Shown here: positions 1 to 64,000 of the stretch, one piece after another
Numbering within the stretch: position 1 is the first letter of the stretch
How the letters are laid out: each line of letters begins with the position of its first letter
DNA from: Saccharothrix syringae
GTDB taxonomy: Bacteria > Actinomycetota > Actinomycetes > Mycobacteriales > Pseudonocardiaceae
Direction of reading: 5' to 3'
Assembly: GCF_009498035.1 (NCBI RefSeq)
Contig: NZ_CP034550.1
Span: 6,510,001 to 6,574,000 of the forward strand
DNA length: 64,000 bases
Position numbers and translations under genes: made by a program
Notes under the pieces: model-generated
Seen by the model: the letters and a program-made list of their open reading frames with translations, nothing else
Told to the model about the DNA's origin: nothing
The model's database searches: none

Positions 1-219
1 CGCGGAGGTGAGCCGGTTCAGGCACAAATTGGTCAGCACCTTGGCCAGCCACGCCCCGGGCGTGGCCACGTACTCCCGGTCGACCGCGCTCCACCGCAGA
101 TAGGTGTCCTGCACGACGTCCTCGGCCTCCGCGGCGGAGCCCAGCAGCCGATAGGCGAGCGCGAACAGCCGGGGGCGCTGCTGCTCGAACTCGGTCGCCG
201 AATCGGGCGTGTCCGCCAT
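1..219 (-). CDS. ECF sigma factor, N-terminal part (cut by window edge)
   Basis: Only the first 73 codons are present, starting at an ATG whose complement is at 217-219; the rest lies left of the window. The protein begins MADTPDSATEF and shows the region-2 signature of ECF sigma factors: LFALAYRLLGSAAEAEDVVQ, then DTYLRW, then the W-L-x-K-V-x-x-N-L-C-L-N segment. This is known to bind core RNA polymerase and the -10 element. The pattern resembles SigJ/ECF41-type factors, which carry a C-terminal SnoaL-like domain, but that part cannot be seen. The family call is firm, the subgroup tentative. Confidence 0.85.
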   Translation of the reverse strand, partial: MADTPDSATEFEQQRPRLFALAYRLLGSAAEAEDVVQDTYLRWSAVDREYVATPGAWLAKVLTNLCLNRLTSA

Positions 220-553
220 GCTCCCAGGGTACTGAACGGCGAAACACGAACCGCCCGAAGGTCAACGCCATACTCCGGCCGACCCGTTCGCGTGGTTCAG
301 CACGCTCTCGACTGGGCACCGGATCGACGATCGCGCCGATCGGGGTTCGTGCGTGCCGCCGCCGATCGCATAGCGATCAATCGCCTGCTCCGCCCGCGTT
401 GCCGCAGCAGCCGAAATGGGGTCCGCCCGGCATTCGGCTTTGTCCCACTTTCGGAATGCCGGTGGTAATCCCGGGTGTTCGCCCCCTGGAGATCGTCGGT
501 TAGCACTCCAGCCAAAGTTCGTGATCTCGACTGGTCAGGGGCCGTGAAGATGG
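220..553. other. Non-coding stretch between sigma factor and IS701 remnant
   Basis: I see no supportable gene here. It holds the promoter region of the leftward sigma factor gene and the left flank of the IS701 remnant. Open frames in it look like shadows: they are rich in Arg and Pro and match no family I recognise. Confidence 0.5.
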
Positions 554-2460
554 GTGCGGCCACCGGACGATCATGAACGGTTCGTGAGGACTGTCCAAGA
601 TCATGTGGTGGCCGCGGGCCACAGCGTAGACCTCGACCGATGGCGGGATACACTCGACGGGCTCATGGCCCGCGTGGCCCGCCGGTTCACCCGAGTGGAA
701 CCGCGTCGACGAGCGCGTGCGTTCGTGCTGGGCCTGTTGTCGGATCTGCCGCGCAAGAACTGTTGGACGATCGCCGGGTATGTCGGCGATTCCGGGCCGG
801 CGGGGATGCAGCACCTGTTGCGCAAGGCGGTGTGGGATGCCGACGCCGTCCGCGACGACATCCGCACGGTCGCCGTGGAGCACCTGGGCGCCGCCGACGC
901 GATCCTGGTCGTGGACGAGACCGGGGACGTGAAGAAGGGCGTTCACACCGTCGGTGTGCGACGGCAGTACACCGGGACCGCAGGCCGGATCGAGAACGCG
1001 CAGGTCGGGGTGTTCCTGACCTGCACCACCGCCGTCGGGCACACCCTGATCGACCGGGAGCTGCACCTGCCGGCGTCGTGGACCGACGACACACGGCGCC
1101 GCGCGGCGGCGGGAGTGCCCGAGGACACCGTGTTCGCCACGAAGACCGAACTGGCCCGGCGCATGCTCGTTCGCGCGCTGGACGGCGGTGCCACGGCGGC
1201 CTGGGTGACCGGCGACGAGGTTCACGGCGCCGCCTCGGCGTTGCGCGCCGCCGGGGCACCGCTGGTTGTCGGTCCGCCGCAACCGCCGTACCGGAGAGTT
1301 GGCTTCCTATCGCTGCTACCCGCGGTCGTCGGTGGCGCTGTCGGTCCTGGTGCGGGACGAGCACCAGGTCCGAACCTGGCCCTCGTGGCACCGCTGGACC
1401 ACGTTACTGATCTTTTCGTTTCGGGGTGATGGTGGGTGCATGCCGGTGGCATGCGGTATTCCGATGGTGGTGGTCTGACCGCGAAGCAGCGAGCCCAGCG
1501 GGAGCGGGTCCGGTTCGAGGCCGCCGGGATGTTCGCCCGGGGTGTGGCTCCGCCGCGGGTGGCGCGGCTGTTACGGGTCTCGCGCAAGTCCGCCTACGGC
1601 TGGCACACCCGCTGGCGGACCGGCGGGGTGGAGGTGCCGCGGTCGCGGGGCCCGTGCGGGCGGCGGTCGCGCATGCGCCCAGACCTGGTGGATCCTGCGG
1701 CAGATGGGCTTCACCCCGCAGCTGCCGGTGCAGCGGGCCGCCGAACGCGACGAGTCCGGCGTGGCCACCTGGGTGCGCACGACCTGGCCGCGTGAAAAAC
1801 GGTGAGGGCCCGGGACGCGTGGCTGTGCTTCGTCGACGAGGCCGGGCAGCTGCTGCGGCCGCCCCGGACCCGCACCTGGGCCCGCCGTGGCCGGACACCG
1901 GCGCTGCCGGTGCGCACCACCCAGGCGGGGCGGGTGTCCCTGGCCGGCACGGTCTGCCGCAAACCCGACTTCGCCGTCCTGCTCGATGCCGCCCACCAGC
2001 AGTTGGGCGGGAACATCGTGCTGGTGTGGGACAACTACGTCCACCACGTCAACGCCGCCATGCGCGCACTGATCGCGACACAGCGGTGGTTGACGGTGTT
2101 CCGGCTGCCGCCCTACGCCCCGGACCTGAATCCGGCAGAGGGCGTGTGGTCTCACCTGAAACGCAGCCTGGCCAACCTGGCGCCCTTCGACCTCGACGGG
2201 TTCATCGCACAAATCGGATTCATCACCACGCCACCACGACGTCACCCTGAGCCGAAAGAGTCGGTAATGTTGTTGGCGCACCTGTTCCAGGCCGTCACGA
2301 CCGCGGCCGAGCAGGCCGCACCGGCTCCGGCAGGGTTGATTCCGTTGACGCTGAACGAGATCCGACACTTGTCCGTCCGTCTGGTGATCAAGCATGTCGA
2401 CCGTCCCGTGGACCGCCTGCACTGGTCATGGTGGCGACGACGCCACCAATACCGCGGTCG
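554..2460 (+). pseudogene. IS701-type transposase, decayed and split by an IS630 element
   Basis: Residues from 554 to about 1260 read as an IS701 DDE transposase: LVVDETGDVKKG holds the first catalytic Asp, followed by RQYTGTAGRIENAQVGVFL and VTGDEVHG. After about 1260 the frame breaks. A second frame carries RRNRRTGELASYRCYP and then DEHQVRTWPSWHRWTTL, so roughly 100 residues including the remaining catalytic part are missing. The gene is then interrupted at 1405-1406 and resumes at 2267 with MLLAHLFQAV, LIPLTLNEIRHL and WRRRHQ, the normal IS701 C-terminus. It cannot make an active enzyme. The first start is a GTG at 554; the true start is uncertain. Confidence 0.85.
1407..2264 (+). mobile_element. 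IS630-type element inserted in the IS701 transposase at TA
   Basis: The two ends lie between TA dinucleotides at 1405-1406 and 2265-2266, and removing the segment plus one TA restores the IS701 reading frame (WTTL then MLLAH). IS630 elements are known to target and duplicate TA. The outer ~30 bases form an imperfect inverted repeat, with matching blocks CTTTTCG/TCTTTCG and GGGGTGA/AGGGTGA. Inside is a broken IS630 transposase: an HTH part from about 1451 (RYSDGGGLTAKQRAQRERV), a frameshifted middle, and a DDE part from 1802 with CFVDEAGQ, VLVWDNYVHH and LPPYAPDLNPAEGVWSHLKR. A block before LLDAAHQQL is deleted, so at 858 bp the copy is shorter than a full element and is dead. Confidence 0.88.
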
Positions 2461-3378
2461 TGGTGTCGTCGCGAGGGTCAGTCCGGTCTGTGCCAGGCAG
2501 CCGTCGAGCACGTCGGGCCGGTACTGGTTGAGCAGCGACCCCCCGGTCAGGTTCAACTCCGGGGCGTAGGAGGGCAGGCGCACCACGTACAGCCAGTCCC
2601 GGCTCGCGTCGATGAACTCGACCAGCTCGTGCGCCTTACGGACGTTGAGGTTGTCCCAGATCCACACCATCGGAGCGTGCAGTTGGTTGTGGGTGGCCAC
2701 GATCAGATCGCGGTACTCGGCCCAGGTGAAGCCGCGCCGTTCGCCCTTGTGGCCGCGCCACAGCCCTAGCCGGTAGACCAGGTGCGGCCTGGCACCGGAC
2801 TTGAAGCACAGCACGCCGGCCATCGACACCCAACCTCCGCATCCGCCGCGCACCCGGAACACCGGGGTCTGTCCGCGCGGCGCCCAGGTCCGCAGCGAGT
2901 CTTCTACCCAGGGCCAGACCTCCCCGTGCCACACCCCGACCGCCCCGTCGTCACGCTCCAATGCGCGGTGCGCCGGGACCTGCAGCGACCAACCATGCCG
3001 GCGCAGCAGCCGCCACACCCCTGCACGGTGCAGCCGACGTGGAACAACCGGCCGATCATCGTCCTCACCCGGCCCAGGGTCCAGCCCCCGCCCTGGTCCC
3101 AGCCGTGCGCCAACGGACCCTTGGCCAGCTCACGCACCAACCGCTCCCACTGGACGGGCGAGAGGTGCTCCACCGACATCGATCCCACCGAGCGCAACGC
3201 CTCGAGCCCCCTCACGTCAGCTGCGACGCCACTTCTCCACCTGACGCACACCCACCCGCAACTCCGCCACCACCGCGGTCTTCCCACCCCGGACGAACCG
3301 GGCACCGGCCTCCAGCCGGATGCGCTCCCGCGCCCGCTGCTCGCGAGGCGTCAAGCCACCACCCTGCGCATACCTCGT
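2455..3378 (-). pseudogene. Second IS630-type transposase remnant, opposite orientation
   Basis: Reading leftward, the N-terminal HTH region RYAQGGGLTPREQRARERI is visible just below 3375, but the codon in the start position is ACG rather than ATG. The frame then breaks after VEKWRRS. It resumes with LSPVQWERLVRELAKGPLAHG, WSLQVPAHRALERDD, the block GHKGERRGFTWAEYRDLI, MVWIWDNLNVRKAHEL and VVRLPSYAPELN. The expected VEGVWSHLK motif is deleted, and it jumps to YRPDVLDGCLAQTGL, the normal IS630 C-terminus. At least two frameshifts and one deletion make it non-functional. It abuts the end of the IS701 remnant, so it probably also landed in or beside that element. Confidence 0.8.
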
Positions 3379-3520
3379 CCACCCGGCATACCGCGACGAT
3401 CAAGAAACGTCACGGGGCCAGTTCCACCCGCCAACACGAATTCAACCTCTGCAACTCCTCGATCAGGACCCTGCGAACCGCCCACTGGCCGACCTCCGCA
3501 CAGGCCGGCCGCACCGGCGC

Positions 3521-4900
3521 TCAGGGTTCGAGGAGTTGTCCGAACTCCCTCACGTGTGTGCCGTGCCGGGAGTTCGAGCCTTCGATGACGGCCGCCTCCA
3601 GGACGTCGATCCGCACATCCGCGGCCTCGCGCGGCGACGTGACGCCGGGCGCCTGCTCGTAGTTCCAGACGATGACGTCGAGGAACACCGGGGCCCTCAG
3701 CCGCCACCCCCGCAGCAGGAACACCTGGGAGATGGCCGGGTACGGGGTGGACTCCTTGCTGGCGAGCCAGGACCACACCGACGCTTCGGCGACGCTGAAG
3801 TCCACGCCCGCCCAACGCAGTGCCTCCACGACCGCGGGTGCGAGCAGGGGTCCGTTGCGGCCCGGGTCGAGGTCGAGCAGGTCGTCGTAGCGGCGCGCTG
3901 CGTCGGCGAGCTTCGCCTGCGCTTCGGTCGCCTTCCCGTCGTGGTGGAGCTTCCGGGCGGCGGCGAAGAGGGCCTGCACGTGCTCGACCGGCTGCGGGGC
4001 CGGCGGGGCGGTGACGTCGCCTTGGAGGACGAGTGCCGCGAGCAGCGTGACCAGGACCGCCGGGGCACGTCGGCGGACCGGCATCGGCAGCGGTGGCGGC
4101 GGTGGCGGCGGTACGGCGGTCGCGGACACGAGAGCGGGTGCGCGTCGTGGGGGCGCGGACGGAAGTGGCTCGTCCTCCAAGAGCGTCCTGTGCACGGCCC
4201 GCAGTTCGGGTCCCGGGTCGGTGCCCAGCTCGTCGGCCAGGTGCCGCCGGACGGCGGTGTAGCGGTCGAGGGCTTCCGCGCCGCGTCCGGTCGCGTGCAG
4301 CGCCCGCATGAACAGGGCTTCGAGCGGCTCGGCCAAGGGGTACTCCGCGGCGAGGTCGGGCAGCGTGGTGACCACTGCGGCGGGCCGACCGAGGTCGAGC
4401 TCGATCCGCGCCCACCGCACCGCCGCATCCAGCCGCCGGCCGGACCATCCGGACCGGAGCCGCGCGGCCCACTCCCCGTGTACCCCGCCCAGCGGCGTGC
4501 CGCGCCACAGGGCCAACGCCTCGGCGAGCGCGGCGGCCCGCTGCTCGTCGTCACCGCCCTGTTCGGACAACCGCCGGAAACGGTGCACGTCGACCGAATC
4601 CGGGTCGATGTCGAGCATATAACCGGCGTGTCGCCGCACTATTCGCGCTTCCTCTTCGCCGGAAAACGTCGCCGCCTGCGCCAGCAACCGCCGGATTCGA
4701 CTCAGATGGGAGTACAGCACCGCGCGCGGATCAGCGGGCGGCGAGCCGTCCCAGACCCGGTCGACGAGCGTGTCGATCGCGACCGGTCTTCGCGCGTCCA
4801 CGAGCAACGCCACCAGCACCGCCTGCTGTCGAGGTGTGCCGACGGACAGCGACCGGCCTGCCGACCACACCTGAACCTCGCCGAATAATCGGAATTCCAC
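3521..4900 (-). CDS. SARP/AfsR-type transcriptional regulator with a membrane segment
   Basis: The 459-aa protein starts at a GTG (complement 4898-4900) behind GGGGGGAG. Residues ~1-95 are an OmpR-type winged-helix domain (VEFRLFGEVQVW, RQQAVLVALLV, VDRVWDGSPPADPRAVLYSH) and ~100-250 a bacterial transcriptional activator domain (ALWRGTPLGGVHGEWA, LFMRALHATGRGAEALDRY, LGTDPGPEL). This pair defines SARPs, which activate antibiotic clusters. After a proline-rich linker comes a hydrophobic helix (APAVLVTLLAALVLQ, ~280-296) and a ~160-aa C-terminal part I do not recognise. There is no NB-ARC ATPase as in AfsR. A membrane-anchored SARP would be unusual. No cluster core gene is adjacent, so its target is unknown. 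Confidence 0.85.
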   Translation of the reverse strand: MEFRLFGEVQVWSAGRSLSVGTPRQQAVLVALLVDARRPVAIDTLVDRVWDGSPPADPRAVLYSHLSRIRRLLAQAATFSGEEEARIVRRHAGYMLDIDPDSVDVHRFRRLSEQGGDDEQRAAALAEALALWRGTPLGGVHGEWAARLRSGWSGRRLDAAVRWARIELDLGRPAAVVTTLPDLAAEYPLAEPLEALFMRALHATGRGAEALDRYTAVRRHLADELGTDPGPELRAVHRTLLEDEPLPSAPPRRAPALVSATAVPPPPPPPLPMPVRRRAPAVLVTLLAALVLQGDVTAPPAPQPVEHVQALFAAARKLHHDGKATEAQAKLADAARRYDDLLDLDPGRNGPLLAPAVVEALRWAGVDFSVAEASVWSWLASKESTPYPAISQVFLLRGWRLRAPVFLDVIVWNYEQAPGVTSPREAADVRIDVLEAAVIEGSNSRHGTHVREFGQLLEP

Positions 4901-5057
4901 GTGACTCCCCCCGGAGCGCTCGACCGCACGCCGAGCAGTTGGAAGCCGATTTTGGCTGCTGCGCAAGGTCGCCGCAAGGTCGGCGAACAGGGTGCGTCGA
5001 CACAGTGCAAGCGGCTGAGCCGATCGGCCATTCGATTCGACCGAAACGGAGTTCCTC

Positions 5058-5405
5058 ATGAGTGCGTTGCGGACCTTGTCCGTGTTGTGCGCGGTGGCCG
5101 CGTTCGCGGTCTCCGGCACCCTCACCGCCTCGGCCGTGGTCGCCGAGCCCGCGCCGACGGACGTGGCCGGCCAGGCGGGTCCCGACTACATCGCGCCCGA
5201 CCGGGTGATCACCGCGGCGGAGGCCGTCGAGATGAAGAAGCGCATCGCGGCGTCCGCCGCAGCCCCGCAGTGGCGGTGGGTCGGCAACTTCAACGACCCG
5301 GTCGCGTTGGCGAACTTCGCCAACACACCCCCCGTCGCGGGTGCCGGCGGCATCATGGTGGAGGTACTGGACAACGGGCTGATGCCGACCTGGATGTACT
5401 TCTGA
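5058..5405 (+). CDS. Small secreted protein of unknown function
   Basis: The 115-aa protein starts at ATG 5058 with a GGAG 5-8 bases upstream. The first ~29 residues look like a signal peptide: MSALRTL, a hydrophobic core (SVLCAVAAFAV) and an Ala-rich cleavage region. The mature part is about 85 residues with no Cys and ends with the aromatic tail GLMPTWMYF. I do not recognise a family. It is divergent from the SARP gene with 157 bp between them, so the two may share a control region. It could be an exported factor, but nothing proves a role. Confidence 0.65.
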   Translation: MSALRTLSVLCAVAAFAVSGTLTASAVVAEPAPTDVAGQAGPDYIAPDRVITAAEAVEMKKRIAASAAAPQWRWVGNFNDPVALANFANTPPVAGAGGIMVEVLDNGLMPTWMYF

Positions 5406-5511
5406 TCAGGTAGTGCCCGCGAGGCCCGGCCCCACCGGCGATGCTGTCGGTGAGTCGATCAACGGCTACGCCCCCAACGTGATCATCCGATCGTGTCGGG
5501 GGCGTGGTCGT

Positions 5512-5945
5512 GTGGGGGCTGTCGGTGTCGTTGCGGTCCGCCGGTCCCCGAAGTACTCGTCTGAGCTGCGGGAACGCGCGGTTCGGTTGGTCTTTGAGTT
5601 GCGTGAGCAGGGCGAACGGACAGGTGTGATCGCTCGGGTCGCGGACCGGCTCGGGGTGCGTCGGGAGGCGTTGCGGACGTGGCTTCGGCAGGCCGAGGTC
5701 GATGGCGGGAAACGGCCGGGGACATCGACGAGTGATGCCCGGCGCATCGCCGAGCTCGAACGGGAGAATAGTGAGCTGCGGCGGGCGAACGATATCCTGA
5801 AGGCGGTGTCGGCGTATTTCATCCGGGAACTCGACCCCGAACCGCCGCGCTGGTCGAGTTCATCGACACCTATCGTGGGCGGTTCGGTGTTGAGCCGGTC
5901 TGTGCCGTGCTGGAGGTGTCGCCGTCCACGTATTGGGCGGCCAGA
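5512..5945 (+). pseudogene. IS3-family OrfA with start of OrfB, truncated
   Basis: The OrfA part contains the HTH region SPKYSSELRERAVRLVFELR, RLGVRREALRTWLRQAEVD and the leucine-zipper-like tail ARRIAELERENSELRRAND, ILKAVSAYF, as in IS3-family elements. A second frame then reads LVEFIDTYRGRFGVEPVCAV and LEVSPSTYWAA, the beginning of OrfB normally reached by programmed frameshifting. OrfB stops being recognisable at about 5942, where an element in the opposite direction begins. The catalytic DDE region is absent, so this copy is a remnant. Confidence 0.8.
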
Positions 5946-6564
5946 TTTCAGGTGGCGTTCATTGATGATGAGCAGTCGGTCAATGACTTCGCGTCTGGTG
6001 GTGCCGACGAACCGTTCGGCGTAGCAGTTCGCTCTTGGGCAGCGTGGCGCGTGGCCTGGGCGCGCAGGAACCGCCGCCACGACAGGTCGGTGTCGCGCCT
6101 CGGTGCCGGCGGTATCCGTAGGCGCTTGAGCACGCGGCGGACGGTCGACGCGGCTACCCGGTGGCCGAGTTTGAGCAGTTCGCCCTGGACCCGGCGGTAG
6201 CCCCAACCAGTGTTCCCCCGCGCCATCTGCTCGATCAACACCGCCACGGTGCCGTCGACCTGCGGACGCCCGGTCCGGCTCGGGTAGGTCCACTTCCTCG
6301 CGACCAAGCGCAGGTGCCATCGCAGGATGGTGCCTGGCGTCACCAGTCGGTGCATGCGCAGCACCTGGGAAATCGTCGCACCAATGCGGCGAGCACCGCG
6401 CGATCGGCCCAGTCCAGCCGCAGGCGGGGAGTGGCCCGGCGCAGCACGGCAACCGCGTGCCGCAGTACCGGTAACTCGACGTCCTCGGCCGCCGGCGACC
6501 GGCCGAGGAGAACCAACCAGTCGACGAGCCGGACGAAGATCGGGTACAGCAGTCGTAACGCCAC
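5946..6564 (-). pseudogene. Integrase-type (rve) transposase remnant
   Basis: Reading leftward, [36 protein letters not shown] and [13 protein letters not shown] form the N-terminal region. A frameshift leads to [19 protein letters not shown] and [37 protein letters not shown]. The central integrase core is missing, and a third frame supplies [19 protein letters not shown], which normally sits near the last catalytic Glu. The order of blocks is that of actinobacterial integrase-type transposases. With the core deleted and two frameshifts, it is dead. Its low-coordinate end truncates the neighbouring IS3 remnant. Confidence 0.78.
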
Positions 6565-7073
6565 GCTCCACGATCATGACCTGTGGTCCATGGCGCGCGA
6601 TCACCGCAGATCAGCGCCCCAGTGCAGGGTTCTGGAAGCCCACAGGCTGGTGTGGGCGAGAAGACGGGTGAGGACGACCATGGTGCCCGGCTCAACATGA
6701 GGAAGTCCCTGCGCGGCAAGGGTCTGGAGCGCGCGGTTCACGCCTGGCCCGGGTCATCCGCTCTGCTGAAACGCAGCCGCCGATCGGCACCGGCGGGGTC
6801 CTTGTCGGTGTCCATCACGTCGAGGCCAGGGGTCCGCACTGCCTTGTCGGGTGGGTGAGGGAGGGTGCGCTTCACCCGGGAACAGCACCTCCGGGTGAGG
6901 CGCGGCCTGGTCACATCATCTCCGTCGACGTGAAGGACATGCCCAGGCACGCGGCCGGCAAGCGCGAGTGGACGATGTGTCGCCGTCCGGTCCGCGAACG
7001 CCGGTGCTGGTGAGGCGACATCGCTCCCCGGCCGCGTCGCACGCTTCCTTCACGCGCCGATGTTCCTTCGACG
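6565..7073. other. 509-bp stretch with no recognised gene
   Basis: Short open frames exist on both strands, but none shows a family motif or a convincing ribosome-binding site. It lies between a dead transposase and an intact VOC gene, so decayed insertion-sequence DNA is the simplest reading. I see no RNA gene or clear repeat in it. Confidence 0.4.
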
Positions 7074-7472
7074 TCAGCGTGCGAACTTCTCGATCGCCGC
7101 CGGGGTGACGGGGGTGAAGAAGTTGACGAGGTTGCCGTCGGGGTCGCGGAACAGCAGTGATCGGTTGCCCCAGGGCATCGTGGTCGGCTCGGTGACGAAG
7201 TCGGTGATGAAGCCGGTCAGGTCCTGGTGAACGCGGTCCACGTCGTCGACGAGGAACTCGGTGATCACGCTGTGGTTGTCCGCCGGGCGGGCAGAGCCCG
7301 GGGCGAACAGCGGGACCGTGCGGGTGCCGGCGATCGCGAGGGTGGCGCCCGCGGTCCTGAGTTCGGCGAAGTCCTCGGTGGCCCACGTCGCATGGACCCC
7401 TGTGGCGCGCTCGTAGAACGCGACGAGGCGCGCTACGTCGCTGGTGATGATGCGGATCGAGACGAAGTCCAC
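7074..7472 (-). CDS. VOC-superfamily (glyoxalase-like) protein
   Basis: The 132-aa protein starts at a GTG (complement 7470-7472) with AAGGAG upstream. It has the two beta-alpha-beta-beta-beta halves typical of the vicinal oxygen chelate fold: VSIRIITSDVARLVAFYERA at the start, and FLVDDVDRVHQDL, LLFRDPDGNLVNFFTP in the second half. VOC proteins include glyoxalases, dioxygenases and bleomycin-type resistance proteins. Substrate cannot be deduced. It is divergently transcribed from a WYL regulator 93 bp away, which is the likely controller. Confidence 0.85.
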   Translation of the reverse strand: MDFVSIRIITSDVARLVAFYERATGVHATWATEDFAELRTAGATLAIAGTRTVPLFAPGSARPADNHSVITEFLVDDVDRVHQDLTGFITDFVTEPTTMPWGNRSLLFRDPDGNLVNFFTPVTPAAIEKFAR

Positions 7473-7565
7473 GGGAGTCTCCTTGGCTGTGCTGTGGGCG
7501 TGCACGGCGCAGGCTAGGAGAAATAGTGGACAGAATCGGTCCGGTATTTGCGTTAGGCTGCGAAC

Positions 7566-8576
7566 GTGCCCCGCCCCACGGCCCGCGTGCTGACACTCCT
7601 GGAGCTGTTGCAGTCGGGCGGCACGCGGACGGTGGCCGAACTCGCCGACCGGCTCGGCGTCGAAGGGCGCACCGTGCGGCGGTACGTGGACCAGCTGATC
7701 GACCTGGACGTGCCCGTGGAATCGGTGCGCGGCCGCTACGGCGGGTACCGGCTCGCCGCCGGCTACCGCTTGCCACCGCTCATGCTCAGCGACGACGAGG
7801 CGATGGCCGTGCTGCTCGGCCTGATCGCGGGCCGCCGAGCCGGGTTGACCACGACGGAGCACACGGCGAGCGAGACGGCATCGGCGAAGATCCGGCGGGT
7901 GCTGCCCAAGCACATCGCCCGTCGGCTCGACACGCTGCTGGAAGCTCTCGCGTTCACGGATCAGCCCGGCGAGTTCGACGCCCCGGACGCTGAAGTCCTG
8001 CTCACGATCGCCGATGCGGTGCGCCACCGCCGACCGGTCTCGATCCGCTACACCGGCCGTGCCGGACAGCGCAGCGAACGCACGCTGCACGCGTACGGGA
8101 TCGTCGCCCATGCGGGCCGGTGGTACGTCACGGGCAGGGACGCCCGGATCGGCGAAGACCGAACCTTCCGGCTCGATCGCATCGCCGACGCACGGACCCT
8201 GCCCGGCTCATTCGAAGCGCCAGCGGGGCCCGGTCCGGCACAGCGCGTGTTGTCGGGGTTCGCCACTGCCGAGTACCGGCATGAGGTGACCTTGCGGATC
8301 CACGGGACGGTCGGGCAGATCCGCGCGCACCTTCCCGCCAGTGTCGCGAGCCTGGAGGAGTCCGCGACCGTGGCGGGCGAGGACCACGCGACCGAGCGCT
8401 GGCGGCGCGTCGAACTGCGAGCCGAGCGACTCGACTGGTTGCCCCCGGTCCTCGCCTCGCTCAACCGGCCGTTCGCCATCGAGCGCCCAGACGAACTCCG
8501 CGACCTCGTCATCGCGCTCGCCGATCGCCTCAGGTCCTGCGCCGCCGCGCAGGACCGTGGCGGAACAACGTCATGA
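7566..8576 (+). CDS. WYL-domain transcriptional regulator (HTH-11 type)
   Basis: The 336-aa protein begins at a GTG at 7566. Residues ~5-60 form a DeoR-like winged helix (RVLTLLELLQSGGTRTVAEL, ADRLGVEGRTVRRYVDQL), followed by GRYGGYRLAAGYRLPPLMLS, a sequence typical of YafY-like regulators. Residues ~140-310 contain the WYL-type ligand-binding domain (HAGRWYVTGRDAR...FRLDRIADA), with the W-Y pair visible in GRWYVTG. Such proteins usually control an adjacent divergent gene. Here that is the VOC protein, a common pairing in actinobacteria. Confidence 0.9.
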   Translation: MPRPTARVLTLLELLQSGGTRTVAELADRLGVEGRTVRRYVDQLIDLDVPVESVRGRYGGYRLAAGYRLPPLMLSDDEAMAVLLGLIAGRRAGLTTTEHTASETASAKIRRVLPKHIARRLDTLLEALAFTDQPGEFDAPDAEVLLTIADAVRHRRPVSIRYTGRAGQRSERTLHAYGIVAHAGRWYVTGRDARIGEDRTFRLDRIADARTLPGSFEAPAGPGPAQRVLSGFATAEYRHEVTLRIHGTVGQIRAHLPASVASLEESATVAGEDHATERWRRVELRAERLDWLPPVLASLNRPFAIERPDELRDLVIALADRLRSCAAAQDRGGTTS

Positions 8577-8580
8577 TGGC

Positions 8581-8733
8581 TCATCCAGCGCCGTCCAGAC
8601 GCGCGATCGCCTTGGCCTGCTCGGCGTTCAGCGACGCCAACTGCTCATGGCGCTCCGCATCCTGCTGATGCTGCTCCAGCAACTGCACTTTCGACATGAC
8701 TGCCGACAATGGCGCCGTGAAGAAAAGTTTCAT
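8581..8733 (-). CDS. Possible 50-residue helical protein
   Basis: An ATG (complement 8731-8733) preceded by AGGGAAAAAGAA opens a 50-codon frame: MKLFFTAPLSAVMSKVQLLE, then QHQQDAERHEQLASLNAEQ. The second half is Gln/Glu/Ala-rich and looks helical. The leader is unusually A/T-rich for the window, and codon usage is looser than in neighbours. It ends 4 bases from the convergent WYL gene. It may be a real small protein or a decayed fragment; I know no family. Confidence 0.35.
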   Translation of the reverse strand: MKLFFTAPLSAVMSKVQLLEQHQQDAERHEQLASLNAEQAKAIARLDGAG

Positions 8734-8959
8734 TTCTTTTTCCCTGGGGCGGCATGGATACAACGACGGGACCGCAGCCGGGACTTGTCTCGACAGGTTC
8801 AATCGTCAAACCGTCGGGAAACGGGAACAGTCGGTTCTCTATGACCTGACGGCAGCGACGGAGGATGCCTCCGTCGCGGCGACGAGGTCACCGCGTTTGA
8901 TCACGACGGAGTCCGCCCCGTCGTACTGTCGGCGAGCCTCACCGAAGATCCACTCGCAG

Positions 8960-9780
8960 TCGTTCAGGTATCGGACGGTAGAGACCACGACGAGGAGGGT
9001 TCCACACCATCGAGATCGGCAAGCTTGGCGAGCAGGTACGGTAGGGCGATCGAGCCAGGTACCACACCGGCGTACTTCCTGAACAGCACCTGTACGGCGG
9101 CAGGCAAGGGATCGAGCTTCTGGTCGCGGCAGGGGAAGACCTCCGCCAGTGCCATCCGGCAAACCTCAAGGTGCAGGCGCGACGCGGATCGGCAAGCGTT
9201 GTGAACGCCGCTCCACTCACGCACCAGTACAGCCACCAATGCAGCAGGTCCGGACGATACTGCCGGATCGCACGCATCAGCGACCGCATCCGACGCAGCG
9301 ATGCCGTCAGGTCCCGCCACGCCGCAGGGCGTCCCAGGGCCACTGCCGCGGCACCATCTGGGTCCCACTCCTCGGCTTGCGCCGTGTCGAGGAACTGTTG
9401 GTCGGTGATCTCGAAGTCGCCCACCTTCGCCCGGAACATCGCCTCAATCGCATCCGAGTGCTCTCTCGACGTCAGCAGGTCGTGAGCCGGCAGCACGTCC
9501 AGGACCGCAGGAGTCGAAACGGCCGGAATACCGAGACCGCGTGCAAGGATCCGCAAACCAGGGTCGTCGGCCCACACCGGTTGCTGTTGGCGGCGGCCAG
9601 GTCGGGCACCGGCGTCCACGGTAGGTAGCGGTTGGTGTCGTCGCGGTCGCCGGCCACGCGGAGGGAAGATCTGGGACGTCGCGCAAGCCGCTCGACAACG
9701 GCGACGAGCCGGGCAGATTCCTCTGCCAGCCGATCCGCGTGGCGTTGTGAGGTTCACCCCGAATGGTGGACAGGGGCTTA
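8960..9780 (-). pseudogene. Degraded gene with PIN-domain-like and helical blocks
   Basis: Reading leftward, coherent protein blocks occur in at least three frames: AGDRDDTNRYLPWTPVPDL near 9650-9600, then WADDPGLRILARGLGIPAVS, DVLPAHDLLTSREHSDAIEA, FRAKVGDFEITDQQFLDTAQ and AWRDLTASLRRMRSLMRAI. After another frameshift comes LPYLLAKLADLDG. The WADDPGLRILARGLGIPAVS block resembles the C-terminal part of a PIN nuclease domain (Asp-rich strand followed by a helix). No single frame spans the region. I call it a broken gene of uncertain original function. Confidence 0.5.
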
Positions 9781-9786
9781 CGAGGT

Positions 9787-9896
9787 TCAAGCAGTCGCTG
9801 GCAGTGACTCGTAGGCGTTGGAACTGAGCACGCCGATCGCGGAGTGCCGACGCCTGCTGTTGTAGAAACGGATCCACTCGTCAACCCTGGTAAACG
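9787..9896 (-). pseudogene. C-terminal fragment of an IS3-family transposase
   Basis: The complement reads VDEWIRFYNSRRRHSAIGVL then SSNAYE and stops with TGA at 9787-9789. RFYNSRRRHSAIG is the very conserved tail of IS3-family OrfB, just after the last catalytic Glu. Only about 35 codons remain. It belongs to a different reading direction from the IS3 remnant at 5.5 kb, so it is a separate scrap. Confidence 0.75.
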
Positions 9897-9991
9897 AGTG
9901 CGAGCGAGCCGCGTAAAGCTGCCGGTCAGCGCTGGTGGCCGACTTTTGAAACTCCACAGCAAGGTTTCCGGCGTGTTCCGGCCGTAACCTG

Positions 9992-10837
9992 TCAGACCTG
10001 TTCCAGCTCGGTCTTGACGGAGGTCGCGGCGCGGATGAAGGCGGCGACCTGGCGGGAGGTGGACTCCCGGTGCCAGGCGATCACGAGGGTGGCCTGCTCG
10101 GCGTCGATGACAGGACGACTGACCGTGCCGGGTGGCAGGCGATCACGGATCGATTCCGGGAGCACCGCGACCATCCGCCCGAGCCGGACGAGTTGCAGCA
10201 GTTGGTCGGTGTCGGTGACGAGGTGGCCGGTCACCTCGGGGCGGGACTCCGGCCAGCGGGGCTGGGTCCCGCCGCGCAGGTCGGCCATCGACACCTCGGT
10301 GCGGGCGGTCAGGGGGTGGCCGTCCGGAAGCACCACGACCTGGCCTTCGACGTGGAGGTCCTCGCTGTCCAGGCCGCTCAGGTCGTTCTGCGGCCGGTGC
10401 AGCAGTGCGAGGTCGGCGCGGCCGTCGCGGACCATCGCGGCGCGTTCGCCGACGCTGAAGGCGAGATCGACCGGAACGGCGTCGGGGGTGGCGGCGTAGC
10501 GGTCCAGGATCGGCTGCAACAGGTCGGCGTCGCTGCCGGGTTTGAGCGCCAGGACCAGCCGCGGAGTGGTTGCCGCCGCCCTTCGCGCACGGCGCACCGC
10601 GGCGGCCACGGCATCCAGTGCGACGCGTCCCTCGGCCAGGAACACCTCCCCGGCCGCCGTGAGGTGGACCCCGCGACTGGTGCGGTCCAGCAGGGTGAGG
10701 CCCATCCGCTGTTCGAGCAGGCGGATCGCCCGGGACAGGGGTGGCTGGGCGATGCCCAGCCGCTGGGCGGCCCGCCCGAAGTGCAGTTCCTCGGCGACCG
10801 CGATGAAGTAGCGCAGTTCCCGGGTCTGGACGTCCAT
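9992..10837 (-). CDS. LysR-family transcriptional regulator
   Basis: The 281-aa protein starts at ATG (complement 10835-10837). The N-terminal HTH is classic LysR: MDVQTRELRYFIAVAEELHF, GRAAQRLGIAQPPLSRAIRL and LEQRMGLTLLDRTSRGVHLT. Residues ~90-275 form the periplasmic-binding-like effector domain. LysR proteins typically regulate a divergent neighbour. The SDR gene at 10907 starts 69 bp away on the other strand and is the likely target. A degraded SDR just beyond suggests the module once held two reductases. Confidence 0.92.
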   Translation of the reverse strand: MDVQTRELRYFIAVAEELHFGRAAQRLGIAQPPLSRAIRLLEQRMGLTLLDRTSRGVHLTAAGEVFLAEGRVALDAVAAAVRRARRAAATTPRLVLALKPGSDADLLQPILDRYAATPDAVPVDLAFSVGERAAMVRDGRADLALLHRPQNDLSGLDSEDLHVEGQVVVLPDGHPLTARTEVSMADLRGGTQPRWPESRPEVTGHLVTDTDQLLQLVRLGRMVAVLPESIRDRLPPGTVSRPVIDAEQATLVIAWHRESTSRQVAAFIRAATSVKTELEQV

Positions 10838-10906
10838 ACCAGGAGGGTATCGAGCGAGATCGGACTGGTCCTGGCCCGGGGGAACGACGGGTGGTTCGCT
10901 GATCAT

Positions 10907-11653
10907 GTGAGTGATGACGCAACGATCGCCCTGGTGACGGGGGCGAACAAGGGGATCGGGCGGGCCGTCGCGGGCCAGCTCGCGAGGCTCGGGATGACGG
11001 TGGTAGTCGGTGCCCGGGACCTGGAGAAGGGCGCCGAGGCGGTGGCCGAGATCAGCGCGGCGGGCGGTGTCGCGCACCCGATCGGCCTCGACGTGACCGA
11101 CCAACGCGGGGTGAGCGCGGCGGCCGAGCAGATCGCCGAGCGGTTCGGCCGTCTGGACGTCCTGGTCAACAACGCCGGCATCTCCGGCGACCTCGGGGCG
11201 CAGGCGCCGGGCTCCGCGCACCTCGACGGGGTGCGGGCGGTGTTCGAGACGAACCTGTTCGGTGTCGTCACCGTGATCGAGGCGATGCTCCCGCTGCTGC
11301 GCCGTTCGTCCGCGGCGCGGATCGTGAACGTCTCCAGCGGCACCTCGTCGATGACGTGGACGACCGATGCCACCCACTACCTGAGTCGGATGTCGGGTTC
11401 GCTGGGCTATCCGGTGTCGAAGGCGGCACTGAACATGCTCACGGTGCAGTACGCGAAAGCGCTGTCGCGCGAAGGGATCCTGGTGAACGCGGTCGCGCCT
11501 GGTGCGTGTGACACGGACTTCGCCAAGGGCCTGCCGTTCCAGCTGACCCGGACCGCGGCCGAGGGCGCCGCGATCGTGGTGCGGCTGGCCACGCTCGGGC
11601 GGGAGTGTCCGACGGGCGGCTTCTTCGACGACAACGGCAGGCTGCCTTGGTGA
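10907..11653 (+). CDS. Short-chain dehydrogenase/reductase
   Basis: The 248-aa protein starts at a GTG at 10907. The NAD(P)-binding motif TGANKGIGRAVAGQLAR is at residues ~11-27, the NNAG motif appears in DVLVNNAGISGD, the catalytic Ser in IVNVSSGTSS, and the catalytic Tyr/Lys in YPVSKAALN (YxxSK variant of YxxxK). The C-terminal substrate loop follows PGACDTDFAKG. It resembles plant-type carbonyl-reductase-like SDRs that act on small ketones or aldehydes. The divergent LysR gene probably controls it. Exact substrate is unknown. Confidence 0.9.
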   Translation: MSDDATIALVTGANKGIGRAVAGQLARLGMTVVVGARDLEKGAEAVAEISAAGGVAHPIGLDVTDQRGVSAAAEQIAERFGRLDVLVNNAGISGDLGAQAPGSAHLDGVRAVFETNLFGVVTVIEAMLPLLRRSSAARIVNVSSGTSSMTWTTDATHYLSRMSGSLGYPVSKAALNMLTVQYAKALSREGILVNAVAPGACDTDFAKGLPFQLTRTAAEGAAIVVRLATLGRECPTGGFFDDNGRLPW

Positions 11654-11694
11654 GGGGTCGGCAGGCAGGACGACGGGTGCGCTGAGGGGCAGGG

Positions 11695-12160
11695 CAGCGC
11701 TGGTCACCGGTGGCTCACGCGGAATCGGCGCGGCGGTCGTGCGACGTCTCGCAGTCGACGGGGCAGCGGTGGCCATCGACTACCGGCCCCAGGCCGACGC
11801 GGCCGAACGGCTCGCTGCCGAGATCAACACCGCTGGCGGCCACGCCATCACCATGCAGGGCGATGTGGCCGTGGCCGACGAGAGCCACCGGGGCGTCGAG
11901 TCGGCCGCCGGGGGACTCGAGCGGGCTCGACAGTCTCGTGAGCAACGCCGGGACCGAGCACTTCGGCGGCCTGGCCGAGCTCACCGCCGAGGACTTCGAC
12001 CGCGTGTTCCACACCAATGTCCGCGGCCGGCTGCCGACCTCCTCGATCAGCGCCCGCCGCGCCTTTGAGCGGCAGGCCCAATACCCGGCGTCCAAGGCCG
12101 CCGTCGAGGCGGTGGTGCTCAACCTCGCCGTGGAACTGGGACGCCGCGGCATCACGATCA
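11695..12160 (+). pseudogene. Truncated, frameshifted SDR gene
   Basis: The first part reads LVTGGSRGIGAAVVRRLAVD and GHAITMQGDVAVADESHRG in one frame. A shift near 11925 leads to LDSLVSNAGTEHFGGLAELT, EDFDRVFHTNVRG in another. A stretch around the catalytic Ser is deleted. The active-site region then continues as QYPASKAAVEAVVLNLAVEL, GRRGITIKVV, and the remaining C-terminus is missing where an IS5-type fragment begins. It is therefore a dead SDR paralogue next to the intact one. Confidence 0.75.
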
Positions 12161-12164
12161 AAGT

Positions 12165-12380
12165 GGTGCTGTCATGGTGTGGTGCCGTGGTCGATCGGTT
12201 GGCCTTGCGGTTGGTGCCCGATGAGCCGTGGGTGTCGGTGCAGCCGTTGATTCCGAAGTTCGCGCCGCGTCCGCGGGGTGGCGGAACGGCGCCGGTGGAC
12301 GACCGGGCGGTGTTCACCGTGATCGTGTTCGTGCTGATCAGCGGGTGTCGGTGGCGAGACCCGCCGCCGTCGCGGGCCTG
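12165..12380 (+). pseudogene. IS5-family transposase, N-terminal fragment
   Basis: The frame reads RLVPDEPWVSVQPLIPKF, then GGGTAPVDDRAVFTVIVF and VLISGCRWRDPPPS. This is the DUF4096-like N-terminal domain of IS5-family transposases, whose usual pattern is P-L-I-P, D-D-R-x-x-F and S-G-C-x-W-R. It breaks off before the catalytic part. It is joined directly to the 3' end of the broken SDR, suggesting the insertion caused that gene's truncation and then decayed. Confidence 0.75.
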
Positions 12381-12384
12381 AGCG

Positions 12385-12425
12385 CGCGTGGTCCCGCCGG
12401 GCCGAGGACCCGGCGGGACCACGCG
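12385..12425 (-). terminator. Hairpin terminator after the xylanase gene
   Basis: A perfect 17-bp inverted repeat (12385-12401 with 12409-12425, 7-base loop) lies 15 bp past the xylanase stop. There is no long U-tract, as is usual for GC-rich actinobacteria. Confidence 0.7.
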
Positions 12426-12439
12426 ACGACCGCCCTTGC

Positions 12440-13456
12440 CTACCGCCAGCCCGTGGCCGCCTCGTTCAGCGCGTCGAGCACCGAGAAGTACGCCGGCTTG
12501 CGGCTGTAGTCGGCGTCGATCAGCAGGGGCGTCTTGGCGGCGTTCCAGTAGTACTTGTCCGTCACGCCGCCCACGGCGATCACGGTGCAGCGCGGCACCG
12601 CCAGGCACGCGCTGACGGCCACGGCGTACGCCTTGGCCTGCTTCTCACCGGAACCGGTCACGTTCAGCTCGGTCAGGTGCACGTCCACCCCGAGGTCGGC
12701 GAAGCGCCGGAGGTTCGCGGCCATGTCCGCGGGCACCCGGTGATCGCTGTTGAAGTACCCCTGGAAGCCGACGCAGTCGATCGGCACGCCGCGCGCGACG
12801 AAGTCCCGCACCAGGTCGTACACGGCGTCGGACTTCGGGCCGAACCCGTCGGTGTAGTAGTCGTTGTAGCAGAGCTTCGCGGTGGGGTCGGCGGCCTCGG
12901 CCGCGAGGAACGCCTCCTCGACCCAGCCGTCGCCGATGCGCTCCTGGAACACCGAGTTGCGCCGGGCCCCGCTGTCGCCGAACGCCTCGTTGACCACGTC
13001 CCAGTAGTCGACCCGACCGCGGAAGTGGCCCGCGACGCCGGCGATGTGCTCGCGCAGCGCGGTCAGCAGCCGGGCGCCCGAGCTGATGTTGACCACCCAG
13101 CCGGGCAGCTGGCTGTGCCACGCCAGCACGCTGCCGCGCACCGCCATGCCCCGGCTCTCGGCGTAGTCGACCAGGCGGTCGGCGGCGGCGAAGTCGAACT
13201 TGCCCCGGACCCGCTCGACGACGTTCCACTTCATCTCGTTCTCGGGCGTGACCTGACCGAACTCCTGGTCCAGCGTCTTGGTGTAGTCGGCGACGCCGAG
13301 CAGGCCGGCCGGGACCACCGCGCCGAAGACCCGGCCGGTGGCCGCCGCCGCGTCCTTGAGCGTGTACGCGGCGGCGTGTGCCTGTGGTGCCGCGAGCAAG
13401 GCGGTCACCAGCAGGGCGGTTGCCAGGGGCGCCACGGCCCCGGACGACTTCTTCAC
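12440..13456 (-). CDS. Secreted GH10 endo-1,4-beta-xylanase
   Basis: The 338-aa protein starts at GTG (complement 13454-13456) behind AGGAGG. Residues 1-28 are a signal peptide (MKKSSGAVAPLATALLVTAL, cleavage near AHA). The rest is a single GH10 barrel with VTPENEMKWNVVE, GSVLAWHSQLPGW, the acid/base Glu157 in WDVVNEAFGD and the nucleophile Glu263 in VHLTELNVT. The enzyme cleaves internal beta-1,4 bonds in xylan outside the cell. It lacks a carbohydrate-binding module, so it is a catalytic-domain-only form. It stands alone with a terminator on its 3' side. Confidence 0.95.
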   Translation of the reverse strand: MKKSSGAVAPLATALLVTALLAAPQAHAAAYTLKDAAAATGRVFGAVVPAGLLGVADYTKTLDQEFGQVTPENEMKWNVVERVRGKFDFAAADRLVDYAESRGMAVRGSVLAWHSQLPGWVVNISSGARLLTALREHIAGVAGHFRGRVDYWDVVNEAFGDSGARRNSVFQERIGDGWVEEAFLAAEAADPTAKLCYNDYYTDGFGPKSDAVYDLVRDFVARGVPIDCVGFQGYFNSDHRVPADMAANLRRFADLGVDVHLTELNVTGSGEKQAKAYAVAVSACLAVPRCTVIAVGGVTDKYYWNAAKTPLLIDADYSRKPAYFSVLDALNEAATGWR

Positions 13457-14337
13457 GCGTTCCTCCTCGATCCTCGTCGACCAGGCGGCGGAACAGGCAC
13501 TGCGGGGCAGAAACTTTCGACAGTTTTGCAGATCTGTTTCGGAGGCGGGAGGTGCTGTTCAGGCAAAGACGGGGAAGGGACGTTCGGGCAACACGGTCGG
13601 TGGCACCGCGGCGCGACCGACCTCGGCGCGACCGACCTCGGCGTCCGGGCGTGGCGGGCACCCCTCGCACCCGACACCGGCGACATCAACCCCGAACGGT
13701 GACGACCACCGGATCGGGACCCGGATGGAGAGGACTCCCGTGGCGCACGACGTGGCAGGGGCGCGGAGGCGGCCGGCACCGGTGTTCCGCAGCGCCCCTT
13801 CCTCCTGCTCCGGGCCGGCAGCACCGCCTCGGTGGAGCCGGAGTCACCGTTCCCGCTGATGTCCCTGCCTCCGCAAGGCCCTACAGGCAATCCCTGACCT
13901 GGAACGCACGAGCGGACCTGGACCACCGCCTCGGGCGGGCCGGTGTCGGGACGGGCCTGCGGTACTTCTCGCGGCGAATCAAATCGGATTCGCGTACGCG
14001 CTCGGTCTCGGGCTCGACGGCCTGGTCGACGGGCAGTGGGGCCGCCGCTACGGCCGACCGGTGCCGATCCACCCCGCCTGCGCGCCGCCACGTCGAGCAG
14101 GCACTGGCGCGCTGCGGCAGGCGACTTCCCGCGGTCCGTGACCGTTCCGGAGGTGCGGTGATGCCCGGCCCGGTGTCCGCGTTCGTCCCGCTCTACCGGG
14201 AGCTGTGCGTGCGCGATGTCGGTGATCTCGATAACGCGCTGATCGGCAGCGGTCTGCGCCGCGAGTTCGGACAGGAGGTCCGCGCCCGGCCGGGCGGGGG
14301 GTCGTGTTGGACGCCCGGACCGGCCTCGCCGCGTTCG
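13457..14337. other. 881-bp stretch without an intact gene
   Basis: No frame across this stretch gives a credible intact protein. A short block near 13975-14065 (QIGFAYALGLGLDGLVDGQW, then GRRYGRPV) reads like part of a transposase, and near 14160-14335 a frame reads FVPLYRELCVRDVGDLDNAL before breaking. Both suggest degraded genes, but I cannot name a family with confidence. The left part holds the xylanase promoter region. Confidence 0.4.
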
Positions 14338-15132
14338 TCAAGCTCCTGGAGTGGTGAGCAGGGCGTTCATCCGGCCGTAGTCCACCGCGCCGGACGGGTA
14401 GCCCTCGTCGGCCAGCACGCGGCGGGCCGCCTCCAGCGCCACCCCGTACGCGGCCTCCGCGATGCCCTGGCCGACGCTCACCCGGGCCACGCCCAGCGCG
14501 GCCAGCTCGGCGATCGACGGCGCACCCGGCCCGGCCATCACGTTGAGCGGGGCGTCCAAGCCTCGAACCAGGGCGGCGATGGTGTCCGGGTCGGTGACGC
14601 CGGGCACGAACACGCCGTCCGCGCCGGCCGCCAGGAACGCCTCCGCGCGGCGCAGGACGGTGTCCACCGCGCGGTCGCCGAAGAAGTAGACGTCGACGCG
14701 GGCGTTGACGAACAGGTCCACGCCCGCGTCCTGCGCCGCCTGCCGCACCACGCGCAGGCGGGCGGCGTGGTCGGCGACGTCCAGCAGCCGGCCGGCGGCG
14801 CTGTCCTCGATGTTGATGCCCACGACCCCGGCGGCCAGCACCTCGCGGACCGTGCGCGCCGGGTCGTCGAACCCGCCCTCGACGTCCGCGGTCACCGGCA
14901 CCGACACCGCCCGCACCACCCGTTCCACCGCCCGCACCGCCGGCTCGCGGTCCAGGTGACCCCCGTCGGCCGCGCCCAGGCTCCACGACACCCCCGCGCT
15001 GGTGGTGGCGACCGCCGCCGCGCCCGCGTGCTCGACCAACCGGGCGGAGGCCGCGTCCCACGCGTTCGGCAGCACCAGCACCGGGCCGGTGTGCAACTCG
15101 CGGAACGCCTTCGCCTTGTCCTGCTGAGACAT
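14338..15132 (-). CDS. Isocitrate lyase/PEP mutase-family enzyme
   Basis: The 264-aa protein starts at ATG (complement 15130-15132). It shows the features of the PEP mutase/ICL superfamily: LVLPNAWDAASARLVEHAG near the N-terminus, VPVTADVEGGFDD with the metal-binding Asp/Glu pair, and GINIEDSAAG. The family acts on oxaloacetate-like, methylisocitrate or phosphonopyruvate substrates at a C-C or P-C bond. The short form seen here is common in actinobacteria and its substrate is usually unassigned. It lacks the Cys-containing KKCGH motif of true isocitrate lyases. Confidence 0.85.
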   Translation of the reverse strand: MSQQDKAKAFRELHTGPVLVLPNAWDAASARLVEHAGAAAVATTSAGVSWSLGAADGGHLDREPAVRAVERVVRAVSVPVTADVEGGFDDPARTVREVLAAGVVGINIEDSAAGRLLDVADHAARLRVVRQAAQDAGVDLFVNARVDVYFFGDRAVDTVLRRAEAFLAAGADGVFVPGVTDPDTIAALVRGLDAPLNVMAGPGAPSIAELAALGVARVSVGQGIAEAAYGVALEAARRVLADEGYPSGAVDYGRMNALLTTPGA

Positions 15133-15228
15133 CTTCCCGACTCCCCTTGAACGATCTTCTCCGTCGTGCGGGCACCAGCTTCGCCGGAGGGGCGGGCGTT
15201 GTCCGGCCGGATTTGGACATCACCGTCC

Positions 15229-15261
15229 GCCGAGGTCCGAAACGGTCGCCGAGGTCCGAAA
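15229..15261 (+). repeat. 14-bp direct repeat upstream of the Ada-like gene
   Basis: GCCGAGGTCCGAAA occurs at 15229-15242 and again at 15248-15261, a 19-bp period, 42-61 bases before the GTG start at 15303. A doubled site at this place could be the binding site of the encoded AraC-type regulator, in the manner of an Ada box. That is inference from position only. Confidence 0.5.
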
Positions 15262-15302
15262 ACGGCCGGCGGGGCGGTGGCGGCTCGGCTAGACCTGGAG
15301 CG

Positions 15303-16235
15303 GTGACGACGTACTCGGCCGTGGTGACCACCGGCATCTACTGCCGCCCGGGTTGCGGGGCGAAACCCAAGGCGGAGAACGTCCGCACGTTCACCCTGCC
15401 CGCCGCCGCCGAGGCGAACGGCTTCCGCGCCTGCCTGCGCTGCCGCCCCTACCGGGTGGCCGGCCCCCTGCCGGACGCGCCGGAACTGGTGTGCGCGGCG
15501 GTCCAGCACATCATCGGAGGCGCGCTGGACGAGGGCACCGAGGTCGAGCTGGCCACCCGGCTGGGGGTCTCCGCCCGGCACCTGCGCAGGCTGTTCCACA
15601 CCCACCTGGGCGCGACCCCCGACCAGTTCGCCCGGTCCCGGCGGGCGCACTTCGCGCGGCGGCTGCTGGACGACACCGACCTGACCGTCGCGGAGATCGC
15701 GTTCGCCTCCGGGTTCGGCAGCCTGCGGCAGTTCAACCGGGCCATGCGCGAGGTCTTCCGGGAAGCGCCGACGGTCCTGCGCGCGCGGCGGCGCAAGGCC
15801 GACCGGGTGGTGCTCGACGGCGGGTTGACGGTCCGGGTTCCGGTCGTGCCGGGCTACGACTGGGCGGTGGTGCTGGATCAGTTGCGAAAGAGGGCGATCC
15901 CGGGTGTCGAGACCGTTGTGGGCGGTGTCTACCGGCGCACGGTCAGCCTGGACGGCTCGCCCGGCGTGCTGGAGGTGTGGCGGGGCGGGCCGGACCACCT
16001 GCTGCTGCGTGCCCACCTGCCGTACTGGGAGGGCGTGATCCACGTGGTCGAGCGGGCCGCGCGAGTCGTCGGCGCGGACACCGGGACGGCCGGGGCCTGG
16101 GCACCGTTCGAGGCCGCCGTCGTCGCGACGCACGACGACCCGGGCGCGCTGGTGGCCGAGTACGGCGTGCCGGTGCCGGGCCTGGGGCACGGGCTCACGC
16201 ACCTGTTCCCGTCCGCCGACGCCGTCCCGGGGTGA
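15303..16235 (+). CDS. Ada/AlkA-type DNA alkylation-repair regulator lacking the glycosylase core
   Basis: The 310-aa protein starts at a GTG at 15303 with GGAG just upstream. Residues ~1-65 are the Ada zinc domain with all four Cys (C14, C18 in YCRPGCGAKPK; C44, C47 in RACLRCRP). Residues ~75-165 are an AraC HTH (LATRLGVSARHLRRLFHTHL). Residues ~180-260 match the AlkA N-terminal domain. Normal Ada-AlkA fusions run near 480 residues and end in an HhH-GPD glycosylase. Here GAWAPFEAAV is followed quickly by YGVPVPGLGHGLTHLFPSAD and a stop, so the catalytic region is missing. It can probably sense methylphosphotriesters but not excise bases. Confidence 0.85.
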   Translation: MTTYSAVVTTGIYCRPGCGAKPKAENVRTFTLPAAAEANGFRACLRCRPYRVAGPLPDAPELVCAAVQHIIGGALDEGTEVELATRLGVSARHLRRLFHTHLGATPDQFARSRRAHFARRLLDDTDLTVAEIAFASGFGSLRQFNRAMREVFREAPTVLRARRRKADRVVLDGGLTVRVPVVPGYDWAVVLDQLRKRAIPGVETVVGGVYRRTVSLDGSPGVLEVWRGGPDHLLLRAHLPYWEGVIHVVERAARVVGADTGTAGAWAPFEAAVVATHDDPGALVAEYGVPVPGLGHGLTHLFPSADAVPG

Positions 16236-16238
16236 GGG

Positions 16239-16811
16239 CTACTCCTGCTGGTCGCGCAGGTACCGGCCGTGGTCGCTCTGGCGGTGCACGTCCGAGGCGT
16301 AGAAGCGCTCGGCCAGCCGGCGGGCCCGGCCCTCCAGCAGTTCCAGCTGGGTGACCAGCTCGTCGGCCGCGCCGCGTTGCGCCGACAGCCACCACGGCAG
16401 GTTCAGGTAGGTCTGCACGGACAGCGGCAGGTCCGTGCGGGCCAGGCGGATCAGGTCGTGGCGGACGTCGGGGTCGCCGGCCAGGCGTTGGGGCTTGCCC
16501 AGCATGTCGTCCAGCACCTCGGCGACCCGGCGCACGGTGTCCGCGGTGGACGCGGGCATGCGGGAGCCCCGCGCGGTCACGTCGTGGACCAGGGTGGCGA
16601 GGTCCCGGCGCACCTCGCCCGCCTCGGTGGTGGCGTCGACCGGCACCAGGTGGACCTTCTCCGGCGGGGCGAGCAGCGCGCCGACCCCGTACAGGCCCGC
16701 GACCACCGCGGGCCACCACGAGCCGACCACGCCGGTCAGGTGCAGGGCCACGCCCAGCAGGCCGCCGACGCAGCCGACCAGGTTCTTGGTCGAGCCCAGG
16801 TAGCGGATCAT
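16239..16811 (-). CDS. Membrane protein, XpaC-like, last gene of TelA operon
   Basis: The 190-aa protein begins at ATG (complement 16809-16811), which overlaps the stop of the preceding VWA gene as ATGA, implying translational coupling. Two hydrophobic segments lie at the start (LVGCVGGLLGVALHLTGVVG and WWPAVVAGLYGVGALL), and the remaining ~130 residues are charged and helical. TelA proteins often neighbour XpaC, which has two N-terminal membrane helices and a helical tail. The architecture fits, but I see no diagnostic residue. A role in envelope stress with TelA is inferred from the operon. Confidence 0.6.
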   Translation of the reverse strand: MIRYLGSTKNLVGCVGGLLGVALHLTGVVGSWWPAVVAGLYGVGALLAPPEKVHLVPVDATTEAGEVRRDLATLVHDVTARGSRMPASTADTVRRVAEVLDDMLGKPQRLAGDPDVRHDLIRLARTDLPLSVQTYLNLPWWLSAQRGAADELVTQLELLEGRARRLAERFYASDVHRQSDHGRYLRDQQE

Positions 16812-18421
16812 TGGTAGCCGCGGATCTCCTTGAACACGTCGGTGAGCTGCGTGGAGCGGGCGTCGAAGACCTTGCCGCCGGTCATGTCCGCGACCCGGCC
16901 CAGCTCGTCGCTGCTGCCCTCGCCGAACAGCACGGTGAACACCGGCACCCCCCGGACCCGCGCGGGCACGCGGGAGAAGCCGCTCTGGAACTGGGAGAAG
17001 TCGCTGCCGTCGGCGTTCTCGCCGTCGGTCATCAGCACGATCGAGTGGAACCGGTCGGGGTCCGCGGCCTGCAGCGGTTCCAGCACCTCGTACGCGCGGT
17101 CGAGGCTGTCGTAGACGGCGGTGCCACCGCCCGCCTGCAGGCCGCCGGCGAAGGTCTTGATCTCGTCCAGCACCGCCTGCGGGTCCTGCTCGGGGACGAC
17201 GAACGTGCGCGGCTGCTGCGGGGTGGTGTTGAACGGCATGATCGTCACCTCCTCGCGGTTGCGGAAGCCGCGGAAGCGGCCGGTGAGCGAGGAGTCCGCG
17301 CCGGTCAGGCCGACCAGGGAGGCGCGCAGCGCTTCGATCCGCTCCCCCGCCATCGAACCGGACGTGTCCACCACGTACAAGGTGCGCGACGGGCGGCGGA
17401 TCTTGTTGAAGTACGCCGACAACAGGGCGTCCACGGCGTCGCGGGTGGCCGGGAACGGCAGTTCCACCAGGTCCTTGGCGGTGAACTGGGCGCCGGGTTC
17501 CACGCCGGGCGCGACCGGGCGGCGGTGGGTGGTCTCGGCGATCCGGCGCTGCACGTCCGGCGTGCGCAGGTGGTCGGTGAGCCGCTGGTGGGCCGCGCGG
17601 GCGTCGTCGTCGGCGCCGGTGAGCAGGGTGAGCGGGTAGTCGGCGGTGACCACGCCGTCGCTGGGGTGGATGATCGTCAGCGGCTCGGACAGGCCGCCGG
17701 AGGCGTTGAGCGACAGCAGCACGGACTCGTAGTTGATCAGGCCGTCGATCCTCGTTCCGGGGTCCTGCGCGCGCTTCCGGAACGCCTCGGACAGCCAGCC
17801 CGACGACCCGGAGGAGAGGGCCTGGGCGCTGAAGAACCCGGTCAGCCTCGGCGTCACGGCGGCGACCTGGTTCGCGTCCACCGCGGTGCCCGCGCCGGCC
17901 AGCGCGGAGGCCACGCCGACCAGGGCGGAGAACCCGGAGTTCGACGCGGACGGGTCGGTCATGCCGTAGGTGAACGCCTTCTGCCCGGCCTTCTCGGCGA
18001 TCTCGGCCCACCCGACCGGGCGGTCCGCGAAGCCGAGCCGCCGCGCGGCGGAGGTGGACAGGCCCAGCACCACGGGCGAGGCCATGATCTTGACCTGGTT
18101 GCCCAGGCGCCTGGCGGCCTCGGGGATTGCCGCCGGGTACCGGTTGGAGGAGAACCACACGGCGTCGTAGGCGCCGTCCGCCGCGCCGGAGGCCAGCGAC
18201 TCCGCACCCTCCAACGTGCCGGTGAAGGTGAACTTCACGCTCACGCCGGTCGCCTCGGCCGCCTCCTCCAACAGGGGCTGCATGTCGGCCAGCTCGCTGC
18301 CCGCCAGGACCCGCAGCGTGCCCGGTTCGGCCGGGCCGACCGGCTGTCCGGGGTTCGCGTCGTCGTCCGTGCACGCCGCCAGCAGCCCCGCGGCCAGCAG
18401 CAGCACCAGTGCCTTCCTCAT
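16808..18421 (-). CDS. Lipoprotein with solute-binding and von Willebrand A domains
   Basis: The 537-aa protein starts at ATG (complement 18419-18421), overlapping the telA-like stop as ATGA. The lipobox LLAAC lies at residues ~12-16, so it is a surface lipoprotein. Residues ~35-310 form a periplasmic-binding-like domain (LRVLAGSELADMQPLLEEAA), and ~340-535 a VWA domain with the MIDAS motif in YVVDTSGSMAG and the later Asp in LMTDGENADG. Such SBP-VWA fusions sit beside toxic-anion-resistance genes in actinobacteria. The VWA domain suggests metal-dependent protein contacts outside the membrane. The exact ligand is unknown. Confidence 0.88.
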   Translation of the reverse strand: MRKALVLLLAAGLLAACTDDDANPGQPVGPAEPGTLRVLAGSELADMQPLLEEAAEATGVSVKFTFTGTLEGAESLASGAADGAYDAVWFSSNRYPAAIPEAARRLGNQVKIMASPVVLGLSTSAARRLGFADRPVGWAEIAEKAGQKAFTYGMTDPSASNSGFSALVGVASALAGAGTAVDANQVAAVTPRLTGFFSAQALSSGSSGWLSEAFRKRAQDPGTRIDGLINYESVLLSLNASGGLSEPLTIIHPSDGVVTADYPLTLLTGADDDARAAHQRLTDHLRTPDVQRRIAETTHRRPVAPGVEPGAQFTAKDLVELPFPATRDAVDALLSAYFNKIRRPSRTLYVVDTSGSMAGERIEALRASLVGLTGADSSLTGRFRGFRNREEVTIMPFNTTPQQPRTFVVPEQDPQAVLDEIKTFAGGLQAGGGTAVYDSLDRAYEVLEPLQAADPDRFHSIVLMTDGENADGSDFSQFQSGFSRVPARVRGVPVFTVLFGEGSSDELGRVADMTGGKVFDARSTQLTDVFKEIRGYQ

Positions 18422-19530
18422 CGGTCCCCCTCGTGCGAGCGCCGCAGGTGGTCCTCGGCGCGGCGGATCTCCCCCGACAGCGACTCCACGGTCGCGGCCA
18501 TCGCCCGCACCGCTTCGGCCCGGTGGCCGTCCACGGCGTCCAGGGCGGCGTAGATCCGGTCGAACGACGCCCGGATGGTCTCCGCGGCCACCGCCGGGTC
18601 GCTGGACGCGCGCTGGATCTCCGCGCCCTGCAAGCCGATCAGCTCGGTGGTGGCGCGGATCAGGCCGTCGGTGGTGGCGCGCAGCGCGGCCACCTCGTCC
18701 AGCACGTCCCGCTGGTTGGCCAGGGCGGAGGCGATGACCAGCGCGGTGCGCAGCGCGGTCATGGTGGTGGTCACCGCGCGCTCGACGCCCCGGATCAGCT
18801 CGTCGTTGTTGCGGCGCACCAGGTCCAGGGCGAGGTAGCCCTGGGCGCTGACGGCCAGCTGGGTGAGCAGGTCCTGGTGGCGCCGGCGGATCGGGTGCAG
18901 GGCGTCGGCGCGCAGGGTCCGGGCGCGGCCCGGGTCGGTCAGGTCGAACACGTCGGCCTGCCGCTCGACCGCCGCGTCCACCGCACCGGCGAACGCGGCG
19001 GCCTCGGCCAGCCGGGTCATCGCCTGCCACAGCCGCTCCCGCTCGCCCTTCACGGCGGCGTTGTCGCGGCGCAGGGCGTCCTGGCGCTGCCGCAGTTCCA
19101 GCACCAGCGCCTGGACGGGTTCGTGGGCGGCGCGGTAGCGGTCCAGTGCCTTCTTCGCCGCCCCGGCCGCCGGGAACACGCCCAGCAGCTTGCGGCCGGT
19201 GAGCGGCAGCTTCGCCGGGTCGAGCCCGTCGACCGTGCGGCGCAGGCCGGCGAGGGTGGTGGTGATCGGGTTGCGCGGGGTGGCGTGCTCGGTGACCGCG
19301 CGGTCGAGGAGGGTGCGGGCGACGCCGGCGGCCGTGCGCATGTCCGCCTCGCCGACGGCCAGCAGTTCCTCCAGCCGGTCGGCGAAGTGCGGTGACCGGA
19401 CGTCGAGTGCCTGCAGTTGCTCGGCGAACCCGGCGGCCCGGCGGGCGATGTCGGCCCGGGTCTGCGGGTCGAGCGCGACCAGTCCTGCGGCGTGCTCGGC
19501 GGTGACCGGTTCGATGGGCTGCTCGGTCAT
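18418..19530 (-). CDS. TelA-family toxic anion resistance protein
   Basis: The 370-aa protein starts at ATG (complement 19528-19530), one base after the stop of the upstream solute-binding gene. It is almost entirely helical with heptad-like charge patterns (VLELRQRQDALRRDNAAVKG, ALRTALVIASALANQRDVLD). The order and spacing match the TelA/KlaA family, known from tellurite resistance and cell-envelope stress. No enzymatic motif is present. Its neighbours, a solute-binding lipoprotein with VWA, another binding protein and a small membrane protein, suggest a shared complex at the cytoplasmic membrane. Confidence 0.85.
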   Translation of the reverse strand: MTEQPIEPVTAEHAAGLVALDPQTRADIARRAAGFAEQLQALDVRSPHFADRLEELLAVGEADMRTAAGVARTLLDRAVTEHATPRNPITTTLAGLRRTVDGLDPAKLPLTGRKLLGVFPAAGAAKKALDRYRAAHEPVQALVLELRQRQDALRRDNAAVKGERERLWQAMTRLAEAAAFAGAVDAAVERQADVFDLTDPGRARTLRADALHPIRRRHQDLLTQLAVSAQGYLALDLVRRNNDELIRGVERAVTTTMTALRTALVIASALANQRDVLDEVAALRATTDGLIRATTELIGLQGAEIQRASSDPAVAAETIRASFDRIYAALDAVDGHRAEAVRAMAATVESLSGEIRRAEDHLRRSHEGDR

Positions 19531-19531
19531 G

Positions 19532-20599
19532 TCAGTACTGCTTCTTCACCTCGTCGAGCAGCCGTTCGAGCGTCTCGAACGACGGCGGCTCGACCGCGTC
19601 GATCAGGTCCGCCGGCGCCTTGTCCCGCGCGACCTCGGCGAACAGCTTCGGGTCGGTGGTGCGGAACCCGAAGGTCGCGGCGAGACGACCCAGGTCCGGG
19701 TCCGTGGCCAGCAGCTGGCCGACGCGGTCACCGTTGGGGGACAACGGGATCAGCGTGTGCTTGGAGTACACGGTCGGGGCCGTGTAGAGCATGCGCATGT
19801 CCGGGCGGATCGAGCCGTCGGCCCGGATCAGGCGGTCCACGTACTGCGACTCGTAGACCAGCGCCATCGGGGTCTTGCCCATGCCGGCGGACAGGTAGTC
19901 CTCGAACGGGCCCTCGGTGCTGTTCTGGGTGTAGCCCTGGTCGAGGAACAGCTTCGAGATGCGCGGCAGCACCTTCGCCTCCTGCTCGGCGCTGCTGACC
20001 ACCGCGTTGTCGTTGGCCACGAACGACACGATCGCCAGGTACATGGCGGCCGAGTTGGACTCGCGCGGGTCGGTGGTGGTGATCAGGACGTTCTTGCGGG
20101 CCGGGTAGGCGGTGTTGCCCGGCAGCTGGTCCCAGCGCTTGTCCGACAGTTCCAGGTACTTGGCGATGTCGAGCACCTGGTAGCCGCCCGCGCCCTCGCG
20201 CACCGCGCCGTCGGCTTCCAGGAGCTGCACGATGGGCTCGAAGGTCGCGACCGCCATCGGCGACTGGAACGGCGTGTGCACCGTGGTGACCTTGCGGTCG
20301 CGCTGGATCTTCTGCGCGGCGGGTGAGGAGGAGGGGAAGGCGAACTCGTACTTGCCCAGGTCGACGGTGGTGGCGATCTGGCGGGAGCCGGCGGTGTCGA
20401 CCTCGACCTTGAGCTTGTGCTTGGCGAATGCCTCGACCACGCGCGGGTCGGTGAAGAACGCCTGCTTCTCGGAGCCGATCACGCCCCGCACGGTGGTGAG
20501 CTGGTCCTGGGGCTGGTCGTCGCCACGTCCCCAGACCACCACCGCCACGACGGCGAGCAACAGCACCACGGCCAAGCCGATGGACAACCGGCGCTTCAC
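19532..20599 (-). CDS. Membrane-anchored solute-binding-like protein, first gene of TelA operon
   Basis: The 355-aa protein starts at GTG (complement 20597-20599) with AGGGGG upstream. Residues ~4-24 form one hydrophobic helix (LSIGLAVVLLLAVVAVVVWG) without a lipobox Cys, so it is probably a signal anchor. The rest resembles bacterial extracellular solute-binding proteins of the molybdate/sulfate type: IGSEKQAFFTDPRVVEAFAK, FAFPSSSPAAQKI, MALVYESQYVDRLI. No transporter permease is nearby, so it more likely senses or scaffolds than imports. It leads the four-gene operon that ends at 16239. Confidence 0.82.
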   Translation of the reverse strand: MKRRLSIGLAVVLLLAVVAVVVWGRGDDQPQDQLTTVRGVIGSEKQAFFTDPRVVEAFAKHKLKVEVDTAGSRQIATTVDLGKYEFAFPSSSPAAQKIQRDRKVTTVHTPFQSPMAVATFEPIVQLLEADGAVREGAGGYQVLDIAKYLELSDKRWDQLPGNTAYPARKNVLITTTDPRESNSAAMYLAIVSFVANDNAVVSSAEQEAKVLPRISKLFLDQGYTQNSTEGPFEDYLSAGMGKTPMALVYESQYVDRLIRADGSIRPDMRMLYTAPTVYSKHTLIPLSPNGDRVGQLLATDPDLGRLAATFGFRTTDPKLFAEVARDKAPADLIDAVEPPSFETLERLLDEVKKQY

Positions 20600-20791
20600 G
20601 GCCTACCCCCTCGTCCCCAGTCGCTCGTGATCTTGCACCCCGTTCGACTCGTTTGACGCTCGAACGGGGCATGGGCGGGTGAACCCTTGGTGAACGGAGG
20701 AAGTCGAACCAGATCGCACGCACTGGGGGTGACGTGTCGGCTGCGGGCCGTGTGAGGACGCCGGTGGTCGGCGGCGTCCCCGCCGCGGGGG

Positions 20792-21375
20792 TCAGCGGTC
20801 GGCGGCCTCGGGGCTGCGCAGTCGGGGTCTGATCCAGCCGAGGGTCTGTTTGAGCAGACGGAAGGTGTGTTCGACGTCGAAGCGGCGCAGGAACACCTGC
20901 CACCGGCGGTCGACCTCGACGGGGCCGGAGTCGGGATCGGAGCACCACAGCCAGACCGGTTTGTTCACCCCGCCGGAGGGCAGGCGCTCCACCGTCAGGC
21001 GGATCACGGTGCCCTCGACGATCGGCAGTGGCGCGGTGTGGTCGATCCAGGCGTTGCCGTAGCCGGCGTCGAGCACCACCAGGATCTCCGGATCGCCCGG
21101 GTTCCACTGGCCGGCGGCGACGAGTCGTTCGACCACCCCGCGCAGCTGGGCGACGGTGACCGCGGCGAGGTCCGCGCCGGGCGGGAGACGGATCGCGTCC
21201 AGCAGGGCGGTCCACGAGGTGCCGCCGGTCTCCAGCGCGGCCACGAACGAGTACGGCCATCCCGGGATCATGCGGTCCGCGGCGCGCGGCAGCGGCATCC
21301 CGGCCAGCGCGACCCGTAACCGGTCGGCCTCGATGCGGCCGTTGTCGACCGCACGGAACTCCTGGCGGAACGGCG
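20792..21375 (-). pseudogene. Transposase remnant with internal deletions
   Basis: The complement reads MIPGWPYSFVAALETGGTSW, LVAAGQWNPGDPEILVVLDA, WIDHTAPLPIVEGTVIRLTV, KPVWLWCSDPDSGPVEVD and FDVEHTFRLLKQTLGW. These are blocks of a DDE transposase group common in actinobacteria, in the right order. At least three deletions remove the N-terminal half, a central domain (between AGYGNA and WIDHT) and the C-terminal tail. The frame happens to stay open, so it could be mistaken for a real 200-residue gene, but the active site is incomplete. Confidence 0.8.
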
Positions 21376-21530
21376 CATGGACACCGTCCGATCTACCAGG
21401 AGTTCCCCTGCCTGCGCACCAAAGCCTCACCGTCCGGCCAAGCTCGGACACAGGCACTGACCCGCCGCGAAGTCCGCGAAGGAGCCGGCCGGGTGTTCCC
21501 CGACCGGTTTCCTCGCACCGCCGGAGGACC

Positions 21531-22325
21531 TCAGCCGACCACGCCCACGGCCCCGTAGCCGAGGTGGTGGGCCGGGCTGCCCGTGGGGATGTCCGCGTCG
21601 GGGCGGGCGCGCCACTCGGGCATCAGGGCCACCCCGGGCTCGACCAGCTCCATCCCCTCGAACAGCGCCTCGACCTCCGCCCGGTCGCGGACGTAGAGCT
21701 GCTCGACGACCCCTTTGTACGCCTCGATCATGGCGTGGATCTGGGCCTTCGCCTCCCCCTCGGCCCGCTCGTCGGTGAGGTGGGACAGGGCGACGACGCT
21801 GCCCGGCGCGACGCGGTCGCGGTAGCCCTTCACCATGCCCACCGGGTCCTCGTGGGGACCCACGAACACCATCACCCCGGTCATCACCAGGCCCAGCGGC
21901 CGGTCGAGGTCGATCAGGTCGAGCACGCGCGGGTCGGCGAGCAGCTCCGCGGGCCGGCGGGCGTCGGCCCCGACCATCGCCGCGTTCGGGTTGCCGTCGA
22001 GGATGCGCTCGCCGTGGTGGACCGCGACCGGGTCGTGGTCGACGTAGACGACCCTGGCCTCCGGCGAGCGCGCCTGGGCGACCTCGTGGGTGTTGCCGGC
22101 CGTGGGCAGGCCGGAGCCGAGGTCGAGGAACTGCGTGATGCCCCGGTCCAGCATGAACGCCACGGAGCGGCGCAGGAAGCCGCGGTTGAACCGGGCGAGC
22201 ATCTCCATGCTGGGCAGGGTGGACTGGATGCGGGTCGCGCGGGCGCGGTCGGCGGGCAGGTTGAACGCCCCGCCCAGGTAGTAGTCGTAGATGCGGGCGA
22301 TGTTGGCGGTGTCGGGGTCGTACAC
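21531..22325 (-). CDS. SAM-dependent methyltransferase (PF04672-type)
   Basis: The 264-aa protein starts at GTG (complement 22323-22325). It has the typical N-terminus of this actinobacterial family (DPDTANIARIYDYYLGGAFN), then the SAM-binding motif FLDLGSGLPTAGNTHEVAQ and ARVVYVDHDPVAVHHGERIL. The family is abundant in Streptomyces relatives and its substrates are mostly unknown. The gene stands alone between a transposase remnant and a glycosyltransferase operon, giving no pathway clue. Confidence 0.9.
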   Translation of the reverse strand: MYDPDTANIARIYDYYLGGAFNLPADRARATRIQSTLPSMEMLARFNRGFLRRSVAFMLDRGITQFLDLGSGLPTAGNTHEVAQARSPEARVVYVDHDPVAVHHGERILDGNPNAAMVGADARRPAELLADPRVLDLIDLDRPLGLVMTGVMVFVGPHEDPVGMVKGYRDRVAPGSVVALSHLTDERAEGEAKAQIHAMIEAYKGVVEQLYVRDRAEVEALFEGMELVEPGVALMPEWRARPDADIPTGSPAHHLGYGAVGVVG

Positions 22326-22416
22326 CTCGTGCCTCCTCGAAGAAGGTGGTGCGCTGCCCGCGCCGATCAGCGGCGACCCGCGCGGCTCGCCGGTCGTGCC
22401 GCCGCGTCGGGGCGGG

Positions 22417-22444
22417 CCCGGCCGGCACCACCGTGCCGGCCGGG
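22417..22444 (-). terminator. Hairpin terminator after the GT87 gene
   Basis: A perfect 12-bp inverted repeat (CCCGGCCGGCAC at 22417-22428 with its complement at 22433-22444, 4-base loop) sits 12 bp after the leftward glycosyltransferase stop. Confidence 0.65.
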
Positions 22445-22455
22445 GCGCCGCGCGG

Positions 22456-23703
22456 TCACGAGGACGGGATCAACGCTTCGGGGAGCCGGTCCCGCTGCCG
22501 CAGGGCCGCCGCGAGGGCGACGAGGAAGGCCAGGCCGCCCAGCACCTGGAGGCTGCCGAGGAACACGATCTCCGCCACCGGCGGGATCACGACGCCCATG
22601 CCGATCGGCGTGGGGAACATCAGGGCGGCGGTGGCGACCAGGACCAGCCACGAGACGAGCGCGCCCACCGAGTGCGCCGCGCCGCCGCGCTCCCGCGCCC
22701 ACCACAGCCACAGGGCCAGGCCCGGCACGACCCAGACCCAGTGCTGGGGCCAAGAGATCGGCGAGATCAGCAGCCCGGTCACCGCGCACGCCAGGACGCC
22801 GGCCGCCTCCCTCCCCCGGCGGCTCGCCCACGCCGAGACGATCAGGCCGAACGCGCCGACCACGAGCGCGAGCAGCAGCCACACCCACTGCGCGGCGAGG
22901 AACCCGGGCAGCTGGGCCAGGATGCCGCGCATCGACTGGATGAACGGCGCCGCGCCGGGCGGCACCATGCGGTCGGTGTTCATGAAGTGCTCGGTCCAGA
23001 AGCTCACCGACGCGCCGGGCAGCGCCACGAACCCGACGACCAGGGTGCCCGCGAACGTGGCGGCGGACACGACCGCGGCCCTCGTGCGGCGGGTGAGCAG
23101 GAAGTAGGCGATGAAGATCAGCGGCGTCAGCTTGATGCCCGCGGCGATGCCGAGGGCGACGCCCTGGAAGCGGCCGGGCCGCCGGGCCAGGTCGAGCAGG
23201 CACAGGAGCATGAGGAAGACGTTGATCTGGCCGAAGCCCAGCAGGTAGAGCACCGGCGTGGTGGGGATCGCGGCGACCACGACCAGCACGGTGAAGCGGG
23301 CGCGCCGCAGTCGCGACCCGGGCGCGAGCAGCCCGAGCGCGAGCCACACCGAGACCTCCAGGGCGATCACGGTGGCGAAGGTCCACAGCGCGAACCCGGT
23401 CTCGAAGCCCACCAGCCCGAGCGGGGCGAGCACCAGGGCGGCGAACGGCGGGTAGAGGAACTGGTAGCCGTCGCCCGTCGCGACCTCGAACGGCGAGGCG
23501 CCCCGGAGCACGGCCTCGCCGCCCACCCGGAAGGCGGCGAAGTCGTTGGCCATGATCGGGAACGGGATGGTGTTCTCGAAGGCCAGGGCGACCAGCACGA
23601 CCGCGGTCACGGCGGTGGCGACGGCGAGCGCGGCGCAGGCCGCTCTCGCGGGGAACCGGGCGCGGGTGTCCTGGGCGGGCGCTGGCGCCGCTGTCGTGCT
23701 CAT
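22456..23703 (-). CDS. GT87-type polyprenol-phosphate mannosyltransferase-like membrane protein
   Basis: The 415-aa protein starts at ATG (complement 23701-23703), overlapping the upstream GT2 stop as ATGA. It has about ten membrane helices and the DUF2029/GT87 pattern: MANDFAAFRVGGEAVLRG with the acidic residue of the first loop, YQFLYPPFAALVLAPLG, and GIAAGIKLTPLIFIAYFLL. Members add mannose or arabinose from polyprenyl-phosphate sugars to envelope lipids on the outer face. Its overlap with a GT2/GtrA gene suggests the partner makes or presents the lipid-linked sugar donor. Confidence 0.85.
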   Translation of the reverse strand: MSTTAAPAPAQDTRARFPARAACAALAVATAVTAVVLVALAFENTIPFPIMANDFAAFRVGGEAVLRGASPFEVATGDGYQFLYPPFAALVLAPLGLVGFETGFALWTFATVIALEVSVWLALGLLAPGSRLRRARFTVLVVVAAIPTTPVLYLLGFGQINVFLMLLCLLDLARRPGRFQGVALGIAAGIKLTPLIFIAYFLLTRRTRAAVVSAATFAGTLVVGFVALPGASVSFWTEHFMNTDRMVPPGAAPFIQSMRGILAQLPGFLAAQWVWLLLALVVGAFGLIVSAWASRRGREAAGVLACAVTGLLISPISWPQHWVWVVPGLALWLWWARERGGAAHSVGALVSWLVLVATAALMFPTPIGMGVVIPPVAEIVFLGSLQVLGGLAFLVALAAALRQRDRLPEALIPSS

Positions 23704-25058
23704 GCCGGGACCTCCTGGGGTAGCGGTGCGACGGGCGCGGTTTCCGGGCGCGCCCGGAAGACCCACGAGCTGAGCAGGGCGAAGCGCCCGAGGGTGCCGA
23801 CGGCGGACGAGCCGACGAGCACGGCCAGCTCGACCCAGCGGGCCGGGGCGGGCACCGTCGCGTGCAGCGCGACCAGCGCGCCGGAGGTGAACCCGCAGTA
23901 CAGGCCGAACACCACGAGCACCTGGACGTGGACCCGCGGCAGCCGGCTCGACCGGCTGTCGAGGGTGAACCGGAGGTTGGCGCCGGTGTTGAACAGCGCG
24001 CTCAGCGTGACCGCGACGAGGTTGGCGGTCAGCGGTGGCCACCACGTCCGGAACACGGTGAACAGTCCCAGGGTCATCAGCGTGGCCACCGAGCCGACCA
24101 GGCAGAACGACAGCAGGTTGCGCAGGTAGGGCATCCCGGGCACGGACAGCACCGCGTCGGGGTGGATCGGCCGGGGCTCCGGCCGGAAGGGCAGCTCGGC
24201 GATGCGCGCCGCGCCGGACGCCTTGGCGCGGGCGAGCCGGACGAGGCCGCGCAGGTTGGTCGCGACGGTGCCGGTGACGTCGACCCGGCTGTCCACGTCC
24301 TCGACCCAGTCCACCGGCACCTCCAGCACGCGCAGCCCGTTGTGCTCGGCCAGCAGCAGCAGTTCGGTGTCGAAGAACCAGGTGTCGTCCTGGGCGCGAG
24401 CCAGCAGCGGTCGGATCACCTCGGTGCGGGCGGCCTTGAAGCCGCACTGCGCGTCGCGGAACCGGGTGCGGTGGGTCAGCCGCAGCAGCGCGTTGTAGGC
24501 GCGGGACATCAGCTCGCGCTTGGGGCCGCGGACCGTGCGCGCCCCCGGCGCGAGCCGGGAGCCGATGGCGAGGTCGGAGTGGCCCGCGACCAGCGACGCC
24601 ACCATCGGTGGCAGCGCGTTCAGGCCGGTGGACAGGTCGACGTCCATGTAGACGACCACGTCGGCCCGGCTGCGCGCCCAAGCCGTGCGCACCGCGCGGC
24701 CCTTGCCCCGGGCGTCCAGGACCAGCACCCGCACGCCGCGCCACCGCCGCGCGAGTCCTCTCGCGACGCCGGCGGTGCGGTCGGTGCTGGCGTTGTCCAC
24801 GATGGTGATCAGCCAGTCGAACGGCAGCCGCTCGGCCAGGTACCCGTGCAGCACCGCCACGCAGCCCGGCAGGGCGCGCTCCTCGTTGTGGACCGGGATG
24901 ACGACCTCGACGGTCGCGGTGGCGCGGGCCCCCTGGCCGCGCACCGGGCGGGTCCGTTTCGAGTGGACCGCCCGTTTCGCCCGCTGTCTCGGCACGACTC
25001 CCGCCGCGGCGTTCCCGTTGTCGGGTCGAGGCTGCCCGGAAAGCACCTGGCCACTCAT
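23700..25058 (-). CDS. GT2 glycosyltransferase fused to a GtrA-like membrane domain
   Basis: The 452-aa protein starts at ATG (complement 25056-25058). Residues ~48-290 are a GT2 domain (VEVVIPVHNEERALPGCVAV, VDNASTDRTAG, VVYMDVDLSTGL with the DxD motif, FRDAQCGFKAARTEVI), similar to dolichol-phosphate mannose/glucose synthases. Residues ~320-440 contain four membrane helices in the GtrA pattern (LSFCLVGSVATLMTLGLFTV, FNTGANLRFTL, LLSSWVF). It probably forms a polyprenyl-phosphate sugar and helps move it across the membrane for the GT87 partner encoded next. The first ~45 residues are basic and non-conserved, so a later start is possible. Confidence 0.88.
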   Translation of the reverse strand: MSGQVLSGQPRPDNGNAAAGVVPRQRAKRAVHSKRTRPVRGQGARATATVEVVIPVHNEERALPGCVAVLHGYLAERLPFDWLITIVDNASTDRTAGVARGLARRWRGVRVLVLDARGKGRAVRTAWARSRADVVVYMDVDLSTGLNALPPMVASLVAGHSDLAIGSRLAPGARTVRGPKRELMSRAYNALLRLTHRTRFRDAQCGFKAARTEVIRPLLARAQDDTWFFDTELLLLAEHNGLRVLEVPVDWVEDVDSRVDVTGTVATNLRGLVRLARAKASGAARIAELPFRPEPRPIHPDAVLSVPGMPYLRNLLSFCLVGSVATLMTLGLFTVFRTWWPPLTANLVAVTLSALFNTGANLRFTLDSRSSRLPRVHVQVLVVFGLYCGFTSGALVALHATVPAPARWVELAVLVGSSAVGTLGRFALLSSWVFRARPETAPVAPLPQEVPA

Positions 25059-25242
25059 GCGCGCCCCCTTGCCGCCTCAGGATTGACCAGGAGGCTACGA
25101 CCGCGACCGGGCGGTCGCTTCTTCGAAAGTGCGCTTGACCCCCCTGGTGGAATGAGGTACTTGAGGGGCGGCGCCCACTGCGGGGCTCCGCAGTCGACGG
25201 GGTGCGCCGATCGGGGCGGCGTCCACCCGGAGGGCCCGGGCG

Positions 25243-25752
25243 TCAGCCGGCCGTCGCCGCGAGGGCCTCGACGCGGGCCGCCTCCATCCGGGACCGGACG
25301 CTCGGTCCGCCCGCGGCCGGCCGCAACCGCGCGTGCGGCCCGATGTGCTCCTCGCGCAGCTCGTCCATGAACTCGTCCAACAGCGCCGGTCCGCCGCTGT
25401 CGAGCACGCGGATGCGGGCGGCGTACTCGTCGGTGACCGGCAGGTGGCGCAGCCCCCAGGAGCCGAGCTGCACGATCAGCGGGACGAGCTGGACCGCCCG
25501 CTCGGTCAGCGAGTAGGTGACCTTCTGCTTGTGCCCGGGGTCGCCGGACCGAGCGAGCAGGCCGTGCCCGACGAGCGAGGCGAGCCGGTCGGCCAGGATG
25601 TTCGAGGAAATCCGCTCCGGACCCGCCAGCAGCTCGCGGAAGTGCCGGGCGCCGACGAACACGACGTCGCGCAGGACGAGGAGCGTCCAGCGATCGCCCA
25701 GGATTTCCAGCGACAGGTTGACCGGGCAGCCCGATCGCACGTCCTTGCGCAC
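25243..25752 (-). CDS. HxlR-family regulator, divergent from DUF899 gene
   Basis: The 169-aa protein probably starts at the GTG with complement 25750-25752, because GGGAGGG lies 5-11 bases ahead; an in-frame ATG at 25797 has no good ribosome site. The winged helix is typical: SGCPVNLSLEILGDRWTLLV, LRDVVFVGARHFRELL, ERISSNILADRLASLV. The Cys in SGCPVN is conserved in HxlR proteins and can sense thiol or aldehyde stress in some members. It is divergent from the DUF899 gene at 25860 and likely controls it. Confidence 0.88.
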   Translation of the reverse strand: MRKDVRSGCPVNLSLEILGDRWTLLVLRDVVFVGARHFRELLAGPERISSNILADRLASLVGHGLLARSGDPGHKQKVTYSLTERAVQLVPLIVQLGSWGLRHLPVTDEYAARIRVLDSGGPALLDEFMDELREEHIGPHARLRPAAGGPSVRSRMEAARVEALAATAG

Positions 25753-25859
25753 GGCGCCCTCCCACGCGGTCACTCGAACCGGCCACGCCGGTTGCATTCC
25801 CGAACCAGTCTCTCCTACGGTATGACCGATTGCAATATGAGAGCAGTTGGGAGAAGCGG
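25753..25859. promoter_or_regulatory. Shared control region of HxlR and DUF899 genes
   Basis: The 107-bp divergent gap is A/T-richer than its surroundings. It contains TTGCATTC at 25792-25799 and the palindrome ATTGCAAT at 25829-25836. The first also occurs in the other HxlR control region of the window (31722-31729), so TTGCA may be part of the HxlR recognition site. Inference only. Confidence 0.45.
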
Positions 25860-26675
25860 ATGGCGTCGAAGGCGAACCTTCCCGAAGTGGTGTCGCGCGA
25901 GGAGTGGCTGGCGGCCCGCAAGGAGCTGCTGGACAGGGAGAAGGAGCTGACCCTGGCGCAGGACCGGGTCAACGCCGACCGGCGGCGGCTGCCGATGGTG
26001 CGCGTCGACAAGGACTACGCGTTCGTCGGGCAGCAGGGGAAGGTCGGCCTCGGCGACCTGTTCGAGGGCCGCCCCCAGCTCGTCATGCACCACCTCATGT
26101 GGTCCTACGACATCGACGAGGCCGGCGTCGAGCACCCGCGCGACGTCGCCTGCTCCAGCTGCTCCACCATTGCCGACGGCATCCCGAAGCTCACCCAGCT
26201 GAACGTCCGCAACACCACGCTCGTGGGCGTGTCGCGCGCGCCCTACGAGAAGATCGAGCCGTTCCGGGAGCGGATGGGCTGGACGTTCCCGTGGTACTCC
26301 AGCTGGGACAGCGACTTCAACTACGACTTCCACGCGACCGTCGACGACCGGGTGGCGCCCGTGCTGTTGAACCACCGCACGGAGGAGGAGCTGGCCGCGG
26401 CCGGCAAGCCGTGGAGCGAGGACATGCGCGGCGAGTGGCCGGGTATCAGCACGTTCCTGAAGGTGGGCGACGAGGTGTTCCACACGTACTCGACGTTCGG
26501 CCGCGGCATCGAGCAGTTCCTCGGCGGCAACCAGTACCTGGACCTGACCGCGCTCGGGCGGCAGGAGGCGTGGGAGAGCCCCCAGGGCCGCGCCCGGCCG
26601 CTGGGCCTCCACGCGGGCGGACCGGGCATGCGCCTGCCCGACGAGTACGACCTGTCCCGGCCGCGCCCGATGTGA
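25860..26675 (+). CDS. DUF899 thioredoxin-like protein
   Basis: The 271-aa protein starts at ATG 25860 with GGGAGAAG ahead. It shows the DUF899 pattern: LPEVVSREEWLAARKELL, RRRLPMVRVDKDYAFV, LFEGRPQLVMHHLMW, and a CSSC motif in VACSSCSTIADGI that sits where thioredoxins carry CxxC. The later part contains GWTFPWYSSWDSDFNYDF and VFHTYSTFGRG, also characteristic. The family is predicted to be a redox protein, but no reaction is established. Pairing with a divergent HxlR regulator is common and suggests a stress response. Confidence 0.9.
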   Translation: MASKANLPEVVSREEWLAARKELLDREKELTLAQDRVNADRRRLPMVRVDKDYAFVGQQGKVGLGDLFEGRPQLVMHHLMWSYDIDEAGVEHPRDVACSSCSTIADGIPKLTQLNVRNTTLVGVSRAPYEKIEPFRERMGWTFPWYSSWDSDFNYDFHATVDDRVAPVLLNHRTEEELAAAGKPWSEDMRGEWPGISTFLKVGDEVFHTYSTFGRGIEQFLGGNQYLDLTALGRQEAWESPQGRARPLGLHAGGPGMRLPDEYDLSRPRPM

Positions 26676-26838
26676 CCGGTGCCCTGCCCGGACCGCACCG
26701 GTGCGGCCCGCACCGGCCCGCACCGGCCCGGTCGGCCACCCGGCACGAGCGGTCGCCCGGCGCGGCGGTCACCGAGCACGCCGGTCGCCGAGCACGCGGG
26801 GAGAAGCAGCGCGCCGCCGGGACGCGCACGCTGGCGTG

Positions 26839-27465
26839 GTGCGCATCGCGGAGCTGAGCCGCCGGTCGGGCGTGAGCGTGCCGACGATCAAGTTCTACCT
26901 GCGCGAAGGGCTGCTGGCCCCCGGTGACGTCACCGGCCGCAACCAGGCGAGCTACGACGAGGCGCACGAACGCCGGTTGCGCCTGGTGCGAGCCCTGGTC
27001 GAGGTGGGCGGCCTGTCGCTCGCCGCGGTCCGCGAGGTGCTGGCCGCCGCGGACGGCGACGGGGTGGCCACCGTGCTGAGCCGGGTGCGGCGACAGGCGG
27101 TGGCCGCGACGGCGGGCACGGGTGGTGTCCACCGCGGGTGGGCCGACGACGCCGTGGCGGGGTTGATCGCCCGGCGCGGGTGGGCGGTGGACACCGCGCA
27201 CCCCGCCGCGCGGGCTCTGGCCCACGTCCTGACGACGGCCGCGCTGCTGGGGCAGGACGACTTCCCGGCGCTGCTGGACCGGTCCGCCGCCGCGTGCGAG
27301 GAGCTGGCCGCGGCCGAGGTCGAGTCGCTGGCCGGGCGGTGGACCGGGAGCGACGCCGCCGAGAGCGCGGTGGTCGGCACGGTGCTCGGCGACGCGGCGC
27401 TCACCGCGCTGCGCAGGCTGGCCCAGGCCGACGCCACCGGGCGCGCCTTCGGCGCCGCGGGCTGA
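26839..27465 (+). CDS. MerR-family transcriptional regulator
   Basis: The 208-aa protein starts at the second of two adjacent GTG codons (26836 or 26839). Residues 1-70 form the MerR winged helix (RIAELSRRSGVSVPTIKFYL, REGLLAPGDVTGRNQASYDE, RLRLVRALVEVGGLSLAAVR). The C-terminal ~130 residues are helical and resemble effector domains of actinobacterial MerR-like regulators, without a metal-binding Cys set. It is followed by a repeat array and then the leftward biosynthetic genes. Target and ligand are not evident. Confidence 0.88.
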   Translation: MRIAELSRRSGVSVPTIKFYLREGLLAPGDVTGRNQASYDEAHERRLRLVRALVEVGGLSLAAVREVLAAADGDGVATVLSRVRRQAVAATAGTGGVHRGWADDAVAGLIARRGWAVDTAHPAARALAHVLTTAALLGQDDFPALLDRSAAACEELAAAEVESLAGRWTGSDAAESAVVGTVLGDAALTALRRLAQADATGRAFGAAG

Positions 27466-27509
27466 TCGGGCCTCCGGCCCCCGTCCGACCCGCCCCCGAA
27501 CGCCCCGCC

Positions 27510-27690
27510 TCTCGACTGCGGCCCCTGACCGCCGCCCTCGACCACGGTCCCCGGCCGCCGTCCCCCGGACCACCGCCCCTGGACCACCGCCCCTGGACCA
27601 CCGCCCCTGGACCGCCGCCCCCGGACCACCGCCCCTCGACCGCCGCCTCCGGACCACCGCACCCGGACCGCCGCCCCGGTCGAGTGACCC
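27510..27690 (+). repeat. Imperfect 15-bp tandem repeat array
   Basis: About ten imperfect copies of a 15-base unit, best written CCGCCCCTGGACCAC, fill the gap between the convergent MerR and monooxygenase genes. Three central copies near 27575-27620 are nearly identical. No spacers are present, so it is not a CRISPR. It could mark the left border of the cluster or act as a transcription barrier. Confidence 0.75.
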
Positions 27691-27712
27691 TGACCGGGGC
27701 GGACCCGCCCGC

Positions 27713-28894
27713 TCAGAGGAACTGCGTGTTCGGCTCCAACCCGCAGGCCACTCGACCGAACAGCTCGAAGTTCGTGTTCGGCTGCATGATCGAGTGCAGG
27801 CTGGAGGTCTGGATGTCCCGGGCGATGCGCTGGATCGGCACCGTCTGGTACACCGACGAACCACCGCTGGCGTTGGTGAGGATGTCCACGGCCTCCTTCG
27901 CCCGCAGGCACGTGGCGCCCATGTCCAGCCGCACGGTGACCCGCTCCCTCACCGACCACGGCGCGCCCGGCGCCTTGCCGTCGACCAGGGCCGCCGCGCG
28001 GTGCAGGTGGAAGCCGGCCTCGTCGACGCGCAGCGCGGCCTTGGCCACCTGCATGTGCGTCAGCGGCGCGTCGGCCTGGTGCGCGTAATCCGTGTAGGTG
28101 ATCTTGCGCGTGGGCAGCCGTTCCATGAACGCCTCGTCGGCGGCGCGGGCCAGGCCGTACGGCGTCGCGGCGACCACCGCGCACGCCCACGGCATGAACG
28201 GCACCTGCCACCGGGGCGACGCGGCGTTCAGCACCGACCGGTGCCTGCCCTCGGTGAACAGCGGGACCATCGGCAGGATGCGCGCCTCCGGCACGAACAC
28301 GTCCTTCGCCACCGTCGACACGCTGCCCGTGCCGCGCATCCCGGAGGAGTACCAGTCGTCGACGATCTCCAGGTCCCCCATCGGCACCAGCACCAGGATC
28401 GGCTGCGGCTCCCCGCCCTCGGCGGCGAGGACGGCGGCGTGGGCGTTCCAGGTCGCCTGCCGGGCGCCGGTGTTGAACACCCACCTGCCGTTGAGGACGA
28501 TGCCGCCGTCCACGGGCACGCCGACCGCGGTGGGGCCGAAGGTACCGCTGATCCGGACGTCGCCGGACCCGAACACCTCGTCCTGCACCTCGTCCGGGAA
28601 CAGCGAGGTCAGCCAGGTGCTGATGTTCCACACCGTGCTCACCCAGCCGGCCGCGCCGTCGCCCTTGGCGATCTCCGAGAGCACGTCGACCAGGGTGGTC
28701 GTGTCGACCTCGTAGCCGCCGTACCGGGTCGGGAGGGTCAGCCGCAGCAGGCCGGCCTCGGTGAGGGCCGCGATGGTGTCGTCGTGCAGGATGCGGTTCT
28801 CCTCCTGCCAGATCGCGTTCTTGGCGAACACGGGCGCCAGGTCCGCCGCCCGGCCGATCAGTTCCTCCCGCGAAGGTGCGGCACTGGTGTTCAT
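27713..28894 (-). CDS. Acyl-CoA-dehydrogenase-fold flavin monooxygenase, copy 1
   Basis: The 393-aa protein starts at ATG (complement 28892-28894). It has the layout of group D flavin monooxygenases: an N-terminal helical domain (EELIGRAADLAPVFAKNAIW, GLLRLTLPTRYGGYEVDTTT), a beta domain (VPVDGGIVLNGRWVFNTGAR, DDWYSSGMRGTGS), and a C-terminal helical domain ending CGLEPNT. Family members such as HsaA take reduced FMN or FAD from a separate reductase and hydroxylate aromatic or acyl substrates. It is closely similar to the proteins at 33351 and 34562. Two flavin reductases in the cluster could supply the flavin. It is the leftmost cluster gene. Confidence 0.85.
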   Translation of the reverse strand: MNTSAAPSREELIGRAADLAPVFAKNAIWQEENRILHDDTIAALTEAGLLRLTLPTRYGGYEVDTTTLVDVLSEIAKGDGAAGWVSTVWNISTWLTSLFPDEVQDEVFGSGDVRISGTFGPTAVGVPVDGGIVLNGRWVFNTGARQATWNAHAAVLAAEGGEPQPILVLVPMGDLEIVDDWYSSGMRGTGSVSTVAKDVFVPEARILPMVPLFTEGRHRSVLNAASPRWQVPFMPWACAVVAATPYGLARAADEAFMERLPTRKITYTDYAHQADAPLTHMQVAKAALRVDEAGFHLHRAAALVDGKAPGAPWSVRERVTVRLDMGATCLRAKEAVDILTNASGGSSVYQTVPIQRIARDIQTSSLHSIMQPNTNFELFGRVACGLEPNTQFL

Positions 28895-29090
28895 GAGCGC
28901 TCCGTAAGGTGTCCGCCCGGCCTGGGCCGGGACACGGGGTTGTGTGGCGGTCGACCGGGTGGTCGCGAACGGGCGGTCCGGCTCTCGCGGTCGCCCTGGA
29001 CCGATCCTGGCACCGACGGGTCGCGCGGCGCTTGTCCCAACGTGCCCTGTGCCGGGCACCGTCCACAGTGGTCCCCGCGGGCACGCCGAA

Positions 29091-29124
29091 GTCCCGGCAC
29101 GGCCGGGGGACGCCGTGCCGGGAC
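29091..29124 (-). terminator. Hairpin terminator after the Gfo/Idh gene
   Basis: A perfect 13-bp inverted repeat (29091-29103 with 29112-29124, 8-base loop) lies 13 bp past the leftward oxidoreductase stop, separating it from the monooxygenase gene at 27713. Confidence 0.7.
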
Positions 29125-29137
29125 GGTCAGCGCGGCG

Positions 29138-30295
29138 TCAGGCTTCCACCTTGGTCCAGGTCGACTCCCGGCCGGCCGACCGCTCGACCGCGTCGAGCAC
29201 CAGCTGGACCTGGAGCGCGTCGGCGAAGGACGGGGTCGGGTCCTCCCCCGCGGCCACGGCGGCGATGAAGTCGCGCAGCTCGTGGGTGAAGCTGTGCTCG
29301 TAGCCCAGGGCGCAGCCCGACGGCCACCACGCGGACATGTACGCGTGGTCCGGCTCGGTGGCCAGGATGCGGCGGAAGCCGCCCTCGGACCGGGGCGCGG
29401 CGGCGTCGTGGAACTCCAGCTCGTTCAGGCGCTCCAGGTCGAACGCGACCGAGCCGAGCGAGCCGTTGACCTCGACCCGCAGGGCGTTCTTGCGGCCGGT
29501 GGCGAAGCGGGTCGCCTCGTAGGTGGCGACCGCGCCGCCGTCCAGCCGGGCGGTGAACAGGACGGCGTCGTCCACGGTGACCGGCCCGAACTCCGGGTTG
29601 TCCGGGGTGCTGGTCAGCAGCGGGCGCTCCTTGACGAACGTCTCGGTCAGGGCGCTCACGCCGGTGATCCGCTGCCCGGTCACGTACTGGGTCAGGTCGA
29701 CGATGTGCGCGCCGATGTCGCCCAGCGCGCCGGAGCCGGCCCGGTCCTTCTCCAGCCGCCACAGCAGCGGGATGCCGGGGTCGGCGACCCAGTCCTGGAG
29801 GTAGACCGCGCGCACGTGCCGGATCGTGCCGAGCCGGCCGTCGGCGACGAGCTGCCGCATCAGGGCGACGGCCGGGAACCGGCGGTAGTTGTAGCCGCAG
29901 GCCGAGCGGACGCCGGACGCGGCGGCGCGGGCCGCCGCGTCGGCCATGGCGCGGGCCTCGTCGGCGGTGTTGGCGAGCGGCTTCTCGCACAGCACGTGCT
30001 TGCCCGCGGCGAGCGCGGCGGTGGAGATCTCGGCGTGCAGGTCGCCGGGCGTGCAGACGTCGATCACGTCGATGTCGTCGCGGGCCACGAGCTCGCGCCA
30101 GTCGGTCAGGTGCTCCTCCCAGCCCAGCCGGTCGGCGGCCGCGGCGACGTTGCCCTCGTCGCGACCGCAGATCGCGACGGTGCGGGCGCGCAGCGGGAGG
30201 TCGAACACCTTGTTGACCGTCCGCCACGCCAGCGAGTGCGCGGTGCCCATGAACGCGTAGCCGACGAGGCCGACCCGCAGCTCTGCTCTGTCCAC
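29138..30295 (-). CDS. Gfo/Idh/MocA-family NAD(P)-dependent oxidoreductase
   Basis: The 385-aa protein starts at GTG (complement 30293-30295). The dinucleotide motif GLVGYAFMGTAHSLAWR is at residues ~9-25, and the family's active-site Lys is in CEKPLANTADEARAM (EKP motif). The C-terminal sheet domain follows from ~130 (YNYRRFPAVALMRQLVADGR, DIGAHIVDLTQY). Members oxidise or reduce sugars, inositols and related polyols. In this cluster it could act on a sugar or cyclitol unit, though no glycosyltransferase is seen in the window. It may also be a cluster-edge gene. Confidence 0.88.
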   Translation of the reverse strand: MDRAELRVGLVGYAFMGTAHSLAWRTVNKVFDLPLRARTVAICGRDEGNVAAAADRLGWEEHLTDWRELVARDDIDVIDVCTPGDLHAEISTAALAAGKHVLCEKPLANTADEARAMADAAARAAASGVRSACGYNYRRFPAVALMRQLVADGRLGTIRHVRAVYLQDWVADPGIPLLWRLEKDRAGSGALGDIGAHIVDLTQYVTGQRITGVSALTETFVKERPLLTSTPDNPEFGPVTVDDAVLFTARLDGGAVATYEATRFATGRKNALRVEVNGSLGSVAFDLERLNELEFHDAAAPRSEGGFRRILATEPDHAYMSAWWPSGCALGYEHSFTHELRDFIAAVAAGEDPTPSFADALQVQLVLDAVERSAGRESTWTKVEA

Positions 30296-30316
30296 AACAG
30301 ACCCTTTCCCGTGGGA

Positions 30317-30341
30317 GCCCGGGCGGTCGGTCCGCCCGGGC
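30317..30341 (-). terminator. Hairpin terminator after the MFS gene
   Basis: A perfect 10-bp inverted repeat (GCCCGGGCGG at 30317-30326, partner at 30332-30341, 5-base loop) lies about 70 bp after the leftward exporter gene and 22 bp before the Gfo/Idh start. Confidence 0.6.
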
Positions 30342-30409
30342 CCTCGTTGGCAGTGGAATTCGGGGCGTTGGTGGACGACCTCGGCGCCGCGCGACCCGCG
30401 GGGGTCGGG

Positions 30410-31633
30410 CTACGCGGCCGGTGCCGGTTCCGCCGCCCCGTCGGCCGCCGGTCGCCTGAGGAAGCCGGTGGCCCAGGCGATCGGGATCGTGATGACGCCG
30501 ACGACGATGCCCGCGACCACGGCGCTGGAGACGCCGGAGCCGCCCGCGGCGCCGATGGCCGCGCCGCCGATGACCGAGCCCAGCGCGATGCCCGCGTTGG
30601 CGGCCGAGGCGGGCAGCGACGAGGCCAGCCGGCTGCCCGGGCCCGCCAGCTCCAGCACGCGGTACTGGAACGCGGGCACCGCGCCGAGCGCGAACATGCC
30701 CCAGACCAGCAGCGCGAGGATCACCACGGCGGCGATCGAGCCGCCGACCAGCAGCACCACCATCGAGGCGGTCGCGCCGACGCACCCGACGAGCATGGCG
30801 CGCGGCGCGCCGCCGCTGTCGGCGAACCGGCCGCCGCCGAACGAGCCCACCGCGGTGGACACGCCGTAGGCCAGCAGGAACACGCTGAGCAGCGCCCCGG
30901 TGACGCCGGTGACCCCCTCCAGGAACGGCACGATGTAGGTCAGCGCCGAGTACAGCGAGGCGAACATCAGCAGGCCCAGGCCCAGCACGGCCAGCACGCG
31001 CGGGGCGAAGGCGTGCCGGGCCTGGTCGCCCGCGCCGGCCTCGCCGGTGGCGGGCAGCGAGGGCACGGTCGCCGCGACCACCGCGCACACGAGCGCGCAG
31101 AGCACGACGATCGCGACGAACGAGTCGCGCCAGCTCAGCGCCTGGCCGACCAGGGTGCCCAGCGGCACGCCCGCCGCGGCGGACACGGCGAACCCGGAGA
31201 ACACCACCGAGATCGCCCGGCCCGCGCGGTCGGGCGGCACGACCGCCATGGCCACCAGGAAGGCGACCGCGACGAACAGGCCGTGCAGCGAGCCGGTGAC
31301 CGCCCGCACCACGACGAAGGGCACGAAGCTGCCGGTCAGCACCGGGACCAGGTTGCCCAGGGCGAACAGCAGGGCCGAGCCGAGCAGGATGAGCCGCTTG
31401 TCGAACCTGATGGTGAGCGCGGTCAGCAGCGGGCCGCCGATGGCCACGCCCAGCGCGTAGGCGGTGACCAGCGTGCCGGCGGTCGGGATGGAGACGTCCA
31501 GGTCGTCGGCGATGAGGTTGAGCACGCCGACCATGAGCAGTTCGGCCGAACCCAGCACGAACGAACCCACGAACAGCGTCGCCAGGACGACGTTCGCCCT
31601 GCCGCGGCTCAACACCGTCTGCCCGTCACTCAT
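30410..31633 (-). CDS. MFS drug:proton antiporter-type exporter
   Basis: The 407-aa protein starts at ATG (complement 31631-31633). It has twelve predicted membrane helices and DHA1-type signatures: LFVGSFVLGSAELLMVGVLN, LTIRFDKRLILLGSALLFAL in loop 2-3, and VPPDRAGRAISVVFSGFAVS. These are close to AraJ/chloramphenicol-exporter-like proteins. It is divergent from an HxlR regulator, the usual arrangement for an inducible exporter. It is a good candidate for self-protection or product export, but a general drug pump is equally possible from sequence alone. Confidence 0.88.
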   Translation of the reverse strand: MSDGQTVLSRGRANVVLATLFVGSFVLGSAELLMVGVLNLIADDLDVSIPTAGTLVTAYALGVAIGGPLLTALTIRFDKRLILLGSALLFALGNLVPVLTGSFVPFVVVRAVTGSLHGLFVAVAFLVAMAVVPPDRAGRAISVVFSGFAVSAAAGVPLGTLVGQALSWRDSFVAIVVLCALVCAVVAATVPSLPATGEAGAGDQARHAFAPRVLAVLGLGLLMFASLYSALTYIVPFLEGVTGVTGALLSVFLLAYGVSTAVGSFGGGRFADSGGAPRAMLVGCVGATASMVVLLVGGSIAAVVILALLVWGMFALGAVPAFQYRVLELAGPGSRLASSLPASAANAGIALGSVIGGAAIGAAGGSGVSSAVVAGIVVGVITIPIAWATGFLRRPAADGAAEPAPAA

Positions 31634-31714
31634 GTGCACCTTCCTTGACTGCCGTCGAGTCTGGGAGGAACCCGCAGCGGGAGCATCTCCCAAAGTGCTC
31701 AGCGGAGTTCCGGA

Positions 31715-31741
31715 CAACCGCTTGCATTCAGCAACCGCTTG
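31715..31741 (+). promoter_or_regulatory. Direct-repeat operator between MFS and HxlR genes
   Basis: CAACCGCTTG occurs at 31715-31724 and 31732-31741, a 17-bp period, in the 153-bp divergent gap. The repeat flanks TTGCATTC (31722-31729), which also lies in the HxlR control region near 25.8 kb. This is a plausible binding site for the HxlR protein encoded at 31787. Confidence 0.55.
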
Positions 31742-31786
31742 TACCGTAGCAGGGTGGTGGTAAACTGCAACCAGCTGGAGGTGGTC

Positions 31787-32236
31787 ATGATCGACGAACC
31801 ACGATCGGGCTGCCCCGTCAACGCCGCGGTCGAGGTCCTGGGCGACCGGTGGACGCTCATCGTGCTGCGCGACATCATGTTCGCGGACCGCCGCCACTTC
31901 CGGGCGCTGCAACGGGAGTCCGAAGAGGGCATCGCGTCCAACATCCTCGCGAGCCGCCTGCGCAACCTCGTCGCCGCGGGCCTGCTCACCCACGACGACC
32001 CCGGCGCGGGCAGGCGCGCGACCTACAGCCTCACCGAGGCGTCCATCGCGCTGGTGCCCGTGCTGGCCGAGCTGGGCTGGTGGGGGCTGCAGCACCGCCC
32101 CACGACCCCGGAGCTGCGCGTGCGGGCCGAGCGGCTGCACGAGGGCGGACCCCCGATGTGGCAGGCCGTCATGGAGGACCTGCGGGAACGCCACCTCGAC
32201 CGGCCGGCGGGGAAGGCGACCGCCGACAGCGCCTGA
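31787..32236 (+). CDS. HxlR-family regulator of the exporter
   Basis: The 149-aa protein starts at ATG 31787, with GGAGG 6-10 bases upstream. The winged helix shows SGCPVNAAVEVLGDRWTLIV, LRDIMFADRRHFRAL and IASNILASRLRNLVAAGLLT, and keeps the HxlR Cys in SGCP. It closely resembles the HxlR protein at 25243, so the two may be paralogues. It is divergent from the MFS gene, which it probably represses until the right compound appears. The short C-terminal tail is Arg/Asp-rich. Confidence 0.9.
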   Translation: MIDEPRSGCPVNAAVEVLGDRWTLIVLRDIMFADRRHFRALQRESEEGIASNILASRLRNLVAAGLLTHDDPGAGRRATYSLTEASIALVPVLAELGWWGLQHRPTTPELRVRAERLHEGGPPMWQAVMEDLRERHLDRPAGKATADSA

Positions 32237-32376
32237 GCCCGACCACGCCCGGGCCCGCGCGACCGCTCCCGCTCTGGACGCACCCACCGCCGGGCCCACC
32301 CCTCACCACCGGCCCCGGGCGACGCGGGAAGACGGCGCGCCGCCCGCACGACGCGCCGCCGGTGCGGCCGGTCCCC

Positions 32377-33258
32377 TCAGCCGAGGTCCCGGTAGGACCC
32401 GCGCACGACGTCCTCCAGCACCCCCACCTCCCGGGTCCGCCAGCCGAACGCCTCCTCGGCGCGGGTCGGGTCGAGCGTGATGTTGCGCCCCAGCACCCCC
32501 GCCAGCGGCCCGAACGCCCGCGCCGCCGCGTCCGCCCCCAGCGGCCCGCGGTCCGCGCCCGTCAGCTCGGCGATCGCCTCTGCCAGGTCCCGCACCCGCG
32601 GCAGCGCCCGCGAGGCCGCGTTGAACACGCCGCCGACCGGCCGCTCCAGCGCCGCCACGTACAGCCGGGCCAGGTCGTCGACGTGTACCGGCGACCACAG
32701 GTTCTCCCCCGGCTCCACGTACGGCGCGACACCGAGCCGCCGGGACACCGCGATCATCGCCGACACCAGCGCCGACCCGCCCCGACCGTGCACGAGCCCG
32801 CCGCGCAGCACCGTCGCGGTCACGTCACCGGCGGCCAGCACCTGCCGCTCCCCGTGCAGCTTGAACACCTGGGGCGAGCCCTCGTCCACGGCGTCGTCCT
32901 CGGCGGGCGGCCCGGCCACCGCATCGGGGTAGACCAGCGCGGTGCTCGCGTAGACGAACCCGCGCCCGCCGTCCAGCGCGCCCAGGAGCGCGCCGAGCGC
33001 GGGCTCCTCGACCGCGCGCATCGCCGGTTCGGCGTAGTCGACCGCGGCGTGCACCACGGCGTCGGCCCCGGCCGCCGCACCGCGCAGCACGTCCAGGTCG
33101 GCCAGCCCGCCGCGCACGACCTCCGCGCCCAGCGCGCCGACCCGCTCCGCCGCCCCCGCCGACCGGGCGAGCGCGGCGACGTGGTGGCCGGCCGCGAGCA
33201 GGTGCTCGGCGACCACGCCGCCGATGTAGCCGCTCGCCCCGGTGATGAAGACCTTCAT
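32377..33258 (-). CDS. NAD-dependent epimerase/dehydratase-like (extended SDR)
   Basis: The 293-aa protein starts at ATG (complement 33256-33258) with AAGGGG upstream. It begins MKVFITGASGYIGGVVAEHL, the TGxxGxxG motif of extended SDRs. The Ser/Tyr region is FVYASTALVYPDA, but the usual YxxxK is changed: the position reads VFKLHGERQ, so the catalytic Tyr is doubtful. The C-terminal part (HVDDLARLYVAALERP) is family-typical. It may act on a ketone or sugar in the pathway, or be a binding protein. A strong terminator separates it from the monooxygenases upstream. Confidence 0.82.
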   Translation of the reverse strand: MKVFITGASGYIGGVVAEHLLAAGHHVAALARSAGAAERVGALGAEVVRGGLADLDVLRGAAAGADAVVHAAVDYAEPAMRAVEEPALGALLGALDGGRGFVYASTALVYPDAVAGPPAEDDAVDEGSPQVFKLHGERQVLAAGDVTATVLRGGLVHGRGGSALVSAMIAVSRRLGVAPYVEPGENLWSPVHVDDLARLYVAALERPVGGVFNAASRALPRVRDLAEAIAELTGADRGPLGADAAARAFGPLAGVLGRNITLDPTRAEEAFGWRTREVGVLEDVVRGSYRDLG

Positions 33259-33301
33259 GCCGTGCTCCCCTTCGTCCTCCCGCGCCCGCCGAGCGGACGC
33301 G

Positions 33302-33345
33302 CGCGGGAGGGGTGCCCGGGTCGGGACCCGGGCACCCCTCCCGCG
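33302..33345 (-). terminator. Strong hairpin terminator after monooxygenase copy 2
   Basis: A 21-bp inverted repeat (33302-33322 with 33325-33345, 2-base loop) lies 5 bp past the stop of the leftward monooxygenase gene and ahead of the epimerase-like gene. Confidence 0.75.
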
Positions 33346-33350
33346 GTCGG

Positions 33351-34538
33351 CTAGATGTAGACGGTGTTGGGCTCCAGGCCGCACAGGACGCGGCCGTAGG
33401 TCTCGGTGTTGGTGTCCGGGTTGATCAGGGCGTGCAGGTTCACCGCGTTCATGTCGTTGACGATCCGGGGCAGCGGGCTCTTCCGGTCGAAGATGGCGCT
33501 GCCGCCGCTGGCCGAGAACAGGATGTCCACGGCCTCCTTGGCGAGCTTGGCCGCCTGGCCCCAGTCGACGCGGACCTGGGTCCGCTCCTCCAGCTTCCAG
33601 GGCTCGCCGTTGAGGCACTTCTCGTCCACCACGGCGGCGCACCGCTCGGCGTGGAACCGGGCCGCGTCGATCTTCAGCTTGGCCGTGCCGACCTGCACGT
33701 GCGTGATCGGCGCCTCGCCCTGCTTCTCGTAGAAGGTGTAGGTGATCTTGCGGTCGGGCAGGCGCTCCAGGAAGACCTCCAGCGCCGCCTCGGCCAGGCC
33801 GATCGGGGTGCCCGCGCCGGACGCCGCGGCCACCAGCGAGGTCGGCGTGCGGTACATCGGCGAGTCGGCGTTCGCCCGCGACAGCGACTGCGGGACCATG
33901 GCCGCGGCCATCGGGATGACCCGGTGCTGCGGCACGAACACGTCCTTGGCCAGCGTGGTGATGCTGCCGGTGGCCTTCAGGCCGGAGGTGTGCCAGTCGT
34001 CGACCAGCTCCAGGTCCGACATCGGCACCAGGGCCATGATCGGCTCGGGCTCGGCGTCCGGGCGGATCAGGATCGCCGCCACCTCCTGCCAGTGCGCGTG
34101 CAGCGCGCCGCTGGCGAACTTCGACGGGCCGTTGAGCACGATGCCGCCGTCCACCGGGGCGGCCATGACGCTCGGGGTGCTGGACCCGCACACCCGGACG
34201 TCCTCGGTGGCGAACACCTCGTCCTGGGCCTCGTCCGGGAACATGCCGGTGATGTAGGTCGGGGTCCAGTACACGCCGATCGTCCAGGACAGCGACCCGT
34301 CCGCGCGGGCGAGCTGGGCGCCGATGTCGACCAGGGTCCTGGTGTCGATCTCGTACCCGCCGTACCGCTTGGGGCGGCGCAGCTTGAACAGGCCGGCCTC
34401 GGCGAGCAGGTCGATCGCCTCGGGGTGCAGGCGCCGGTTCTCCTCCATCCAGGCCGCCTTCTCGCGGAGGACCGGCACGAGCTCGGCCACGCGGTTCACC
34501 AGTTGCTCTCGCGTAGAACTTTCCACGGTCGGCACCAT
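33351..34538 (-). CDS. Acyl-CoA-dehydrogenase-fold flavin monooxygenase, copy 2
   Basis: The 395-aa protein starts at ATG (complement 34536-34538), 23 bp after the stop of copy 3, so the two are probably co-transcribed. Landmarks match copies 1 and 3: GLFKLRRPKRYGGYEIDTRT, VDGGIVLNGPSKFASG, DDWHTSGLKATGSITTLAKD, KITYTFYEKQGEAPITHVQV and the ending CGLEPNTVYI. It differs from the others in the substrate-facing segment after DDWHTSGLKATGS, where the motif MAAAMVPQSLSRANADSPM replaces an EGRHRS-like block. This suggests a distinct substrate. It needs reduced flavin from a partner reductase. Confidence 0.85.
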   Translation of the reverse strand: MVPTVESSTREQLVNRVAELVPVLREKAAWMEENRRLHPEAIDLLAEAGLFKLRRPKRYGGYEIDTRTLVDIGAQLARADGSLSWTIGVYWTPTYITGMFPDEAQDEVFATEDVRVCGSSTPSVMAAPVDGGIVLNGPSKFASGALHAHWQEVAAILIRPDAEPEPIMALVPMSDLELVDDWHTSGLKATGSITTLAKDVFVPQHRVIPMAAAMVPQSLSRANADSPMYRTPTSLVAAASGAGTPIGLAEAALEVFLERLPDRKITYTFYEKQGEAPITHVQVGTAKLKIDAARFHAERCAAVVDEKCLNGEPWKLEERTQVRVDWGQAAKLAKEAVDILFSASGGSAIFDRKSPLPRIVNDMNAVNLHALINPDTNTETYGRVLCGLEPNTVYI

Positions 34539-34561
34539 CGCTTTCTTCGCTCCTTGAGGGC

Positions 34562-35749
34562 CTAGATGAGGTCGGTGTTGGGCTCCAGGCCGCAGCGGAC
34601 GCGGCCGTAGAGCTCCAGGTTCGTGTTCGGGTGCAGGACACCGTGCAGGTTGATGGCGAGGACGTCCCGCTCGATCCGCTGGATCGGCACGTGCGAGTAG
34701 ATCGAGGACCCGCCGCTGGCGGTCTTGAGCACGTCCACGGCCTCCTTGGCCAGCTGGGTGGCCGCCCCCATGTCCATCCGCGACACCGCCCTCTCCTCCG
34801 TGCTCCACCCCTCGCCGGCCAGCGTCTTGGCGTCCACGCGCTCGGCCACGCGGTGCACGTGGAACGCGGACTCGTCGATCTTCATCGCCGCCTCCGCCAC
34901 CTGGAGGTGGGTCAGGGGCGCCTCCTCCTGGCGCTCGTAGCGCGTGAAGGTGATCTTGCGACCGGGCAGGCGCTCGAAGAACAGGTCCCACGCCGCCCGC
35001 GCCACGCCCAGCGCCGGCGCGCTGCCCACCGCGGAGGCGGCCGGCGAGAACGGCGCCCGCCAGACCGGCGAACCCGCGTTGAGCCGCGACCGGTGCTCGC
35101 CCGCGGTCAGCAGCGGGACCATCCGGATCACCCGCCGGTCGGGGACGAACAGGTCCTCGGCCAGCGTGGTGACGCTGCCCGTGGCCCGCAGACCGGCGGT
35201 GTGCCAGTCGTCGACGACGGTCAGCTCCGAGGCGCGGACCAGGACGGTGATCGGCTCCCGCGCGCCGTCCTCGTGCGCCAGCACGGCGGAGTGGGCGAAC
35301 CAGCCGCCGTGCAGGATGCCCGAGCAGAACGCCCACTTGCCGTTGAGCACCACGCCGCCCCGGGCGGGCACCGCGACGCCGGTGGGGCTGACGCTCAGGC
35401 CGATGCCCACCCCGCCCATGTCGGGGTAGATGTCGTCCTGGGCCTCGTCCGGGAGCAGCCCGGCCAGCCAGCAGCCGTTCATCCAGGCGTTGAACACCCA
35501 GCCGAGGGAGCCGTCACCGCGGGACAGCTCGGCGATGACGTCGACCACGGTGGCCATGTCCGACTCGTAGCCGCCGTAGCGCACCGGCACCCGCAGCTTC
35601 AGCAGGCCGGCACCGTCGACCGCCTCCAGCACCTCCGGGTGCAGGAGGCGGTTCTCCTCCATCCACGCGGCGTGCCCGCGGACCAGGTCCACCAGCTCCG
35701 TCGCCCGGCGGACGATGTCCTGCCGCGCCGGCGACTCGGTGATCGTCAT
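34562..35749 (-). CDS. Acyl-CoA-dehydrogenase-fold flavin monooxygenase, copy 3
   Basis: The 395-aa protein starts at ATG (complement 35747-35749) with GGAGCGCAG upstream. It shares GLLKLRVPVRYGGYESDMAT, ARGGVVLNGKWAFCSGILHG, DDWHTAGLRATGSVTTLAED and the tail CGLEPNTDLI with its two paralogues. It leads a two-gene unit with copy 2. The order suggests successive oxidations by related enzymes, as seen for paired monooxygenases in other pathways. Halogenation or N-oxidation cannot be ruled out, since this fold also includes nitroso-forming sugar enzymes. Confidence 0.85.
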   Translation of the reverse strand: MTITESPARQDIVRRATELVDLVRGHAAWMEENRLLHPEVLEAVDGAGLLKLRVPVRYGGYESDMATVVDVIAELSRGDGSLGWVFNAWMNGCWLAGLLPDEAQDDIYPDMGGVGIGLSVSPTGVAVPARGGVVLNGKWAFCSGILHGGWFAHSAVLAHEDGAREPITVLVRASELTVVDDWHTAGLRATGSVTTLAEDLFVPDRRVIRMVPLLTAGEHRSRLNAGSPVWRAPFSPAASAVGSAPALGVARAAWDLFFERLPGRKITFTRYERQEEAPLTHLQVAEAAMKIDESAFHVHRVAERVDAKTLAGEGWSTEERAVSRMDMGAATQLAKEAVDVLKTASGGSSIYSHVPIQRIERDVLAINLHGVLHPNTNLELYGRVRCGLEPNTDLI

Positions 35750-35909
35750 CTGCGCTCCTCGGTACGGTGAACTGCACACGTCTCCCGCTCGTCCCGGCGG
35801 TCCGCGCCGGGGTTGGCCACCCGTCGCACCCACAACCCTGACGTGAGCCGGCGTCGGGCACATCTCCCAGGTTGCCTACCGGCCCGGCGGCGGTGGACCC
35901 GGCAGCGGG

Positions 35910-35944
35910 CAAGAAAAAGCCCACCGTCCCATGAGGACGGTGGG
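35910..35944 (-). terminator. Intrinsic terminator with U-tract
   Basis: CCCACCGTCC (35920-35929) pairs with 35935-35944 over a 5-base loop. On the leftward transcript it is followed by a run read as UUUUUC, giving a classic rho-independent terminator 15 bp after the CMD-fold gene that ends at 35960. Confidence 0.9.
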
Positions 35945-35959
35945 TCGAGGAGGGCCGCG

Positions 35960-36505
35960 TTACGACCAGAGGTAACCGTTCGCGACGACGTTGCGCGCGA
36001 CGCCCTCGTAGGCGGAGGGGTCGTCCGGCCGGATCGTGCCCAGGCCGTCGACGTACCGGTTGTACATGCAGAACGCCGCCGCGATGAGCACGGTGTCGTG
36101 GATCTCCAGGTCGGTCGCGCCCGCCGCCCTCGCGGCCTCGACCAGCCCGGCGGTCACCTCGCGGCCGGACCGCCGCACGGCGTCCGCGATGCCCAGCAGC
36201 GCCCGCAGCTTGCCGCCGATCGGCGCGGTGGCGGGGTCGGCCCGCACGAGCCCGACCAGGTCCGCTCCCCCGTCCAGCTGGGCGGCGGCGAACGCCGAGT
36301 GCGAGTCGCGGCAGAACGAGCACTCGTTGAGGCCGGACACGCGCGCGGCGATCAGCTCGCGCTCGCCCCGCGACAGCGAACTCGGCCCGCGCAGCAGGAC
36401 CTCGGCCAGCTCGTTGAGCGGCTTGGCGGTCTCCGGCCGGTAGTGCAGCAGGCCCGCGATGCCCGGGTACTCCTCCTCGTCCACGCCCAGGTCGATGTGT
36501 GCCAC
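35960..36505 (-). CDS. AhpD/CMD-fold protein 1
   Basis: The 181-aa protein probably starts at GTG (complement 36503-36505), since GGGGAGG is ~10 bases ahead; the GTG at 36514 is too close to that site. The central motif is complete: Glu, then C62-S-F-C65-R-D-S-H69 in LNECSFCRDSH, which in AhpD-type proteins is a peroxide-reducing relay. The rest is all helical (LSRGERELIAARVSGLN, IAAAFCMYNRYVDGLG). It leads with two membrane-protein genes in one direction and ends in an intrinsic terminator. Two more CMD-fold proteins occur in the cluster. Confidence 0.88.
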   Translation of the reverse strand: MAHIDLGVDEEEYPGIAGLLHYRPETAKPLNELAEVLLRGPSSLSRGERELIAARVSGLNECSFCRDSHSAFAAAQLDGGADLVGLVRADPATAPIGGKLRALLGIADAVRRSGREVTAGLVEAARAAGATDLEIHDTVLIAAAFCMYNRYVDGLGTIRPDDPSAYEGVARNVVANGYLWS

Positions 36506-36538
36506 GGCGGTCACACCTCCCCGGGTCGGGCGCCGCCG

Positions 36539-37021
36539 CTACCGGGCATGGCCGCGCAGGGCGAGCAGCGTGCCGCCGGTAGCCAGGCCGAAGAACACGT
36601 GCCCGAACAGGCTGACCCACTGGGCGTCGCCGACGACGAGCACCATCCCGCTCATGGCGGGGTCGGCCGTGACGCCCAACCACAGCGGCATGACCACCAG
36701 CGCGCCCACGACCCACCACGCGGCCCCGTAGAGCAGGCTCAGGCCGTAGACGGGCACGACGGCATCGGGCAGCCGGCCGCTCAGCGAGCCGAACAGCGAG
36801 CCGGCGAGGGCCGAGATCGCCAGGTGCACGACGAAGCCCACGAGGGCGTTGTCGACCCCGATCAGCAGGCCGACCAGGGGCAGCGTGCCCATCCCGGCCA
36901 TCAGCAGCCCGAACACGACACCGCCGGCGAGCCCGGCGAGGGCGCCCTGGCGGACGCGCGAGCCGGGTGCGGCGACCGGTGGCGCGGCGGTGGTCGTGGG
37001 CGCAGCGGTTGTCGCGGACAC
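36539..37021 (-). CDS. Small membrane protein of unknown function
   Basis: The 160-aa protein starts at GTG (complement 37019-37021) with AAGGAG 8 bases ahead. After a Thr/Pro/Ala-rich N-terminus there are four hydrophobic segments: LAGLAGGVVFGLLMAGMGTL, ALVGFVVHLAISALAGSLFG, VVPVYGLSLLYGAAWWVVGA and WVSLFGHVFFGLATGGTLLA. I do not recognise a family. It lies between a CMD-fold gene and a larger membrane protein, spaced 33 bp on each side, so the three are likely one operon. Confidence 0.7.
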   Translation of the reverse strand: MSATTAAPTTTAAPPVAAPGSRVRQGALAGLAGGVVFGLLMAGMGTLPLVGLLIGVDNALVGFVVHLAISALAGSLFGSLSGRLPDAVVPVYGLSLLYGAAWWVVGALVVMPLWLGVTADPAMSGMVLVVGDAQWVSLFGHVFFGLATGGTLLALRGHAR

Positions 37022-37054
37022 GATCAACTCCTTCGTGGGTCGTGGGGCGGTCGG

Positions 37055-37984
37055 TCAGTTGTAGGGCATGGTGGGGAACCAGCCGAACCCGAACAGGGAC
37101 GGCACGCGCAGGTCCCAGTACACGAGCAGGAAGACGCCGAGGGCGATGAGCAGCGCGGCGCCGACCGCGGTGGCCCGGCGCGAGCCGCTCGCGAACCAGC
37201 GCGGGAACCGCCCCCCGGTCGCCAGGGCCAGCACGACGAACACGACGACGGCCAGCAGGACGTTGCCCAGCGCCTGGAGCACGAACGCACCCGCGCCGTA
37301 GAGCGGGTTGCCGGACTCGACCGCCGAGCGGAACAGCTTGACGAACAGCGGGTAGGGCCGGCCGATCAGGAACGCCCCGACCAGCGCGCCGAGCACCGCC
37401 ACGCGGGCCGCGGGCCGGTCGCGGAACGGGTCGCGCACCACGCCGAGGGAGGCCAGCCCCAGGAGGGTGAAGGCCAGGCCGACGGCGCCGAACACGACGG
37501 AGGACTGGAGCAGGCGCACCGGCACCCCGCCGGCGGTGTCCGTCGACAGCTGCGGCAGGTCCGGCCCGACCAGCACGCCGATCGCGCCGTAGAGCGCCGA
37601 CACGCCCACCACGCCCGCGGTGAACAGCCCCAGCGGGCGCAGCAGCGGCCGCACCGGGCCGGGGGCCGCGCCGGACGCCTGGCCCATCGGCCCGAGGGAC
37701 GCCGCCACCGCGATGTTGCACGCGGTGAAGGTGCCCGCCAGCCCGGAGACGAACGCGAAGGCCAGGCCCGAGGCGACGCCCGCGATCGACATCGCGGCGG
37801 CGTCCTCGCCGAGCAGCGCGCCCGCCACGTTCGCGCCGATCACGTGGTCGACGAACTCGTAGGACCACAGGACCGCGAGCAGCACCCCGGCGGCGGCGCC
37901 GGCCGCGATCACCCCGCCCCGTCCGGCGTACCCGCTTCGTCCGGTCGACGGCTCGCCCCCTGTCGCGCTCCGGGCGTGGGCCAC
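37055..37984 (-). CDS. Polytopic membrane protein with GTFTACNIA motif, copy 1
   Basis: The 309-aa protein probably starts at GTG (complement 37982-37984), since GAGGTGA is 8 bases ahead; the frame is open far upstream, but that part is not protein-like. It has about seven membrane helices. Strong landmarks are EFVDHVIGANVAGALLGEDA, GLAGTFTACNIAVAASLGP, and ESGNPLYGAGAFVLQALGN, ending YWDLRVPSLFGFGWFPTMP. All are shared with the protein at 46243. There is one conserved Cys. The layout recalls CcdA/DsbD-type electron carriers in broad outline, but the second Cys is missing, so function is unknown. Confidence 0.75.
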   Translation of the reverse strand: MAHARSATGGEPSTGRSGYAGRGGVIAAGAAAGVLLAVLWSYEFVDHVIGANVAGALLGEDAAAMSIAGVASGLAFAFVSGLAGTFTACNIAVAASLGPMGQASGAAPGPVRPLLRPLGLFTAGVVGVSALYGAIGVLVGPDLPQLSTDTAGGVPVRLLQSSVVFGAVGLAFTLLGLASLGVVRDPFRDRPAARVAVLGALVGAFLIGRPYPLFVKLFRSAVESGNPLYGAGAFVLQALGNVLLAVVVFVVLALATGGRFPRWFASGSRRATAVGAALLIALGVFLLVYWDLRVPSLFGFGWFPTMPYN

Positions 37985-38091
37985 GGCGTTCACCTCGCTG
38001 CGTTGGTCCGGCGGTTCCGGCGGTCCCACTGTCCCGGGGGCCGCGACCGCGCGGCTACTCCTGCCGTGCGGTCCCGCGGTCACGGCCCCGG

Positions 38092-39114
38092 TCAGCGCCC
38101 GCCGGTCCGCCGGGGCGTCACGGCCCCGGTGTCGACGAGCCACCGCACGGTGTCGGCGACGGTGTCGGCGAACGGCCGGGGCTTGAGGCCGAGCGTGCTC
38201 GCCGCCGGGTCGACGCGGACCGCCGCGCCGACCGTGGCGATCGCCTCGTGCTCGGCCGGGATGTGCCACGGCCAGACGGGTTGGACCAGGTCGGTCAACC
38301 GGCCCACGGGCCCCATCAGCGCCGCGGGCGGGAAGACCGCGGGCAGCGCCCGCCCCGAGGCCCGCCGCACCGCGTCCACGTACTCCCGGGTGGTCAGGTG
38401 GTGGCCGGGGCCGAAGTGCGCCCCGAGCGGGTGCGCGGCGGTGACCTCCGGGTCCAGCAGCGCGGCGTGCAGCACCGCGGTGTCCCGCACGTCGCCGATC
38501 TGGAGGCCGCCCGCCGGCCACACCGGCATGATCCCGCGCAGCGTGTCCCGCAGCCGGCGCACCTGGTCGCCGAGCTTCGGGTCGTGCGGCCCGAGCAGGG
38601 CCGGCGGTCGGCTGATCACCACCGGCGCGCCCTGCCGCTGGTACCGCCGCGCGACCTCCTCCGACGCGGCCTTGGTGGCCGCGTACGGTTCACGCGAGGC
38701 GCCCACCGGCGAGTCGTCGCCGATCACCCGCACGCCGGGACCGAACAGGGCGGCCGTGCTCGACACGTGCACCACCCGGCCCACCCCGGCGCGGCGGGCC
38801 GCGTCGAGCACGACCTCCGTGCCGCGGGCGTTGGTGCGCCGCATCTCGGCGCGGCGGCGCCGGTCGAACGAGTAGACCGACGCCGCGTGCACCACCGCGT
38901 CCGCGCCGCGCACCGCCGCCGCGACCGACCGCTCGTCGGTCACGTCGCCGAGCACGGCGTCCACCGCGCCGGGCGGCACCTCCAGCGGTCGCAGGGCCGC
39001 GCCCACCGCGCTCCCCCCGCGGACCAGCAGGCGGACCCGGTGGCCCGCGCGCACCAGCTCGGCCACCGTGTGCGCCCCGACGAACCCGGTACCCCCGGTC
39101 ACGGTCACCAGCAC
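38092..39114 (-). CDS. 3-beta-HSD/epimerase-like extended SDR
   Basis: The 340-aa protein starts at GTG (complement 39112-39114) behind AGAGGGGAAAG. Its N-terminus reads VTGGTGFVGAHTVAELVRAG, with the TGGxGxxG motif. The catalytic set is intact: Ser in VVHVSSTAALFG and Tyr/Lys in YAATKAASEE. These resemble dihydroflavonol reductase and sterol-dehydrogenase-like SDRs, acting on ketones or 3-hydroxyl groups. It lies just downstream of the flavin reductase, thioesterase and PKS genes in the same direction and may belong to the same transcript. A reduction of an early oxidised intermediate is plausible. Confidence 0.85.
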   Translation of the reverse strand: MLVTVTGGTGFVGAHTVAELVRAGHRVRLLVRGGSAVGAALRPLEVPPGAVDAVLGDVTDERSVAAAVRGADAVVHAASVYSFDRRRRAEMRRTNARGTEVVLDAARRAGVGRVVHVSSTAALFGPGVRVIGDDSPVGASREPYAATKAASEEVARRYQRQGAPVVISRPPALLGPHDPKLGDQVRRLRDTLRGIMPVWPAGGLQIGDVRDTAVLHAALLDPEVTAAHPLGAHFGPGHHLTTREYVDAVRRASGRALPAVFPPAALMGPVGRLTDLVQPVWPWHIPAEHEAIATVGAAVRVDPAASTLGLKPRPFADTVADTVRWLVDTGAVTPRRTGGR

Positions 39115-39145
39115 CGTCTTTCCCCTCTCCGGCCCGGAACGGCGG

Positions 39146-39649
39146 TCAGACCTCGTGGAACGCGCTGCCGTAGAACAGCAGCGCCCCGGCGCCCGCACCG
39201 CGGCGGCAGTCGAGCACCCGACCGACGAAGATGGTGTGGTCACCACCCTCGTAGCGGTGGACGAGCCAGCACTCCAGCCACGCCAGGGCGCCGTGCAGCA
39301 GGGGGGCGCCGCTGTGCGGGCCCGCCAACCAGTCCACCGCGTCGAACTGCGCGGCCCCGAGCGGCCTGCGCTTGTCCGCGAAGTACCGCGCGGTCTCGCG
39401 CTGGTCGGCACCCATGATCGACACGGCGAACCGCCCGGTCTCGCTGATCGCGCCGTGCATCACCGCCGACCGGGCCACGCAGCACAGCACCAGCGGCGGG
39501 TCCAGCGACACCGAGGTGAAGGCGTTGGCCGTCATGCCGTGCACGTGCTCGCCGCCCACGGTCAGCACCGTGACCCCGGTGGCGAACAGGGACATGGCCT
39601 CCCGCAGCGAGGTCCGCTCCATCGTGGACGCGGGTTCCGGCACGGTCAT
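39146..39649 (-). CDS. Flavin reductase, copy 1
   Basis: The 167-aa protein starts at ATG (complement 39647-39649), overlapping the stop of the thioesterase by one base (TGATG). It is a flavin-reductase-like split-barrel domain: FATGVTVLTV, HGMTANAFTSVSLDPPLVL, RFAVSIMGADQRETARYFAD and GGDHTIFVGRVL with the conserved GDH. Members reduce FMN or FAD with NAD(P)H for a partner monooxygenase. It is highly similar to the protein at 62669. Similar reductases (SgcE6-type) occur in enediyne clusters, and here it is translationally tied to the PKS-thioesterase pair. Confidence 0.9.
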   Translation of the reverse strand: MTVPEPASTMERTSLREAMSLFATGVTVLTVGGEHVHGMTANAFTSVSLDPPLVLCCVARSAVMHGAISETGRFAVSIMGADQRETARYFADKRRPLGAAQFDAVDWLAGPHSGAPLLHGALAWLECWLVHRYEGGDHTIFVGRVLDCRRGAGAGALLFYGSAFHEV

Positions 39650-40104
39650 CACCCCAACCCGGCGCGGGCGGGCACCGGGGCCTCGGCGTAGGGCGCGAGC
39701 GCCCTGCGCAGCTCCTCGGGCACCCGGGCCGGCACCGTGTCGGTGTTCGGGCCGCGCATGCACGCGATCCGCTGCCGGCCCTTGGCGACCAGCACCTCCT
39801 GGCCCCCGGTGACCTTGACGTAGTCGAAGCTGAACTGGACCTGCGTCTGGGTCAGCTCCTCCAACCGCATCCGCACCGACAGCTCGTCGAACGCGGTGAT
39901 CTCGGCGACGAACTCGCACTCGACCTTGAGGGTGAACAGCTTGAGGTCGTCGCGGACCTCGTCCAGCACGGACGGGGCCTTCTCCTTCAGGAACATCTCG
40001 CGGCACCGGCCCTGCCAGCGCAGGTAGTTCACGTAGTACACGTTGCCGACGAGGTTGGTCTCCTCGAACCCGACGGTGTGGCGGATCTCGTAGTAGCCCG
40101 GCAC
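39649..40104 (-). CDS. Enediyne-type hot-dog thioesterase
   Basis: The 151-aa protein starts at GTG (complement 40102-40104), one base after the PKS stop, with AAGGAGG ahead. The sequence matches the thioesterases that accompany enediyne PKSs (CalE7, DynE7, SgcE10): HTVGFEETNLVGNVYYVNYL, RWQGRCREMFL, LKLFTLKVECEFVAEITAFD and LEELTQTQVQFSFDYVKV. These proteins lack the acidic catalytic residue of ordinary 4-hydroxybenzoyl-CoA thioesterases and use Arg/Tyr/Asn instead; Arg35, Tyr27 and Asn17 or Asn21 are candidates here. It releases the polyene from the PKS ACP. The adjacency to the PKS is the standard arrangement. Confidence 0.95.
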   Translation of the reverse strand: MPGYYEIRHTVGFEETNLVGNVYYVNYLRWQGRCREMFLKEKAPSVLDEVRDDLKLFTLKVECEFVAEITAFDELSVRMRLEELTQTQVQFSFDYVKVTGGQEVLVAKGRQRIACMRGPNTDTVPARVPEELRRALAPYAEAPVPARAGLG

Positions 40105-40105
40105 G

Positions 40106-43100
40106 TCAGTCCTCCTTCCCCACGAGCACGGCGAACACCACCGGCTCGGTCCGGCCGTCCACGGTGGTCACCCAGGTGGCGACCCGCGCGTCGCCGGTCG
40201 ACAGCACCGCCCAGCCGTCCGGGTGGACCCGGTCGACGGTCAGCGCCTGCGTGGTGGACCCGGTCTTGCGCAGGCACTCCAGCGCGCCCCACACCCGGGT
40301 GCCCGCCACGTCCGCGGACTCGCCCGCCTCACCGGCGAGCAGGTCCCGCACCGCGAGCAGGTCGCCGCCCAGCAGCCCGGCCCAGTCGTCCGCGCCGCGC
40401 GGCGCGGCGGTCTCCACGTCGACGGCGAGCGCGCCGCCGCCGGCCACCGCGGCGAACGTCAGGCCCGCGCCGTGCGAGGCGGACACCGAGGCGCCCTCGA
40501 CCTCGGGCCGGCCGTCGGGCCGGTAGCGGACCACCACCGGCCGGTCCAGCGCCCGGCTCAGCGCCAGGGCCGTCTGCGCGCGCCGCTCGGGCGCGGCGCC
40601 GGTCGGGTCGGGTTCGACGACGACCGCGCGGCTGCCGCCCAGGACCCGCTCCAGGGAGCGCTCCAGGTAGGAGCCGAGCATGGTGGGCGTCCACGGCCCC
40701 CCGCCGTCGCGCTTGCGGACGGCCCTCAGCACCAGGCCCTCCCAGCGCTCGACGAGCCGGCCCTCCGGGTCGCGCACGTCGAGGTCGTAGGTGTAGCTGT
40801 CGCCGTCCTGCGAGCGCTCGCGGGCGTCCAGGACCACGTACTCGGCGAGCTGGTCGACGGGCGCGGCCGGGTAGAGCCGCTCCACGCTCTCCGGCAGCAG
40901 CGTCGCGTCGGGCACGCAGCACTGGATGGCGTGCATCATCACGTCCCGCGTGCCGGGGTCGGCCAGCAGCCGGTCCTGCGGCAGGAACGGGGCGAACCAC
41001 GACGCGGTGGGCGCGGTGGCGACCTCGGCCACCGCGTGCCGGGCCGAGGCGCGCCGGTAGCCCTGGAGGCGCTGGAACCGCTTGCCCTGGAACAGCACCG
41101 AGCCGTACAGCTCGGTGACCGGGTCGACCGGCACCGGGGGCAGGGCGGCGGCGCCGTCGACGCGGTCGCCGGGGATCTCCGGCCGCGGGAACCGCAACCG
41201 GGCCCGGAAGTGGTCGGCGGAGAAACCGGTGTCCTCGGCGCGGATGACCACGTCCACCGTCTCCGCGTCGCGGGCCAGCGCCGCGAGCCGCACGGTCAGC
41301 GCGCCGCCGGGCCGCACCACCACCGGCCGCAGGAAGCGCACGTCCTCCAGCAGCGGCGGCGCGTCGTGCCCGGTGAGGGCGGTGGCGACCTGGGTCATGG
41401 CCTCCATGCCGATGACGGCCGGGAACAGCAGGTCGCCGTCCAGCAGGTGGTCGCCGAGGTACGGGTCGCTGCGGTCGGACAGCTCGGCCTCGGTGACCAG
41501 CTCCACGCCCGGGTAGTGCACCACCACGCGGTCCACGAACCGGGTCAGCGGCAGCTCGGCGCGCTCCTGCTCCAGCGTGGGCAGCCCGGCGGCGCGGCCG
41601 GACACGACGAGCACCGGGCCCGCCTCCGGGTCCGCCAGCACCTCGCGCAGCACGGCGATGCCCGCGTCGGTGGAGATCGGCGTGATGCCGTCGCGCATCA
41701 GCGCCTCCACCACGCCCAGCCGCTCGCCCATGCCGGCGCCGGACCAGACCGACCACTCCAGGGCCAGCACGCGCGCCGCCGGGTGCTCACGCCCGAACCG
41801 GGCGGTCAGCTCGGTCATCCAGTCGTTGGCCGTGGCGTAGTGCGCCTCGCCGCGCAGCCCGGCGCGGCCGATGATGCTGCCGAAGGTGATCAGCAGCTTG
41901 ACCCGGTCGGCGTCCACCGCGGCCAGCACCGCCTCCAGGCCCGCGATCTTCGGCGCGAGGGTGGCGTGGAAGTCCTCCTCGGTCAGGCCGGTCAGCGCGC
42001 GGGGCTCGTTGCGGCCCGCGCCGTGCAGCACGGCGGTGACCTCGCCCAGCTCGGCCCGGAACCGCTCGACCGCGGCGGCGACCTGCTCGGCGGAGGTCAC
42101 GTCGGCGCGCTCGTAGCGGTGGGTGACGCCGGCGGCGGTCATCCGGGCGAGGTTGGCCGCCAGCTCGGCGTCCTGCTCCGGGTCGGCCCGGCCGACCAGG
42201 GCCAGGGACGCGCCCGAGTCGGCGGCGATCGCGAGGGCGCACTCGGCCGTGATGCCCTTGCCGCCGCCGGTGACCAGCAGCACGTCGCCGGGTTCCAGCG
42301 GCGTCCCGGCCGCTCCCCCGCCGGGCTTGGCGGGCACGGCGGTGAGCACCGGCACGGTGCGCGTGCCGTCGCGGTCGTAGCGGGCCTGGGAGAACCCGGT
42401 GGTCGCGGCCACCTCGGCGACGACCAGGGCCACGGCGTCGTGGTCCGGGCCGATCAGCTCGGGGGCGAGGTCGACCGCGGTCACCGGCAGGTGCGGCGCC
42501 TCCAGGTGCAGCGTGCGGGCGAGGCCGGAGGCGCCCAGCTCGTGCTGCACGACGGCGAACCGCCGCCCGGAGGCCAGCGCGTCGCGCGCCGCGGCCAGGA
42601 ACAGGCCGACGTGCGCGTCACCGCCCTCGGGCGGCAGGAGCAGCAGCACGCCGTCGCCGGGCAGCGCGGCCCGCAGCGGCTCGGCCAGCGGGTGACCCCC
42701 GGGGGCGTGCACCGACCAGCTGCCCGGCGTGACGGGCGTGACGGGCGCGAGCGGGCGTTCGACGTGCCGGACCAGGAACGGCCGCACCCACGGCGCCACG
42801 CCGGGCACCTCGTCGGTGTCGCGCTCGTCCTCGTGCGCGGTGGCGGCCAGCTCGTCGATCAGGTCGGCCAGCTCGCCCAGCCGCACGGTGGCGAAGTTGG
42901 GCGCGGCCTCCAGCGCCGGGCGGCCCATGCTGCGGGTCACCTCGTTGACGAGCTGGCCGACCGTGATGGAGCTCAGGTGCAGGTCGTCGAGCGGGTGGGT
43001 GGCCGCGGTGACCGCGTCCAGCGGCAGCTCGACGCGCTGCGCGGCCAGCCGCCGCAGCAGGTCCAGGGTGGACTCCGCGGTGGCCGCGCCCGTCGAGGGC

Positions 43101-45898
43101 TGGGGCTCCTCGACGGGCGCGGCGGGACCCCCCGGCGCGGTCTGCCCGGTCGGGAGCAGCGCGGCATCGAGGGCGGGCGCGGTCTCGCAGGGGCTGGCCA
43201 GGAACGTCATGGCGCCGTCGAGCGGCAGGTCGCGCAGGACCCGGTCGCCGAACAGGGCGTCGGTGCGGATCGGCACGCCCAGGACGTGGGCTCCGGCGAC
43301 GACGGCCAGCAGGGGGGTCAGGGAGGCGCTGTCGGTGTCCACGGCCAGCACGGGCTTGCCGGGCGCGATGTCGGCCAGCAGGCCGGTCAGCACGCGGCCG
43401 GGGCCGACCTCGATCACCAGGTCGGCGCCCGCGGCGGCCCGGGCGGCGGCCTCGTGGAACCGGACCGGCAGGGTGATCTGGTCGCGCAGCAGCTCGCGCA
43501 GGTCGGTGTCGGCGGCCAGCACGTCGCCGGTGACCGACGAGTGCACGGGCCGGATCAGCCGGCCGAAGTCGAAGTCGACCAGCCGCTCGGCCATCGCCTC
43601 GGCGGCCGGTGCGACCAGCGGCGAGTGGAAGGCGTGGGAGACGGCCACGCGGGTGGCGTGCACGCCCGCGGCGCGCGCCGCCGCGCACACCCGGTCCACG
43701 GCCTCGGCCGGACCGGACAGCACGGTCTGCGCGGGGCCGTTGTAGCCCGCGACCACGACGTCCTCGCCGGCGGCCAGCTCCCGGGCGCGGTCCGGGTCGG
43801 TGGCCAGGCCGGCCATCGCGCCGCCGCCGCGACTCGCGTGCGCCATGACGTGCCCGCGCTCGACGGCCAGCCGGAGCACGCGGCCGGCGTCGAGCGCGCC
43901 GCCCCAGTGCACGGCGGTCAGCTCGCCGAGGCTGTGGCCGGCGGCCGTGTCGGCCTCCACGCCCAGCTCGCGCAGCACCCGCAGCGCGGCCAGCGAGCCC
44001 GCGACGATGCGCGGCTGCGCGACCTCGGTGGCGACCTGATCGCCGCCGGTGGGCAGGCCCGCGTCGCGGAAGACCTCCTCGGCGACGGCGAAGCGGCGGC
44101 GGATGGCCCCGACCGCGCCGCGCCCGGAACCCTGGCCGGGGAACAGGAACGCCACGCGGGGCGCGTCCGGCCGGTGGTCCAGGAACACGCCGTCGGCGAC
44201 GTCGAACGCGCTCGCGCCCTCGTCGACCGCGGCGATCAGCCGGGCCACCTTGCGCTCGGCCTCCTCGGGGGCGCGGGCCACCACGGCGGCGCGCAGCGGC
44301 GCGCCGGTGAGCCGCGCGGCCAGCGCGCCCGCCAGGTCGCCCAGCTCGGCGAAGGACAGCTTGGGCAGCAGCGCGGCGACCTCGGCCAGCCGCGCCTTGA
44401 GCGAGGGGCGGTCGACCGCGTCGAACAGCAGCACCTCGGCGTCCTGGCGGCCCGAGACCAGGGCGGTGGTGCGCGCGTCGAGCCGGTCGCGGCGGGACGC
44501 GTCCGGTGCGGCCTCCAGGGTGATGTGGGTGTTGATGCCGCCGAAGCCCATCGCGGACACGCCGGCGCGCACCGGGCGGTCCCGCGGCCACAGCTCGGCC
44601 TCGCGCGGCACGTACATCACGGCGTCGTCGGCGGTCAGCTTCGGGTGCGGTTCGTACTGGCCGGTGCCCGGCGGGATGACCTGGTGGTGCACCGCCAGCG
44701 CGGCCTTGATCAGCCCGGCCACGCCGGCCGCGGCCTTGGTGTGCCCGAAGTTGCCCTTGACGCTGCTCAGCGCGGCCGGGCGGGCCGCCGGGTCGGCGGC
44801 GCGGCGGGCGGAGGACAGGGCCTCGATCTCGGTCTCGTCGCCCAGCGCGGTGCCGGTGCCGTGGCCCTCGAAGTAGGACACGGTCTCCACGCCGTACCCG
44901 GCGCGGCCGTAGGCGCGGTGCAGCGCCAGGCGGTGGCCCTCGGCCTCCGGGCGGGTGATGCCGCCCTTGCCGTCCGAGGACACACCCCACCCGGCGATGG
45001 TCGCGTAGATGCGCAGCCCCCGGGCCAGCGCGTCCTCCTCGCGCAGCAGCACCAGCGCCCCCGCGCCCTCGCCGGGCCAGAAGCCGTTGGAGTCCTTGTC
45101 GTAGACCTTCATCTCGCGCTGGGCCAGCGCGCCGGTCTTGGCGAAGCCGATGACCTCGAAGGGGTCGATGGACAGGTCGACGCCGCCCGCGACGGCCACG
45201 TCCAGGTCGCCCTCGACGAGGGACTTCGCCGCGGTGGCGACCGACAGCAGCGACGAGGAGCAGGCGCCGTCCACGGTGTAGCCGCCGCCGCGCAGGTCGA
45301 AGTGGTTGCAGATGCGGCCGGCGATGGTGTTGGCCAGCCCGCCGGCCAGCGTGTCCTCGTCGATGGGCGGGAACGGCGCCTTGTACTGCACCTCCAGGTC
45401 GCGCAGGAAGCCCGCGGTCTCGTCCTCGGGCCAGCCCTTGGCGGTCAGCGCGGCGGCGACCGTGCGCCGCACGTACGGCCAGCGCAGCCGCATCAGGTTG
45501 GCGCGGGAGAACTCGCCGGTCAGGCTGTTGCCGAACAGCACGCCGGTGGTTCGCCGGGGCAGGCCCTCGCCCTCGGGGAAGCCCGCGTCGGCCAGCGCCC
45601 GCGCGGCGACGTCAAGGGCCAGCCAGTGCGTCATGTCCGTCGAGCGGAACGTGCTGCCCGCGACGCGGTAGCGCACCCGGTCGAACTCGAAATCGCGCAG
45701 CACCGCCGCTTTCGCGGAGTAGAAGCGGTCCGGCGCGGTCGGGTCCGGGGAGTAGTAGTCGTCGTGGTTCATCCGCTCGTCGGGCAACCTGCGGAAGGCC
45801 CGTCGACCGGCCAGGACGTTCTCCCAGAGCTCCCCGGTGGAACCGGCATCGGGGTAGCGCAGCCCGATGCCGACGATTGCGATCCGCTCACTGCTCAT
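40106..45898 (-). CDS. pksE: Enediyne-type iterative type I polyketide synthase (PKSE)
   Basis: The 1930-aa protein starts at ATG (complement 45896-45898). Domains in order: KS ~1-460 with Cys213 (DGACSSSLLSV), His346 (HGTGT) and His386 (NFGHTKAA); AT ~580-880 with Ser656 in GHSLGELTAVHWGG; ACP ~940-1015 with the phosphopantetheine site near Ser976 in DLHLSSITVGQL; KR ~1200-1440 with GGGKGI at 1211 and Tyr1354; DH ~1475-1700 with His1484 in YLGDHLLDGDLLFP; PPTase ~1730-1930 with ALAVDVETA and LECLRKTG. This domain set, order and length are those of enediyne PKSs, which make linear polyenes from malonyl-CoA and prime their own ACP. The frame is intact throughout. Confidence 0.96.
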   Translation of the reverse strand: MSSERIAIVGIGLRYPDAGSTGELWENVLAGRRAFRRLPDERMNHDDYYSPDPTAPDRFYSAKAAVLRDFEFDRVRYRVAGSTFRSTDMTHWLALDVAARALADAGFPEGEGLPRRTTGVLFGNSLTGEFSRANLMRLRWPYVRRTVAAALTAKGWPEDETAGFLRDLEVQYKAPFPPIDEDTLAGGLANTIAGRICNHFDLRGGGYTVDGACSSSLLSVATAAKSLVEGDLDVAVAGGVDLSIDPFEVIGFAKTGALAQREMKVYDKDSNGFWPGEGAGALVLLREEDALARGLRIYATIAGWGVSSDGKGGITRPEAEGHRLALHRAYGRAGYGVETVSYFEGHGTGTALGDETEIEALSSARRAADPAARPAALSSVKGNFGHTKAAAGVAGLIKAALAVHHQVIPPGTGQYEPHPKLTADDAVMYVPREAELWPRDRPVRAGVSAMGFGGINTHITLEAAPDASRRDRLDARTTALVSGRQDAEVLLFDAVDRPSLKARLAEVAALLPKLSFAELGDLAGALAARLTGAPLRAAVVARAPEEAERKVARLIAAVDEGASAFDVADGVFLDHRPDAPRVAFLFPGQGSGRGAVGAIRRRFAVAEEVFRDAGLPTGGDQVATEVAQPRIVAGSLAALRVLRELGVEADTAAGHSLGELTAVHWGGALDAGRVLRLAVERGHVMAHASRGGGAMAGLATDPDRARELAAGEDVVVAGYNGPAQTVLSGPAEAVDRVCAAARAAGVHATRVAVSHAFHSPLVAPAAEAMAERLVDFDFGRLIRPVHSSVTGDVLAADTDLRELLRDQITLPVRFHEAAARAAAGADLVIEVGPGRVLTGLLADIAPGKPVLAVDTDSASLTPLLAVVAGAHVLGVPIRTDALFGDRVLRDLPLDGAMTFLASPCETAPALDAALLPTGQTAPGGPAAPVEEPQPSTGAATAESTLDLLRRLAAQRVELPLDAVTAATHPLDDLHLSSITVGQLVNEVTRSMGRPALEAAPNFATVRLGELADLIDELAATAHEDERDTDEVPGVAPWVRPFLVRHVERPLAPVTPVTPGSWSVHAPGGHPLAEPLRAALPGDGVLLLLPPEGGDAHVGLFLAAARDALASGRRFAVVQHELGASGLARTLHLEAPHLPVTAVDLAPELIGPDHDAVALVVAEVAATTGFSQARYDRDGTRTVPVLTAVPAKPGGGAAGTPLEPGDVLLVTGGGKGITAECALAIAADSGASLALVGRADPEQDAELAANLARMTAAGVTHRYERADVTSAEQVAAAVERFRAELGEVTAVLHGAGRNEPRALTGLTEEDFHATLAPKIAGLEAVLAAVDADRVKLLITFGSIIGRAGLRGEAHYATANDWMTELTARFGREHPAARVLALEWSVWSGAGMGERLGVVEALMRDGITPISTDAGIAVLREVLADPEAGPVLVVSGRAAGLPTLEQERAELPLTRFVDRVVVHYPGVELVTEAELSDRSDPYLGDHLLDGDLLFPAVIGMEAMTQVATALTGHDAPPLLEDVRFLRPVVVRPGGALTVRLAALARDAETVDVVIRAEDTGFSADHFRARLRFPRPEIPGDRVDGAAALPPVPVDPVTELYGSVLFQGKRFQRLQGYRRASARHAVAEVATAPTASWFAPFLPQDRLLADPGTRDVMMHAIQCCVPDATLLPESVERLYPAAPVDQLAEYVVLDARERSQDGDSYTYDLDVRDPEGRLVERWEGLVLRAVRKRDGGGPWTPTMLGSYLERSLERVLGGSRAVVVEPDPTGAAPERRAQTALALSRALDRPVVVRYRPDGRPEVEGASVSASHGAGLTFAAVAGGGALAVDVETAAPRGADDWAGLLGGDLLAVRDLLAGEAGESADVAGTRVWGALECLRKTGSTTQALTVDRVHPDGWAVLSTGDARVATWVTTVDGRTEPVVFAVLVGKED

Positions 45899-46242
45899 GC
45901 TTTCACCGTCTCCGTGGCCATCTGCGATCCAACCCGGACAATGCCGTTGCGCGGAAACGACCCGAACGCACGAACGGCGCTTCCAAGAATGCGCGCAGGA
46001 CAATCGTGACCGATGCCCCGACGGCTTTGCTTCTCCGGTTGTGCCCTGCCGACCGGCGCTTTTGAATAACAGCGTGATTTATATTTGCGGCGCGCGGGGC
46101 CGGCGAATGACCGGCCGGCGTGCGGTTTCCCGAAGCCCGCACCGGCTGCGCAGTCCGGGAGAAGCGCCCCGGCCGCCGCGCGGGGATGCTGTACGCACCC
46201 CGCGGCCCGTTCCCGGGCCACCCCTCCCCCGGAGGAGACCGG
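45899..46242. promoter_or_regulatory. Divergent promoter region between PKS and membrane protein
   Basis: The 344-bp gap separates the leftward PKS from the rightward membrane protein. It contains an A/T-rich patch at about 46060-46090 (GTGATTTATATTTG), the most A/T-rich stretch in this part of the window and a likely promoter site. I find no clear SARP-type heptameric direct repeats and no gene. Confidence 0.5.
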
Positions 46243-47217
46243 ATGGCGCGCACCGGAACCGACCAGTCCCCGCCCCTGCCCGCCGACGCCGGCACGTCGG
46301 TGTTCTCCAACGGCCACGTCCCGCGCCGGCGCGGGCTCGTGCTCCTCGTCAGCTCCGTCGTCGGCTTCCTGCTCACCGTGGTCTGGTCGGCGGAGTTCGT
46401 CGACGCCACGATCGGCGACGCCGTGGCCAACACCCTGCTGGGCCACGACGCCAAGGACACGCCGATCGCGGGCGTGGCGGCGGGCATCGCGTTCGCCTTC
46501 GCCACCGGCGTGGCGGGCACCTTCACCGCGTGCAACATCGCCGCGTTCGGCGCGGTGGCCCCGCTGCTGGGCTCGTCGTCCTCGCGCTGGACCCGGTTGC
46601 GCACCACCCTCAAGCCCCTGGGCCGGCTGGCCGCCGGCATGATCCCTGTGTCGGCGCTGTACGGCGTGCTGGTCGGGCTGGTGGGCACGCGGATGCCGCA
46701 GTTCTCCACCGCCGCCGCCCAGCCCGGCGTGCTCAACGCCCGCAGCGTCCAGTCCCTGGTGGTGTTCGGCGTCATCGGCCTGGTGATGGTGTACCTGGGG
46801 CTGGCCGCGCTGGGCTACGTGCGCGACCCCTTCCGGCGGATCGCCCGCCGGTTCCCCAACGCGCCCGTGGTGTTCATGGGCGTCCTCATTGGAGGATTCC
46901 TCATCGGTCGCCCGTTCGGGTTATTCCGCCAGATGTTCCGTGACGCGGCGGAAAGCCGGAATCCCCTGTACGGGGCAGCGGCGTTCACCCTTCAGTCGAT
47001 CGGCAACATCGTGATCATGGCGCTAGTGTTCCTCGCACTGGCGTACCTCACCGGCGGCCGTTTGCAGCGGTGGCTCTCGACCGATCCGGCGAGGGTCGCC
47101 GCGCTCACGGCCGCCGCGCTGATCGTCGCCGGCGTCTTCACCTTCCTGTACTGGGACGTCAGGCTGCTGGCACGGCGGGAGATCATCCCCTGGTACCCGA
47201 CGGCGCCCTGGTCCTGA
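46243..47217 (+). CDS. Polytopic membrane protein with GTFTACNIA motif, copy 2
   Basis: The 324-aa protein starts at ATG 46243 with GGAGGAG 6-12 bases ahead. It is a clear paralogue of the protein at 37055: SAEFVDATIGDAVANTLLGH, GVAGTFTACNIAAFGAV, LIGGFLIGRPFGLFRQMFRD, ESRNPLYGAAAFTLQSIGN and the tail WYPTAPW. About seven membrane helices are predicted, with one conserved Cys. It is divergent from the PKS. It does not resemble UnbU, the RnfD-like membrane protein usually found by enediyne PKSs. Function unknown; redox transfer or export of the lipophilic polyene are possibilities. Confidence 0.8.
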   Translation: MARTGTDQSPPLPADAGTSVFSNGHVPRRRGLVLLVSSVVGFLLTVVWSAEFVDATIGDAVANTLLGHDAKDTPIAGVAAGIAFAFATGVAGTFTACNIAAFGAVAPLLGSSSSRWTRLRTTLKPLGRLAAGMIPVSALYGVLVGLVGTRMPQFSTAAAQPGVLNARSVQSLVVFGVIGLVMVYLGLAALGYVRDPFRRIARRFPNAPVVFMGVLIGGFLIGRPFGLFRQMFRDAAESRNPLYGAAAFTLQSIGNIVIMALVFLALAYLTGGRLQRWLSTDPARVAALTAAALIVAGVFTFLYWDVRLLARREIIPWYPTAPWS

Positions 47218-47237
47218 CCCGCGTCGAAGGGACACCC

Positions 47238-48302
47238 ATGCCCATACCCACCGAGCCGATCGGCAGCGTGCCCCGGCCGCCGGAGCTGATCCAGGGCTTC
47301 CAGGACCACGCGGAGGGCCGCATCGACGACGCCGCGCTGCGGGAGCTGACCGACGCGGCGCTGGCCGACACGGTGAGCCGCATGGCCGCCACCGGTTCCC
47401 CGGTGGTCACCGACGGTGAGCAGGACAAGCCGAGCTTCCTCACCTACCCGGTGGCGGGCATCCCGGACCTGGCACCCGGCGGCGCGGTGGTCCCGTTCGC
47501 CGACGGCCACACCCGGCAGCTCCCGGTGCTGACCAGCGGCCCGTTCCGGTACGCCGCGCACGCGGTCGACCAGCTCCGCGCCGCCCGGCGGCTCACCGAC
47601 CTGCCGGTCAAGCAGGCCGTCATCGCGCCCTCGGCGCTGAGCCTGCTCTACCCGCCCGACGGCATCGACGGCTACCCGCGCGAGAGGTTCCTGGCGGACC
47701 TGGCGGACGAGGCCGAGGCCGACATCCGGCAGTGCCTGGAGGCCGGCGCCGACTCGGTGCAGCTCGACTTCACCGAGGGCAGGCTGTCGCTCAAGCTCGA
47801 CCCGTCCGGCGGCCTGCTGCGCGACTTCACCGCGCTGATCACCACCGTGCTGGAGCGGTTCTCCGCCGAGGAGCGCGCCCGGATCGGCGTGCACACCTGC
47901 CCCGGCGGCGACCAGGACTCCACGCACAGCGCGGACGTCGACTACGCGGAGCTGCTGCCGACGCTGTTCGCGTTGCCGGCGGGCCGGTTCTACGTGCAGC
48001 TCGCGAGCGAGCCCGACCGCGGGCGGGTGCTGGCCGTGATCCGGGACCACCTGCCCGCCGGCGCGCGGGTGTTCGTCGGCGTCGTCGACCCGATCGACCC
48101 CCGCGTCGAAACGGCCGAGGAGGTGCGCGACCGCGTGCTGGAGGCGGCGCGGTTCATCCCGCTGGAGCAGCTGGGCACCTGCGACGACTGCGGTTTCTCG
48201 CCGTTCGCCGACGACATGTCCACCTCGCGCGACACCGCGTTCGCCAAGATCGCCGCCCGCGTCGAGGGCACGCGGCTCGCCGCCGAGGCGCTGGGCGCCT
48301 GA
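47238..48302 (+). CDS. MetE/UROD-like zinc methyltransferase-type protein
   Basis: The 354-aa protein starts at ATG 47238, 20 bp after the membrane-protein stop. It resembles the C-terminal barrel of cobalamin-independent methionine synthase: GSVPRPPELI, VTDGEQDKPSFLTYP, SVQLDFTEGRLSLKLD, the zinc-ligand pair in IGVHTCPGGD, and the final Cys ligand in LGTCDDCGFSPFADDMST. Full MetE is near 750 residues; this is the one-domain form. Such proteins transfer methyl groups to thiols or act on other substrates. In the cluster it could methylate a sulfur, or recycle methionine for a SAM-dependent step. Confidence 0.85.
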   Translation: MPIPTEPIGSVPRPPELIQGFQDHAEGRIDDAALRELTDAALADTVSRMAATGSPVVTDGEQDKPSFLTYPVAGIPDLAPGGAVVPFADGHTRQLPVLTSGPFRYAAHAVDQLRAARRLTDLPVKQAVIAPSALSLLYPPDGIDGYPRERFLADLADEAEADIRQCLEAGADSVQLDFTEGRLSLKLDPSGGLLRDFTALITTVLERFSAEERARIGVHTCPGGDQDSTHSADVDYAELLPTLFALPAGRFYVQLASEPDRGRVLAVIRDHLPAGARVFVGVVDPIDPRVETAEEVRDRVLEAARFIPLEQLGTCDDCGFSPFADDMSTSRDTAFAKIAARVEGTRLAAEALGA

Positions 48303-48307
48303 CCGGT

Positions 48308-48339
48308 CCTGTCGGTGCCGCGCGGGCGGCGCCGACAGG
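48308..48339. terminator. Bidirectional hairpin terminator
   Basis: A 12-bp inverted repeat with one wobble pair (48308-48319 with 48328-48339, 8-base loop) lies between the stops of convergent genes ending at 48302 and 48342. It probably serves both. Confidence 0.7.
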
Positions 48340-48341
48340 GC

Positions 48342-49223
48342 TCAGGGCATCCGGAGCTTGCGCAGGAAGGCCGGCAGCAGCCACGGGCGGCGGCCCCACA
48401 CCACCAGCGACCCGCTCATCGCCGCCCGCGCGCGGCCCACCCGCCGGAACAGCACCAGGTTCAGCACCGAGGGCCGGAACCGCAGGTGCACGTCGACGTC
48501 CGCGCCGGGCTCCTCCACCCTGGCGACGCCGTCCTCCAGCACCATCACCAGCGGGGCGGTGTGGTTGGAGTGGAACCGCACCGCGATCCGGTCCGGCCGC
48601 ACGGGCCGGTCGTCCAGCAGCCGGCCGTAGCCGTGCCGGGTGAGGTCGACCAGGAACAGGTCGACGAACAGCGCGGCCTGCTCGTCCGGGACGTGCCAGG
48701 GTCGCCGGGACGCGCGGGCGATGTCGTGGCCGTGCACCAGCAGCTCGTTGGCCATGTGCGCGAACACCCCGGCCAGCGAGAGCCGGGAACCGCCGAGCCA
48801 GCCGTGCACGCGCTCGGGGTCGGCGTCGGCGGTGGTGTCGAGCATCTCCGCGACCGAGGCGCGCAGCAGGTCGGCCAGCCGCGCCGGGGCGCGCTCGGTG
48901 AAGCTCGCGAGCTGCACGGGGTTGACGTCGGTGGCGAGCGTGTCGAGCGTCGCGCCCGCCATGCGCGGGCGCACCTCGGGGATGGGGAAGGGCTTCGCGC
49001 CGTCGGCGACGACGGCGGTGTTGTTCCACGCGATGCCGGTCACGTGCGCCGCGGTGTCGGCCACCGTCCAGTCCGCCGTGGCCCTGGCCGCGGGGTCGGG
49101 CGCGGAGGCGACCAGGTCGGCGAACCGCTCCCCCGCCTCGCGGACGGCGGCGCGGGCCGCCGCCCACCGCTCGGGCGTGACGCGGCTCGCGGCCGGTGTG
49201 CCGGGTCCGGGTGAGTGCCCCAC
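48342..49223 (-). CDS. Maleylpyruvate-isomerase-fold (DinB-like) protein with SCP2-like tail
   Basis: The 293-aa protein starts at GTG (complement 49221-49223) behind GGAG. The N-terminal four-helix domain is of the mycothiol-dependent maleylpyruvate isomerase type: FADLVASAPDPAARATADWT, VADTAAHVTGIAWNN and FAHMANELLVHGHDIARA, with His residues in the metal-binding pattern. The C-terminal ~100 residues (VRFHSNHTAPLVMVLEDG, VDVHLRFRPSVLNLVLFRRV) resemble an SCP2 lipid-binding domain. This pair is common in actinobacteria. It could isomerise or conjugate a reactive intermediate with mycothiol, which would suit a cytotoxic product, but that is inference. Confidence 0.85.
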   Translation of the reverse strand: MGHSPGPGTPAASRVTPERWAAARAAVREAGERFADLVASAPDPAARATADWTVADTAAHVTGIAWNNTAVVADGAKPFPIPEVRPRMAGATLDTLATDVNPVQLASFTERAPARLADLLRASVAEMLDTTADADPERVHGWLGGSRLSLAGVFAHMANELLVHGHDIARASRRPWHVPDEQAALFVDLFLVDLTRHGYGRLLDDRPVRPDRIAVRFHSNHTAPLVMVLEDGVARVEEPGADVDVHLRFRPSVLNLVLFRRVGRARAAMSGSLVVWGRRPWLLPAFLRKLRMP

Positions 49224-49663
49224 CGCTCCGCCTTCCCGCCCGGGGCGCCGGGCTCCTCGGGATCGTCTCGGACCCGACCCGACCCGACCCGATCGGCTCG
49301 GCTCGGGTCGGGTCGGGTCGGTCGTGCCGGATCGGCTCGGATCGCCGACGCCGTCCAGCGTCCCGGTCCCGGTCCCGGCGGCGCATCTCCGACATTGCCC
49401 TCTTACGCGCGCCGCCCCCGCTCCCGGCATCGGCAATCCGCGAGAAGTGGAACGCGAGACCTAACGGTGTAATGCTTTATGCGAAGTCCCGCGGAGGACG
49501 CGATTCCCGCCCCGGCGCCCGACGCCCGCGGCCGATCGGTCCCGCCCCTCCCCGCCGCCCGCGCGAGCACGGGAGGAGTAGTGGGCCCGCCGTCCGGATC
49601 AGGACGATCGAACCGGTGGCGCCACGCCGCCCCGGCCACCTCGACCACAAGGGGGCGATCCCG
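49224..49663. promoter_or_regulatory. 440-bp control region upstream of the UbiB-kinase operon
   Basis: It contains a GACCC-repeat hairpin (see 49275-49320) and CCTAACGGTGTAATGC at 49460-49475. The latter matches 15 of 16 bases, on the opposite strand, of the TetR/carotenoid-oxygenase promoter at 60198-60213. The stretch after it (TAATGCTTTATG) is A/T-rich. An in-frame ATG at 49472 would give an Arg/Pro-rich extension that does not look like protein, so I place the gene start at 49664. Confidence 0.55.
49275..49320. repeat. Pentamer-repeat hairpin (GACCC/GGGTC)
   Basis: Three and a half copies of GACCC face the same number of GGGTC, giving an 18-bp perfect stem (49275-49292 with 49303-49320) and a 10-base loop. 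It sits just upstream of the leftward isomerase-fold gene and could act as an attenuator or a barrier between divergent units. Confidence 0.7.
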
Positions 49664-50977
49664 ATGACGATCACCGGTCGCCTGCTCCGGCTGCCCGGCC
49701 TCGTGCTGCGCGGGTCGTGGGTGGGCGCGGTCGTGCTGGCACACGCCCTGGCCGTCGCCGCCTCGACCGCCACCGCCCGGCTGCGCGGCGACGCCGCCGG
49801 GCGGGGCCTGCGCGACGGCGAGCGGTGGGTCCGCGTGCTGACCCGCCTCGGCCCCTCCTACATCAAGATCGGCCAGCTGCTGAGCACGCGGCGCGACCTG
49901 CTGCCCGACGCGGTGACCACGCCCCTGGCCCGGCTCACCGACTCGGCCAGGCCACCGCGCCGCCGCCGCGTCGCGCGGGCCGTGCGGCGCGCCTACCGGG
50001 ACCGGCCGTGGCCGTTCCGGGAGTTCCGCTGGGAACCGGTGGCCTGCGGCAGCATCGCCACCGTCCACGAGGCGGTCACCCTGGACGGCAGGCACGTCGC
50101 GGTCAAGGTGCGCCGCCCCGGGGTCGCGGGCGTCATGTGGCGGGACTTCACGCTGACCGCCGCCGCCATGACCGCGCTGGGCCTGGTGCCCCGGCTGCGC
50201 CGGATGCCGTTCAAGCTCATGCACGACCAGGTCGGCGGCGCGATCCTGCGACAGCTGGACTTCCGGGCGGAGGCCGGGGCGCTGGCCTCGCTGCGCGCCA
50301 ACCTGTCGGGGTTCGGCAACGTCCGCGTCCCGGCGCCGCTGCCCGAGCTGTGCACCGACGAGACCGTGGTCATGGAGTACGTCCCGGACCTGACCCGCTT
50401 CGCACCCGGCGACCTCGACGCCGACACGCGCCGCGCGGTGGTGCGGGCGGTGCTGGCCGCCATCTACGAGATGCTGTTCGTCGACGGCGTGGTCCACTGC
50501 GACCTGCACCCCGGCAACCTCTACTTCGACCGCCGCGCGCACCTGGTGGTGCTGGACGCGGGCTTCGTCATCCGCCTGCCCGACGCGGTGCGCCGGTCGT
50601 TCGCGGACTTCTTCATCAACATGGCGCTGGGCGACGGTTGGATGTGCGGGCAGATCGTCATCGACAGCGCCGCCCAGGTCGCCGAGGACAGCGACCTGGA
50701 GGGGTTCCGCACCGGCCTGCGCGAGCTGGTCGCCGAGACCTCCGGGGCGAAGTCCGGCGAGTTCGACCTGGCCCGCTTCGCCGGGCGGCTGTTCGACCTC
50801 CAGCGCCGGTTCGGCCTGTTCCCGGCGCCCGAGTTCGCCTTCCCCCTGCTGTCGCTGCTGGTCATCGAGGGGATGATCAAGGGTTTCGACTCCGACGTCG
50901 ACTTCCAGGCGGAGGCGATGCCGGTCCTGCGCCGGCGCAACACCCCACGTGCCGCCGAATCCACTGCTGAAAGGTGA
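49664..50977 (+). CDS. UbiB/ABC1-family atypical kinase
   Basis: The 437-aa protein starts at ATG 49664 with GGGGGCG ahead. It has the KxGQ motif in YIKIGQLLSTRRDLLP, ATP-site residues in GSIATVHEA and VAVKVRRPG, and the catalytic region VHCDLHPGNLYF, VVLDAGFV. A hydrophobic segment lies near the start (WVGAVVLAHALAVAAST). UbiB proteins support synthesis or handling of isoprenoid quinones and other hydrophobic metabolites at membranes. It heads a three-gene run with a CMD-fold protein and an SDR, a context that suggests a cluster role with a lipophilic intermediate rather than quinone supply. Confidence 0.92.
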   Translation: MTITGRLLRLPGLVLRGSWVGAVVLAHALAVAASTATARLRGDAAGRGLRDGERWVRVLTRLGPSYIKIGQLLSTRRDLLPDAVTTPLARLTDSARPPRRRRVARAVRRAYRDRPWPFREFRWEPVACGSIATVHEAVTLDGRHVAVKVRRPGVAGVMWRDFTLTAAAMTALGLVPRLRRMPFKLMHDQVGGAILRQLDFRAEAGALASLRANLSGFGNVRVPAPLPELCTDETVVMEYVPDLTRFAPGDLDADTRRAVVRAVLAAIYEMLFVDGVVHCDLHPGNLYFDRRAHLVVLDAGFVIRLPDAVRRSFADFFINMALGDGWMCGQIVIDSAAQVAEDSDLEGFRTGLRELVAETSGAKSGEFDLARFAGRLFDLQRRFGLFPAPEFAFPLLSLLVIEGMIKGFDSDVDFQAEAMPVLRRRNTPRAAESTAER

Positions 50978-50984
50978 GTCGAGC

Positions 50985-51644
50985 ATGGACGCAACCACCC
51001 ACGTCCGGGTGCCGCTGATCGCCGAGGACCAGGCCGAGGGCCGCCTCGCCGAGCTGTACGAGGAGATCAAGCAGGCGACCAACCTGCCGTTCGTGCCGGA
51101 CATGTTCCGCCTCACGTCCACCCGGCCGGACCTGCTCGAAGCCGTCGTGGCCGGCTACAAGGGCATGTACCTGGGGGGTGTGCTGCCGCGGCAGACGCGC
51201 GAGCTGATCTCCGCCTGGACGTCGAAGGTGAACGAGTGCCCGTACTGCGTCGGCACGCACAACTTCTTCTACCGCGCGTTCGGCGGTCCGGAGGAGATCG
51301 CCAAGGCGGTCGAGTCCGCGACGACCGCCGACGACCTGCCGGTGGACGAGCGCACGAAGGTGCTGCTGCGCCTGCTGACCAAGCTCAGCCGCGAGGCGTA
51401 CAAGGTCACCGACGAGGACTGGCGGCACGCCCTGGAGGCGGGCTGGACCGCCGAGGAGCTGCTGGAGGCGTTCTTCACCTCCTCGATGTTCAACTTCATC
51501 ACCCGCATGGTCGACGGCCTGGGCCTGGGCCTGTCCGTGGCGGCGAGCCGGGTCTCCCGGCAGGAGGTGCCCCGGGCAGCGCCGCCGCAGGAGCTCCCGC
51601 GGGAGATCCCGTCGCAGCAGGTCCCGGCCGGGGACGACCGGTGA
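50985..51644 (+). CDS. AhpD/CMD-fold protein 2
   Basis: The 219-aa protein starts at ATG 50985, 7 bp after the UbiB-like stop. The active motif is complete: C85-P-Y-C88 and H92 in VNECPYCVGTH. N-terminal IAEDQAEGRLAELYEEIKQA and later LLEAFFTSSMFNFITRMVDG are typical of carboxymuconolactone-decarboxylase-like alkylhydroperoxidases. The last ~35 residues are a Pro/Gln/Glu-rich tail. Its stop overlaps the GTG of the following SDR (GTGA), so translation is coupled. It may protect or oxidise a thiol-reactive intermediate. Confidence 0.9.
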   Translation: MDATTHVRVPLIAEDQAEGRLAELYEEIKQATNLPFVPDMFRLTSTRPDLLEAVVAGYKGMYLGGVLPRQTRELISAWTSKVNECPYCVGTHNFFYRAFGGPEEIAKAVESATTADDLPVDERTKVLLRLLTKLSREAYKVTDEDWRHALEAGWTAEELLEAFFTSSMFNFITRMVDGLGLGLSVAASRVSRQEVPRAAPPQELPREIPSQQVPAGDDR

Positions 51645-52510
51645 GCCCGTCGCGCGCGGTCCTGATCACCGGGGTCAACTCCTCCGGTGGGCTGTCCTCG
51701 GGCACGGGCCGCGCCACGGCGCTGCGCCTGCACCGCGCCGGTTGGCCGGTGTACGCCACCGGCCGCAACCTCGACGGGTTGAAGGACCTGGCCGAGGAGG
51801 GCATCACCACGCTGCGGGTGGACGTCACCGACGAGGAGTCGATGGTGGCCGCGGTGGAGCGGGTCACCGAGGACCACGGCTCGGTCGGCGTGCTGGTCAA
51901 CAACGCCGCCTACAGCCTCAACGGCACCATCGGCGAGACGCCGCTGGAGCAGGTGCGGCGGCAGTTCGAGACGAACTTCTTCGGCCTGTCGCGGATGACG
52001 CAACTGGTGCTGCCGGGGATGCGCGAGCAGCGGTCGGGCCGCGTCGTGATGATGTCGTCGATCTTCGGCCTGTTCGCCACCCCCGGCCGCGGCTACTACC
52101 AGGCCACCAAGCACGCCCTGGAGGCCATCGGCGACTCGCTGCGGCTGGAGGTGGCGCCGTGGGGCATCAAGGTGGTGATCATCGAGCCCTCGCCGATCCT
52201 GGGGTCGTTCGTGCCCACCACCGTCGGCGACCTCGGCCTGGCCACCGACAGCGACCTGTACGCCGACTTCTGGGAGCGGTTCGTGGCCTGGCACGGCGCC
52301 TACCGCGAGGTCGACCACCCCAGGGGCCGGGGGCGGACCTCGGTGCGCTCGGGCAAGGTCGCCGAGGTGATCGAGAAGGCCATCACGGCGCCCAACCCCC
52401 GCATCCGCTACCGGATCGGCATCCCGGTGCGGCTGCTGGGCCCGCAGCGGGCGATCTTCGGCGACCGGGCCTGGGAGGCGTTCGTCACCAGGTTCTTCCC
52501 GCAGCCGTAG
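51641..52510 (+). CDS. Short-chain dehydrogenase/reductase
   Basis: The 289-aa protein starts at GTG 51641, overlapping the CMD-fold stop by four bases. The cofactor motif is unusual: TGVNSSGGLSSGTGRATALR, with extra residues between the glycines. The NNAA motif occurs in VLVNNAAYSLNGT, the catalytic Ser in VVMMSSIFGLF, and Tyr/Lys in YYQATKHALEA. It resembles 17-beta-HSD-like or ketoreductase SDRs acting on hydrophobic ketones. As the last gene of the UbiB-CMD-SDR unit it ends just before a long palindrome. Confidence 0.9.
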   Translation: MSPSRAVLITGVNSSGGLSSGTGRATALRLHRAGWPVYATGRNLDGLKDLAEEGITTLRVDVTDEESMVAAVERVTEDHGSVGVLVNNAAYSLNGTIGETPLEQVRRQFETNFFGLSRMTQLVLPGMREQRSGRVVMMSSIFGLFATPGRGYYQATKHALEAIGDSLRLEVAPWGIKVVIIEPSPILGSFVPTTVGDLGLATDSDLYADFWERFVAWHGAYREVDHPRGRGRTSVRSGKVAEVIEKAITAPNPRIRYRIGIPVRLLGPQRAIFGDRAWEAFVTRFFPQP

Positions 52511-52516
52511 GACCCG

Positions 52517-52570
52517 CGCGTGACGACAGCGGCTCCGGACCACGTGGTCCGGAGCCGCTGTCGTCACGCG
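52517..52570. terminator. Perfect 54-bp palindrome, bidirectional terminator
   Basis: Positions 52517-52543 and 52544-52570 are perfect complements: a 27-bp stem with no spacer. It lies between the stops of two convergent genes (52510 and 52575). A bidirectional terminator is the simplest reading. Confidence 0.85.
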
Positions 52571-52574
52571 GTGT

Positions 52575-54122
52575 TCAGCCCTCGCGCAGCCAGTCCGACA
52601 TCCGCTCGCCGATCATGATGGAGGTCAGGTTGGTGTTGGCGCGCACCGTGCTCGGCATGACGGAGGCGTCGCAGACGTGCAGGGCCTCCAAGCCGTGCAC
52701 CGCGCCGCGCGGGTCGACGACCGCGTCGGGGTCGCTCGCCGGGCCCATGCGGACCGTGCCGGTCGGGTGGTAGGCGCTCTCCAGGCTCGTCTTGACGTAC
52801 TGGCGGACCATGTCGTCCTTGTCGATCATGGCGTCGCGCAGCACCACGAACCCCTGTCCCAGGTCGAGGATGTCCGGGTGGTGGGCCAGCTGCCACGCGG
52901 TGCGCACGCCGTCGACCAGGACGTCCATCTCGCGCTCGTCGTCGAGGAAGTTGAGCGCGATGACCGGCCGGGCGGCGGGGTCGGTGGAGGGCAGCGTGAC
53001 CCGGCCGCGCGAGCCGGGCCGCTGCGCCACCACCATCACGCCGAGGATCTCGTCGGTGCCCGAGAGCATCTGGAGCTCCGGGAAGGGCCCCAGGTCGAAG
53101 TGGTTGACCATGTAGTACTGGAGGTCGTTGAACTCGCCGGTGACCGGCGAGGTGGTCCGCAGGATCTCCTGGAGGAACGCCCGGGTGCGGTCCACGGCAC
53201 CGGGCCGCGGCACCAGGAACGCGCCGGTGCGCTGGTGGTCGACCAGGTTCGCGCCGACGCCGGGCAGGTCGGCGCGGACGTCGACGCCGAGCCGGCGCAG
53301 GTCCTCGGCCGGGCCGACGCCCGAGCGCAGCAGGATCGCGGGCGAGGCGACCGCGCCCGCGGCGAGCACCACCCGGCGGCCCGCCACCAGCTCGTGGGAG
53401 CCGCCGCCGGTGGACGCCAGCACGCCGACCGCCCGGGAGCCCTCGAACACCACGCGGTCGACCACCGTGCCGGAGCGGATCTCCAGGTTCGCCCGGTCGC
53501 GGACCAGGCTCAGGTAGGTCGTGGCGGTGGTGGCGCGGTGCACCGCGTCGTGGCGGGTCGAGGGGATCGACCCGATCCCGGTGGCCTCCGGGTGGTTGTG
53601 GTCCTTGACCTCCGGAAAACCCGCCCGCAGGCACGACTCCACGAACGCGGTCTGCCCCGGCGCCAGCTCCTCCGGCCGCCAGCGCCGGATCGGCATGGGA
53701 CCGCCGCCGCCGTGGTACTCGCCCTCGCCGAAGTCCAGGTCGTGCTCCAGCCTGCGGAAGTGGGGCAGCACGTCGGCGTAGGACCAGCCCGGGTTCCCGG
53801 CCGCGGCCCAGTCGTCGTAGTCGGCAGGCACGCCGCGCAGCCCGACCGTCGCGCCGACCGCGGAGGACCCGCCGGTGGCCCGGCCGCGCGGGTAGCGGAT
53901 GCGGCGGCCGTCGTGCACCTCCGCGCGGAAGGCCCAGTCCTGGCCGGTGAACGACATGGTCCGGCCGTAGCGGATCTCCTCCGGGATCTCCTCCGGCGTG
54001 ACGTGGTCCGGACCGCCCTCCAGCAGCAGCACGCGCCGCGCGGGGTCCTCGCTGAGCCGGACCGCGAGCGCCGCGCCGGCCGATCCGGCACCGACGATGA
54101 TGTCGTCAAAGTGAGCCGTCAT
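52575..54122 (-). CDS. GMC-family FAD-dependent oxidoreductase
   Basis: The 515-aa protein starts at ATG (complement 54120-54122). It opens with the FAD motif DIIVGAGSAGAALAVRLSED, has the GMC signature RYPRGRATGGSSAVGATVG, and ends with the conserved HPTGTVRMGPASDPDAVVD and TNLTSIMIGERMSDWL. The catalytic His is in SAYHPTGTVRMG and a second family-typical Asn lies near the C-terminus. GMC enzymes oxidise alcohols to aldehydes or ketones. Here it could oxidise an alcohol set by the P450 or flavin monooxygenases. It is divergent from DUF1702. Confidence 0.92.
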   Translation of the reverse strand: MTAHFDDIIVGAGSAGAALAVRLSEDPARRVLLLEGGPDHVTPEEIPEEIRYGRTMSFTGQDWAFRAEVHDGRRIRYPRGRATGGSSAVGATVGLRGVPADYDDWAAAGNPGWSYADVLPHFRRLEHDLDFGEGEYHGGGGPMPIRRWRPEELAPGQTAFVESCLRAGFPEVKDHNHPEATGIGSIPSTRHDAVHRATTATTYLSLVRDRANLEIRSGTVVDRVVFEGSRAVGVLASTGGGSHELVAGRRVVLAAGAVASPAILLRSGVGPAEDLRRLGVDVRADLPGVGANLVDHQRTGAFLVPRPGAVDRTRAFLQEILRTTSPVTGEFNDLQYYMVNHFDLGPFPELQMLSGTDEILGVMVVAQRPGSRGRVTLPSTDPAARPVIALNFLDDEREMDVLVDGVRTAWQLAHHPDILDLGQGFVVLRDAMIDKDDMVRQYVKTSLESAYHPTGTVRMGPASDPDAVVDPRGAVHGLEALHVCDASVMPSTVRANTNLTSIMIGERMSDWLREG

Positions 54123-54382
54123 GAGTGTCCTCGGGATTTGTCGGCACTTCGGGCGCAGAGTCTGCGTCCCCCTCCGGCCCGAGCGTCGCACCCGCCCCGG
54201 CATCCTGCTACTCACCACTTGCCCGCCGTGATCACCGGTCCGGGAATGCCCGCGACCGGGTGTCGCCGGTGGTGTGCCGAATGGTTCGCACGCTCGAAGT
54301 AGGCACCCTGCGCTACCCCGCCGGACGATTTCCGGGAGTCCTCAGTGCCGCGTTCGCGCGCGGCAGGGCGAAGGGAGCGAAA

Positions 54383-55375
54383 ATGGCCGGCCCTTGGCGG
54401 GCGCTCAGGCGACGCGTGCTGACTCCCGGCGTGTCGAACACGAAACTCGAAGTACGCGGTTTCCACGAGAAGGACGCGGCGGCGCGCGACCTCCTGGAAA
54501 CCGTCGGCCGCTCATTCCTGGAGGGGTACGCGTACGCCGCCGAGGCACGCACGCCCGAGGAACCCGAGGAGCGGCTGGAGCAGGTGCCGCGCCGGTTCCG
54601 CGGTTTCGCCTACGAGGGCGCGGCGATGGGCTTCGCGGTGCGCGACGGGCTCCCGCTCGGCCGGGGCGGGTGGACCACGCGGTTCCTGGCCGGGCCCGCC
54701 GCCCGGCACTCCTACATGGCCTACGTCGGCGTCGGCTGGGCGATGGCCCGGGTGCCCCGGTTCCGCTGGTCGCGGTTGGAGCTGGGCGATCCGCTGCTGC
54801 GGTGGCTCGCGCTGGACGGCTACGGCTTCCACCAGGCGTACTTCCGCACCGAGAAGTACGTCCGGGAGCAGTACCGCGAACCGGCCTTCCCCTGGCCCGG
54901 CGGCGACCACGCCTGGTACGCCGACCACGCGATCGACCAGGGCGTCGGCCGGGCGATGTGGTTCGTCGGCGGCGCGGACCAGGCCGTCGTGGCGGACCTG
55001 GTCGACGCCTTCGCCGCGGAGCGCCGCCCCGACCTCTACAGCGGCGCGGGCCTGGCCGCGACCTACGCGGGGGCCGCGGACGAGGGCGAGCTGCGGGCGT
55101 TCCGCGACCGCGTGGGCGAGCACCTGCCGCACGTCGCGCAGGGCAGCGCGTTCGCCGCCACGGCGCGGCTGGAGGCGGGGCTGGCCGACGAGCACACCGC
55201 CCTGGCCACCCGGGTGTTCTGCGGGATGTCGCCGGAGGAGGCCCGGGAGCTGTGCGACCGCACGCGGCCCGCGACCGCCGCCGAGGTGCCCGACGAGCCC
55301 GGCGTGCCCTCCTACGAGGTGTGGCGCAGGCGCATCACCGCGGCCTTCGTCACCGGCGCCGAGGTGTCGCCGTGA
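54383..55375 (+). CDS. DUF1702 protein, enediyne-cluster (UnbL-like) type
   Basis: The 330-aa protein starts at ATG 54383 with AAGGGAG ahead. The sequence matches DUF1702 proteins seen in enediyne clusters: FLEGYAYAAEART, FRGFAYEGAAMGFAVRDGLP, LGDPLLRWLALDGYGFHQAY and GVGRAMWFVGGADQAVVADL. No enzymatic motif is known for the family, but in enediyne producers it belongs to the conserved set around the PKS. Its stop overlaps the GTG of the P450 gene by four bases, so the two are translated together. Here it stands about 8.5 kb from the PKS rather than beside it. Confidence 0.9.
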   Translation: MAGPWRALRRRVLTPGVSNTKLEVRGFHEKDAAARDLLETVGRSFLEGYAYAAEARTPEEPEERLEQVPRRFRGFAYEGAAMGFAVRDGLPLGRGGWTTRFLAGPAARHSYMAYVGVGWAMARVPRFRWSRLELGDPLLRWLALDGYGFHQAYFRTEKYVREQYREPAFPWPGGDHAWYADHAIDQGVGRAMWFVGGADQAVVADLVDAFAAERRPDLYSGAGLAATYAGAADEGELRAFRDRVGEHLPHVAQGSAFAATARLEAGLADEHTALATRVFCGMSPEEARELCDRTRPATAAEVPDEPGVPSYEVWRRRITAAFVTGAEVSP

Positions 55376-56739
55376 CCGCCACCGCGGAACCCGGCGCCCC
55401 GTCGGCGCTGCCCGGTCCGCCGCGCGGCGCGACACCGGGCCTGCTGCTGCGCATGGCCCGCGACCGCCTGTCGGTGATGACCTCGGTGTCGCGCCGGTAC
55501 GGCGACGCGGTGCGGCTGCGGCTGGGCCCCAGGTCGCTGTACTTCTTCAACCACCCCGACCACGTCAAGCACGTGCTGACCGACAACGCCGCCAACTACA
55601 CCAAGGGCATCGGCCTGGTGCACGCCCGCCGCGCGCTCGGCGACGGCCTGCTCACCAGCGAGGGCGAGGTGTGGAAGGCGCAGCGCAGGACCATCCAGCC
55701 GGTGTTCCAGGCCAAGCGCGTCAACGGCAAGGCCGAGGTGATCGCGCAGGAGGCGGCCGGGTTGGTGGCGCGGCTGCGGCGGCGGCAGGGCGGCGGTCCG
55801 GTCGACATCAGCGCGGAGATGACCGGCCTGACCCTCGGCGTGCTCGGGCGCACCCTGCTCGACGCGGACCTGGGGGCGTTCGACTCGATCGGCGAGTCGT
55901 TCGAGGCGGTCCAGGACCAGGCGATGTTCGAGATGATGTCGCTGAGCGCGGTGCCCACGTGGCTGCCGCTGCCCCGGCAGCGCCGGTTCCGCCGGGCCCG
56001 CGCCGACCTGGACCGCATCGTCGCCCGGCTGGCCGCCGAGCGGGCCGCGCACCCGACCCCCGAGGGCGACGACGTGCTGTCCCGGCTCGTCGAGGCCGTG
56101 CGCCGGGAGCCCGACGCGCGGACGGGCCGGCTGCGGATGCGCGACGAGATGGTGACCCTGCTGCTGGCCGGGCACGAGACCACGGCCAGCACCCTGAGCT
56201 GGACCTTCCACCTGCTCGACCGGCACCCCGAGGTGTGGGAGCGGGTGCGCGCGGAGGTGCTGGAGGTGCTGGGCGACCGGCTGCCCACCGTCGCGGACGT
56301 GCACCGGTTGCGGTACACCACCGCGGTGATCCAGGAGGTCATGCGGCTGTACCCGCCGGTGTGGCTGCTGCCGCGGCTGTCCCGGGAGGCCGACGAGATC
56401 GGCGGCCACCCCGTGCCCGCGGGCGCCGACGTGGTGCTCTGCCCGTACACCCTGCACCGGCACCCCGCGTTCTGGGAGGAGCCGGACCGGTTCGACCCCG
56501 ACCGGTTCGAACCGGGCCGGGCGGAGGGCAGGCCGCGCTACGCCTACATCCCGTTCGGCGCGGGGCCCCGGGTGTGCATCGGCAGCGCGCTGGGCATGTT
56601 GGAGGCGACGATCGTGACCGCCGCGGTGGTGCGCGAACTGCGGCTGTCCACCGTGCCGGGCTACCGGGTGCGGGCCGAGCCGATGTTGACGCTGCGCGTG
56701 CGCGGCGGGCTGCCGATGACGGTGCGGTCGGTCGCGTGA
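55372..56739 (+). CDS. Cytochrome P450
   Basis: The 455-aa protein starts at GTG 55372, overlapping the DUF1702 stop. It shows the oxygen-binding helix LLLAGHETTASTL, the ExxR motif in VIQEVMRLYPPV, the PERF-like segment FDPDRFEP, and the heme loop YIPFGAGPRVCIGSALGMLE with Cys402. Length and the PPV/WLLPR region match class I bacterial P450s similar to long-chain or terpene hydroxylases. It needs a ferredoxin and reductase from elsewhere. Coupling to DUF1702 suggests both act on the same polyene-derived intermediate. Confidence 0.94.
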   Translation: MTATAEPGAPSALPGPPRGATPGLLLRMARDRLSVMTSVSRRYGDAVRLRLGPRSLYFFNHPDHVKHVLTDNAANYTKGIGLVHARRALGDGLLTSEGEVWKAQRRTIQPVFQAKRVNGKAEVIAQEAAGLVARLRRRQGGGPVDISAEMTGLTLGVLGRTLLDADLGAFDSIGESFEAVQDQAMFEMMSLSAVPTWLPLPRQRRFRRARADLDRIVARLAAERAAHPTPEGDDVLSRLVEAVRREPDARTGRLRMRDEMVTLLLAGHETTASTLSWTFHLLDRHPEVWERVRAEVLEVLGDRLPTVADVHRLRYTTAVIQEVMRLYPPVWLLPRLSREADEIGGHPVPAGADVVLCPYTLHRHPAFWEEPDRFDPDRFEPGRAEGRPRYAYIPFGAGPRVCIGSALGMLEATIVTAAVVRELRLSTVPGYRVRAEPMLTLRVRGGLPMTVRSVA

Positions 56740-56782
56740 GGCGCGCCGGTCGGGTGGGAAGGCGTGGGAGGAACCGGTTCCG

Positions 56783-57823
56783 ATGCGAGCAACCCTGGTT
56801 CAGGTCGGTCTGCGCGGGCTGTCCACCGTCCAGGTCCGGCGGGTCCGGCCGGTGCGGTTCGGCGCGGCGGGTGGTGACGTGGCCCGGGTCTACCGGGAGC
56901 TGGAGCGCGATTTCGGCGTGCTCGCGCCGCCCGTGGCGCTGCACTCGCCCGCGCCGGACGTGCTGGCCGCGGCCTGGGTGATGCTGCGGGAGACGCTGCT
57001 GGTGCCCGGGACGGTGCCGCGCGCGGTGAAGGAGGCCGTGTCCACGGCGGTCTCCGAGGGCAACGAGTGCCCGTTCTGCGTCACCATGCACTCCTCGATG
57101 CTCAACGACCTGGTGGGCGGGCGCGACGGCGCCGACCGGGACCCGGCGGCCCGGGCGGCGGCGGACTGGGCCAGGGCCGGCGCGAGCCCCGACACGGCCG
57201 CCGCCCACCCCGTGCCGTTCCCGGCCGACCAGGCGCCGGAGATCGTGGGCACGGCGGTGGTCCTGCACTACCTCAACCGGATGGTGAACCTGTTCCTGGG
57301 CGAGCTGCCGCTGCCGCCGGGCGCGCCCGCGGCGTCGATGGTGGTCGTGCGGCGGGTGCTGGTGCACCTGATCAAGTCGGCCGAGCGGCGCGCCCCGCGG
57401 CCGGGCGCGTCGCTGGACCTGCTGCCCGACGCGCCGCTGCCCGGGGACCTGGGCTGGGCGCGGGGTCACCCGGCCATCGCGGGCGCGTTCGCCCGGGGCG
57501 TGGCCGCGGTGGAGCTGGCGGGCCGCCGCTCGGCGCCGGAGGAGGTGCGCGAGCTGGTGTCGGCGCACCTGTCGCGGTGGGACGGGCGGCCGGTGGGCGT
57601 GAGCCGGGCGTGGGTGGAGGACGCGGTGGCCGGGCTGTCCCCCGGGCACCGGGCGACCGGCCGGCTGGCCCTGCTCACGGCGCTGGCGTCCTACCAGGTC
57701 GACCAGGGCGTGGTCGACGCCTTCCGCGCGGTCTCGCCGACCGACCGGGCGCTGATCGACGTGACGGCGTGGGCGAGCCTGGCGGCGGCGCGGCGGATCG
57801 GCGGCTGGGCGCGGACGAGCTGA
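56783..57823 (+). CDS. AhpD/CMD-fold protein 3, two-domain form
   Basis: The 346-aa protein starts at ATG 56783, 43 bp after the P450. The motif C96-P-F-C99 in GNECPFCVTMHSSM is complete with the nearby Glu and His. The protein is nearly twice the length of single-domain AhpD-like members, and the second half (GHPAIAGAFARGVAAVELAG, EEVRELVSAHLSRWDG) appears to be a second helical repeat without the Cys pair. It resembles alkylhydroperoxidase-like proteins of actinobacteria. It is the last gene of the DUF1702-P450 unit and ends at a strong hairpin. Confidence 0.85.
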   Translation: MRATLVQVGLRGLSTVQVRRVRPVRFGAAGGDVARVYRELERDFGVLAPPVALHSPAPDVLAAAWVMLRETLLVPGTVPRAVKEAVSTAVSEGNECPFCVTMHSSMLNDLVGGRDGADRDPAARAAADWARAGASPDTAAAHPVPFPADQAPEIVGTAVVLHYLNRMVNLFLGELPLPPGAPAASMVVVRRVLVHLIKSAERRAPRPGASLDLLPDAPLPGDLGWARGHPAIAGAFARGVAAVELAGRRSAPEEVRELVSAHLSRWDGRPVGVSRAWVEDAVAGLSPGHRATGRLALLTALASYQVDQGVVDAFRAVSPTDRALIDVTAWASLAAARRIGGWARTS

Positions 57824-57832
57824 CCGGCCGGT

Positions 57833-57873
57833 GTGGACGAGGGGCCCGCTCCACGAGCGGGCCCCTCGTCCAC
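57833..57873. terminator. Bidirectional hairpin terminator
   Basis: A perfect 19-bp inverted repeat (57833-57851 with 57855-57873, 3-base loop) lies between the convergent CMD-fold and AraC genes, 10 bp from one stop and 21 bp from the other. Confidence 0.8.
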
Positions 57874-57893
57874 GTCGGGCTTCCCGGCGCCGG

Positions 57894-58649
57894 TCACCCG
57901 ACCCGGTCGGCCACGGGCGTGGTGCGGCTGTCCAGTTCGGGCAGCGCCAGCAGGATCGGCAGGTCCAGCAGGCGCAGCAGCCTGGTCTCGACGTCCACCT
58001 CGACCGACTGCCCGGCCTGCACCAGGACCGGTTCGGCGTCGCCGACGAACAGCGGCCGGCGCTTCCACGGGCGCGGGTCCAGGGCGTTGACCGCCACCAC
58101 GGCGACCCGGATGAACCACTCGCCCTCGGGCACGCCGTTGAGCTGGTAGGGGCCCGAGCCGTCGCGGATGTCGCACGCGCTCGGGACGCCCTGGGCGATC
58201 GGGTCCCGGAACGCGCCCACGTACACGCGCACCGGCGTGCCCGCGTCGGGCACGCCGACCCAGCCGCACACCGCGCCGCCCTGCGGGCCGCGCGCGGGCC
58301 CGGGGAACGACGACAGCGACAGCACGCCCGCGCCGGACAGGGCGCGGTAGCGGGCCGGCGAGACGCCCACGCTGCGGGTGAACCGGCTGGTGAAGGTGCC
58401 CAGGCTGTTGTACCCCACCAGGTAGGAGATCTCGGTGACGCTCGCCGAGGTCTCCAGCAGCAGTTCCTTGGCCTTGCTGAGCCGGATCGCGGTGAGGAAG
58501 CGACCCGGTGAGGTGCCGGTCATGGCCCGGAAGACCCGGGAGAAGTAGAACTTGCTCAATATCGCGGTGTCCGCCATGTCGGCCAGCGACAGCGGCTCGT
58601 GGTATCGGTTCCACATCGTGTCGATCGCGCGCTCTACCGCGTCCTGCAC
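57894..58649 (-). CDS. AraC-family regulator with unusual C-terminal domain
   Basis: The 251-aa protein probably starts at GTG (complement 58647-58649), since GGGAGG is 7 bases ahead; an ATG at 58664 has a weaker site. Unlike most AraC proteins the HTH is N-terminal (AVERAIDTMWNRYHEPLSLA, ILSKFYFSRVFRAMTGTSPG, ISYLVGYNSLGTFTSRFTRS). The C-terminal ~140 residues contain GGAVCGWVGVPDAGTPVRVY, GPYQLNGVPEGEWFIRVAVV and look like a beta-rich ligand domain. I do not know its ligand. The position between the P450 unit and the carotenoid-oxygenase gene suggests a cluster regulator. Confidence 0.85.
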   Translation of the reverse strand: MQDAVERAIDTMWNRYHEPLSLADMADTAILSKFYFSRVFRAMTGTSPGRFLTAIRLSKAKELLLETSASVTEISYLVGYNSLGTFTSRFTRSVGVSPARYRALSGAGVLSLSSFPGPARGPQGGAVCGWVGVPDAGTPVRVYVGAFRDPIAQGVPSACDIRDGSGPYQLNGVPEGEWFIRVAVVAVNALDPRPWKRRPLFVGDAEPVLVQAGQSVEVDVETRLLRLLDLPILLALPELDSRTTPVADRVG

Positions 58650-59028
58650 AGCAGTGCCTCCCATTGCGCTGTTCGAGTGGCCACCGGCGGACGAACTCCC
58701 GGAAAAATCACTCCCACCCCGGAAACCCCAGCTCTTGTCCCGGTTCGCGGCCGTGCGCGAGGCGCACGGGAGCACCGCCCGAATGGACCCGGTGCCCGTC
58801 CACCCGGGCGGCGTCCGCATTACTCCGCGTCGCGCCGCGATTCGCCGGTCGTCGTCCGCGCCGATCGCGCGGATTTCGTCAATTACCTCTTGACGACGTT
58901 AGCAGGACAACGGTCCGGTGTGATCGCGCGCGGGACAGCACCGCACGATGCAAGACGGTTGTCCTGCTCCGCGCGGAACCGGTACGCCCGTACGGCAGCG
59001 CGCCGCGCCACCCCGCCGGTGCAGGCGG
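58650..59028. other. 379-bp gap upstream of the AraC gene
   Basis: This holds the AraC promoter region and the far end of the carotenoid-oxygenase-like gene's transcript. An A/T-richer patch lies near 58870-58890. I see no gene, operator or terminator that I can support. Confidence 0.4.
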
Positions 59029-60168
59029 TCAGCCCCGCGGCGGCGCGGGCAGCCACGCGGTGCGGCGGGCGGGGCGCGCTCCGGCCGGCAGGTGCACGAC
59101 GGCGGCGGGCGGGCCGGCGGGGTCGGCGGCGTCGAGCACGAGCAGCTCGGCGCGCCGCCGCCCCGGCCGCTCCACCGGGACGAGCAGCCGGCCCCGGTCC
59201 ACGTGCGGCCGGCCGGCGGTCGCGCCCCCGCCCAGCCACCGCACGCCGGTGCGGCCGGTGGCGGTGTCGTACCGGACGAGTTCCGCGCCGGAGGCGGTGT
59301 TCCGCGTGCCGTGCAGCACGGGACCGTCGACCGCGGCCGCCGCCACGCCGGGGACGAGGTCGCGCTCGGCCACCTCGCCGGCGACCGGGTCGACCACCCA
59401 CCGGCGCAGCGCGGCGGGCCGTGCGGCCGACCGCTCGCCGTCGAAGGCCCGGGGGCGTCGCACGGCGTCGACGACGACGCGCCGCCCGTCCTCGTGGGCG
59501 CCCGCGATGTCGTGGACGTGCCCGGGTTCGACCGGGAACCACCGCACCGAGGGCTCGCCCGTGCGGTCGAGCAGGCCGAGCCGCGCGGGTCCGCCCGGCC
59601 GCCAGGTGCACGGGAACCGCTCCCCCACCAGGGCCGTCGCGCGGCTGTGCGCCACGGGGCCGTCGAAGAACACCACGTGGGAGCCGGTGAGGGCCACGGT
59701 GGCCACCAGGGGCGCCCCGGTCAGCGGGAACGGCCTGGCCTCCAGCACCGCGCCGCGCCCGTCGGCCACGAGGTGCTCGGCGTACCCGAGCCCGGGGTAG
59801 GTGGCGACGGTGTGCCACCGGCCGTCCTCGTCGGCGACGGGGCGGGCCAGGGTGACCGGACCGCGGCCGTCGGGCCCCTGGTCCCGGTGCCACGCGGGCG
59901 CGAGGGCCGGAACGGGCCCCAGGAGCCCCGTGGGGCCGCGTTCGGCGGTGGCGCGGTAGGCGTGGGCCGCGCCGCCCTCCAGGCGCGCACCGGACACCAG
60001 GGACGGTCCCGGCAGGACGTCGGGGACGTCCTGCCGGGGCGCGCGCGCCGGGTGCGGGTCGGCCCGCAGGAACAGGCCGTCCAGACCCTCGGGCAGCGTG
60101 CCGTCGACCCGGAGCGGCACCGCCGGGAGGGAGGGGACGACCACCGGTTGCCGGACCAGGGGACCCAT
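59029..60168 (-). CDS. Carotenoid-oxygenase-like protein with degenerate iron site
   Basis: The 379-aa protein starts at ATG (complement 60166-60168) behind GGAGGTGA. The family pattern is visible in order: LRVDGTLPEGLDGLFLRADP, YAEHLVADGRGAVLEARPFP, HVVFFDGPV, VEPGHVHDIAGAHEDGRRVV and RRWVVDPVAGEVAERDL. Known carotenoid oxygenases are longer (about 450-500 residues) and use four His to hold iron. Here the His of the early TAHPK-like and HDF-like motifs and the final PFGLHG-like His are not evident; the end reads LPAGARPARRTAWLPAP. It may be a non-catalytic or changed-mechanism protein that binds a polyene. It is divergent from a TetR gene. Confidence 0.75.
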   Translation of the reverse strand: MGPLVRQPVVVPSLPAVPLRVDGTLPEGLDGLFLRADPHPARAPRQDVPDVLPGPSLVSGARLEGGAAHAYRATAERGPTGLLGPVPALAPAWHRDQGPDGRGPVTLARPVADEDGRWHTVATYPGLGYAEHLVADGRGAVLEARPFPLTGAPLVATVALTGSHVVFFDGPVAHSRATALVGERFPCTWRPGGPARLGLLDRTGEPSVRWFPVEPGHVHDIAGAHEDGRRVVVDAVRRPRAFDGERSAARPAALRRWVVDPVAGEVAERDLVPGVAAAAVDGPVLHGTRNTASGAELVRYDTATGRTGVRWLGGGATAGRPHVDRGRLLVPVERPGRRRAELLVLDAADPAGPPAAVVHLPAGARPARRTAWLPAPPRG

Positions 60169-60201
60169 CGGGGTCACCTCCAGATTCCCGCCCTGTAGCA
60201 T

Positions 60202-60230
60202 AACACCGTTAGGTAAACGATAACGGCGTT
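60202..60230. promoter_or_regulatory. TetR operator, inverted repeat
   Basis: AACACCGTTA (60202-60211) and TAACGGCGTT (60221-60230) form an inverted repeat with one mismatch and a 9-base spacer, in the 78-bp gap between the divergent TetR and carotenoid-oxygenase-like genes. It ends 16 bases before the TetR start, suiting autorepression. Confidence 0.75.
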
Positions 60231-60246
60231 GTGCAACACTGTCAAG

Positions 60247-60930
60247 GTGAGCCCGCGCAAGCTCGACCCCGAGATCCGCACCGCCCTGGTGGACATCGCG
60301 GCGCGGCTGCTGGCCGAGCACGGCGCCGAGGCGCTGTCCACGCGCAAGATCGCCGCCGAGGCCGGCACCTCGACCATGGCCGTCTACACCTACTTCGGCG
60401 GGATGAGCGGTCTGGTCCGGGAGATGGTCCACGAGGGGTTCGCGCGCCTGGAGCGCCAGTTCGCGCGCGTGCGGCGCACCGACGACCCGGTGGCGGACAT
60501 GCTCGTGTTCGGCCACGCCTACCGGCACAACGCGAAGGCGAACTCCCACCTCTACGCGGTGATGTTCGGCGGCCAGTCGCTGGCCGGCTTCTCGCTCACC
60601 GAGGACGACCGCCAGTACGGCCGCTACACCCTCGTGGACGTCGTCGGGTGCGTCACCCGCTGCGTGGAGGCCGGGCGGTTCCGGCAGGCCGACCCGCTGC
60701 TGGTGGCCCACCAGATGTGGATCGCCACGCACGGCCTGGTGAACCTGGAGCTGGGCGGCTACCTGGTCGACCCGGTGGGTGCCGACCGCTGCTACGAGAA
60801 CCTGCTCGGCAGCCTCGTCATCGGGGTCGGCGACACCGCGGAGGCGATGGCGCGGTCCACGGTCGCGGCGAACCGGCGCGTGCGCCGCGAGGTCACCAGC
60901 ACCCCGGAAGCGGTCGGGCCCCGGCGCTGA
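60247..60930 (+). CDS. TetR-family transcriptional regulator
   Basis: The 227-aa protein is placed at GTG 60247; no good ribosome site precedes it, so the transcript may be leaderless or nearly so. The HTH is typical: RTALVDIAARLLAEHGAEAL, STRKIAAEAGTSTMAVYTYF, GGMSGLVREMVHEGF. The C-terminal ligand domain (~75-215) includes YAVMFGGQSLAGFSLTEDDR and resembles TetR_C_33-like proteins. It is divergent from the carotenoid-oxygenase-like gene across an inverted-repeat operator. The same half-site lies before the UbiB-like operon, so it may act more widely in the cluster. Confidence 0.9.
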   Translation: MSPRKLDPEIRTALVDIAARLLAEHGAEALSTRKIAAEAGTSTMAVYTYFGGMSGLVREMVHEGFARLERQFARVRRTDDPVADMLVFGHAYRHNAKANSHLYAVMFGGQSLAGFSLTEDDRQYGRYTLVDVVGCVTRCVEAGRFRQADPLLVAHQMWIATHGLVNLELGGYLVDPVGADRCYENLLGSLVIGVGDTAEAMARSTVAANRRVRREVTSTPEAVGPRR

Positions 60931-60944
60931 TCGCGCCGGGGCCC
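60916..60944. terminator. Hairpin overlapping the TetR stop codon
   Basis: GGGCCCCGGCGC (60916-60927) pairs with 60933-60944; the loop holds the TGA stop. It lies between convergent genes and probably terminates both. Confidence 0.7.
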
Positions 60945-60954
60945 GGGTCCCGCG

Positions 60955-62637
60955 TCAGAGCGGGATGTTGCCGTGCTTGCGCCGGGGCGGCTCGCCGCGC
61001 TTGTCGCGCAGCACCGCCAGCCCCCGGGCCACCACCGCCCGCGTCTCCGCGGGGTCGATCACGTCGTCCACCAGGCCGCGCTCGGCGGCGTACTGCGGGT
61101 GCATCAGCGCCTCGGCGTACTCCGCCACCAGCTCGGCCCGCAGCGCGACCGGGTCGGCCGCCGCCGCCAGCTCCCGGCGGAACAGCACGTTCACCGCGCC
61201 GTCGGCGCCCATCACGGCCACCTCGTTGGTGGGCCAGGCGAACGACAGGTCCGTGCCGATGGAGCGCGAGTCCATCACGATGTACGCGCCGCCGTACGCC
61301 TTGCGCACGATCACCTGCACGCGCGGTACCGTGGCCTCACAGTAGGCGTAGAGCAGCTTCGCGCCGTGCCGGACGATGCCGCCGTACTCCTGCCCGGTGC
61401 CCGGCAGGAACCCCGGCACGTCCACCAGGGTCACCAGGGGGATGCCGAAGGCGTCGCAGAAGCGCACGAACCGGGCGGCCTTCTCCGCCGCCGGGATGTC
61501 CAGCACCCCGGCCAGCACGCTCGGCTGGTTGCCGACCACGCCGACCGTCTCGCCGTCGACCCGCCCGAACGCGCACACGACGTTGCGCGCCCAGTCCCGG
61601 TGCACCTCCAGGAACTCGCCGTCGTCGAGCAGCTCCTCGACCAGCAGCCGCACGTCGTAGGGCCGGTTCGGCTCCACCGGGACGATGCGGGCCAGTTCCG
61701 CCCGCAGGTCCTCGGTCGCGCCGCACGGCCCGGTGGACGGCGCGCGGTCGAGGTTGTTGGAGGGCAGCAGCGACAGCAGGAACCGGACCTCCTCCAGGCA
61801 GCTCTCCTCGTCGTCGCAGACGAACGCGGCCACGCCGGACCGCTCGCCGTGCACGGCCGCCCCGCCCAGCTCGTCGTGGGTCACCCGCTCGCCGTTGACC
61901 GCCTGCACCACGTCCGGCCCGGTCAGGTACATCTGCGCGGTGCCGCGGACCATGAAGGTGAAGTCGGCCAGCGCCGGCGAGTAGGCCGCGCCGCCCGCGC
62001 AGGGGCCGAGCACGACGCTGATCTGCGGCACGACGCCCGAGGCGGCGACGATGCGGCGGAAGATGCCCCCGTAGCCGTGCAGGGACATCACCCCCTCCTG
62101 GATGCGGGCGCCGCCGCTGTCGTTGAGGGAGATGATCGGGGACCCGGTGGCGAGGGCCAGGTCCATCACCTTGTGGATCTTGGCCGCGTGCGCCTCGCCG
62201 AGCGAGCCGCCGAAGACGGTGAAGTCCTGGGCGTAGACGAACACCCGGCGGCCGTCGACCGTGCCGCTGCCCGCGACCACGCCGTCGGTGTGCGGCCGGC
62301 CCGACAGGCGCATGCCGGTGCCCAGGTGGCGCCGGTACAGGTCGACCTCCACGAACGAGCCCTCGTCGAGCAGCAGGTCCAGGCGTTCGCGGGCGGTGCG
62401 CTTGCCCAGGGCGTGCTGGCGGCGCACGCCCTCCGGCCGGCCGGCCACGATGCCCGCGCGCAGCCTGGCGTGCTCCTCGCGCACCGAGTCCATCGTGCGC
62501 GGCGAGGCGGCGCCGGCCGCGGTCGCCCCGCCGTTGCCGTTGGCCCCGCCGTTGCCGTTGGCCGGGCGGGGCACCTCCACCGGCACGAAGTCCACCTCGG
62601 CACCGCCCCGGCCCGCGCCGGCGGTCCGCCCCGTCAT
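60955..62637 (-). CDS. Acyl-CoA carboxylase carboxyltransferase (beta) subunit
   Basis: The 560-aa protein starts at ATG (complement 62635-62637); a Gly/Asn-rich stretch (PANGNGGANGNGGATAAG) makes the first ~45 residues look like a linker, and translation could start further in. The two crotonase-like halves show SLNDSGGARIQEGVMSLHGY, LGPCAGGAAYSPALADFTFM and VDVPGFLPGTGQEYGGIVRH, RKAYGGAYIVMDSRS. It is a propionyl/acetyl-CoA carboxylase beta-type subunit and should make malonyl-CoA (or methylmalonyl-CoA) with a biotinylated alpha subunit encoded elsewhere. In the cluster it would feed the PKS. Confidence 0.93.
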   Translation of the reverse strand: MTGRTAGAGRGGAEVDFVPVEVPRPANGNGGANGNGGATAAGAASPRTMDSVREEHARLRAGIVAGRPEGVRRQHALGKRTARERLDLLLDEGSFVEVDLYRRHLGTGMRLSGRPHTDGVVAGSGTVDGRRVFVYAQDFTVFGGSLGEAHAAKIHKVMDLALATGSPIISLNDSGGARIQEGVMSLHGYGGIFRRIVAASGVVPQISVVLGPCAGGAAYSPALADFTFMVRGTAQMYLTGPDVVQAVNGERVTHDELGGAAVHGERSGVAAFVCDDEESCLEEVRFLLSLLPSNNLDRAPSTGPCGATEDLRAELARIVPVEPNRPYDVRLLVEELLDDGEFLEVHRDWARNVVCAFGRVDGETVGVVGNQPSVLAGVLDIPAAEKAARFVRFCDAFGIPLVTLVDVPGFLPGTGQEYGGIVRHGAKLLYAYCEATVPRVQVIVRKAYGGAYIVMDSRSIGTDLSFAWPTNEVAVMGADGAVNVLFRRELAAAADPVALRAELVAEYAEALMHPQYAAERGLVDDVIDPAETRAVVARGLAVLRDKRGEPPRRKHGNIPL

Positions 62638-62668
62638 CGCGCCACCACCCCGTCGGCCGCTCCGGTCG

Positions 62669-63220
62669 TCATGCGCGCGCACCTCCCGTGACCGGGGCCA
62701 CCCGGCGGTAGCCGCCGCCGAAGAACAGCAGCGGCCCCGCGCCGGGCGCGGCGCCGGCGGCCAGCACCTCGCCGACGAAGATGGTGTGGTCGCCGCCCTC
62801 GTGGGCGTGGGTGAGCCGGCACTCCAGCCACGCCGACGCGCCACCCAGCAGCGGGGCGCCGGTGTGCGGGCCGGGCCGCCAGTCGACGCCGGTGAACTGG
62901 CCGGGGCCCCGCGGGCGCCGCCGGTCGGCGAAGTACCGGGCCGTCGACTCCTGGTCGGCGCCGAGGATGGACACCGCGAAGTGCCCGGCCCCGGTGATCG
63001 CCGAGTGCATGACGGCGGTGCGCGCCACGCAGCACATCACCAGCGGCGGGTCCAGCGACACCGAGCTGAAGGCGTTCGCCGTCATGCCGTGGGCGAACTC
63101 GCCGCCGGTGGTCAGCACGGTGATCCCGGTGGCGAACTCGCGCATCACCTCCCGCAGGCCCGGTGCGTGCCGGGTCGCCACGGGGGTCTCGCCGCGCGGC
63201 GCGGAACCGTTCTCGGTCAC
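62669..63220 (-). CDS. Flavin reductase, copy 2
   Basis: The 183-aa protein starts at GTG (complement 63218-63220) with GAGGAGGG ahead. It is a close paralogue of the reductase at 39146: REFATGITVLTTGG, HGMTANAFSSVSLDPPLVM, HFAVSILGADQESTARYFAD and GGDHTIFVGEVL. It has an extra ~15-residue N-terminus. It is spaced 15 bp after the partial PKS and 31 bp before the carboxylase gene, all leftward, so the three probably form one operon. It likely supplies reduced flavin to one or more of the three flavin monooxygenases. Confidence 0.9.
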   Translation of the reverse strand: MTENGSAPRGETPVATRHAPGLREVMREFATGITVLTTGGEFAHGMTANAFSSVSLDPPLVMCCVARTAVMHSAITGAGHFAVSILGADQESTARYFADRRRPRGPGQFTGVDWRPGPHTGAPLLGGASAWLECRLTHAHEGGDHTIFVGEVLAAGAAPGAGPLLFFGGGYRRVAPVTGGARA

Positions 63221-63235
63221 GATGCCCTCCTCGGG

Positions 63236-64000
63236 TCACCCGGCGGCGCTCGGGCGCACCGCCGGTCGGCAGCAGCTCTCGACCACGCGCTCCAGCCCGT
63301 CGTCGGCACGCGGCAGCCGGGTCCGCACCCGGCTCCACACCCGGCCCGCGAACAGGGCCGCGCCGTCGACGGGCGCGCCGAGCGCGAACGCGGCGGCGAC
63401 GGCGGTGAGCAGCGGGACCGACGACGGGCCGTCGGTCTCGGTGGCCAGCGCCCTGGCCGCGGGGTCGATCTCGGCGACCAGGTCGGTGAGCGCGCGCCCC
63501 GGGCCCGCTTCGAGCACCAGGTCCGCGCCGGCGATCGCGCGGGCGGCGGCCTGGTGGAACCGGACCGGCGCGAGGACCTGGTCCCGCAGCAGGCCGCGCA
63601 CGTCGGCGGCGCCCCCCACGGGGCGGGCGGTCACGGTGGAGACGACCTCCCGGGTCACCGGTGCGAACGCGACGCCGGCCAGCACCTCGGCCATGGCGTC
63701 GGCGGCGGCCCGCACGCGCGGCGTGTGGAAGGCGTGCGGCGCGTTCAGCCGGAACGCCGGCACGCCGTCGTCCAGCGCGGCGGCGCACACCCGGTCCAGG
63801 GCGTCGGCGGGGCCGGACAGCACGACCTGGTGCGGGCTGTGGAAGCCCGCGACCACCACGTCCCGCTCACCGCGGGCCAGGGCGGTCGCCCGCTCGGCCC
63901 CGGTGAGCAGGACGGCCATGCCGCCCGCGCCGTCGCCCGCGTCGTCCATCGCCCGGTCGCGGGCCGCGGCCAGCGCGAGCACCCGCTCGTCGTCCACCGC
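63236..64000 (-). CDS. C-terminal AT domain of a second polyketide synthase (cut by window edge)
   Basis: The visible 254 residues are the last two-thirds of an acyltransferase domain, followed at once by the stop. Landmarks parallel the AT of the PKS at 40106: VVVAGFHSPHQVVLSGPADA, NAPHAFHTPRVRAAADAMAE with the AT His, LRDQVLAPVRFHQAAARAI and LVLEAGPGRALTDLVAEIDP. The active-site GHSxG motif falls beyond the right edge. A PKS that ends in AT, without ACP, KR or DH, recalls KS-AT or AT partner subunits of lipid and polyunsaturated-fatty-acid-type synthases. Upstream domains are unseen. Confidence 0.88.
   Translation of the reverse strand, partial: AVDDERVLALAAARDRAMDDAGDGAGGMAVLLTGAERATALARGERDVVVAGFHSPHQVVLSGPADALDRVCAAALDDGVPAFRLNAPHAFHTPRVRAAADAMAEVLAGVAFAPVTREVVSTVTARPVGGAADVRGLLRDQVLAPVRFHQAAARAIAGADLVLEAGPGRALTDLVAEIDPAARALATETDGPSSVPLLTAVAAAFALGAPVDGAALFAGRVWSRVRTRLPRADDGLERVVESCCRPAVRPSAAG

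Follow-up and report, generated by a model that had tools for sequence, protein, structure and literature searches.

The locus studied here, a window of 64,000 nucleotides (the whole stretch of DNA analysed) from Saccharothrix syringae, raises the question of which pathway is encoded by an enediyne-type polyketide synthase (PKS) that is accompanied by a thioesterase and a DUF1702 gene and, inside the window, by neither UnbU nor UnbV. A sequence-only reading had left two options, a new enediyne branch or a polyene pathway that reused the enediyne PKS, and had placed a second PKS ending in an acyltransferase (AT) domain at the right edge. Judged from its gene content and that of the adjoining flank, the window contains the left and central portions of a single large enediyne cluster.

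The PKS and its neighbours in the window

The PKS (A53, 1930 aa; 40106..45898, minus strand) has the order KS-AT-ACP-KR-DH followed by a PPT-like C-terminus, as expected of the PKS in an enediyne cassette. KS, AT, KR and DH were matched with Pfam, ACP and PPT were judged from conserved motifs rather than a profile, and the PPT-like C-terminus was assessed visually in a 13-member alignment. Its KS, AT, ACP, KR and DH residues match those of 71 PKSs longer than 1500 aa (A53 included), and its active sites are intact. It keeps an AT of its own, which the PKSs of trans-AT systems lack. The genome also carries a classical cassette, whose PKS shares 42% identity with A53 over 1780 aligned residues. 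Directly after A53 lies an E10-type thioesterase of the 4HBT type (A52; 39649..40104, minus), the best PDB matches of which were 4i4j (‘ACP-polyene thioesterase’, E 3e-72), CalE7 (8e-66) and DynE7 (5e-41). A flavin reductase (FRa, A51; 39146..39652, minus; PF01613), which follows PKS and thioesterase in many relatives, and an NAD-dependent epimerase/dehydratase (A50; 38092..39114, minus; PF01370) complete an order that was also found in 6/7 compared regions.

The DUF1702 protein (A61; 54431..55375, plus; PF08012) belongs to the E3-like subfamily in the DUF1702 tree, and the distance from the PKS gene to the start of its Pfam match is 8,497 bases, in agreement with the earlier estimate of about 8.5 kb. 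Pfam and PDB matches also confirmed the enediyne-type PKS, its thioesterase and the DUF1702 gene of the earlier reading.

To the left of these genes, the minus-strand block at 27713..37912 encodes three acyl-CoA-dehydrogenase-type flavoproteins, a GFO/IDH/MocA oxidoreductase, an MFS transporter, an epimerase, an AhpD-like protein and two proteins without a Pfam match, together with an HxlR-like gene on the plus strand (31754-32236, assigned by homology only); most genes of the block have homologues in four related regions. GT87 and GT2 glycosyltransferases and an HxlR regulator, identified with Pfam (22456..25773, minus), have homologues inside three related clusters and are the probable left end of the cluster. 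To the right of the PKS, mixed strands at 46243..54122 carry a54, the methionine-synthase-like a55, MDMPI (minus), an ABC1 kinase-like gene, AhpD, SDR and a GMC oxidoreductase (minus), in an order similar to that of related clusters. DUF1702 is followed by a cytochrome P450 (55372..56739, plus; PF00067), the conserved gene a63 (56783..57823, plus; matching AhpD/CMD only weakly, under the Pfam threshold, with homologues in related clusters), an AraC-type regulator (AraC1; 57894..58649, minus; PF12833), an RPE65/carotenoid-oxygenase-like protein (59029..60177, minus; PF03055), a TetR regulator (60247..60930, plus; PF00440), a PCCB-like acyl-CoA carboxylase beta subunit (60955..62637, minus; PF01039, E 5e-183) and a second flavin reductase (FRb; 62669..63220, minus; PF01613).

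Two UnbV-UnbU pairs beyond the right edge

No UnbU or UnbV match was found among the called genes inside the window, and a whole-genome UnbU search gave no site there; NCBIfam yielded no model for UnbU, UnbV or DUF1702. Past the right edge both genes occur twice, as UnbU1 (64567-65607, minus) with UnbV1 (65604-67544, minus) and as UnbV2 (72829-74751, plus) with UnbU2 (74748-75788, plus), with SDR, DUF899, AMP-ligase and enoyl-CoA hydratase genes between UnbV1 and UnbV2. The nearer end of UnbU1 is 567 bases beyond the window and 18.7 kb separate the PKS from the closest UnbU gene, so that the reported lack of UnbU and UnbV within 18 kb of the PKS holds inside the window, whereas the cluster itself has two pairs, and their apparent absence was an effect of the window edge.

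Because the two genes lie directly past that edge, the readings of a cluster without UnbU and UnbV and of a polyene pathway fall. A polyene or other non-enediyne pathway reusing the enediyne PKS gained no support from the flank, is contradicted by a stretch of about 36 kb that carries the full set of DUF1702, UnbV, UnbU, PKS and E10-type thioesterase, and is considered extremely unlikely. From these genes, the cluster is taken to be an enediyne cluster with a new arrangement. The proposed new branch survives as a distinct sub-type, although not through missing UnbU and UnbV, but because the UnbV-UnbU set is doubled and a PKS has been reduced to an AT.

We take DUF1702, UnbV and UnbU to be E3, E4 and E5. 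All five gene types of the E3/E4/E5/E/E10 cassette of the C-1027, calicheamicin and dynemicin families, as given in the available text of PMC5181780, are present here, with the expected PKS domains and the thioesterase directly after the PKS. Unlike in that cassette, the genes are scattered over 39.6-75.8 kb (window numbering), the UnbV-UnbU set is doubled from two lineages, and the second UnbV-UnbU operon contains the AT remnant of a PKS. Two UnbU genes on one contig were found in 0/50 other enediyne genomes, and UnbU1 is missing in 14/19 same-genus genomes that carry a UnbU2-like gene. With regard to ring size, E2 represents a second DUF1702-type subfamily. The cluster has one DUF1702 gene only, of the E3-like clade, and its thioesterase is nearest to 4i4j, presumably SgcE10. 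An E2 gene is the rule for 9-membered enediynes in the available text of PMC5181780.

The free-standing acyltransferase and its relatives

The supposed second PKS at the right edge is a free-standing enediyne-type AT (A69; 63236..64570, minus; present in the window up to 64000), and a full PKS was rejected since the gene encodes only 444 aa. It follows UnbV1 and UnbU1 in a tight operon with 4-base overlaps, its start overlapping the end of UnbU1, and occupies the place after UnbV-UnbU where an enediyne PKS often sits. The best PDB match was the DynE8 AT over 395 residues, and DisD was also among the matches. An assembly or truncation artefact was rejected because five assemblies carry the open gene at a matching position, in one case in a longer form. 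Of the two findings that the earlier reading had named as refuting it, the first applies, with UnbU and UnbV directly beyond the window, and the second does not. The AT gene shares an operon with UnbV-UnbU, its kin are enediyne PKS ATs and it accompanies the cluster in five genomes, so that it is no part of an unrelated cluster next door.

Comparison across genomes, as had been suggested, recovered the arrangement in 5/25 same-genus genomes, and in 5/5 of those compared UnbV, UnbU and AT have 4-base overlaps. The AT stands alone in four of the five and is still fused to a dead KS in one (G058), where the 810-aa KS-AT protein shows a Cys to Trp exchange and deletions; P0007 is of the same kind. 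The KS Cys is present in 71/71 PKSs longer than 1500 aa and replaced by Trp in 2/2 KS-bearing remnants. Within the Cys-His-His set, the loss of which is typical of a PfaB-type KS', G058 has lost the Cys only and P0007 all three residues, and the KS is entirely gone from A69. If the tree placement of P0004 is correct, the KS was lost and the AT survived at least twice. Two further candidates were rejected, G144 as a split PKS and P0008 as what looks like a truncated full PKS.

Among 11 remnant rows (10 distinct), the AT Ser, the catalytic His and the Gln-Arg pair of malonyl ATs, with the motif-I Gln, are kept in all. The oxyanion Gln, found in 71/71 PKSs, is present in 9/11 rows; P0004 has Asn there and A69 has Arg, because of which the window's own copy may be impaired. 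An Asn-to-His exchange at a conserved AT position is present in 10/11 remnant rows and in 0/71 PKSs. In distant pairs, dN/dS was 0.53-0.68 for the remnant AT, 0.32-0.44 for the PKS AT and 0.55-0.72 for FRb of the same operon; the remnant AT evolves faster than UnbU1, UnbV1 and the PKS AT, and FRb equally fast. Within the G057-G066-G068 trio, remnant AT dN/dS was 0.19-0.32, and the reading frame was open in every remnant examined.

Nine remnant ATs form one clade (support 96/95 in a tree of 28 rows) and share a Pseudonocardiaceae clade with the main PKS ATs, and recruitment from Streptomyces or Kitasatospora PKSs was rejected on an AT tree. A sister position to Actinocrispum wychmicini had weak support (44/63); gene order is as in that species, where PKS and thioesterase stand in the place of AT and FR. 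The main PKS AT groups with those of Saccharothrix (100/99), DUF1702 with Kitasatospora and Streptomyces copies (96), and UnbU1 and UnbU2 fall into two deeply separate clades in a rapidly built tree whose outgroup branch is long. UnbU1-lineage clusters of Kitasatospora and Streptomyces (for example CB01950, L072) share GMC oxidoreductase, AhpD, SDR, ABC1-kinase-like, P450, DUF1702, AraC and UnbV-UnbU genes with this one and differ in having a full PKS and thioesterase after UnbV-UnbU.

Origin and possible role of the acyltransferase

A mosaic origin from two enediyne clusters, with the second PKS reduced over time to its AT, is suggested by the trees and the order of the genes, although an old duplication with many losses may have had the same outcome. 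A single in-cluster tandem duplication of UnbV-UnbU-PKS within the genus, with no merger, agrees with the common Pseudonocardiaceae clade of remnant and main PKS ATs; the separation of the UnbU clades and the different nearest kin of DUF1702 and PKS argue against it, and a topology that united the remnants with main PKS ATs from eight genomes only, a group that leaves out close main-PKS relatives, was rejected (p-AU 0.019). We regard such a duplication as very unlikely.

A mosaic cluster with a second PKS eroded to an AT that is now, or was until recently, a malonyl-CoA transferase in trans is the reading we hold somewhat probable. In the history that we infer, lineage 1 would have contributed the working PKS and UnbV2-UnbU2, and lineage 2 the UnbV1-UnbU1-[second PKS]-FR-PCCB-TetR-RPE65 block with the DUF1702, P450 and GMC-type tailoring genes. 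Ketosynthase activity would have been lost before the other domains, leaving the AT with its start still overlapping UnbU1. In the established chemistry of the family an enediyne PKS makes a polyene that the E10-type thioesterase releases, and here the complete PKS and its thioesterase would do so. The free AT, most likely a present or recent malonyl-CoA transferase, would probably serve the carrier domain of the PKS that is left, with the carboxylase subunit of its operon as supplier; such an activity, partner and benefit have against them that the main PKS, with its intact AT, needs none in trans. A69 resembles the discrete malonyl-type ATs of trans-AT PKSs (DisD type), but those PKSs lack an intact AT and the free AT here is closest to enediyne PKS ATs. 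In the available text of PMC4787774, PMC12895367, PMC5181780, PMC3469384 and PMC7692728, no free enediyne AT is described.

That the AT is a slowly decaying, functionless leftover, kept only through co-transcription with UnbV1-UnbU1, is possible but doubtful. The oxyanion exchanges in A69 and P0004, the fast evolution, the dead KS in two remnants, the AT retained by the main PKS and the frequent lack of UnbU1 in the genus would fit decay, whereas the open frames, the retained Ser, His, Arg and motif-I Gln, the low dN/dS of the trio and the survival of the AT after KS loss, repeated if P0004 is correctly placed, speak for maintenance. Bacterial polyunsaturated fatty acid synthases offer another comparison in PfaB, which in the available text of PMC12895367 arose from the synthase's own KS-AT, stands beside a full synthase and has a dead, fast-diverging KS', as along the path seen in G058 and P0007. 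If the free AT had the part of PfaB in enediyne synthesis, as a terminal acyltransferase removing the finished polyene from the PKS or setting chain length, this would accord with the path and with the Asn-to-His exchange. PfaB, however, lacks the malonyl-transferase Gln-Arg pair according to the same text, while the remnants keep it, A69 has no KS at all, and an E10-type thioesterase is already available for release; we judge this role decidedly unlikely. A wider version, unlikely in our view, is that a PfaB-like helper evolved in enediyne biosynthesis from a synthase copy, its KS first dead and then deleted, and that the AT in trans with UnbV1-UnbU1 would steer polyene loading, length or release, the two UnbV-UnbU systems of different origin serving two steps.

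For genome mining, the locus carries a warning: core genes can go unnoticed where a window or contig ends, and an AT found by itself may be what is left of a PKS. The shrinking of a PKS to one domain is visible in living relatives, from full PKS to dead KS-AT to AT alone, and parallels PfaB. To our knowledge, the conversion of the linear polyene into the enediyne core and the roles of UnbV and UnbU are still open, and the doubled UnbV-UnbU, with one pair tied to a bare AT, offers natural gene sets for matching pair to step.

Cluster content within and beyond the window

The window (bases 6510001–6574000) lies in a single-contig genome of 10.93 Mb, and the reading was extended by 20 kb on its left flank and 36 kb on its right. 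Genes were called with a simple codon-usage script, so gene starts are approximate. The main PKS (40106–45898, minus strand) was assigned KS, AT, KR and DH domains by Pfam, and alignment identified an ACP with the motif Leu-His-Leu-Ser-Ser and a PPT-like C-terminus. The nearest PDB entry to its thioesterase was 4i4j, an ACP-polyene thioesterase, followed by CalE7. The enediyne markers named in the sequence-only reading were upheld, as was the separation of the DUF1702 gene from the PKS, at 8.5 kb. The same genome carries a classical contiguous cassette (L006–L007, C1:2847477–2857291) in the order DUF1702-UnbV-UnbU-PKS-thioesterase; its PKS is 42% identical to the main PKS over 1780 aligned residues, and its thioesterase is nearest to DynE7. 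At 16808–21298 lie a fragment of a DDE transposase and genes for VWA and TelA proteins, and the cluster may have its left border in this region.

That reading had also described a cluster without UnbU and UnbV and, at the right edge, a second PKS ending in an AT. UnbU1 and UnbV1 lie upstream of this AT within its operon, the genes overlapping by 4 bases, and an UnbV2-UnbU2 pair was found 5.3 kb past UnbV1 in the opposite direction; the apparent lack of both genes was therefore an edge effect. The AT was confirmed and the PKS was not: the final gene (63236–64570, minus strand) encodes 444 aa with AT as its sole Pfam domain, and its best solved relative, the DynE8 AT, aligns over residues 17–411.

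Probable remnants of a second PKS

Relatives of the free AT were searched among 5.8 billion proteins, restricted to proteins close to it in length and to the 7990 candidates with the most words in common. Of the 59 proteins returned, the first seven after the query were four free ATs (Saccharothrix, Actinosynnema), a 430-aa AT (P0004), a dead KS-AT (P0007) and a truncated PKS (P0008); the closest bear the name Saccharothrix, and many of the remaining 51 carry the source name S-malonyltransferase. In genome G058, the gene at the AT position encodes 810 aa with KS and AT, in which the active Cys is replaced by Trp and the KS has several internal deletions. The KS of P0007 shares the Cys to Trp change, with deletions at about the same places. 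Identity is 47% between these dead KSs and 39–44% between them and three working KSs (two 36-residue side matches omitted), which share 80–91% among themselves; the KS Cys and both His were invariant across 71 PKSs longer than 1500 aa. Free ATs and dead KS-ATs, taken here as remnants of a second enediyne PKS, formed a single clade (nine rows, support 96/95) in a tree of 28 chosen rows. With the KS retained in G058, and if P0004 is correctly placed, this domain was lost on at least two occasions.

Four AT residues (Ser, Arg, catalytic His and motif-I Gln) were invariant in the 71 PKSs and in every one of the 11 remnant rows, of which 10 are distinct (P0005 equals the called gene K68_40). Where the PKSs have Asn in the motif GYNGP, all remnant rows but that of P0007 (10 of 11) have His, a change seen in none of the 71 PKSs. 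The oxyanion Gln was present in 71/71 PKSs and 9/11 remnant rows, including P0002 and P0003, the two nearest relatives of the window's AT; it is Asn in P0004 and Arg in the window's own copy (64205–64207, past the window edge). Nei-Gojobori dN/dS values, which are approximate given the compositional bias at synonymous sites, were 0.53–0.68 in seven more distant and 0.19–0.32 in three close pairs of remnant ATs, 0.32–0.44 and 0.13–0.43 in distant and close pairs of PKS ATs, 0.20–0.37 over ten pairs of UnbU1, 0.17–0.43 for UnbV1, and 0.55–0.72 (distant) and 0.14–0.16 (close) for the flavin reductase FRb. By these estimates the remnant AT evolves faster than UnbU1 and UnbV1 and about as fast as FRb, yet not freely.

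Distribution and gene order

At least five of 390 genomes searched in the family have a short AT frame and, 20–36 kb from it on the same strand, a full PKS; the five found all belong to the window's genus. An UnbU2-like gene (≥64% identity) was present in 19 of 25 genomes of that genus, and in five of the 19, identical to the short-AT genomes, UnbU1 lies about 10 kb from it. Among 50 other enediyne-bearing genomes (50 of 80 loci; many are drafts), none had two UnbU genes on one contig and 12 had a second on a different contig. UnbU was followed by a PKS longer than 1000 aa in 50/80 loci, a short AT in one (A. pretiosum), a PKS split in the gene calls in one, another gene in 12 and an opposite-strand gene in 10; UnbU was missed in five, and one locus ended there. 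Cassette order is fluid: in L055, L061, L073, L074, L077 and L083, UnbV1-UnbU1 has no directly following PKS and tandem DUF1702 genes lie near, although in L074 and L083 a PKS begins where the locus ends on the far side. Enediyne-type ATs outside any enediyne PKS were also seen in another genus of the family. In G217 (L052:8708–12457, G217:C24) a free 435-aa AT adjoins, by eye, a carboxylase beta subunit and an AraC-like frame; G212 (G212:C32:79956–81155) gave an AT match only, with one TGA. Neither genome had an UnbU match, and among the matches listed none covered the KR-DH part of a PKS.

An mBio survey, which identified 81 enediyne strains, presents the E3/E4/E5/E/E10 cassette as conserved; its main text as consulted contains neither 'acyltransferase' nor 'Actinosynnema' (PMC5181780). 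The Saccharothrix espanaensis genome paper, in the part consulted, reports a putative maduropeptin-like enediyne cluster (PMC3469384). A description outside the open-licence literature searched is possible.

Origin of the cluster and role of the free AT

Trees were built after removal of near-duplicate, split or short rows (14 of 81 in the larger AT tree, six in the UnbU tree, those of 12 loci in the DUF1702 tree). UnbU1 and UnbU2 fell in two separate clades, UnbU2 beside Saccharothrix copies (quick tree, 84 rows, long outgroup branch flagged). The main PKS AT grouped with Saccharothrix PKSs (100/99), and the window's DUF1702 fell in a Kitasatospora/Streptomyces clade (96), apart from Saccharothrix copies. 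Four clusters from the same genus have no such AT. Among them, G075 matches the window in TetR-SDR-DUF899-ligase-hydratase-UnbV2-UnbU2 but lacks PCCB-FR-AT-UnbU1-UnbV1 (PCCB, acyl-CoA carboxylase beta subunit) between TetR and SDR; the SDR, ligase and hydratase are absent as well from G069, G071 and G077. In each of these clusters PCCB and RPE65 instead come after the main PKS. The Actinocrispum wychmicini order, UnbV1-UnbU1-x-AhpD-SDR-x-PKS-thioesterase-PCCB-TetR-RPE65, is the same as in the window, strands included, save that the window has AT-FR where Actinocrispum wychmicini has the genes from x to thioesterase. At 59029–62637 the genes for the TetR regulator, the carboxylase beta subunit and the RPE65-like oxygenase lie together, as they do in the G060 and Actinocrispum wychmicini clusters; in four besides these two, RPE65 and carboxylase follow the PKS. 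G058 has an extra DUF1702 (K58_23, 4469572–4470543) between AraC and RPE65, which clusters with one of G069, apart from the window's copy. These arrangements fit a merged cluster whose redundant parts were then lost; an old duplication with many losses is a possible alternative.

The product of the enediyne PKS is a polyene, released by E10-type thioesterases. A PfaB-like terminal role of the free AT is possible, PfaB being the dead KS and AT protein of polyunsaturated fatty acid synthases. In the part of the source consulted, however, a Gln-Arg pair is tied to malonyl specificity and PfaB itself lacks it (PMC12895367), whereas the free enediyne ATs keep it, which favours a malonyl transferase acting in trans. 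That the free AT is a functionless relic we regard as rather unlikely, although this is likelier for the window's own copy, where Arg at the oxyanion Gln raises its weight and lowers that of the preferred reading. On balance we lean slightly towards the overall explanation in which the free AT would act as a malonyl transferase in trans.
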